From: an uncultured Lachnospiraceae bacterium
GTDB lineage: Bacteria > Bacillota > Clostridia > Lachnospirales > Lachnospiraceae
Assembly: GCA_947630595.1 (NCBI GenBank)
Contig: CANRIG010000032.1
Location: 1 to 33,602 of the forward strand
DNA length: 33,602 bases
Direction: 5' to 3'
Both the position numbers and the translations under genes were made by a program. Shown here in pieces: positions 1 to 33,602 of the stretch (positions within the stretch are counted from its first letter, which is position 1; each line of letters starts with the position of its first letter). Under the pieces are notes generated by a model, which ran no database searches, was not told the origin of the DNA, and saw only the letters and a list, made by a program, of their open reading frames with translations.

Positions 1-4
1 GCAA

Positions 5-158
5 AATATCAGAAATCTAATATCGAAAATTTAATGTCAGAAATCTAATATCAAAAATCCAATACCGGAAATCTAATGTCAGAAATTCAATATCAAAAAT
101 CTACTATCAAAAATCTGATGCCAGAAATTCAATATCAAAAATCTAATATCGGAAATCT
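5..158. repeat. 14-bp degenerate tandem array, 11 units
   Basis: Eleven consecutive units of exactly 14 bp follow the pattern AATATCAGAAATCT with one to four substitutions each, and no unit gains or loses a base. The array begins almost at the window edge and may continue to the left. Because 14 is not a multiple of three, it cannot encode a periodic peptide in one frame. No unique spacers separate the units, so it is not a CRISPR array. Function is unknown; it is the first of several such arrays in this window. Confidence 0.9.
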
Positions 159-356
159 GCGACACTGCGGCAAACCTGCAGCCAAAATAAATAACCTGTG
201 GTCTGCATATCTGCAGATAAAAAGGCAAAGCTTCGCCATCCCGGCCTGCCCTCAAGCTGCCCGAATGGGGAATACCATTATGACACCGTTCGGGAAAGCA
301 TTGCCTTCGGGCCCATACGTTCTCTCCCGGATTTATAAAACCTGTGCCAGCTAAAC
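159..356. other. Intergenic stretch without a recognisable gene
   Basis: I see no supported coding region here. An imperfect inverted repeat (CCCGAATGG at 260-268 against CCGTTCGGG at 286-294) could fold, and CTGCA-TATC-TGCAG at about 204-217 is a small palindrome. An open frame crosses this stretch and the preceding 14-bp array, but its N-terminal half is only translated repeat, so I do not call it a gene. Confidence 0.5.
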
Positions 357-498
357 CTGCATCGGCCGAATCTATAACTGCCCTACACCAGCCGGCTCTG
401 TAACTACCAGACCCATATCGACTAAATCTACATCGGCTGAATCTATAACTACCCTATATCAGCCAAATCAGTAGCCGCCAGGCCTGTAACCACCAAAT
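357..498. repeat. Two direct 71-bp degenerate repeats
   Basis: Two adjacent units of exactly 71 bp (357-427 and 428-498) align without gaps. The first 37 bases are clearly alike, for example CTGCATCGGCCGAATCTATA against CTACATCGGCTGAATCTATA, and the remainder has diverged more. Each unit contains shorter sub-repeats built on words such as CTGTAACTACC and CATATCAGCC. It lies between the 14-bp array and the recombinase promoter region. Confidence 0.75.
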
Positions 499-518
499 CT
501 GTATCAGAATTCTCCTTT

Positions 519-586
519 TCATGTGGACATGAACAGTAAAAATATGTTATTTTGCCACAATTTGTGGACAATTGTCACAGTAAAAA
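519..586. promoter_or_regulatory. Cluster of palindromes upstream of recombinase operon
   Basis: Three inverted repeats are packed into 60 bp: TCATGT-GG-ACATGA (519-532), CCACAA-T-TTGTGG (555-567) and GACAATTGTC (567-576). The words GTGGACA and ACAGTAAAAA both occur twice (523/533 and 564/577), so the block also looks like a directly repeated pair of sites. Position just upstream of three serine recombinases makes recombinase or repressor binding sites plausible. The first palindrome has a two-base asymmetric centre, as serine recombinase crossover sites do, but this is inference only. Confidence 0.4.
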
Positions 587-638
587 AACTCACACCGCAT
601 TTCAAGGAGATTTCAATTGTGACCGAGCGATTTTCTGG

Positions 639-668
639 TTGTAAACTCTTGCCGGAGTTTGTTATACT
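639..668 (+). promoter_or_regulatory. Promoter of the recombinase operon with operator-like inverted repeat
   Basis: A sigma-A type promoter is visible: TTGTAA (639-644), an 18-bp spacer and TATACT (663-668). It lies 22 bp before the first recombinase start, which has a strong GGGGGG ribosome site. The spacer holds AAACTC-TTGCCG-GAGTTT (643-660), a 6-bp inverted repeat between the -35 and -10 boxes. That is a typical place for a repressor to block transcription. Confidence 0.55.
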
Positions 669-689
669 TTTAGAAAAGGGGGGATAAAA

Positions 690-1733
690 ATGCAGGGAAA
701 AATACAGGGAATTTTGAATACAAAAGAGACGGAACCGCATCAATGTAAGAAAAGAACCGCCATTTACTGCCGGGTCAGCATATTGAGCGATATGCAGGAC
801 GGCTCTTTTGAGGTGCAGCGGGAATACTATCTGCACTACGTTGCAATGCATCCGGAGATGGAGCTGGTCGATGTGTACGGAGATCACGGCAAGAGCGGCC
901 GGACCGTCCGGGGACGGCCGGAGTTTTGCCGGATGATACGGGACTGCGAATCCGGGAAAATCGATTTGATTCTGACCAAATCCATCTCCCGGTTTGCGCG
1001 GAATATGTCGGAATGCATCGCGGTGATCCGAAAACTGCAGGGGCTGGGCGTCGCCGTGTTCTTTGAGCGGGAGGGACTGAACACGGAAAATCCGGCGAAC
1101 GAGCTTCTTTTGGGGATCTTTTCGGCGATTGTGCAGGAGGAAAGCAACAGCATCCGGCAGAATCTGCGCTGGAACAGGAAACGGTGCTATGAGACAGGCC
1201 GGCCGTGGGAAAAGCCGAGCTACGGATACCGGGCATGCGGCAAAGATCATCAGTGGCAGATTGAGCCGGAGGAGAGCCGCCGGGTGCGGCTGGCGTTTTA
1301 TATGGCAGGGATGTGTCATAATTATGCAGAAATCCGCTGCGCGCTGAATGAAATGGAGCGGGAAGAACAGACCGGGAAAACCTGGAATCACAATCCGGTG
1401 GTCTACCTGCTCTCCAATTTAACCTACACCGGGGATTACCTGACCAACAAGGAGTGTACGTTTGCGGAGCAGGACAGGATAAAACGCGGGAAAAACCGCG
1501 GTCAGGTAGGCCAGTTTTATATTAAGGGACATCATGAAGCGATCGTGGCGGCTTCTCTCTATGAAAACGTGCAGGAACTGCTGAAGCGCCATCTGCTGTT
1601 TTCGCAGCGGTCGCGTTTTTCGGCGGAGGAGGAAAACCTGATGCGCAAAATCCGCATGGAGACGGAAAACGCGGCGAATGACGAGGAAAGAGAACTAATG
1701 AGAAACTATTCGGGAGACTTTGGTTGGGAATAG
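690..1733 (+). CDS. Serine recombinase 1 of 3 (short type, no zinc ribbon)
   Basis: Large-serine-recombinase relative of 347 residues. The resolvase fold occupies about residues 20-160, with the nucleophile in YCRVS (Ser30) and the arginine-bearing motif TKSISRFARN. A recombinase DNA-binding domain follows at about 175-290 (GYRACG, then NLTYTGDYL). The protein ends soon after and lacks the zinc ribbon and coiled coil seen in full-length integrases of about 500 residues. Start is chosen for the AAAAGGGGGG ribosome site eight bases upstream. The next recombinase begins 15 bp downstream, so the genes are probably cotranscribed. Family members cut and rejoin DNA at att-type sites through a Ser-DNA intermediate. 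This one may act with its two neighbours or supply a subunit; which site it uses cannot be told here. Confidence 0.93.
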   Translation: MQGKIQGILNTKETEPHQCKKRTAIYCRVSILSDMQDGSFEVQREYYLHYVAMHPEMELVDVYGDHGKSGRTVRGRPEFCRMIRDCESGKIDLILTKSISRFARNMSECIAVIRKLQGLGVAVFFEREGLNTENPANELLLGIFSAIVQEESNSIRQNLRWNRKRCYETGRPWEKPSYGYRACGKDHQWQIEPEESRRVRLAFYMAGMCHNYAEIRCALNEMEREEQTGKTWNHNPVVYLLSNLTYTGDYLTNKECTFAEQDRIKRGKNRGQVGQFYIKGHHEAIVAASLYENVQELLKRHLLFSQRSRFSAEEENLMRKIRMETENAANDEERELMRNYSGDFGWE

Positions 1734-1748
1734 AAAGCTGAGGGTAGC

Positions 1749-3248
1749 ATGAAAGTAGAAAAACTGCTGAAGCCGGAGGCAAAGCAGGGGAAACAGATTG
1801 CCAGAAAGCGGGAACGGGTGGCAGCCTACTGCCGGGTATCCACGGACAAGGAAGATCAGAAAAGCAGTTTTGAAATTCAGGTGAATGCATATACGAAAAA
1901 AATAAATGCCAATCCAAACTGGATTTTAGCAGGAATTTATACAGACGAGGGAATTACCGGCACAACTGCAAAAAATCGCACCGGATTTCGGCGTATGATT
2001 ATAGATTGCGAAGCAGGAAAAATTGATTACATCATTACGAAGTCCATTTCAAGATTTGCCCGGAACACGCTGGAATGCCTTGCCTGCATCCGGCACCTGC
2101 AGAGTCTTGGCGTACAGTTTCTGTTTGAAAAGGAAAACATCGATACCAGCACGGCGTTCTCGGAAATGCTGCTGACCGTGCTGGCGGCTTTTGCCCAGGA
2201 GGAAAGCCGCTCGATCTCGGAAAATGTGAAGTGGGGAATCCGCAAGCGCTATCAGGAAGGAATCGACCGCTGGGCCGCCATTTACGGATATGCGCAGACG
2301 GAAATAGGGAACTATCAGGTGGTGCCAAAAGAGGCGGAAGTGGTGCGCAGAATTTTTCAGGCCTATGAGCACGGCCGCAGCATCGCGGAAATCGCCGGCG
2401 CCCTGACGCAGGAACAGGTGGAAAGTCCCGGCGGCCAGACGCAATGGGGCACTTCCACGATTCATGCAATTTTATGCAATGAGAAATACGTGGGGGATAT
2501 CATGCTGCAGAAACGGTACACGGTGGACCACATCAGCCACAGGGAAATCAAAAATGACTGCACCACCATTCCCGCTTATTATATTCAGGATCACCACGCG
2601 CCTCTGGTGAGCAGAAAAACATACGAGCGGGTGCAGAAAATCAGGGAGATGAACTGTCAGGGAGGAAAGTCCGAGCAGTGGAATAACCGCAACATTCAAT
2701 ATCCGTTCGCCGAGCTGCTGCATTGCCCGTTCTGCGGAAAAAGCCTGCATCAGCGCCACATGCCGGTGCAGCGCAACGCCGGCTGCGGATGGCTCTGCGA
2801 GGGAGAAGGCGCGTGCGGGCAGTTTTTTATCCGCTCCGCGATTCTGGAGCATGCGGTGCTGCGTGCATACGCCGGTTTGACGACGGAAGAAGTCGAACAA
2901 TTCGCCTATGGGAAGGATTTTGCCGTCATACAGAATGCATGGACGCTGATCGATATGAAACAGTCGCATCCGGCGTTTGACCGTGTGGACTATTATTGGC
3001 TGGACGAAACAGTGTCGTATATTTCGTTCGGGAAGCACTGCAGGAAAAAAGCCGGCAGGAGCGCAGAATGGCCGGACGACCGCACGGTGACGGTACACTG
3101 GAAATGCGGCCTGCAGACCACCGTGTTTTCCGGCGTCGAGAAAGAAAAAGATATGCCGTACAGGGTGCTGAAATTATACGGCGATTATCTGGAACGAAAG
3201 ATAAAAGAGAAAGAAAACGATCATGGAAATTATTTACATTCCGGATAA
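1749..3248 (+). CDS. Serine recombinase 2 of 3 (full length, zinc ribbon)
   Basis: A 499-residue large serine recombinase with complete architecture. The catalytic resolvase domain carries YCRVS (Ser31) and TKSISRFARN. The recombinase domain lies at about 175-300, and a zinc beta-ribbon starts at CPFCG (Cys326, Cys329) with further cysteines in CGWLCEGEGACG. The C-terminal region of about 120 residues ends in a charged KLYGDYLERKIKEKE helix. The start has a GAGGG ribosome site. Its end overlaps the next recombinase by 26 bp, implying translational coupling. It is the only one of the three with the zinc ribbon, so it is the likeliest to recognise the long arms of an attachment site. No excisionase or cargo is visible in the window. 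Confidence 0.95.
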   Translation: MKVEKLLKPEAKQGKQIARKRERVAAYCRVSTDKEDQKSSFEIQVNAYTKKINANPNWILAGIYTDEGITGTTAKNRTGFRRMIIDCEAGKIDYIITKSISRFARNTLECLACIRHLQSLGVQFLFEKENIDTSTAFSEMLLTVLAAFAQEESRSISENVKWGIRKRYQEGIDRWAAIYGYAQTEIGNYQVVPKEAEVVRRIFQAYEHGRSIAEIAGALTQEQVESPGGQTQWGTSTIHAILCNEKYVGDIMLQKRYTVDHISHREIKNDCTTIPAYYIQDHHAPLVSRKTYERVQKIREMNCQGGKSEQWNNRNIQYPFAELLHCPFCGKSLHQRHMPVQRNAGCGWLCEGEGACGQFFIRSAILEHAVLRAYAGLTTEEVEQFAYGKDFAVIQNAWTLIDMKQSHPAFDRVDYYWLDETVSYISFGKHCRKKAGRSAEWPDDRTVTVHWKCGLQTTVFSGVEKEKDMPYRVLKLYGDYLERKIKEKENDHGNYLHSG

Positions 3249-4176
3249 ATATGAGCAGAAGCGAAAACGTGTGGCGGCGTACTGCCGGGTATCGACGTTA
3301 ATGGACAGTCAGGAGGAAAGCCTGCATGCACAGATCGATTATTATGAATCTTACATCAGCGGGAATCCGGAGTGGGAATATGCAGGAATTTATTCGGATG
3401 AGAAAAGCGCCGCCAAAACGGCCAACCGCCCCGGCTTCCAGCAGATGCTGCAGGATGCCTCCCACGGGAATCTGGATATCGTTCTCGTCAAATCGATTTC
3501 CCGCTTCTCGCGCAACGTCGTGGACTGCCAGAAATACATGGAACTTCTGACCAGATACGGAGTGGAACTGCATTTTGAAAAAGAACACATCAATACCGCG
3601 GACTCCTCCGGGAATATGCTGCTTTCCCTGCTCTCCGTGATTGCGCAGGACGAGAGCCGGAGCATCTCGGAAAATGTAAAATGGAGCTATCGGGAACGTT
3701 TCAAACGAGGCGAATACAACCTGGGAAATCACCGGATTCTCGGCTACGATACGGCGGACCGGCGGCTGGTGCCAAACGAGGACGTGTGGATTGTGAAGTT
3801 GATTTATCAGCTTTTTCTGGAGGGGAAAACGTACCGGCAGATTGCCCGGCACGTGCAGAAAGCCGGCGGAAAACGCCTGCGCAGCGACCGCCCCATGAGC
3901 AATTCCACCATCCTGCGCATTCTGCAAAATGAGACATATGTCGGGGACAAGCTTCTGCAAAAGCAGGCCCCGGTAAATTTTCTGACAAAGCAGCCGGAAA
4001 AGCGATCTGCATATGAAAGCAATTATCTGATGAACGATCACGAAGCGATTATTGACCGGGAGACCTGGGAAAAGGTTCAGGAAATCCTCGGGGAAAGGAA
4101 ACGAAAGCGGGAAAAGCGAAAAGAATGGCAAAAAGAATCCGCCGTTTCCTTTGACACAGACACCGAAACCCGCTAG
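3223..4176 (+). CDS. Serine recombinase 3 of 3 (short type, no zinc ribbon)
   Basis: A 317-residue recombinase with the catalytic motif YCRVS (Ser24) and KSISRFSRN. The recombinase domain follows at about 160-280 (LGYDTADRR, NETYVGDKL), and the protein ends in a very basic tail (GERKRKREKRKEW). Like the first member, it lacks the zinc ribbon. Its start lies inside the 3' end of the preceding gene, so expression probably depends on that gene. Three tandem recombinases of unequal domain content suggest a heteromeric system or serial duplication followed by trimming. Directly after the stop codon begins a degenerate 22-bp array rather than a terminator. Confidence 0.93.
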   Translation: MEIIYIPDKYEQKRKRVAAYCRVSTLMDSQEESLHAQIDYYESYISGNPEWEYAGIYSDEKSAAKTANRPGFQQMLQDASHGNLDIVLVKSISRFSRNVVDCQKYMELLTRYGVELHFEKEHINTADSSGNMLLSLLSVIAQDESRSISENVKWSYRERFKRGEYNLGNHRILGYDTADRRLVPNEDVWIVKLIYQLFLEGKTYRQIARHVQKAGGKRLRSDRPMSNSTILRILQNETYVGDKLLQKQAPVNFLTKQPEKRSAYESNYLMNDHEAIIDRETWEKVQEILGERKRKREKRKEWQKESAVSFDTDTETR

Positions 4177-4312
4177 AATATCAGATAGAAACGTCAGAAA
4201 TATTGGATAGAAACGTTAAAACATCAGATAAAAACATTAACGTTGAAAGCATCAGATAGAAACATTAAAAATATCGGATAAAAACGTTAAAGACATCAGA
4301 TGAAAACGCAAA
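4177..4312. repeat. About 22-bp degenerate tandem array, 6 units
   Basis: Six units share the pattern AAATATCGGATAGAAACGTTAA. Four are exactly 22 bp (4198-4219, 4247-4268, 4269-4290, 4291-4312), one is 21 bp (4177-4197) and one is 27 bp with an extra CGTTGA (4220-4246). The array fills the whole gap between the third recombinase stop codon and the leader of the MoxR operon. It is AT-rich and differs in unit sequence from the 14-bp array at the left edge, though both contain ATATC words. Confidence 0.85.
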
Positions 4313-4342
4313 ACAGAAGAAATCACGAAACAGAGGTCACAT

Positions 4343-5287
4343 ATGGAAGAAAACATCCTGCAGATTTTGAAGAATAATATCGCGAAAGTGATGATCGGCA
4401 ATGAGCGCACCATCGAGCTGATGCTCACCTGTGTTCTGGCGAAAGGACATATCCTGCTCGAGGACGTTCCGGGCACCGGCAAAACCATGATGGCAAAGTC
4501 GCTGGCCAGGTCCATCCGGGCCGGGTTCGGGCGCGTGCAGTTTACGCCGGATCTGCTGCCCTCCGACGTCACCGGCCTGAATTATTTCAACGCCAGGCAG
4601 GGCGAGTTCGTCTTCTCCGAGGGGCCGGTCTTTTGCAACATCCTGCTGGCCGACGAGATCAACCGCGCCACGCCGAAGACGCAGAGCAGCCTTCTGGAGT
4701 GCATGGCGGAGCGCCAGGTGACCGTGGACCGGGTGACGCACCCTCTGTCCGAGCCGTTTCTGGTGATCGCTACGCAGAATCCTCTGGAGACACTGGGGAC
4801 CTTTCCGCTGCCCGAAGCGCAGATGGACCGTTTTCTGATGCAGATTTCCATGGAGGCGCTCTCTCCCGCACAGGAATGCGCCCTGGCGGAGCGTTTTCTC
4901 ACAGACGAACCGCTGGAGCGGCTCGAAGCGGTGTGCGAAAAAGAGGACATTGTGCGGCTTCAGGATGAATGCCGGCAGGTTTATCTGCACGGGGAACTGC
5001 TGCGGTACATCGTGGACGTCGCCCAGGCCACGCGGAAAAATGCAAACGTGATCAGCGGCGTCAGCCCCCGGGGCACGCTGGCGCTGGTGCGCGCCGCCCA
5101 GGGATACGCGCTGGTTCAGGGACGCGATTATGTCGTTCCCGAGGATATCAAGACAGTGGCCGTCCCCGTGCTCGCGCATCGCCTGCACCTCGCGGCCGGC
5201 GAGGACGAAAAGCGGCTTTCTGCGCGGATCATCGGCGAAATTCTCGCGAGCGTCCCTCTGCCCACCGAGGATTGGGGGCGGCGCTGA
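4343..5287 (+). CDS. MoxR-family AAA+ ATPase
   Basis: A 314-residue AAA+ ATPase of the MoxR family, thought to act as a chaperone that remodels or inserts cofactors into partner proteins, often with von Willebrand or DUF58 proteins. Walker A is EDVPGTGKTMMAKSLARS near residues 38-55. Walker B is LLADEINRATPKTQSSLLE, and the MoxR signature MAERQVTVD follows it. Sensor 1 is IATQNPLE, and the C-terminal lid holds SPRGTLALVRAAQ. Length matches the family. Start follows a GAGGT ribosome site five bases upstream. The stop codon abuts the next ATG (TGAATG), so this is the first gene of a coupled MoxR / DUF58 / membrane protein operon. The natural client is unknown. Confidence 0.95.
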   Translation: MEENILQILKNNIAKVMIGNERTIELMLTCVLAKGHILLEDVPGTGKTMMAKSLARSIRAGFGRVQFTPDLLPSDVTGLNYFNARQGEFVFSEGPVFCNILLADEINRATPKTQSSLLECMAERQVTVDRVTHPLSEPFLVIATQNPLETLGTFPLPEAQMDRFLMQISMEALSPAQECALAERFLTDEPLERLEAVCEKEDIVRLQDECRQVYLHGELLRYIVDVAQATRKNANVISGVSPRGTLALVRAAQGYALVQGRDYVVPEDIKTVAVPVLAHRLHLAAGEDEKRLSARIIGEILASVPLPTEDWGRR

Positions 5288-6613
5288 ATGCTCCTTCTTC
5301 TGCTGCTGAGCGTGCTGCTCGCCTATCGCCTGCAGAAATTTATTTATCGCAGATTCTGGGACCGGAACCTGCAGGTGCAGACTTTCTTCACCGACAGTTA
5401 CGTGTATGAGGGCGATGCCTCCAGCCTGCGCGAGGAGATCGCCAATGACAAAAAGCTGCCTCTCCCGGCGCTTGAAGTGCGCCTTTCCATAAGCCGCGAC
5501 CTGGCGTTCACCGGCGAGGCGAAAGCCAACACCAATGTGACGGACCTGACCTACAAGCGTGATGTGTTTTCTTTCCTGTTTCATCAGAAAGTGATCCACA
5601 CGCTTCCTTTCGTCTGCCGGAAAAGGGGCTTTTATCAGATTTCCAATGTGGAAGTGCTCGGATATGATCTGTTTTTCAGCACGAAATACTATCTGAACGC
5701 CGCCCAGCAGACGCAGCTTTACGTTTATCCGGCGCAGGTCGACGCCGGCAGGATTCGCCTGATCTGCCAGACCGTCTCCGGTATGGTGCTGGTGCAGAAC
5801 CGGCTCTACCCCGATCCGTTTGAATTCTCCGGCATCCGCGAATACCGCCGCGATCCCATGCATCACATTAACTGGAAAGCGTCCGCGAGAAGCGGCTCCC
5901 TGATGGTCAATCAATTCGACTCCACCACCAGCATCCGCACAACCGTGATTCTGGATGTGGAGGATTCCCACATTCTGCGCAGCGAGCCGCTGACGGAAGA
6001 AAGCATCCGCATTGCCTCCTCTCTCGCCGCCCGGATGGTGAAGGAACACATGGAACTGCGGCTGGTCAGCAATGCTGTATTGTATGAGGATGCGCACGGC
6101 GGTTCCGATACTTTCAAGGATATGGACAGCAGCGCAGATATTTTCAGGAATATGCACAGCGGCCTGAGCGCGCCTGCGAATACATGCCGTGGCTCAGATG
6201 CTTTTAAAAATACAGACAGCAGAATAGATATTTCCGGGAATATACATGGTAATTCGGGTGTATCGGGAATTCAGAATCCGCAAACGCAGGAGGAACGTAT
6301 GTTTTTCGCCTGGCACGCCAAGCCCGGCGCGGGCCGCATCCATGAATTAAACCGCCGGCTCGCCCGCATCGACACGCATCGAACTGTCGCACCGATCAGT
6401 CAGCTTCTGCAAAAGGAGGCGGCAAACAGACCGGCCGGACAAATCTACGTCCTGATCTCCAAGAATCAGGACAGCGTTTCGATGGAGCTTCTGCGCGCCC
6501 TGTCCTCCGGAAATGAAATTCTGTGGGTGATTCCCATGGCTCCCGGGGAGGCTTTGCTTCACGCAAATGCGCCCGGAATCCGCATGATGCGCTGGGAGGT
6601 GAACACGGTATGA
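5288..6613 (+). CDS. DUF58 (MoxR-associated) protein with inserted repeat array
   Basis: A 441-residue DUF58 protein, the usual partner of MoxR. One N-terminal membrane-associated helix (LLLLLLSVLLAYRL) is followed by a beta-rich region. The DUF58 signature YRRDPMHHINWKASARSG lies near residues 190-210, with downstream EDSHILRSEPLTEESI of a vWA-like fold. Residues 273-322 are unlike the family: five 10-residue units of the form SDTFKDMDSS / ADIFRNMHSG, encoded by perfect 30-bp periods. After them the conserved-type fold resumes (MFFAWHAKPG onward). The gene begins immediately after the MoxR stop and its TGA overlaps the next ATG, so translation is coupled. The insert looks like an expanded linker, not a domain. 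Confidence 0.9.
   Translation: MLLLLLLSVLLAYRLQKFIYRRFWDRNLQVQTFFTDSYVYEGDASSLREEIANDKKLPLPALEVRLSISRDLAFTGEAKANTNVTDLTYKRDVFSFLFHQKVIHTLPFVCRKRGFYQISNVEVLGYDLFFSTKYYLNAAQQTQLYVYPAQVDAGRIRLICQTVSGMVLVQNRLYPDPFEFSGIREYRRDPMHHINWKASARSGSLMVNQFDSTTSIRTTVILDVEDSHILRSEPLTEESIRIASSLAARMVKEHMELRLVSNAVLYEDAHGGSDTFKDMDSSADIFRNMHSGLSAPANTCRGSDAFKNTDSRIDISGNIHGNSGVSGIQNPQTQEERMFFAWHAKPGAGRIHELNRRLARIDTHRTVAPISQLLQKEAANRPAGQIYVLISKNQDSVSMELLRALSSGNEILWVIPMAPGEALLHANAPGIRMMRWEVNTV
6104..6253 (+). repeat. In-frame 30-bp x 5 array inside the DUF58 gene
   Basis: Five 30-bp units (6104-6133, 6134-6163, 6164-6193, 6194-6223, 6224-6253) plus a decayed sixth keep exact length while sequence drifts. Units 1, 2, 4 and 5 share GATAYTTTCARGAATAYRSACAGC-like words; unit 3 is the most diverged. 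Translated, the consensus is roughly (S/A)D-I-F-K-N-M-D-S-G. Confidence 0.85.
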
Positions 6614-7881
6614 AAGAAAATCAGCAGTTAAAAATCCGAAAGCCGGAGGACAACCTGTGGCTCGCCGCGCTGGCCTGGATTCACATTCTGTTGCTCAACG
6701 GCGGAATCTATCTCCTGACCATCCTCATCGGGGAAACCAAGCAGCCGGCAACACTGCTGCTCGAAACACTGTGGCTGATCATCCCCCTTGTGCTCAGCTG
6801 GATTTTTATCCGTATGTTCCGCTCACTCGCCGTCTATCTGCTGGGCTCGTTCGCCGTGTGCGCGCTGCTTGCATGGCTCTCCCGCTCTGCCCTGACGGCT
6901 GTTCTCGCTGCGCTGATTCTGCTGGCGCGCTGCTATGTGCGCATCAAAAAAGGCCAGCTGAAACGCCTCATGATGGAAATGCCCGGCGAGGCCGGCGCGC
7001 AGTTCGCGCGCGAGCTGTGGGAAATCCCCACCTTTCTGGACCGTCCGTCCCCGGCGCACTGGGCTGTGTTCGCGGTCTATTACATCGCGTTTCTGCTGAC
7101 GCGGCACGATTACCTGCTGCGCTGGGTTTTCTTTCTGCTGCTCGCGGACGTCTTCGTCTGTTTCCTTTTTATCTATCTGGAACACATGCAGTATTTCATC
7201 CGTGAAAATCAGAAAATCGCCAACCTCCCGGTGCATTCCATCCAGAAGGTGGGGCGGATCCTGCTGCTCATCAGCACAATTCTCCTCGGGCTGATCGTAC
7301 TTCCCGCCTCGCTGTACGGCCGCGAACCACTGACCGGGCTGCGCGGCCTCATAAAACCGATTAAGCTCACGCTTCCCACGGATTTGGAACCGATGATGTC
7401 CGACCGCTTCTCCACGGCAGACTTCCTTCCGCCCGGCGAGGCTCCCGCCGAACCGCCCGTGTGGCTGGAAACCCTGAGCAGCCTGTTTATGTACCTGTGC
7501 ACCGCCGCGATTGCCGTCGCCCTGCTTGTCATCATCTACCGCGCCTGCCGCAACGCCCTGGCCTACTTCGCGCAGGACGAGGAGGATGAGATCATCTTTC
7601 TGGATGCGAACGAGATCAGCCTTGCGCAGCGCGGCACACGCGCACGCCGCGCTTCAAAAGAGCGCCGCAATTCGCCGAACCTGAAAATACGAAGATTCTA
7701 CAAAAAAACGCTCCGGCGCGCCATGAAAAAACGTCCGGACGGCTGGGAAACGCCCTCCGAGCTCGAAGCCAAAGCGGCGCTGACCCGGAACGCAGACACC
7801 GAAAATCTGCACGCGCTGTATGAAAAGGCCCGCTACAGCCGGGAGGGATGTACGGAGGAAGAGGCTGGAATGCTGCGGTGA
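6610..7881 (+). CDS. Polytopic membrane protein of MoxR/DUF58 operon, DUF4129-like C-terminus
   Basis: A 423-residue integral membrane protein. The ATG at 6610 overlaps the DUF58 stop (ATGA) and is preferred over an upstream in-frame ATG inside DUF58. About eight hydrophobic segments are seen, including LWLAALAWIHILLLNGGIYL, LWLIIPLVLSWIFI, LLRWVFFLLLADVFVCFLFI and LFMYLCTAAIAVALLVII. The cytoplasmic tail is very basic (RARRASKERR, FYKKTLRRAMKKR). It ends in a helix with LHALYEKARYSREGCT, similar to the C-terminus of DUF4129 proteins found beside transglutaminase-like MoxR partners. No transglutaminase core is present. Probably a membrane anchor or effector for the MoxR/DUF58 complex; its biochemical role is unknown. 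Confidence 0.8.
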   Translation: MKENQQLKIRKPEDNLWLAALAWIHILLLNGGIYLLTILIGETKQPATLLLETLWLIIPLVLSWIFIRMFRSLAVYLLGSFAVCALLAWLSRSALTAVLAALILLARCYVRIKKGQLKRLMMEMPGEAGAQFARELWEIPTFLDRPSPAHWAVFAVYYIAFLLTRHDYLLRWVFFLLLADVFVCFLFIYLEHMQYFIRENQKIANLPVHSIQKVGRILLLISTILLGLIVLPASLYGREPLTGLRGLIKPIKLTLPTDLEPMMSDRFSTADFLPPGEAPAEPPVWLETLSSLFMYLCTAAIAVALLVIIYRACRNALAYFAQDEEDEIIFLDANEISLAQRGTRARRASKERRNSPNLKIRRFYKKTLRRAMKKRPDGWETPSELEAKAALTRNADTENLHALYEKARYSREGCTEEEAGMLR

Positions 7882-7903
7882 AAGAACTGCCGGAAAATGC
7901 AGC

Positions 7904-7926
7904 GGGCTGTCGTTTTGCGACAGCCC
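7904..7926. terminator. Strong hairpin between convergent genes
   Basis: GGGCTGTCG (7904-7912), a TTTTG loop and CGACAGCCC (7918-7926) form a perfect 9-bp stem between the plus-strand MoxR operon and the minus-strand kinase gene. No T-run follows on the plus strand, and on the minus strand a TTTT comes only five bases later. It is either a weak bidirectional terminator or a 3'-end stabilising hairpin. Confidence 0.6.
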
Positions 7927-7936
7927 CCGATTCACC

Positions 7937-9091
7937 TTATTCCAAACTGTTTGTCAGAATCTCCAGCCTCTTGAAAAACATTTCTTTCCATTCCGGGGCC
8001 TTTTCAAAAACAGTCTCATCTATTTTTTTTATTTGATTCAATCCAACCTTTCTCACCGCTTCTATCGCGGCCTCTTTCTGAGTCATCTTCCTCGGAAAAA
8101 CCGTCTGACAGTTTGCGCCCTCTGTCGTATCATAGCTGTAAAAACTCTGGTTGAAATCCATAATGGGATAAAGTGCAACATATTGATTTGTCTCATTGTC
8201 TACCAGAAATCCCCAGTTCTCAGGATGCCTGTCCGTATTTCCGACTAAATAATCAATAATATTCATGCCATAATAAGTCATGCGGTCAATTTTTATACAT
8301 TCTTCTATGGTATTCAAATCATGATTACAGGCATAGATGTCAAACGCCATTTTGGACACAATCGAGTATCTTTTTGAAGTTACAATCCGGCTCTGCGTTA
8401 CTTTTTCTCCGGCATAAGCACTCTCCTGATACTTTACCTGACGAAACGCAAAATGCTGGCAAATCCTGCTGGCCAGAGCTTCTCTTTTTACCGCGTCTTC
8501 GCCTCCGTCTTTCAGAAGTATAAAACCTCCGTTTCTTCTGATCCACGCTTTGGGAAAACAGCCCTTTGTCGACAAATCCGGAGCCAGCTCCTCATTTGTA
8601 ACAGTCATCTGTTTTCCCCGCAAAGGAAGCTCCACAATCGCCTCCTGCAGAGGATTGTCATACAGATTAATATCCCGGAACGAAATAGTTTCTTCCTTTT
8701 TTTTCACCCAATAGACATCTGTCAGAGAAACACAGTGATAAGACAGAGAGATTTCAGCGCGATCCCGATCCGTCACAGCCTGTGCCACACCGATGCTGTT
8801 CAGTATTTCCTTTGCATATTTTCTGTCAAGCGACAGCACCCGCGAAGAACACCAATGATAAAAATTATTCAGATTATTGATGCATGCGTCAAAATCCTGC
8901 TCCTGCTCCAGATAAAGGTCGTAGGGGCAGAATTTTTCATTTTGAATCACCACACGCCCCACCGTACTGATTTCCGCTACAAGATCGTCTGCGTGCATAA
9001 TCTCGTAAACTACAGTTTTTTTATGCTTTCGGGCATCAAAATTTGCATTCAGATTATATATCGTGTCTTTCAGCAGCAAACCATCTTTCAC
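7937..9091 (-). CDS. HipA-like Ser/Thr kinase domain protein
   Basis: A 384-residue protein with a HipA_C-type kinase fold in its second half. The P-loop-like segment LSTKGCFPKAW lies at 173-183, the nucleotide-binding lysine is in FILLKDGG (Lys194), the catalytic loop is GNTDRHPENWG (Asp287, Asn292) and the metal-binding motif is MDFNQ (Asp312). The first 170 residues do not resemble the N-terminal subdomain of E. coli HipA; they contain NNFYHWCSSRVLSLDR and INLYDNPLQ. Start is a GTG with GGATGG upstream; no in-frame ATG lies between it and the upstream stop. No HipB-type HTH antitoxin is adjacent. A 44-codon ORF ends 19 bp upstream on the same strand and is probably cotranscribed. Base composition is more AT-rich than the flanking core genes, which suggests acquisition. 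Family members phosphorylate translation factors or tRNA synthetases; the target here is unknown. Confidence 0.8.
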   Translation of the reverse strand: MKDGLLLKDTIYNLNANFDARKHKKTVVYEIMHADDLVAEISTVGRVVIQNEKFCPYDLYLEQEQDFDACINNLNNFYHWCSSRVLSLDRKYAKEILNSIGVAQAVTDRDRAEISLSYHCVSLTDVYWVKKKEETISFRDINLYDNPLQEAIVELPLRGKQMTVTNEELAPDLSTKGCFPKAWIRRNGGFILLKDGGEDAVKREALASRICQHFAFRQVKYQESAYAGEKVTQSRIVTSKRYSIVSKMAFDIYACNHDLNTIEECIKIDRMTYYGMNIIDYLVGNTDRHPENWGFLVDNETNQYVALYPIMDFNQSFYSYDTTEGANCQTVFPRKMTQKEAAIEAVRKVGLNQIKKIDETVFEKAPEWKEMFFKRLEILTNSLE

Positions 9092-9110
9092 ATTATCACC
9101 ATCCGCCCCG

Positions 9111-9245
9111 CTATTGTTCCCGATAAACGGTATAATCTACCTTTCGCACTTTTCCTTTTCCCGGCATCTGTCCCTGCAGGCAGGTCCAAAAGGCAAAGTA
9201 AATACTCTTTCCATCTGCTTTCGCCAGCTCCGCGGGCTTTGCCAT
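9111..9245 (-). CDS. 44-residue leader ORF upstream of the HipA-like kinase
   Basis: A short ORF on the kinase strand, ATG at 9245 to TAG at 9111. Its start lies about 19 nt after the predicted transcription start, with GCGGGA as a possible ribosome site, and its stop lies 19 bp before the kinase GTG. The product begins MAKPAELAKADGKSIYFAFW, is basic, has one cysteine (FWTC), and ends in KGKVRKVDYTVYREQ. Codon use favours G/C third positions like the core genes, unlike the AT-rich kinase. I do not recognise the family. It could be the cognate small partner of the kinase, a translational leader, or the remnant of a longer gene. Confidence 0.5.
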   Translation of the reverse strand: MAKPAELAKADGKSIYFAFWTCLQGQMPGKGKVRKVDYTVYREQ

Positions 9246-9270
9246 TCCGGTTCCCGCTAAGAATGTCTTT

Positions 9271-9299
9271 ATTTTATCATGATGCGCTTATTTCAACAA
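9271..9299 (-). promoter_or_regulatory. Promoter for the leader ORF and HipA-like kinase
   Basis: On the minus strand TTGTTG (9299-9294), a 17-bp spacer and TAAAAT (9276-9271) form a fair sigma-A promoter. Transcription would begin near 9264, just upstream of the 44-codon ORF. The remaining 9300-9463 region between the divergent genes is AT-rich; I see no convincing promoter for the plus-strand ORF. Confidence 0.5.
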
Positions 9300-9475
9300 G
9301 ACAGTGGAGTTACTTTTTTCAGGTCATGATAATTCGATCGTTTAGCATACTCTTTTGATTAAGGAATTTTCAGTTTTCCCATCCTTTACTCCGTAAAATT
9401 ATTTATCCCGAAAAATCACCTACAAAATTTCTGTTGCCTACGCTTATATCACGATAGAAAGGAATGGGTACTCCG

Positions 9476-9697
9476 ATGGAATTAGACAAACATTATAACC
9501 TAACTGTAGGACTGCAGATTCGTGAAGTGCGTGGTATTATTCGCGGCAATCAACAGGGGCTTGAATCAGATATGCTAGTCGAAATGCTGCATACGATGGA
9601 CGACAAATCAAAATCGCATGCCGTCCGGATTCTTCGGGAATATGTCGAAGCTATCAATGAACTGCAGAAGAAAAATAATCCTGACGGAAAAAAATAA
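9476..9697 (+). CDS. Small hypothetical protein, 73 residues
   Basis: A short plus-strand gene divergent from the kinase. Two in-frame starts are possible. The ATG at 9464 has AAAGGA touching it, too close for use, whereas the ATG at 9476 has the same GAAAGGAATGGG tract about 7-12 bases upstream and is preferred. The product begins MELDKHYNLTVGLQIREVRG and ends in a long amphipathic helix (SKSHAVRILREYVEAINELQ) followed by a lysine/asparagine tail. It is predicted mostly helical and cytoplasmic. There is no recognised family and no clear HTH. A regulatory or antitoxin-like role beside the kinase is only a guess from position. Confidence 0.55.
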   Translation: MELDKHYNLTVGLQIREVRGIIRGNQQGLESDMLVEMLHTMDDKSKSHAVRILREYVEAINELQKKNNPDGKK

Positions 9698-9735
9698 TTA
9701 AAAAGCCTGCCTGGCCTGGCAGAACCATAAAAACA

Positions 9736-9766
9736 GGCTGTCCTCTCCATCATGGAAAAGACAGCC
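9736..9766 (-). terminator. Intrinsic terminator of the HExxH protein gene
   Basis: GGCTGTC (9736-9742) and GACAGCC (9760-9766) form a 7-bp stem with an inner TCCAT/ATGGA pairing. Read on the minus strand, the hairpin is followed by TGTTTTTATGG, giving a T-run. It sits just downstream of the gene ending at 9775. It shares its stem sequence with the hairpin at 7904-7926. Confidence 0.65.
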
Positions 9767-9774
9767 CATTTGGT

Positions 9775-10692
9775 TTATAAAATCTTTTTGTATTTTGATT
9801 TTTTCATCTCTGTGATAAGACTATCGTAATCGTCTTGGAAAATGCCGGTTCCATAACCGTCAATACGGTAGTAATCTCCGATCGATACGCTGTGGCCGTC
9901 TTTTTCAAGGATTTTGGCAATGCTCTTCATCTGCTTTTCAAATTTGGCAATCTGCGAAGCAAATTTCTTTTCGATGGTTGTGTAGGCTTTTACAAAACTC
10001 TTGTTTTTGACGATTCCATCGTAGACCGAACGGCTGTGCTGTTTCGCATACACCAGGTACTGCAGCATATAATATTTAAATTCCGAGTAGGCCAGCCGGT
10101 CATTCGCACATTTGTTTATGTAAGCAAGCCATTGACTGGAAGACGCATTATTTTTCTTAAAATAATCAAACAGTGACATCTGCGCGTGCATTCCCCAGTA
10201 GTACGCGGTAAATTCATTTAACAGACCATACACTCCTTCTACGTCCGAGCCCAGGTTCGCGACCGGATGTCCGACATAGGTGGACCAGCGGAACGTGCGG
10301 AGCTTCGATGGAATTGTCTGCGCCATGTTTTTGCTGCGGAAAACTTTCGTATAGGTAACTGTGATCCCTTTTTTGTTTCCCGTATAAATATTCTCAGAAT
10401 TCCATGATCCTTTCAAGTAGCTGTAGCCGTGAAATTCTTCGTGCACGGCTGTGTCAATTCCATCGGTTAAGGAATCAAAGCCTTTTGTCCACCACTTAAG
10501 AATATTATCTCCCTTTTTAGACATGGTGTCGAGAATATACGCCGCGTCCTTGTCATACTTATCCATCAGAGCCATCACATTCTTTTTCGTGACGGCTGCA
10601 TTCATTTTGGGCAACGCGGCAAAAGCCGTCTGTCCCGTCAGCAGAAACAGCAGCATGCACAGGCTGAGCAGCCCAAGAATCTTTTTCTTCAC
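9775..10692 (-). CDS. Secreted zinc-metallopeptidase-like protein (HExxH)
   Basis: A 305-residue exported protein of no family I recognise. The GTG at 10692 is preferred because GGAGGGAGGAAAG lies just upstream; an in-frame ATG seven codons earlier overlaps that site. The signal peptide is KKKILGLLSLCMLLFLL, ending at a TAFA cleavage site. A zinc-binding motif HEEFH is present at residues 84-88 within TAVHEEFHGYSY, and NEFTAYYWG (Glu160) could supply the third ligand of a gluzincin-type site. The C-terminal half is lysine-rich and helical (KKFASQIAKFEKQMKSIAKI). Function is inferred from motifs alone: an extracellular or envelope peptidase, or an inactive relative. It lies downstream of rnpB with a weak promoter of its own (TTGTAT, 17 bp, TATAAG on the minus strand) and has a terminator after it. 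Confidence 0.75.
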   Translation of the reverse strand: MKKKILGLLSLCMLLFLLTGQTAFAALPKMNAAVTKKNVMALMDKYDKDAAYILDTMSKKGDNILKWWTKGFDSLTDGIDTAVHEEFHGYSYLKGSWNSENIYTGNKKGITVTYTKVFRSKNMAQTIPSKLRTFRWSTYVGHPVANLGSDVEGVYGLLNEFTAYYWGMHAQMSLFDYFKKNNASSSQWLAYINKCANDRLAYSEFKYYMLQYLVYAKQHSRSVYDGIVKNKSFVKAYTTIEKKFASQIAKFEKQMKSIAKILEKDGHSVSIGDYYRIDGYGTGIFQDDYDSLITEMKKSKYKKIL

Positions 10693-10743
10693 AGACTTTC
10701 CTCCCTCCGTCATTGCCGTCCAGTATCAAATGACGGCCTGTTC

Positions 10744-10785
10744 CATTCATAAAAATTCCACTTATAAAATATCATTCATAAAAAT
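10744..10785. repeat. Three 14-15 bp AT-rich repeat units
   Basis: The word CATTCATAAAAAT occurs at 10744-10756 and 10773-10785 with the related CACTTATAAAATAT between, making three head-to-tail units of 14-15 bp. It lies between the 3' end of rnpB and the HExxH gene, and overlaps the possible promoter of the latter. Confidence 0.6.
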
Positions 10786-10795
10786 ACAAAAAAGT

Positions 10796-11142
10796 GTAAG
10801 CAGGACGATAAGCCGGGTTATGTCGTGAATGGTCATCTATCCAGGCCTGCCGTCGCCGGCAGGCTCCAGCGACCTACCTGAAGCTGGCGGGCAGCCATAT
10901 GCTTCATTGCGGTCTTGCTTCGGATGGGGTTTACATATGCCCTCCCCGTTGCCGGGGAGGCGGTAGTCTCTTACACTGCCCTTCCACCCTTACCGGCCCA
11001 AAGGCCGGCGGTTCATTTCTGTTGCACTTTCCTTGGAGTCGCCTCCACCGGACGTTATCCGGCATCCCTGCCCTGTGAAGCCCGGACTTTCCTCGCCTGA
11101 CGCCTTTCGGTTCTGTCAGCCGCGACCATTTATCCTACTTAC
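10796..11142 (-). ncRNA. rnpB: RNase P RNA
   Basis: The catalytic RNA of RNase P, which trims tRNA 5' leaders. On the minus strand the conserved GAGGAAAGTCCGGGCTTC block lies close to the 5' end, and the 3' conserved ACATAACCCGGCTTATCG is present. The terminal helix P1 forms from GTAAG-TAGGATAA at the 5' end (11142 downward) and TTATCGTCCTGCTTAC at the 3' end (ending at 10796). A T-rich stretch follows (ACACTTTTTTGTATTTTT) and likely ends transcription. Ends are set from P1 and from the promoter spacing, so they may be off by a few bases. Protein-like open frames across this region are not genes. Confidence 0.95.
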
Positions 11143-11149
11143 GGAGCTG

Positions 11150-11178
11150 ATTCTACCACATTCGGCCATTTCTGTAAA
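11150..11178 (-). promoter_or_regulatory. rnpB promoter
   Basis: On the minus strand TTTACA (11178-11173), a 17-bp spacer and TAGAAT (11155-11150) lie so that a start seven bases after the -10 box falls on the first G of RNase P helix P1 at 11142. The match between promoter geometry and RNA 5' end supports both calls. Confidence 0.8.
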
Positions 11179-11181
11179 CCG

Positions 11182-11279
11182 GATTCACGGCAATTTCCGT
11201 CGTTCCTGTCATCCTCCCGCAAAACAGCTTACAGCAATTCCTGCTATTTTCACGAAACCAAATTCACAGCAGCTCCTGC
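11182..11279. repeat. Three scattered copies of an ATTCACAGCAATTCCTGC-like word
   Basis: Related words occur at 11182-11200 (GATTCACGGCAATTTCCGT), 11227-11245 (GCTTACAGCAATTCCTGCT) and 11261-11279 (AATTCACAGCAGCTCCTGC). The third includes the stop and last codons of the ArsC-like gene. Spacing is irregular (45 and 34 bp), so this is a weaker case than the strict arrays elsewhere. Confidence 0.4.
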
Positions 11280-11614
11280 CACTCTTTTTCACGGAAACCG
11301 ACCAGCACCCGATCCCCGGTCACCAGAATCGGGCGTTTCACCAGCATCCCGTCCGTCGCCAGCAAATCCAGCTGTTCTTCCTCCGGCATCGACGGCAGCC
11401 GGTCTTTCAGCTGCAGATCCCGGTACAGCATTCCGCTCGTGTTGAAAAACCGTTTCAGATTCAGCCCGCTTTTCTGATGCCAGTCGGCAAGCTCTTCGCG
11501 GGTCGGGCGGTTTTCCTTGATGTCCCGAAATTCATAAGAGATTTTATGCTCCTGCAGCCACTGTTCGGCTTTTTTGCAAGTAGAGCATCTGGGATAGCAT
11601 ACAAACAGATTCAT
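11264..11614 (-). CDS. ArsC/Spx-family thioredoxin-fold protein
   Basis: A 117-residue member of the ArsC/Spx/YffB family. The redox motif is CYPRCSTC with Cys10 and Cys13, followed by KKAEQWL. A conserved RDIKENRPTREEL segment and a C-terminal MLVKRPILVTGDRVLVGFRE segment contain the KRP motif with the arginine common to the family. The ATG at 11614 is chosen for AAAGGAG six bases upstream. The CxxC and the lack of an HTH-like alpha-CTD-binding signature fit the YffB/arsenate-reductase-like subgroup better than a true Spx regulator. It lies 18 bp after the TGS-kinase gene and is probably cotranscribed with it. The substrate is unknown, and arsenic resistance should not be assumed because no other ars gene is near. 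Confidence 0.85.
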   Translation of the reverse strand: MNLFVCYPRCSTCKKAEQWLQEHKISYEFRDIKENRPTREELADWHQKSGLNLKRFFNTSGMLYRDLQLKDRLPSMPEEEQLDLLATDGMLVKRPILVTGDRVLVGFREKEWQELL

Positions 11615-11632
11615 CGTATTCTCCTTTCGCAT

Positions 11633-13300
11633 CTACAGGTCAAAGCATCCGCCGCCGATAAATTCCCGGATCAGCGAATTATTGGGAATGCTGTCGCTCG
11701 GAATCGGCAGGAAATAGTCGAGGAATTTCAGCAGGCGGTGGGCCTCGTCGTACTCCGGCTCATTCGGCTGAATCGAAAACAGCAGCGGCTCCGCGTACTG
11801 CTTGAGCACCGCCAGCTCATAGATCAATGCCGAATTGAACATGCAGTCGGCCTCCTCCCGGTACGGGAAGATGTTGTTTTCCTCGCCCCGGCGCACCGAG
11901 GGCCACATTTCAATGGTGCGCTTCGCATCCGAACCGCGCGTCCTGGCGTCGCGCACCAGGCGCCGCAAAAGCCGGCCGTCGGTCGTGGGGATGCGGTTGT
12001 GCTCGTCAATGTTCAGCTGCGTCAGGGCGCTGATGTAAATCTTGAATTTGCTCTCCCGCGGCAGGTCGTGCGTCAGCCGGTCGTTGAGGCAGTGAATGCC
12101 CTCGATGATTAAAATATCATTTTCGCCGAGATGCTGGAAATTGCCCTTGTATTCCCGCTTTCCGGTCTTGAAATTGAAGGTCGGCAGCTCGACGGTCTCC
12201 CCCGCCAGCAGCGCTTTCATATCGCGGTTCAGCTGCAGGGTGTCGATCGCGTCGATATGTTCAAAGTCGAGCTTGCCTTCCTCGTCGCGCGGCGTCTTTT
12301 CCCGGTCTACAAAATAGTCGTCGGCCGCCACCGGATGCGGCTTCAGCCCATAGACCGCAAGCTGCGTCGACAGCCGGTGCGAGAACGTGGTCTTGCCGGA
12401 GGAGGACGGTCCTGCAATCAGAACGATTTTTTTCTCCGGAGAAGCCGCGATCTGCGCCGCCAGCTCGGCGATCTTTTTCTCATGGCAGGCCTCCTGAATC
12501 ATGATCAGATCCTTGACCCGGTTTTGGACGATGTAGCTGTTGAGCGCGCCCACCGTGGGAATCCCCAGCTTCGCGCCCCATTTCATGGATTCCTGCTGCA
12601 CCCGGAATATTTTAACATCCGGGCGAAATTCCGCAATCTCACGCGACCCCTCCGACGACGGAAAGCGCAGAACAAAGCCCTCGTCATACAGCTGCAGATC
12701 AAAATACTTTAAATAGGAAGTATCCGGCAGCATGTATCCATAAAAATAATCCTCGAACCCTTCCAGATTGTAAATATTGGTTTTGGAAGCCAGCCGGTAA
12801 CGAAACAGCTCCGCCTTATCGTGCATGCGGTAGCTGCTGAACCTTCTGCACGCCTCCTGCGTGGAGACTGCCATCTTGGTAATCGGCAGCGCCTGTTCCA
12901 CCATTTTCCGCATGCAGGCTTTCACTTCATCCAGAAACTGCTGCGTCAGCTCGATTTTTCCCTGCAGGGTACAGTAATATCCGCCGCCCACGTCAAAATG
13001 CACGCCCACGCGGTCAATGTTGCTGTTGTCTCCGGCTACGGAATAAATCGCTTTCAGCATTAGCAGAATCAGACTGCGCTGATACGTGCTGTGGCCCGCT
13101 TTGCTCCCGAGCGTCAGAAATTCCAGTTCGCAGTCATGCTCAACGGCTTTCCCCAGCTCCCGCAGGCGCCCGTCCGCCCGGACCAGCACGATCGGGTCAT
13201 CCATCTGCGCCTGGCAGCGCTTTGCAATTTCTCCGTAGGTCGTTCCGGCTGGATATGTTTCCGCAGTCCCATTGATTTTTACGGTCACGGTATGTTCCAT
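11633..13300 (-). CDS. TGS-domain nucleoside (uridine) kinase fusion
   Basis: A 555-residue fusion. Residues 1-70 form a TGS domain (VTVKINGTAETYPAGTTYG). Residues 75-270 resemble the threonyl-tRNA synthetase second additional domain, with HSTYQRS in place of the HxxxH core. Residues 290-500 are a uridine kinase / phosphoribulokinase P-loop domain: Walker A GPSSSGKTTFSHR, DDYFVDREKTPRDEEG, and IIEGIHCLND. This architecture is known in Clostridia and is usually annotated as nucleoside kinase; its true substrate is not settled. It follows the Nif3-like gene by 43 bp on the same strand and precedes the ArsC-like gene. GGGAAAG upstream of the ATG serves as ribosome site. Length is normal for the fusion family. 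Confidence 0.88.
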   Translation of the reverse strand: MEHTVTVKINGTAETYPAGTTYGEIAKRCQAQMDDPIVLVRADGRLRELGKAVEHDCELEFLTLGSKAGHSTYQRSLILLMLKAIYSVAGDNSNIDRVGVHFDVGGGYYCTLQGKIELTQQFLDEVKACMRKMVEQALPITKMAVSTQEACRRFSSYRMHDKAELFRYRLASKTNIYNLEGFEDYFYGYMLPDTSYLKYFDLQLYDEGFVLRFPSSEGSREIAEFRPDVKIFRVQQESMKWGAKLGIPTVGALNSYIVQNRVKDLIMIQEACHEKKIAELAAQIAASPEKKIVLIAGPSSSGKTTFSHRLSTQLAVYGLKPHPVAADDYFVDREKTPRDEEGKLDFEHIDAIDTLQLNRDMKALLAGETVELPTFNFKTGKREYKGNFQHLGENDILIIEGIHCLNDRLTHDLPRESKFKIYISALTQLNIDEHNRIPTTDGRLLRRLVRDARTRGSDAKRTIEMWPSVRRGEENNIFPYREEADCMFNSALIYELAVLKQYAEPLLFSIQPNEPEYDEAHRLLKFLDYFLPIPSDSIPNNSLIREFIGGGCFDL

Positions 13301-13343
13301 GTTTCTTTCCCCTCCCCCTGATTTTACATTTCCTCTGTTTCTC

Positions 13344-14129
13344 TCAGATCACCGCAAACGGCTGCAAAAGCTGCGCTTTCCGCACTTCAAGCTCCGGGAA
13401 TGTCTCCCGCAGGTAATCTGCCATCTGTCCGATAAAAATATGTTCAATTCCGTAATGGCCGGCGTCGATCACCAGCAGATTCTGATCTACGGCATCCAGT
13501 CCGTCATGATGGCCGATGTCCCCGGTCACCAGAAGCTCCGCCCCCGAGGCCAGCGCCGGGGCGATCATGCTTTTCCCGGAACCGGGCGAGACCGCAATTC
13601 TCCGCACGCGGGCCTGCGGGTCGCCGAACAGCCGCACAGAGTCAAGCCCGAACGCCTTTTTCACGTAATCACAGCATTCCTTTGCCGTCATCGCCTCCGG
13701 CAGGCTCCCGACAAACCCGACTCCGCACGCGGTTCCGTCCTCCAGCGTGCCTGTCCGCTCCAAAATCTCCGTATCAGCAAGCCGCATGGCGTCCTCCGCC
13801 AGCCTTGCCATCTCCGTCACATCGTAATTTGTGTGCATCGCATAATGCGCAATCCGGTGCTCCGCCAGCGTCAGCACCTTGCCGCCCAGAAATTCTTCGC
13901 TGTTTATTTTCTTAATCCCGGACATCAGCAGCGGATGATGCGTCACCAGCAAATCCGCTTTCCAGGCCACGCAGGCCTGCAGTACCTCCTGCGTCGCGTC
14001 CAGCGCCACATATACTTTCTGCACTTCCTGCTCCATGCGGCCCACCTGCAGGCCGGGATTATCCCAGGGAAGCGCCAGCTCCAGCGGGTACTTCGCCTTT
14101 AAATTCGCAATGATTTCGCTTAATCTCAT
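13344..14129 (-). CDS. Nif3-like dinuclear metal-binding protein (YqfO type)
   Basis: A 261-residue Nif3/GTP-cyclohydrolase-I type 2 family protein. Metal-ligand motifs are visible: WDNPGLQVG near residue 22, LLVTHHPLL near 60-70, HYAMHTNYD near 95-105, and a C-terminal HYGIEH that completes the site. It lacks the roughly 100-residue middle insert of B. subtilis YqfO. Its ATG overlaps the TrmK stop (ATGA), which is the usual arrangement after trmK in Firmicutes. The enzymatic role of the family is not firmly established; it is found widely and is likely cytosolic. Confidence 0.93.
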   Translation of the reverse strand: MRLSEIIANLKAKYPLELALPWDNPGLQVGRMEQEVQKVYVALDATQEVLQACVAWKADLLVTHHPLLMSGIKKINSEEFLGGKVLTLAEHRIAHYAMHTNYDVTEMARLAEDAMRLADTEILERTGTLEDGTACGVGFVGSLPEAMTAKECCDYVKKAFGLDSVRLFGDPQARVRRIAVSPGSGKSMIAPALASGAELLVTGDIGHHDGLDAVDQNLLVIDAGHYGIEHIFIGQMADYLRETFPELEVRKAQLLQPFAVI

Positions 14130-15055
14130 GATGTATATCCCTCCGCTTCTTTTCCCGAATACAGTTCCAGCCCTTCCTCAATCAGCCGCAGTTCCTGCCT
14201 GACCTCCGCGGCTCTCTGCAGCGCCGCCCCGCCGGTCTGCCCCTCCAGCGCGCGCAAAATCCGGCGGTGCAGTTCCCGTTCACGCAGCAGATAGGCGTGC
14301 AGCACCGGGTGACGTGTACGCAGCAAACACGGGCCGAAACACAGTTCCAGCTCTGTCATCCTGAGCTCTGCATTGTTCTGTGCTGTCATTCCTGTCAGCG
14401 ACGTCTCCTCGGCCTCTTGTTCCGTCGTCCCCGGCAACCGTGTCTCTCCTATATTCTGATCTGATGCTTTCGGCAATATCATCTCCACAGCATCCTGATC
14501 TGCCTCTTTCAACAATACTTCCTCTCCAGTATCCCGTCCTGGTTTTCCTGTCAGCAGTATCTTGTCGGCAAACACTCCCGCCCCAGGCACAGCCCGCATC
14601 ATCGGGTAATATTTTCCGTCCTCGCAGACCATCTCCTCGCGCACGATCCGCCAGCCTTTTTGCTCCAGATACGCGCGCACCAGACGAATCTCCGACTGCG
14701 GCTGCAAAATCAGCTCCCGGCAGCCGGCCAGGCGGTCTTTGCCCTCCGTGAGAATGCGGACCGTCAGCGGCCCGCCCATGCCGGCGATCACGATGCAATC
14801 CGCCTCGCCGGGGGCGAGCGCCGTCAGCCCGTCCGAGAGGCGGGTCTCTATCTTTTCACTCAGTCCGCGGGCTTCAATGTGGGCGCGGGCGCGCGCAAGC
14901 GGCCCGGCGTTGACGTCCATGGCGACCGCCCGCGGTATGATTCCGTTTTCCATTAAAAAAATCGGTATGTATGCATGATCGGTGCCTATGTCCGCGACCC
15001 GGCTGCCGGAAGTTACCATATCAGCCACCGCCTGCAGGCGTCTTGAAATCTGCAT
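14126..15055 (-). CDS. trmK: tRNA (adenine22-N1)-methyltransferase with repeat insertion
   Basis: TrmK methylates N1 of A22 in the D-loop of tRNA using S-adenosylmethionine. The Rossmann motif VADIGTDHAYIPIFL is at residues 20-34, the acidic AVAMDVN at 43-49, and the catalytic-region CIVIAGMGG at 87-95. The C-terminal half with LILQPQSEIRLVR is typical. At 309 residues it is about 70 longer than the B. subtilis enzyme. The excess is explained by residues 168-232, five 13-residue units of low complexity (for example LPGTTEQEAEETS) encoded by exact 39-bp periods. After the array the conserved C-terminal coiled coil resumes (LELCFGPCLLRTRHP). The insert sits at a surface turn between the catalytic and coiled-coil domains, so activity may survive. 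A GGGAGGAAG ribosome site supports the start; the gene follows rpoD by 15 bp. Confidence 0.93.
   Translation of the reverse strand: MQISRRLQAVADMVTSGSRVADIGTDHAYIPIFLMENGIIPRAVAMDVNAGPLARARAHIEARGLSEKIETRLSDGLTALAPGEADCIVIAGMGGPLTVRILTEGKDRLAGCRELILQPQSEIRLVRAYLEQKGWRIVREEMVCEDGKYYPMMRAVPGAGVFADKILLTGKPGRDTGEEVLLKEADQDAVEMILPKASDQNIGETRLPGTTEQEAEETSLTGMTAQNNAELRMTELELCFGPCLLRTRHPVLHAYLLRERELHRRILRALEGQTGGAALQRAAEVRQELRLIEEGLELYSGKEAEGYTS
14360..14554 (-). repeat. In-frame 39-bp x 5 array inside trmK
   Basis: Five units of exactly 39 bp encode 13 residues each: LTGKPGRDTGEEV, LLKEADQDAVEMI, LPKASDQNIGETR, LPGTTEQEAEETS and LTGMTAQNNAELR. Sequence identity between units is modest, but the period is perfect and each starts with leucine. 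The product is acidic and probably unstructured. Confidence 0.85.
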
Positions 15056-15070
15056 ATGATAACTTCCTCC

Positions 15071-16165
<1,095 letters not shown>

Positions 16166-16211
16166 AGATTTCCTTCCTTTCCGGGCACGACGCCGATGGA
16201 CGGGAGACAGG

Positions 16212-16280
16212 AGTCACACGTTCCGTGCCGGCATAAAACGCGTGACTTCGGGCTCCATGATACCAGAAGATGGTATTATA
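16212..16280 (-). promoter_or_regulatory. rpoD promoter -10 box and leader hairpins
   Basis: On the minus strand, TATAAT lies at 16280-16275; no good -35 box lies 17 bp upstream. An inverted repeat ATACCA-GAAGA-TGGTAT (16260-16276) overlaps this box and the start region. Further into the leader, AGTCACACG and CGCGTGACT (16212-16220 and 16239-16247) pair over 8 of 9 bases around an 18-base loop. Activator dependence or leader control of sigma synthesis is possible; this is inference from structure only. Confidence 0.45.
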
Positions 16281-16305
16281 CTGTCCTATGGTTAGTCTGT
16301 CCGTG

Positions 16306-18066
16306 TTACAGAGAAATATGCAGCCGTCCCAGCTCCTGCAGCCGTCTTTTTGCATCGACCAGCGCCTGCAGGCCCGCAAGATCCGCCGGGTCGAGCGCGC
16401 CGGTCCGCTGCGCAATCCCGTGTTCCACTACCTTGTATATTGTTTCCTGAATCGCCTTTTCCTGTTCCTTCGGCGTCTCCACCCGGACGCCGGTGTTGAA
16501 AATTTCCGCCACCGCGCGCTGCTGCTCCTGCCCGTCAAAATGACTGGTGATGCGGGCCGGATTGACCTGCCCCTGCTCCAGCTGCGCGTAAAGCATCTCC
16601 GCCACCTCCCGGTACAGCTCGTCCGAAAAATCCTCCGGGTGCACGTAAGCGGAAACGGTCCGGTACAGCTGCGGATATTCGGCCAGCCAGGTCAGAATCA
16701 GCCGCTGCGACCGGCGGATGCCGTCCTCCTTTTCCGGTCGGACCGGCGGCCGCGTCACAATCCTGCGCGCCGGCGCCCCCTGCATCAGCACATTCATCAC
16801 CATGCGGCGCAGTCCCTCGAAGGAAATCTGGTATTTCCCCGTGATCGCCTCGATGTAGTTTTCGCGCTCAAGCTCCATCTCAAACGCCGCAATCCGCGCC
16901 GCCACCGCCTGGAAGAAGCGGGTTTTGCCGTCCGGGTCCTGCATGTCGTAAGAGCGCTCCAGAATCGAGACTTCAAACAGAAAGCTGTTTTCCGCCTGAT
17001 TGATGCGCTGCTGAAACGCCTCCGTCCCCAGCGCCCTGATGAATTCATCCGGGTCCTTGTACGGGTCCATGTGCAGCACGCGCGTGGAAATGCCGGCCTC
17101 TTTCAAAAGCGGAATCGCCCGCAGCGCCGCGCGCACACCGGCCTCGTCGCTGTCGTAGGTCAGGATCACCTCGTCCGTGTAGCGCTTCAGAATCGAAGCG
17201 TGCTGGCTCGTGAGCGCCGTGCCGAGCGAGGCCACCGCATTCGTGAAGCCCGCCTGGTGCATGGCGATCACATCCATGTAGCCCTCGCAGACCAGCAGGT
17301 TCCGTTTCTTTGAGGTGCGGGCAAAATTGAGGCCGTAGAGATTGCGGCTCTTGTCGAAAATCACGGTCTCCGGCGAATTCAGGTATTTGGGCTTGCCGTC
17401 GCCCATCACCCGGCCGCCGAAACCGATCACCTTGCTGTTGACATCCATGATCGGGAACATGACGCGGTTCCAGAACTTGTCGTACATGCCCTGCTTTTCG
17501 CTGACCTGCATCAGCCCCGATTCCTTTAAAAGCTGCTCGGAGACGCCCTGCTTTTTCAGATAGCGGTACAGTGCGTCGCTGTAAGGCCCGGCGTAGCCGA
17601 GTCCGAAATGGCGGATCGTCTCGTCGCTGAGCCCGCGGCCTTTCAGATACTGCAGGGCACGCTCGCCCTGCGGCGATTTCAGCATCCAGTAAAAATATTT
17701 CGCGGCCGTGCGGTTGATCTCCAGCACGGAGGTTTTCAGATCGCGCTGCCTGCGGGCTTCCTGTGAATACTCCTGCTCCGGCAGGGCGATCCCGGCCCGG
17801 TCCGCCAGCACCTTGAGCGCCTCCGGAAAGGTATCGTTTTCATATTCCATGAGGAACGTAAACACGTTGCCCCCGGCCCCGCAGCCGAAGCAGTAATACA
17901 TCTGCTTGGACTGGCTGACGGAAAACGACGGCGATTTTTCATTGTGGAACGGGCAGAGGCCGAAATAGGAGCTCCCCCGCCGCTGCAGCTTTACGTACCC
18001 GGAAATGACGTCCACAATATCGTTCCGCGAGCGCACCTCTTCAACAATGTCATCAGAATAGTACAT
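16306..18066 (-). CDS. dnaG: DNA primase DnaG
   Basis: DNA primase, which makes RNA primers at the replication fork in complex with the replicative helicase. The N-terminal zinc-binding domain has Cys38, His41, Cys59 and Cys62 (CPFHNEKSPSF, then YYCFGCGAGGN). The RNA-polymerase domain carries LGYAGPYSDALYRYLKKQG. The TOPRIM core holds LLVCEGYMDVIAMHQAGF and the metal-binding VILTYDSDEAG. The C-terminal helicase-interaction region has RSQRLILTWLAEYPQLY. At 586 residues it is full length. The start lies six bases after the dGTPase stop, so the two are coupled. rpoD follows downstream. Confidence 0.98.
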   Translation of the reverse strand: MYYSDDIVEEVRSRNDIVDVISGYVKLQRRGSSYFGLCPFHNEKSPSFSVSQSKQMYYCFGCGAGGNVFTFLMEYENDTFPEALKVLADRAGIALPEQEYSQEARRQRDLKTSVLEINRTAAKYFYWMLKSPQGERALQYLKGRGLSDETIRHFGLGYAGPYSDALYRYLKKQGVSEQLLKESGLMQVSEKQGMYDKFWNRVMFPIMDVNSKVIGFGGRVMGDGKPKYLNSPETVIFDKSRNLYGLNFARTSKKRNLLVCEGYMDVIAMHQAGFTNAVASLGTALTSQHASILKRYTDEVILTYDSDEAGVRAALRAIPLLKEAGISTRVLHMDPYKDPDEFIRALGTEAFQQRINQAENSFLFEVSILERSYDMQDPDGKTRFFQAVAARIAAFEMELERENYIEAITGKYQISFEGLRRMVMNVLMQGAPARRIVTRPPVRPEKEDGIRRSQRLILTWLAEYPQLYRTVSAYVHPEDFSDELYREVAEMLYAQLEQGQVNPARITSHFDGQEQQRAVAEIFNTGVRVETPKEQEKAIQETIYKVVEHGIAQRTGALDPADLAGLQALVDAKRRLQELGRLHISL

Positions 18067-18072
18067 AAACCT

Positions 18073-19080
18073 TCACCCCTGCCAGGATTTTGGTACAAAC
18101 AGCTCTTTGTATACATGGATGGAATAGGAATCCGTCATGCCGGCAATGTAATCGCAGACCACTTTTTCCTGCGGCTCATTCCGGTTGTGCATCAGGTCCT
18201 GATATTCCTCGGGAAGCAGCTGCGGGTTGCTGTTGTAAAACCGGTACAGCTCCTGAATCATGTGCACCGCCTTTGTCTCCTCGCGCTTGGCCGCGCTGTT
18301 GCGGTAGACGTGCTGGAACATGAACGCCCGCAGGTATTTCATCGCCGACTCCATCCGCTCGGACATCACGATCTCATTCCGGCCCTCGCTGTGGTACACG
18401 ACGTCGTGAATCAGCGTGTTCAGACGCTTGCGCGTCGTGTCGCCCATGATCCGCCGGCTCTCCTCCGGGATGTCGCTCTCCTGCAGAATCCCCGCGCGCT
18501 CGGCGTCGTCGATGTCGTGATTGATATAGGCGATCTTGTCGCAGTAGCGCACGATCTGTCCCTCCAGCGTGTGCGGCGCCCCCGACGTCCGGTGATTGCG
18601 GATGCCGTCGCGCACCTCCCAGGTCAGGTTGAGGCCTTCGCCTTTTTTCTCCAGCAGTTCCACCACCCGCACGCTCTGCTCATAGTGCGCGAAGCCGTAC
18701 GGGCAGACCTCCGCCAGCGCCCGCTCCCCGGCGTGTCCGAACGGCGTGTGCCCGAGATCGTGCCCAAGCGCAATCGCGTCCGCAAGGTCTTCATTCAGCC
18801 GCAGCGCCTTGGCAATCGTGCGCGCCAGCTGCGAAACCTCCAGCGTGTGCGTCATCCTCGTCCGGTAGTGGTCGCCCTCGGGAATCAGAAACACCTGCGT
18901 CTTCTGTTTCAGACGCCGGAACGACTTGCTGTGCAGAATGCGGTCGCGGTCTCTCTGGTATGCTGTGCGGATGTCGCAGGGCTCCTCCTCCCGGTCTCTG
19001 CCGCGGGAATTGCGGCTGAATGCGGCATAGGGACTGAAAATACTGAATTCCTGCTCCTCTGTCTTCTCACGTATGGTCAT
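18073..19080 (-). CDS. dgt: dGTPase-like HD-domain triphosphohydrolase
   Basis: A 335-residue deoxynucleoside triphosphate triphosphohydrolase. The N-terminal DRDRILHSKSFRRLKQKTQV motif, the HD ligands (RMTHTLEVSQLA and GHDLGHTPFGHAGE) and the downstream DKIAYINHDIDDAERAG are all present. These enzymes cleave dNTPs to deoxynucleoside and triphosphate and help control dNTP pools. The gene begins 72 bp after comEC and sits six bases before dnaG, a common Clostridia arrangement linking dNTP control with replication. A TATAAT box is visible in the 19081-19152 gap, but its -35 region is poor, so independent transcription is uncertain. AGGTGAAAGGG supplies the ribosome site. Confidence 0.94.
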   Translation of the reverse strand: MTIREKTEEQEFSIFSPYAAFSRNSRGRDREEEPCDIRTAYQRDRDRILHSKSFRRLKQKTQVFLIPEGDHYRTRMTHTLEVSQLARTIAKALRLNEDLADAIALGHDLGHTPFGHAGERALAEVCPYGFAHYEQSVRVVELLEKKGEGLNLTWEVRDGIRNHRTSGAPHTLEGQIVRYCDKIAYINHDIDDAERAGILQESDIPEESRRIMGDTTRKRLNTLIHDVVYHSEGRNEIVMSERMESAMKYLRAFMFQHVYRNSAAKREETKAVHMIQELYRFYNSNPQLLPEEYQDLMHNRNEPQEKVVCDYIAGMTDSYSIHVYKELFVPKSWQG

Positions 19081-19152
19081 TTCCCTTTCACCTCTGTTGG
19101 TACTCTGCTACTATTATATTCTAACCGGGGCGCATTTTTCCATAATTTTTCA

Positions 19153-21678
19153 TTATTTTTTTGAATTTTTCAAAATTTTGTAGGGCTCGACGGAATACGC
19201 CGTCCCGTCCGAGCGAATCGTGACCGCGCCGCACTGCGCCGTCTCAAAAATCCGCGCGCCCGCCTGCCGCAGCCGCTCCACAGTCTCCGGCGCCGGATGG
19301 CCGTAGCGGTTGCCGCGCCCGCACGAGATCACCGCCGCGCCGGGCCGCACCCGTTCCAGAAACGGCTCCGAGCTGGCGGCCGCCGAACCATGGTGACCTG
19401 CCTTGAGGACATCGGCGCGCAGATCCGCCTCCGTATCCGTCAGGCGCTGTTCCGCCTTGCCCTCCAGGTCGCCGGTAAACAGCATCCGAAACTGGCCATA
19501 GGCAAGCATCAGCACCATGGAATCCTCGTTGCGCTCGCCGTAAAGGGCCGCCTCATCCGGGGACAGGCAGGTGATTTTCCAGGAGGGCTTCGGCTTTGTG
19601 CGAAAATGGCTTCCTGTTTTGTCCCTTTGGCCTTCACGGAACGGACTCTCTGATCTGTTGTTTCCTGCCGCAAGCGTGTCGCCCGCCTTCATCCACTGTA
19701 CTGCAATCCCGTTCTTTGCCGCCAGCGTCTCCAGCTCCACAAAGTCCTCCCGCTCCGCAGCCGGCGGCAGCACCAGGCAGCCCAGTGTCACGCCGTGTAT
19801 GTTTTCCCCGGCAAAGCCCGGCTCGTATTCCTGCAGGTATTCCATCACCCCGCTGATGTGGTCGCGGTCGGCGTGCGACAGGAAAATATAGTCCAGCTTG
19901 CGGATACCGAAATATTTCACCGCCTGCCCGATGCGGTAGCGCCACAGCTCAGACTCCGTGCTGCTGCCGCCGTCGATCAGGCAGTTTGTGCCGTCCGGCA
20001 GGCGCAGCAGCGCCCCGTCGCCCTGTCCCACGTCCAGGCAGATGATTTCCAGGTCATGGCGGCCGCGGACGGTCATCGTGCTCATGCACAGGAGAATACA
20101 AAGCAGCCACAGGAGCCGCTGCGCGGGGATACCCGTCATCCATATCTTTTTCTTCCACGCAGTTTTTATCCCGACCAGTCTTATACCTTGTCCAGCCGAC
20201 ATCCTGCCGGAACCTGTGCTCCTACCAACCAACATTCCGCCGAAACCTGTACTCTGTCTAACCGGCATCCCGCCCTTTCTGCCCGCTTTCCTCCCGCACT
20301 CTGCTCTCCTCCGCGCCTGGCAGGCCCGCCCCGCAAACACCGTCATCGCCAGCAGCAGCCCGTAATACGCGCAGATTCTGCCCGCAGAGGGCCGCCCGGC
20401 CACATACAGCGCCAGCGGCAGCCTCTGCTGCCACCGGCACAGAAGCTCAAAGCAGGACAGCAGATAATGCACGGGAGCGGCCAGAAACGTTCCCACCGGC
20501 ACCGACAGCAGACCCGCAAAGGCGGCGGTCAGGCCGGTCACCAGAAGCACGGAGGTCAGGGGAACCACCGCCAGATTGACCAGCGTGCTCCACAATGGCG
20601 TCTGATAGTAAAAATACAGCACGCAGGGCAGCATGCCCGCGAAAATCGCTGCGCCGGACAGGAGCGTCCTCCCGGCCGCGCTGCGGATGCCGCAGCTTTT
20701 CTGAGCGGCGGGCGCCAGCACCGCCAGCGACAGCACGGCGCCGAACGACAGGTAAAACGAGGCCTGCCCGAGGTGGTCTGCGCCGGCCAGCAGCAAAATC
20801 GCCGCCGCCAACGCCGCCGCGGTCAGCCGGTCGTACCTGCGGCCCCACACCTGCGCGCACAGCCACAGCCCGAACATCAAAAGCGCGCGCACCGCGGACA
20901 CCGCCGCGCCGGCCATCAGCACGTAAAACAGCGCCGCCGCGCCGGAAATCCCGGCAGCAGCGCCAAACGAAAGGCCCAGCCTGCGGCAGAGGCGGTACAG
21001 CCCGATGCCGGCCAAGGAAATGTGCAGGCCGGAAATCGCCAGGATGTGCGCGATGCCGCCCTCCTGATAGAGCGTCTTCCACTCCGATTCCATCCAGGCC
21101 CGTTCGCCGAGGCTGACGGCCGCGAGCGTGCGTGCCTGCCGCTCTCCGAGAATCCGCGCGCAGGAATCGCGCAGGGCGGCGCGCACCCGGTACAGAAAGC
21201 GCTTTAATCCGGGCTTTCCCCGCCGCACTTCCAGCAGTTCGGCCTCCCGCAGGCGGCCGACGGTGCGCTGTCTGAAATAATGGGACTGCAGATCAAACTG
21301 CCCGGGATTGGAGGATGGTTCAAAGGCTTTCAGCTTTCCTGACGCCAGAATGGCATCGCCGGGCAAAATTCCCCGTTCTTCCGTTGTAAGCAAAAGGTTC
21401 CATGTGGGTAACAAAGATATCTGCGAACCGTTTTTTTGTCGAATGGTAAGATGACTGACAGACAGGCGAATGCCTGAAGATACTGCGCTGCACTGCGCCG
21501 CGGTCCCGGAAACCGTCACGTCCTGATCCTCCGGAACCGCTTCCGAAAGCGCGGCCGCCGCCTGCGGCGGGGCGTTCGCCCTCTGTCCATCCGCGGCATA
21601 CAGCGCTGCCATAACCGCCGCCAGCGCCGCGCAAAGGCACGCCAGCGGCCGTTTATCCGGTAATACTCTGTTTCTCAT
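19153..21678 (-). CDS. comEC: ComEC/Rec2 DNA-uptake channel protein
   Basis: An 841-residue ComEC-type protein for transport of single-stranded DNA across the membrane. The N-terminal region holds an OB-like domain (DQDVTVSGTAAQCSAV and LPGDAILASGKLKAFEP). The competence domain has the signature HILAISGLHISLAGIGLYRL and many membrane helices. A C-terminal metallo-beta-lactamase domain starts at IICLDVGQGDGALLRLPDG with the metal motif SHADRDHISG and later GHHGSAAASSEPFL. Between the membrane and lactamase domains lies an inserted run with three 11-residue repeats. A second unusual insert lies in the lactamase domain (RSESPFREGQRDKTGSHFRT). The gene is separated from comEA by the two-component genes and the GerM-like gene. 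The ATG has a weak ribosome site. Full-length and probably functional unless the inserts disturb it. Confidence 0.93.
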   Translation of the reverse strand: MRNRVLPDKRPLACLCAALAAVMAALYAADGQRANAPPQAAAALSEAVPEDQDVTVSGTAAQCSAVSSGIRLSVSHLTIRQKNGSQISLLPTWNLLLTTEERGILPGDAILASGKLKAFEPSSNPGQFDLQSHYFRQRTVGRLREAELLEVRRGKPGLKRFLYRVRAALRDSCARILGERQARTLAAVSLGERAWMESEWKTLYQEGGIAHILAISGLHISLAGIGLYRLCRRLGLSFGAAAGISGAAALFYVLMAGAAVSAVRALLMFGLWLCAQVWGRRYDRLTAAALAAAILLLAGADHLGQASFYLSFGAVLSLAVLAPAAQKSCGIRSAAGRTLLSGAAIFAGMLPCVLYFYYQTPLWSTLVNLAVVPLTSVLLVTGLTAAFAGLLSVPVGTFLAAPVHYLLSCFELLCRWQQRLPLALYVAGRPSAGRICAYYGLLLAMTVFAGRACQARRRAECGRKAGRKGGMPVRQSTGFGGMLVGRSTGSGRMSAGQGIRLVGIKTAWKKKIWMTGIPAQRLLWLLCILLCMSTMTVRGRHDLEIICLDVGQGDGALLRLPDGTNCLIDGGSSTESELWRYRIGQAVKYFGIRKLDYIFLSHADRDHISGVMEYLQEYEPGFAGENIHGVTLGCLVLPPAAEREDFVELETLAAKNGIAVQWMKAGDTLAAGNNRSESPFREGQRDKTGSHFRTKPKPSWKITCLSPDEAALYGERNEDSMVLMLAYGQFRMLFTGDLEGKAEQRLTDTEADLRADVLKAGHHGSAAASSEPFLERVRPGAAVISCGRGNRYGHPAPETVERLRQAGARIFETAQCGAVTIRSDGTAYSVEPYKILKNSKK
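20173..20271 (-). repeat. In-frame 33-bp x 3 array inside comEC
   Basis: Three units of exactly 33 bp encode GMPVRQSTGFG, GMLVGRSTGSG and RMSAGQGIRLV. The conserved methionine codon recurs at 33-bp intervals (20266, 20233, 20200). The array lies in the linker between the membrane channel and the extracellular-type lactamase domain. Confidence 0.8.
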
Positions 21679-21704
21679 GATTTCTGTTATTTCTTAATAC
21701 TGCT

Positions 21705-22673
21705 TTACGGTTTTTCCGTCTCCGCCTGCCGCGGAAGCTCCGTCTCGATCTCGTCGCGCTCGATGACCTCCCGGTTCATCATAAAGAACTGGTTCAGGTC
21801 GACCTCGCCCCGGAACAGGGTTTCGCTCTCGCCGTCGATCTCAAAGCGGACGCTGGTGATATCGTCGCAGGTCTCGCAGATGGAATCCACAATCGCATAC
21901 AGGGCCGCCGTCGCGTCGAGCGGCTGCTCCGACGGCGTGCGGTTCACCTCCGCGTCAAAATTGATCGTGCAAACGCCGTCCTGCGTGTACAGATTCTGAA
22001 TGCGCACGCCCTCCGTGAGCACCGGCCTCAGCCCGGACTCTTCCGGCCCCGCGATCAGCTGCTCCACGACCATGCGCTCCAGCACCATGTTGCTGGAAAA
22101 ATGCAGGTTGCGCCGTTCCCGCACCAGCCGTTCCCCGCTCTCGTCTGCAAAGTACAGAGACAGCGTCGCGTACTGGTAGGAGTTGATGCCTCCCTCTTTC
22201 GTGTCAATGAAGGAATCCGCGTCCATCGCCGGCACCGGCTTTCCCTCCAGATCGTGGAGCTGTTCCCCGCCGACCGTGATCATCACGCCGGCGACGCCGG
22301 GCACCTGCGAGAACGTCTTGACCACCGCCGCCCGCAGAAGCACCTCGTCCGTGTTGCTCAGATCGTAATATTCCCCGGAAAAGTCGATGCGCAGAGCGTC
22401 GATGCCGCGCTCGTAGCCGTTAAACGTCACATTTTCCGGGACGGCGCTGACAAAACCGGAGGGAGCGTTCTGCAGCTCGCGCTGAAGCTCCTCCACCATC
22501 TCCTCAAAGGTCTGCGCCTGAGGGCGGTAACTGGCCTCCATCAGCCGCGTCCGCGACGTGTTGACATAATATACCGTATAGCTGTTGTCTTCCTCTTTTT
22601 TGCGGCTGCCGCACCCGGTCAGCAAAAGGAGCGCCAGAAAAAGCAGACAGCCGAACATCTTTCTTTTCTTCAC
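21705..22673 (-). CDS. GerMN-domain lipoprotein (sporulation/germination type)
   Basis: A 322-residue lipoprotein. The GTG at 22673 is preferred over an adjacent TTG because AGGAGG lies five bases upstream. The signal is VKKRKMFGCLLFLALLLL with lipobox LTGC. Two GerMN-like repeats follow, each with a VNTSRTRLMEA or SLYFADESGERLVRE strand and a VVKTFSQVPGVAGVMI or DATAALYAIVDSICETC segment. GerM proteins act in sporulation and spore germination near the forespore membrane; GerMN domains also occur in other envelope proteins, so this role is likely but not certain. It lies 22 bp after the sensor kinase and 27 bp before comEC, suggesting cotranscription. Confidence 0.85.
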   Translation of the reverse strand: MKKRKMFGCLLFLALLLLTGCGSRKKEEDNSYTVYYVNTSRTRLMEASYRPQAQTFEEMVEELQRELQNAPSGFVSAVPENVTFNGYERGIDALRIDFSGEYYDLSNTDEVLLRAAVVKTFSQVPGVAGVMITVGGEQLHDLEGKPVPAMDADSFIDTKEGGINSYQYATLSLYFADESGERLVRERRNLHFSSNMVLERMVVEQLIAGPEESGLRPVLTEGVRIQNLYTQDGVCTINFDAEVNRTPSEQPLDATAALYAIVDSICETCDDITSVRFEIDGESETLFRGEVDLNQFFMMNREVIERDEIETELPRQAETEKP

Positions 22674-22694
22674 CAATGCCTCCTGTCCGCGCGC

Positions 22695-24113
22695 CTACGG
22701 CACATATTTCAGAGGAATACGCACCGTAAAGGTGGTGCCTTCCCCCTCCTTGCTGTAGACCTTGATCGCCCCGTGGTGCATCAGCACCGCGCTCCTGGTG
22801 ATCGCCAGCCCCAGCCCGGTGCCGCCGATCTCCCGCGAATGCGATTTGTCCACGCGGTAAAAGCGCTCGAAAATATGCTCCTGGTCCTCCTCCGGGATGC
22901 CGATTCCGGAGTCCTCCACTTTGACATAGAAATATTTGCTGTCCACATTCAGGGAAACGTGCACCCAGCCCTGCGGGCGGTTGTACTTGATGCCGTTCTC
23001 CACCAGGTTCGACAGCGCCAGCGTCAGCTTGGTCTCGTCGACCTCCGCGGTCACCGGCTTGAAGCTCTCCAGCACCAGCTCCACCTCCTGCCGCGCCGCA
23101 ATCGGGCGCAGGCGCTTTAAGATCAGCTCGATGAGCTGGTTGATGTTGGTCTCCTGAATATTGACGTCCGACGAACGCCTGTCCATCTTGACGAGGGACA
23201 GAAGGTCGGAAATGATTTTGTTTTCGCGGTCGATCTCCTCCGCGATATCCGCCATAAACTCCCGGTAGAGCTCGTTCGGCACGTCGTCCTGCGCCAGCAG
23301 AGAATCCGCCAGCACCTTCATCGAGGTGATCGGCGTTTTCAGCTCATGGGAGACGTTGGAGACAAACTGCTGCCGCGAATCTTCCTGCACCTTCATGCGG
23401 TTCAGCATGCGGTTGTAAGCCTCGGAGAGCAGCTTCGTCTCCGTGTAGTCCGGAATCGAAATCTCCTGCTCCGTCACGCCGCCGCGCACTTCTTCCAGGG
23501 ACCGCGTGATTTTGCCGAACGGCTTGGTGAGCACGCGCGCCACATAATAGGCGGCCGCAATGATCAGCAGGGTAAGCACGACCTGCAGAATCAGCACCGT
23601 ATTCCCCAGCGTGTCTTTTCCGTCCCGGACGTCCTGCGTGGACACGCTGACGATCATAATGCCCTCAATGTCGCGCGTCTGCGCGTCGCGCACCGGCAGC
23701 GTCAGCTCGAGAAATTCAAAATCCTGATTGTAATTGGTGGAATCCGTCCCCAGGAAGCACTGCAGCACCTCCTCAGAGATGATCACCTTGTCCTCATCGA
23801 TTCCGAACGTGTCGCGGATGATGCGGAAATTGCTGTTGACAATGATCACGCGCCCGTTGTAAATGCTCCCGAGCTGCACCAGCTGGCGGTCGACCTGCTC
23901 CGTGGCCTCCGTCCTGTTCCAGATGTAGCCGGAGCTGGCCACCTGGTCCACAATCTGTTGGCACTGGCTCTGAATCAGCGCGCTTTTCTGCTCGACCGCC
24001 TGATCCGCATAGTTGTCAAGAATCAGGTTTTTCATCAGGAAAATCGGAATCAGGCCGACCAGCAGCACAATCACAAAGATACGCGCGCGCAGGCTCTTGA
24101 GATAGCCCCGCAC
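22695..24113 (-). CDS. Membrane sensor histidine kinase (WalK/PhoR-like)
   Basis: A sensor kinase with TM1 at IFVIVLLVGLIPIFLMKN, an extracytoplasmic sensor of about 140 residues, TM2 at VLILQVVLTLLIIAAAYYVA, a HAMP domain, HisKA (FVSNVSHELKTPITSMKVL, phospho-His in SHELKTP) and HATPase (NLVENGIKYN, DSGIGIPEEDQEHIFERF, GGTGLGLAI). The start is uncertain. The GTG at 24113 has AAGGA four bases upstream and lies just after the response-regulator stop. A TTG at 24143 or an ATG at 24164, both overlapping the regulator, would add 10 or 17 residues. It lacks a PAS domain between HAMP and HisKA, unlike B. subtilis WalK. Partner of the adjacent regulator; the stimulus is unknown. Confidence 0.92.
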   Translation of the reverse strand: MRGYLKSLRARIFVIVLLVGLIPIFLMKNLILDNYADQAVEQKSALIQSQCQQIVDQVASSGYIWNRTEATEQVDRQLVQLGSIYNGRVIIVNSNFRIIRDTFGIDEDKVIISEEVLQCFLGTDSTNYNQDFEFLELTLPVRDAQTRDIEGIMIVSVSTQDVRDGKDTLGNTVLILQVVLTLLIIAAAYYVARVLTKPFGKITRSLEEVRGGVTEQEISIPDYTETKLLSEAYNRMLNRMKVQEDSRQQFVSNVSHELKTPITSMKVLADSLLAQDDVPNELYREFMADIAEEIDRENKIISDLLSLVKMDRRSSDVNIQETNINQLIELILKRLRPIAARQEVELVLESFKPVTAEVDETKLTLALSNLVENGIKYNRPQGWVHVSLNVDSKYFYVKVEDSGIGIPEEDQEHIFERFYRVDKSHSREIGGTGLGLAITRSAVLMHHGAIKVYSKEGEGTTFTVRIPLKYVP

Positions 24114-24120
24114 CGTGTCC

Positions 24121-24810
24121 TTAATGCTGGAAATAATAACCAACTCCCCACTTCGTATGTACATACTTGGGCTCGCTCGGATTTGCCTCAATCTTCTCGC
24201 GCAGTCTGCGGATATGCACGTCCACGGTCCGCACGTCGCCCGGATACTCGTAGCCCCACACAATGTTCAGCAGGTTTTCGCGGCTGTAGACCTTGTTGGG
24301 ATTGAACACCAGAAGCTCCAGCACGTCGAATTCCTTGGCCGTAAGGTTGACCTCGCGGCCGCCGATGCTCACCCTGCGGCCCTCGCAGTCGATGGCCAGG
24401 TCGCCCACCTCGACCGTCTTTCCCTTCGGCTCCGGCGCCGGCTTCTGCGCCGTCCGCCGCATGATCGCTTTCAGGCGCGCCTTGACCTCGAGGATGTTGA
24501 ACGGCTTGGTGATATAATCGTCGGCTCCGTATTCCAGGCCCATGATCTTATCCATATCGTCGCCCTTTGCCGTCAGCATCACGATCGGCACATCGGAAAA
24601 TTCACGAATCTGCTGGCATACCTCGAGACCGTCCAGTTTTGGCAGCATCAGGTCCAGAAGAACGATATCGTATTCCTTATCCCGCGCCATGCGCACGGCT
24701 TCCTCGCCGTCGTAGGCGCAGTCCACCTCCATATCGTCTTTTTCCAGACTGAAACGGATTCCTTTCACAATCAGTTTTTCGTCATCCACAACCAAAACTT
24801 TCTTGCTCAT
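24121..24810 (-). CDS. OmpR/PhoB-family response regulator (WalR-like)
   Basis: A 229-residue winged-helix regulator. The receiver domain has the phosphorylation site at Asp53 in LLDLMLPKLDG, acidic residues VDDEKLI at the N-terminus and the conserved lysine in DYITKPF. The DNA-binding domain spans about 130-229, with LTAKEFDVLELLVFNPNKVY, YEYPGDVRTVDVHIRRLREK and a terminal TKWGVGYYF wing. A GAAGGA ribosome site precedes the start. The sequence is close in style to WalR/YycF of Clostridia, but no yycH, yycI or walJ genes accompany it, so I do not assign a name. It is first gene of the pair and follows comEA by 26 bp. Confidence 0.94.
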   Translation of the reverse strand: MSKKVLVVDDEKLIVKGIRFSLEKDDMEVDCAYDGEEAVRMARDKEYDIVLLDLMLPKLDGLEVCQQIREFSDVPIVMLTAKGDDMDKIMGLEYGADDYITKPFNILEVKARLKAIMRRTAQKPAPEPKGKTVEVGDLAIDCEGRRVSIGGREVNLTAKEFDVLELLVFNPNKVYSRENLLNIVWGYEYPGDVRTVDVHIRRLREKIEANPSEPKYVHTKWGVGYYFQH

Positions 24811-24836
24811 CTACATTCCTTCTTTCCCTGCTTTGT

Positions 24837-25769
24837 TCACACGGTAATCTGCTCTTTAATCTTTGCAAATACGCCGCCCTTGATGCCCCGTATCTTCTGT
24901 ATCTCCTCAATGGCGGAAAACGCGCCGTGCTCCTCGCGGTAGGCGATCACAGCCTCCGCCTTTGCCTCGCCGATGCCCGGCAGGGTCATCAGTTCTTCCT
25001 TGGTGGCGCGGTTCAGGTTGATCTTTCCGGGCGCTGCGTCCGATGCGGCCTCCGTCCGCGTCTGCCCGGGCATCGTCTCCGCCCACAGCGGCCCCGGCGG
25101 GGCCATGCTCTCCGGCGGCAACATACCTGCCGTTTCCTCCGCCTGCTCCCGCAGCCGTTTTGTCTCCGCGCGGCTGTAAACGTAAAGCCGCTGCCCGTCG
25201 GCCAGGACCTGGGCCTGGTTGAGCCATTCCCGGTCCGCTTCCTCCATGAATCCCCCGGCCAGTTCCAGCGCCTCGAATACCCGCATCCCATCGCCGAGCG
25301 GGTAAACGCCGGGATGCGCCACCGCCCCGCACACATACACGTAGCCGGCGGATTCCTCTGCACCTGCTGCCGTTACATCATTTCCGACAGTTCTTCCTGC
25401 ACCTGCTGCAATTACATCATTTCCGGCAGTTCTTCCTGCCTCTGCTACAGTTACATCTTTTCCGACAGAATTTCCTGCTTCTGCTGCAGTTACATCATTT
25501 CCAGCTGAGTTTCCTGCACCTGCTGCAGCTGCATCATTTCCGGCAGTTCTGCCTGCTTCTACTGCAGTCATTCTGTTCCCGACATCTCCGTCCGTTCTGT
25601 CCGCAGACCAGCCGTCCATACCGGTCACAGCAGCACCCGCATCCTCCGCCAACTCTCCGCTCTCCCCGGCAGGCGAAAAATACGCCTCCCGCTGGCCGGA
25701 ACAGCCGCACAGAACAAGCAGCAGCACAAACAACAGGGCCATCATGCTTCCCTGATTTTGATTTCGCAT
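24837..25769 (-). CDS. comEA: ComEA-like lipoprotein: SLBB plus helix-hairpin-helix, with repeat insertion
   Basis: A 310-residue exported DNA-binding protein. The signal peptide MALLFVLLLVL ends at lipobox LCGC, so it is likely a lipoprotein; ATG codons at positions 9-10, with AGGGA upstream, are possible alternative starts. Residues 64-141 are six 13-residue repeats of the GNDVTAAEAGRTA type. An SLBB beta-grasp follows (YVYVCGAVAHPGVYPLGDG at about 143-200). The C-terminal ComEA HhH pair is KINLNRATKEELMTLPGIGE and IEEIQKIRGIKGG. ComEA binds incoming double-stranded DNA outside the membrane for delivery to ComEC. The repeat acts as a long flexible tether between the lipid anchor and the folded part. 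comEC lies three genes downstream on the same strand. Confidence 0.92.
   Translation of the reverse strand: MRNQNQGSMMALLFVLLLVLCGCSGQREAYFSPAGESGELAEDAGAAVTGMDGWSADRTDGDVGNRMTAVEAGRTAGNDAAAAGAGNSAGNDVTAAEAGNSVGKDVTVAEAGRTAGNDVIAAGAGRTVGNDVTAAGAEESAGYVYVCGAVAHPGVYPLGDGMRVFEALELAGGFMEEADREWLNQAQVLADGQRLYVYSRAETKRLREQAEETAGMLPPESMAPPGPLWAETMPGQTRTEAASDAAPGKINLNRATKEELMTLPGIGEAKAEAVIAYREEHGAFSAIEEIQKIRGIKGGVFAKIKEQITV
25347..25580 (-). repeat. In-frame 39-bp x 6 array inside comEA
   Basis: Six units of exactly 39 bp, total 234 bp, encode residues 64-141. Units read GNRMTAVEAGRTA, GNDAAAAGAGNSA, GNDVTAAEAGNSV, GKDVTVAEAGRTA, GNDVIAAGAGRTV and GNDVTAAGAEESA. Units 2-5 are the most alike, with decay at both ends. 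This is the best conserved coding array in the window. Confidence 0.93.
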
Positions 25770-25813
25770 ATCGTTCCCGCAGCGCAGGCTGCCAGTTCCC
25801 CTTATATACTCTT

Positions 25814-25842
25814 ATTTTAACGAAAAAGTAAAGATTTTGCAA
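25814..25842 (-). promoter_or_regulatory. Promoter of comEA and downstream operon
   Basis: On the minus strand TTGCAA (25842-25837), a 17-bp spacer and TAAAAT (25819-25814) lie about 45 bp before the comEA start. Because later genes follow with short gaps, this promoter may serve comEA, the two-component pair, the GerM-like gene and comEC. Confidence 0.65.
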
Positions 25843-25850
25843 TACATTTT

Positions 25851-27989
<2,139 letters not shown>

Positions 27990-28038
27990 GATTATCCTCC
28001 CTACAGGCCTCTGCGGCCGCTTATTTTCTGCACCTTTG

Positions 28039-28067
28039 ATTATAGGGGCAATCTTTGTCCGCGTCAA
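28039..28067 (-). promoter_or_regulatory. glgX promoter
   Basis: On the minus strand TTGACG (28067-28062), a 17-bp spacer and TATAAT (28044-28039) form a near-consensus sigma-A promoter 50 bp before the TTG start of glgX. This supports the start choice, because the longer open frame would begin upstream of the -35 box. Confidence 0.8.
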
Positions 28068-28123
28068 ATATATTTCGCTTTTTTGCGCTTACTGTCTGAC
28101 AATACGGCCCGTTCCCGCTTTTC

Positions 28124-28552
28124 CTACCACTTGAAAATCACGATGCCCGCGATCGCGACCAGCATCCCGAGTACCTTCCGCCATTCCAGCGGCTGTTTTT
28201 CCACCCCGAATATGCCCATCAATTCAATGACGTAGGCGACGATCAGCTGGGCGATGACGATCAGCATCGCCGCCCGCGCCGGCCCCAGCGAGTCCATGGC
28301 CCGGATTACCGTGACCGTGATGAACGCGCCGATCACGCCGGAGAGCAGCATGTATTTGTGCTCCACCTCCGTCAGCGACATCAGGCTGGTGCGGTCGGAA
28401 AACAGCCACACCGCCAGGCACACCAGCAGCGCCGTAAACTGCACAAACGCCGAGGACACCCAGAGGCTTGTCTGCTTGGTCACCTCCGTGTTGAATACGC
28501 CCTGCACACTCATCAGCGCGCCGGACAGCAAGGCAATAAAAATTCCCCACAT
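28124..28552 (-). CDS. YdcZ/DUF606-family small DMT membrane protein
   Basis: A 142-residue inner-membrane protein of the DMT superfamily, DUF606 (YdcZ) type, with four to five hydrophobic helices: WGIFIALLSGALMSVQGVFN, AFVQFTALLVCLAVWLF, YMLLSGVIGAFITVTVIRAM, AAMLIVIAQLIVAYVIELMG and VLGMLVAIAGIVIF. The first helix with GVFN, and LEWRKVLGMLVAIAG at the C-terminus, are typical. Family proteins are thought to be small exporters or importers that work as dimers; the substrate is unknown. AAAGGAG precedes the ATG. Upstream, a TATACT box and the inverted repeat CTGTG-TAAT-CACAG (28620-28633) may control it. It is divergent from the sulfotransferase operon. Confidence 0.85.
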   Translation of the reverse strand: MWGIFIALLSGALMSVQGVFNTEVTKQTSLWVSSAFVQFTALLVCLAVWLFSDRTSLMSLTEVEHKYMLLSGVIGAFITVTVIRAMDSLGPARAAMLIVIAQLIVAYVIELMGIFGVEKQPLEWRKVLGMLVAIAGIVIFKW

Positions 28553-28691
28553 AAACTATTCTCCTTTGCTTTTTCATGGCGGGCTGCCGTCTGACCTTTG
28601 TCCGCCGGGATCGATTTTCCTGTGTAATCACAGTAAGTATATGCGATTCCGGCCGTTTCTATTTATTTTTTCTGATCTTCCCATAATTCCA

Positions 28692-28721
28692 TTGCATTTT
28701 TCCTGTATAGTCCTGTATAAT
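28692..28721 (+). promoter_or_regulatory. Promoter of the sulfation/PAPS operon
   Basis: TTGCAT (28692-28697), an 18-bp spacer and a perfect TATAAT (28716-28721) lie 53 bp before the sulfotransferase start. The leader contains no evident T-box, riboswitch or SAM-box. The ribosome site is GAGGAAA at 28765-28771. Confidence 0.75.
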
Positions 28722-28774
28722 AAGCGTCAGGCACTGCACTGACCAAAAATAAAATGGATGAATGAGGAAAATTT

Positions 28775-30025
28775 ATGGCAACGATCTATTTACACATTGG
28801 TCTTCCAAAGACCGGCACGAGCTCGATTCAGTATTTTATGTGGGCGCCGGAGAACCGGGCCCTGCTCGAACAGCACGGCATCTGCTACCCAGAGATGGGA
28901 TTCCGCTACCGGATGGTAAGCAAATACCGCAACGCGCATTTTCTGCTGCGCACGCCGGGGAGCATGGACGAGTCCGACAAACACTATAAAGATTATGAGA
29001 CCGGACTTGACAAAGTGTCCGAACTGGCTGCAAAATATGATAAGATTCTGCTTTTCGACGAGGCGATCTGGGCCGGCAGCCTCAACCGCGACAATTTCTG
29101 GCCTCGGTTAAAGAACGACCTTGACGAACGCGGGCTGGACATCCGCATTATCGTGTATTTCCGCCGGCAGGATCAGTGGGTGGAATCGCTCTACGCCCAG
29201 AAAATAAAATCGGGCATGACCTGCAAGTCTTTCTCCGATTATCTGCAGCAGATGCGGGAGGTGCATTATCCGGTCGATTTCTGCGCTTACCTCGACATGC
29301 TGTCCGATATCTTCGGAAAAGAGGCGCTGGTGCCGCGGGTATTTGAGCGCGGACAGTTTCGCGGCCCGGAGGGCACGATCCATTCGGACTTCCTGGATAT
29401 CCTCGGGCTTACCATGGCCGACGGCTTCACGATCTCGGACGAAGTCCGCAACGCGCGCTACGACGGCAATTACCTGGAATTTCGCCGGCTGCTGACCCAG
29501 CTGCCGGAATATCAGCGCAATTACTCCGACATGGCGCCTCACATCAAGGCGGTGCAGCACGAAAACATCTGGGACTACGATTACCGCAGCTACACTTACT
29601 TCAGCCACGGAGAGCGGGACGCTTTCTTCGGACCGCTGGAGGAATCCAACCGCCGCTTGGCGAAGACGTACCTGGACCGCCCCGACGGCGTGCTCTTCCG
29701 CGAAGGCCCCAGGGAGCTGCAGCCGTTTGTCGTCAAAGACAGCGAGCTGCTGCGGGATACCATCCTCATTTACGGCAGGGCGTACTATGCGATGATGGAG
29801 CAGCACAATGCACTCGCGAAGCAGCAGGAGACGCTTGCCAGGCGGTATGATACGCTCGCCAAACGGTACGATACGCTCTCAGACCGGTACAAGACGCTGG
29901 CGCGGGATCACAAGGCGCTGACAAAGGACCATCAGGCGCTTGTCCGGCAGTTCCAGTCGCTCAGCAAGTACTCGCCGCTGTACCGCCTGAAAAATCTTGT
30001 CAAACGATTACTCGGACGCAAATAG
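28775..30025 (+). CDS. Sulfotransferase-like protein with C-terminal heptad repeats
   Basis: A 416-residue soluble protein with PAPS-dependent sulfotransferase features. The 5'-phosphosulfate-binding loop [13 protein letters not shown] is at residues 7-19. A 3'-phosphate-binding region [20 protein letters not shown] follows near 130-150. After the catalytic fold, residues 347-395 are seven exact heptads ([21 protein letters not shown] and so on) that form a coiled coil. The protein ends in a basic amphipathic helix [14 protein letters not shown], which could tether it to the membrane or to a glycan-synthesis complex. There is no signal peptide. It is the first gene of an operon whose next two genes make PAPS, the sulfate donor for this class, and that is strong support for the role. 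The acceptor (polysaccharide, lipid or other) cannot be told. Confidence 0.85.
29813..29959 (+). repeat. 21-bp x 7 coding array (coiled-coil heptads)
   Basis: Seven units of exactly 21 bp encode [42 protein letters not shown] and LVRQFQS. Heptads with leucine at one core position and tyrosine, histidine or phenylalanine at another predict a parallel coiled coil. Unlike the other coding arrays, this one has an obvious structural role. Confidence 0.85.
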
Positions 30026-30062
30026 CGCCGAACCATACCATGAAATCAGGAGAGTATTCTTT

Positions 30063-30965
30063 ATGGACAATATGTCACATCTTGATAAACTGGAAGCGGA
30101 AGCCATTTACATCATGCGCGAGGTGGCCGCGGAATGCGAAAAGCCGGTGATGCTGTACTCGATCGGCAAGGACTCGTCCGTGATGCTGCATCTGGCGCTG
30201 AAAGCCTTTTATCCGGAAAAGCCTCCGTTTCCCTTTCTCCACGTAAACACGACCTGGAAATTCCGGGAGATGATCGCTTTCCGCGACCGCACCGCGAAGA
30301 AATATGGCATCGAAATGCTGGAATACATCAATCAGGACGGCCTCGACCGCGGCATCAATCCCTTCGATCACGGCTCCGCCTACACCGACATCATGAAGAC
30401 GCAGGCCCTCAAGCAGGCGCTCGACAAATACGGCTTCACCGCTGCCTTCGGCGGCGGCCGCCGCGACGAGGAAAAATCCAGGGCCAAGGAGCGGATTTTC
30501 TCCTTCCGCAATTCCAGCCACGCCTGGGATCCAAAAAACCAGCGGCCGGAAATGTGGAAGCTCTACAACACCCGCATCCATCCCGGCGAGGAAATGCGCG
30601 TCTTCCCGATCTCCAACTGGACGGAGACCGACATCTGGCAGTACATCCAGCGGGAAAACATCGAAATCGTCCCGCTGTATTTCGCCAAGGAACGCCCGTT
30701 TGTGCGCCGCGACGGCAATATCATCATGATCGACGACGACCGCATGCGGCTGCGGGAGGGCGAGGTCGTGGAACACGGCAAAATCCGGTTCCGCACGCTC
30801 GGCTGCTACCCCCTGACCGGAGGCATCGAGAGCGAGGCCGATACGCTCGACGCCATTGTAGCGGAAACGCTGAGCGCCGTTTCCTCCGAGCGCACCAGCC
30901 GCGTCATCGACAAGGACGGCGGTTCGGCCAGCATGGAAAAGAGAAAGAGAGAGGGGTATTTTTAG
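30063..30965 (+). CDS. cysD: Sulfate adenylyltransferase small subunit CysD
   Basis: CysD with CysN forms ATP sulfurylase, which makes adenosine 5'-phosphosulfate (APS) from ATP and sulfate. The 300-residue protein carries the PP-loop [20 protein letters not shown], then [38 protein letters not shown] and [14 protein letters not shown], all typical of the PAPS-reductase-like adenylyltransferase fold. The ATG at 30063 is chosen for AGGAGAG nine bases upstream; an in-frame opening to the left overlaps the sulfotransferase gene and has no site. It follows the sulfotransferase by 37 bp and precedes cysNC by one base. Confidence 0.96.
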
Positions 30966-30966
30966 G

Positions 30967-32805
<1,839 letters not shown>

Positions 32806-32867
32806 GTAGTTGAAGGGCTGAAAGGCGGAGGGACTGGATATAATGTAAAATGCAGATGTGATAATAA

Positions 32868-32912
32868 ATAACAGGCACTGGTTCTTTATGAGCGGGGCCT
32901 GTTATGTTTTTC
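32868..32912 (+). terminator. Intrinsic terminator of the sulfation operon
   Basis: ATAACAGGC (32868-32876) pairs perfectly with GCCTGTTAT (32897-32905), a 9-bp stem, followed by GTTTTTCTT. It ends the sulfotransferase-cysD-cysNC transcript and separates it from the AT-rich tail. Confidence 0.85.
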
Positions 32913-33012
32913 TTAATCTTGTCATTCTAAAATAGAATGCATTTCTGAATTAGATATCAGAAACTTTTAAAATTCATTTTATTTCATAACAATCTAAATG
33001 TTTTAAATATGA
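32913..33012. other. AT-rich spacer with a perfect small hairpin
   Basis: No gene is visible. CATTCTA-AAA-TAGAATG (32923-32939) is a perfect 7-bp inverted repeat just beyond the terminator. Base composition drops sharply compared with the operon to the left, suggesting the edge of an acquired or decaying segment. Confidence 0.5.
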
Positions 33013-33240
33013 AAAATCGGTGATTTTCTCCATTTCCTAGTGTTGGTTCTTCTCCAAAGGTTGGTGATTCTTCTCAATTTCTTGGTGTTTCACCAACTTT
33101 CAGAGAAGATCTTCTCTGTTCTGTGGGGATGCACAAAAGCTTCTCTGGTTCCTGGTGTTTCTTTGACGTTCCCCACGTTTTATAGAAGATCTCCTTTGTT
33201 TTTTGGTGTTTTCCGTCTGTTGGCGATCTTGCTGGCCATA
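33013..33240. repeat. Degenerate TTGGTG-TTCTTCTC repeat region with palindromes
   Basis: Units built on TTGGTGATTCTTCTCAATTTC (21 bp, clearest at 33019-33081) recur with drifting length toward 33240. TTGGTG-TTT-CACCAA (33082-33096) and an 18-bp perfect palindrome CAGAGAAGATCTTCTCTG (33101-33118) lie within it, and AGAAGATCT returns near 33185 and 33308. The plus-strand frame that joins the transposase fragment stays open throughout. The left part (CTAGTGTTGGTTCTTC) loosely recalls ISL3-type terminal repeats, but I cannot confirm that. Confidence 0.5.
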
Positions 33241-33300
33241 ATTGCTCTCTTCTGTTATGATTCTTTTTGCCACTACCAAAATCCTAAAGGAGGAAACAAT

Positions 33301-33602
33301 TATGACCAAGAAGATCTCCAACAAATAAATGACAACGTCTCCGATGTCCGGCACTCCCTCTCACAGCCCCTCAGGGAGGCTTACAGCGCGCTCCAGGATT
33401 TCCATGAAATCCTGTCCATGTCCGTCTATTCCCTTAAGCGCGACGCCCTTACCGAATGGCTCCGTACTTATTCCAAGTCTGACCATGACGGGATCCGACG
33501 CTGTGCAGGCACGATCCGACACCATCGTTCCTATATCCAGAACAGCTGGAAATACGATCGGTCCAACGGCCCCTGCGAAGGCCTCAACAACCGCATCAAA
33601 GT
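33301..33602 (+). pseudogene. ISL3-type transposase, C-terminal fragment (runs off window)
   Basis: The frame starting at 33301 encodes the C-terminal part of an ISL3-family DDE transposase: LREAYSALQDFHEILS, then DALTEWLRTY, and YDRSNGPCEGLNNRIK, which contains the conserved glutamate of the family (EGLNN). The roughly 300 upstream residues of such enzymes, with zinc finger, HTH and first two catalytic aspartates, are missing. In their place lies the degenerate repeat region. A very good ribosome site (AAAGGAGG at about 33286-33293) drives an ATG at 33302, but that frame stops after eight codons (MTKKISNK) and is offset by one base from the transposase frame. I therefore call it a 5'-truncated remnant. 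The right end is cut by the window. Confidence 0.7.

What the first reader, a model, noticed from the sequence alone, without database searches (positions are those of the whole stretch)
6104..25580. Strict-period, degenerate tandem repeats inserted in frame in four conserved proteins
DUF58 (30 bp x 5), TrmK (39 bp x 5), ComEC (33 bp x 3) and ComEA (39 bp x 6) each carry an array whose unit length never changes while its sequence drifts. All lie in linkers or surface turns, and all periods are multiples of three. TrmK and ComEA share the 39-bp period although unit sequences differ. Intergenic arrays nearby use non-triplet periods (14, 22, 71 bp). The pattern suggests an active, genome-wide process that makes new arrays from local sequence, filtered by selection for frame. 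I know of no named mechanism for this.
Basis: partly seen in the sequence, partly recalled or inferred. Interest (0 to 1): 0.8.

Follow-up and report, generated by a model that had tools for sequence, protein, structure and literature searches.

The report
In-frame minisatellites crowding a Lachnospiraceae genome
A gut bacterium carries many short stretches of its own DNA repeated head to tail, and the ones found inside genes are almost all those that keep the reading frame and lie in floppy linkers; this looks like an unusually dense case of a known process rather than a new mechanism.

Summary
The four arrays are real: 0 of 2000 triplet shuffles matched each, though DUF58 has one barely recognisable unit and ComEC only 2.5-3 copies. 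They belong to a genome-wide pattern: 85 arrays in a 400-kb sample, 0 in shuffles. At periods up to 60 the density is 16.0 per 100 kb, against 8.1 in genus mates at the comEC locus, 4.4 in family and phylum samples, 2.8 in two genus-mate isolates and 0 in 100 kb of E. coli. Frame filtering is sharp: 44 of 45 coding periods are triplet, 9 of 34 non-coding. Units are nearly all private to their locus. Sites in relatives are often empty or hold unrelated sequence. This genome's RecJ holds a 39-bp array where 17 of 17 readable relatives have no insert. Similarity between units falls with distance, as stepwise slippage or unequal exchange predicts. Notable are the density and the housekeeping proteins hit. 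The cause of the density is unknown.

The parts
6101..6250 (+). 30-bp x 5 in-frame array in the DUF58 gene (5288-6613)
   Evidence: z 10.4, 0/2000 shuffles; of five relatives at 80-84% identity two lack any insert and three hold other inserts at the site
14368..14562 (-). 39-bp x 5 in-frame array in trmK (14126-15055), protein about 164-229
   Evidence: z 9.5, 0/2000; insertion against the shortest orthologues, 231-240 aa versus 309; pLDDT below 50 at 164-229
20176..20274 (-). 33-bp x about 2.5-3 in-frame array in comEC (19153-21678)
   Evidence: z 7.7; linker between Competence and Lactamase_B; the same linker is 20-99 aa long in genus mates
25335..25568 (-). 39-bp x 5.4-6 in-frame array in comEA (24837-25769), protein 68-137 by my scan
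   Evidence: TRF score 254; (z 19); before SLBB; pLDDT below 50 at 24-137
5..158 (.). non-coding array, 14-bp unit (best as 42 bp), at the contig start
   Evidence: also at the start of contig C17
353..500 (.). non-coding 71-bp array
   Evidence: 88% identical array in C17
4180..4308 (.). non-coding array, about 22-bp unit with indels
   Evidence: 12% indels
29799..29898 (+). 21-bp array in the gene 28775-30025, probably coiled-coil heptads and not of the same kind (inference)
   Evidence: a weak leucine-zipper match below its cut-off at residues 365-397

Best explanation
The arrays are ordinary minisatellites. A short local stretch of about 10-130 bp is duplicated in tandem by slipped strand misalignment or unequal exchange, and further steps duplicate neighbouring units. 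Point mutations then make the units drift apart while their length stays fixed. Inside genes, almost only arrays whose unit is a multiple of three survive, and they sit mostly outside conserved domains; between genes any period survives. This lineage has a large stock of them, so even conserved proteins (TrmK, ComEC, DUF58, ComEA, Rho, RecJ) carry them. Shown: locus-private units, frame filter, position outside domains, presence or absence between species, decay of similarity with distance along the array. Inferred: the molecular step (slippage or unequal exchange) and the reason for the high density.
For: Excess over shuffles: 85 against 0 in 400 kb. Frame: 44/45 coding and 9/34 non-coding periods divisible by three; 54/57 and 7/12 in genus mates. 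Units private to the locus for 17 of 21 cross-array matches, 3 more being one element at two contig starts. In 40 arrays with at least 4 units, excess identity falls from +0.044 at lag 1 to -0.082 at lag 6; adjacent units exceed the array mean in 33 of 40. Twelve species pairs gave 44 arrays, 26 with alignable flanks: 4 of 26 have the same length in the partner, 22 differ by at least 3 bp, and in 18 of 26 the period is undetectable there (a shared array counts from both sides). RecJ: 17 of 17 readable relatives lack the insert; in three of them (L194-L196) the homologous stretch resembles the start of the unit. In 19 of the 23 scanned sample proteins that had a Pfam match, the arrays are clear of the best listed stretch of every family. 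Adjacent-unit mismatch by codon position 0.13, 0.15, 0.27: some selection on the peptide.
Against: Few near-perfect arrays: 1 of 45 coding and 5 of 34 non-coding exceed 95% identity. Fresh arrays should be perfect; short-read assemblies may collapse or break at them, which was not tested. Singly, only 6 of 40 arrays reach permutation P<0.05 for neighbour similarity, and edge units are hardly more divergent than inner ones (0.738 against 0.746). The second half of the RecJ unit is not seen in relatives. Many linker inserts in RecJ and MutS2 of relatives show no periodicity, so not every insert is a visible array. MutS, RecJ and XseA are present, so loss of these does not explain the density.
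Confidence: 0.8

Rival explanations
1. The arrays are copies of a dispersed mobile repeat (MIRU-, REP- or RPE-like) that lands in frame in genes.
For: Several unrelated genes carry inserts at recurrent sites; one repeat-rich element is present at two contig starts.
Against: Units of different loci do not match in the sample: of 21 cross-array matches, 17 are within one locus, 3 are the contig-start element, 1 is 15 bp long. The sample is about 13% of the genome (400 kb plus the window).
Confidence: 0.04
2. The repeats are selected protein features (flexible or functional repeat segments) kept for a purpose, not tolerated by-products.
For: Adjacent-unit mismatch is higher at third codon positions (0.27 against 0.13 and 0.15), so the peptide is constrained; some coding arrays are likely genuine protein repeats (21-bp arrays in L057:8293-12639 and the window gene 28775-30025; choline-binding repeats in L063:3223-5214).
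Against: Sites are empty in some close relatives and filled with unrelated peptides in others; non-coding arrays are about six times denser per base than coding ones (34 in about 48 kb against 45 in about 385 kb).
Confidence: 0.1
3. The arrays arise in a single burst (rolling-circle-like or template-switching synthesis by an error-prone polymerase) and are degenerate from birth.
For: Nearly all arrays are degenerate, including arrays whose period is missing in partners of 82-89% identity.
Against: Unit similarity decays with distance along the array, which a one-step burst followed by independent mutation does not predict. Substitution pairs were counted without normalisation (414 of 667 are transitions), so base-specific mutation was not tested.
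Confidence: 0.07
4. Assembly artefacts of a fragmented, possibly metagenome-assembled draft.
For: The genome is in 151 contigs; most named relatives are MAGs; arrays stand at the starts of two contigs.
Against: The frame filter (44 of 45) cannot come from assembly errors; other assemblies, two genomes with strain names among them, also have arrays, if fewer; 5 of 85 arrays lie within 1 kb of the sampled contig starts, about what 1 kb of 20 kb predicts.
Confidence: 0.02

Closest known systems
Prokaryotic satellites / minisatellites (Subirana and Messeguer 2019, PMC6749651; outline, first fifth of the text and sections 9, 11 and 13 read)
   Same: Tandem units of 10-200 nt, many unique to their locus, long units mostly multiples of three and likely coding; the authors attribute their birth to anomalies of DNA replication.
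   Different: My uncalibrated imitation of their rule gives 30 per Mb here (12 in 400 kb) against 23.0 per Mb for the densest bacterial replicon in their Table 1 (B. pseudomallei chromosome II) but 89 per Mb for the archaeon Methanosarcina vacuolata. Most arrays here are too short or degenerate for their rule (12 against 85 by my scan); many sit in linkers of conserved proteins.
VNTR / MIRU loci of bacteria (recalled)
   Same: Minisatellites, coding and non-coding, with copy number differing between lineages.
   Different: MIRU units are shared between loci (recalled); here units are private to each locus in the sample. Within-species variation could not be tested.
Low-complexity regions and linkers of prokaryotic proteins (PMC6821194; abstract start and passages seen)
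   Same: Flexible, biased-composition segments that may be generated by slippage, recombination and repair.
   Different: Here a unit of 4-43 residues with a strict period is still visible.
Rickettsia palindromic elements inserted in frame in genes (recalled)
   Same: In-frame inserts in conserved proteins at tolerant positions.
   Different: Those are dispersed element families; here no sequence is shared between loci in the sample.

Membership tests
Minisatellite (tandem unit of about 10-200 bp) | head-to-tail copies of a constant-length unit beyond chance | tested here: met
   all four arrays 0/2000 triplet shuffles; 85 against 0 in 400 kb
Minisatellite (tandem unit of about 10-200 bp) | unit private to the locus | tested here: met
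   within a sample of about 13% of the genome
Prokaryotic satellite in the sense of PMC6749651 | a decamer repeated at least 4 times within 800 nt with at least 60% identical spacing | tested here: not met
   by my approximate rule only ComEA of the four has a decamer repeated 4 times (spacing 39, 78, 39); DUF58, TrmK and ComEC have none
VNTR | copy number varies between strains of one species | not testable with these tools
   one genome per species held; between species, 22 of 26 arrays with alignable flanks differ in length
Dispersed mobile repeat (MIRU/REP/RPE-like) | same unit at many loci | tested here: not met
   within the sample
Known protein repeat families / coiled coil | match to a repeat domain model over the array | tested here: not met
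   no Pfam match over the four arrays; elsewhere choline-binding repeats do cover one coding array

The most novel reading that the evidence does not exclude
This lineage is a tandem-duplication mutator: some feature of its replication or repair raises the birth rate of 10-130-bp tandem duplications several-fold, so that array birth is a major source of protein-length evolution in housekeeping genes. RecJ, one of the exonucleases reported to stabilise tandem repeats, has itself been hit by a 91-residue insert with an array, which might feed back on the rate.
Probability: 0.15. Interest if true: 0.65.

Novelty: new member of a known kind. Interest (0 to 1): 0.4.

Why it matters
It gives a natural bacterial set in which frame filtering, spread and decay of minisatellites can be read side by side in coding and non-coding DNA, and shows that short in-frame arrays appear in or vanish from linkers of conserved proteins on the time scale of species divergence. 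If the high density reflects a raised mutation rate, the genus would be a natural model for what controls tandem duplication in bacteria.

Tried and rejected
Dispersed repeat family: not borne out by unit comparison in the sample. Meaning of the shared 39-bp period: rejected, two of four random coding arrays share a period in 26% of draws. Loss of MutS, RecJ or ExoVII: all three are present in the window's genome. RecJ insert size as the cause of array density across the genus: no correlation (32 genomes, rho 0.05, p 0.80); G022, the relative with the highest density at the comEC locus, has a RecJ match in one piece. GC content: rho 0.18, p 0.29 over 36 loci. The listings of the paper searches showed no title on tandem repeats in Lachnospiraceae genomes; that is a statement about these listings (best rows only) and not about the literature.

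Rows dropped or weak: 12 of 91 arrays straddle gene edges in my crude gene caller and are left out of the frame count; DUF58 is among them because the caller preferred an antisense frame over 4337-6157. TrmK and ComEC lie below the scan threshold of 18 and are in none of the density or frame counts. 18 of 44 arrays in the species pairs had unalignable flanks; one of the 12 pairs (L086/L097) gave no array. In one search the longest frame taken for L193 and L194 was the wrong strand or doubtful, and long N-terminal extensions in L209 and L212 are doubtful; these rows are not used. 2 of 19 RecJ relatives (L205, L206) were not read by the motif pattern. L227 (MutS) was fetched and not analysed. 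Of the 31 host genes of coding arrays, 27 were scanned window genes; L051:18967-19158 and L063:2208-3023 were not scanned. Of the 27, 4 had no Pfam match; in 4 of the other 23 an array overlaps a listed stretch (L047, by 2 residues; L063:13870-15090, by 9; L063:3223-5214; L057:8293-12639). The tool lists only the best stretch of a family, so a second MatE stretch in L055:18074-19699 could not be placed. The densities compare unlike samples: own genome = first 20 kb of its contigs C1-C20; isolates = stretches of one contig each; family and phylum = dnaG loci; E. coli = 100 kb. In the phylum sample 11 of 15 arrays with period 76 or more coincide with tandem tRNA genes, hence the comparison at periods up to 60. 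The script printed its density table and then ended with an error in a later print; redid that print.
Full report
Where it is. The window is the whole of contig C32 of a 3.31-Mb genome in 151 contigs.

The four arrays. They are there and are not chance. Two are very degenerate: mean unit identity is 0.53 in TrmK and DUF58, and Tandem Repeats Finder at score 30 lists neither. ComEC's array has about 2.5 clear copies. One intergenic array (4180-4308) has 12% indels and is not strict.

Genome-wide excess. An ungapped self-shift scan (match +1, mismatch -1.5, periods 9-130, score at least 18) found 85 arrays in 400 kb (the first 20 kb of contigs C1-C20) against 0 in dinucleotide shuffles made in 500-base blocks. 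Densities per 100 kb: own sample 21.2; window 17.9; 36 genus mates at the comEC locus 9.8 (24 of 36 loci with at least one); two genus-mate isolates 3.4; three other genus mates 7.5; 20 other genera of the family at the dnaG locus 5.0; 20 genomes of the phylum 8.6; E. coli 1.0 (one array in 100 kb). Eleven of the 15 phylum arrays with period 76 or more are pairs of tRNA genes. At periods up to 60 the figures are 16.0 (own sample), 8.9 (window), 8.1 (genus at comEC), 2.8 (isolates), 2.5 (three others), 4.4 (family), 4.4 (phylum) and 0 (E. coli). The samples are unlike, so the two- to six-fold excess is approximate; genus mates vary from 0 to 37 per 100 kb at one locus. GC content does not explain the variation (rho 0.18, p 0.29).

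Frame filter. With a simple hexamer gene caller, 45 of 91 arrays (own sample plus window) lie in genes, 34 between genes and 12 across edges. Periods divisible by three: 44 of 45 coding, 9 of 34 non-coding. In genus mates: 54 of 57 coding, 7 of 12 non-coding. Non-coding DNA is about 11% of the sample but holds 34 of 91 arrays. This is what a frame-blind process filtered by selection predicts.

Local origin. Comparison of all 91 arrays gave 21 cross-matches: 17 between pieces of one locus, 3 between the window's first 500 bases and a similar element at the start of contig C17, and one of 15 bp between unrelated loci. RecJ is a case seen by accident: it was searched as a repair gene, its match proved to be broken by an insert, and the insert, 91 residues, holds a 39-bp array. 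In 17 of 17 relatives that could be read the stretch has no insert; in three of them (L194, L195, L196) the homologous peptide resembles the first half of the unit, while its second half is not seen in relatives. Of this genome's other repair genes looked at, MutS and XseA matched in one piece and MutS2 had only a weak period (score 13.5). In ComEC of G008 about five 18-bp units stand where the sister G039 has one.

Turnover. Of five relatives with 80-84% identity in DUF58, two have no insert at the site and three hold other inserts without detectable period. The ComEC linker between its two Pfam domains is 20-99 residues long, with arrays of different period in different species, and a second ComEC site behaves alike. 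Twelve species pairs were aligned; 11 gave 44 arrays, 26 with alignable flanks; 4 of 26 had the same length in the partner, 22 differed by at least 3 bp, and in 18 of 26 the period was undetectable in the partner. The closest pair (96% identity) kept its one detected array at the same length. So arrays differ on the scale of species; births were not separated from losses, and within-species change is not shown.

How they grow. In 40 arrays with at least four units, excess identity falls steadily from +0.044 for neighbours to -0.082 at six units apart, and neighbours are more alike than the array mean in 33 of 40, though only 6 of 40 reach P<0.05 alone. Stepwise duplication of neighbours, by slippage or unequal exchange, gives this; one burst of copies does not. 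Edge units are hardly more divergent than inner ones (0.738 and 0.746). Higher-order periods (42 = 3 x 14, 90 = 3 x 30, 117 = 3 x 39) also point to multi-unit duplication. Between adjacent units the mismatch rate is 0.13, 0.15 and 0.27 at codon positions 1, 2 and 3, so the peptide is somewhat constrained. Only 6 of 79 coding and non-coding arrays are above 95% identical; loss of perfect arrays in short-read assembly is one possible reason, not tested.

Where in proteins. AlphaFold2, with 8 sequences per alignment, shows the TrmK array as a low-confidence segment, 164-229, between two confident parts, and ComEA's array inside a low-confidence stretch, 24-137, of a poor model. Twenty-seven array-bearing proteins of the sample were scanned with Pfam; 23 had a match, and in 19 of 23 the arrays are clear of the listed stretches: for example between Rho_N and the Rho RNA-binding domain, between the membrane and ATPase parts of an ABC transporter, in a histidine kinase before HisKA, between the two parts of a dehydratase-activase fusion, and between two glycosyltransferase domains. 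The four exceptions are a 2-residue and a 9-residue overlap, true choline-binding repeats, and 21-bp arrays that look like coiled-coil heptads. A genus mate has a 30-bp array in RpoD.

Cause of the density. MutS, RecJ and XseA are present in this genome. Single-strand exonucleases including RecJ are reported to stabilise tandem repeats (PMC3942315, passages seen), so the array inside RecJ is tempting, but RecJ insert size does not track array density in 32 genomes (rho 0.05, p 0.80). The cause remains open.

Known or new. Subirana and Messeguer (PMC6749651; parts read) surveyed satellites in 261 prokaryotes, report that many are unique, that long units are mostly multiples of three, and ascribe their birth to replication. 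By a rough, uncalibrated imitation of their rule this genome has 30 per Mb (12 in 400 kb) against 23.0 for the densest bacterial replicon of their Table 1 and 89 for Methanosarcina vacuolata. The finding is therefore a dense new case of a known kind.

Noticed in passing
L188 (G000:C17:23100-25400), array at C17:24096-24247: RecJ of this genome carries a 91-residue in-frame insert with a 39-bp array; 17 of 17 readable relatives lack it.
   Followed up: partly
window 1-612 and L060 1-726 (start of contig C17): Two contigs begin with copies (86-90% identical over the long matches) of the same repeat-rich element with 14/42-bp and 71-bp arrays.
   Followed up: partly
window 690-4176: Three consecutive recombinase-like genes beside that element (the first and third confirmed as serine recombinases with Pfam; the second by resemblance only), perhaps the end of an integrated mobile element.
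   Followed up: no
L087 6333-6432 (locus coordinates after orientation as): The sigma factor RpoD of genus mate G039 has a 30-bp x 3.3 array just before its RMYLKEIGR stretch; sister G008 has the same length with the period almost gone.
   Followed up: partly
L045:3739-5466: Transcription terminator Rho of this genome has a 102-bp-period array at residues 106-166, between its N-terminal and RNA-binding domains.
   Followed up: no
RecJ of genus mates: Matches break near model positions 146-149 and 364-369 in many genus mates, so inserts recur there; most show no period, perhaps decayed arrays.
   Followed up: partly
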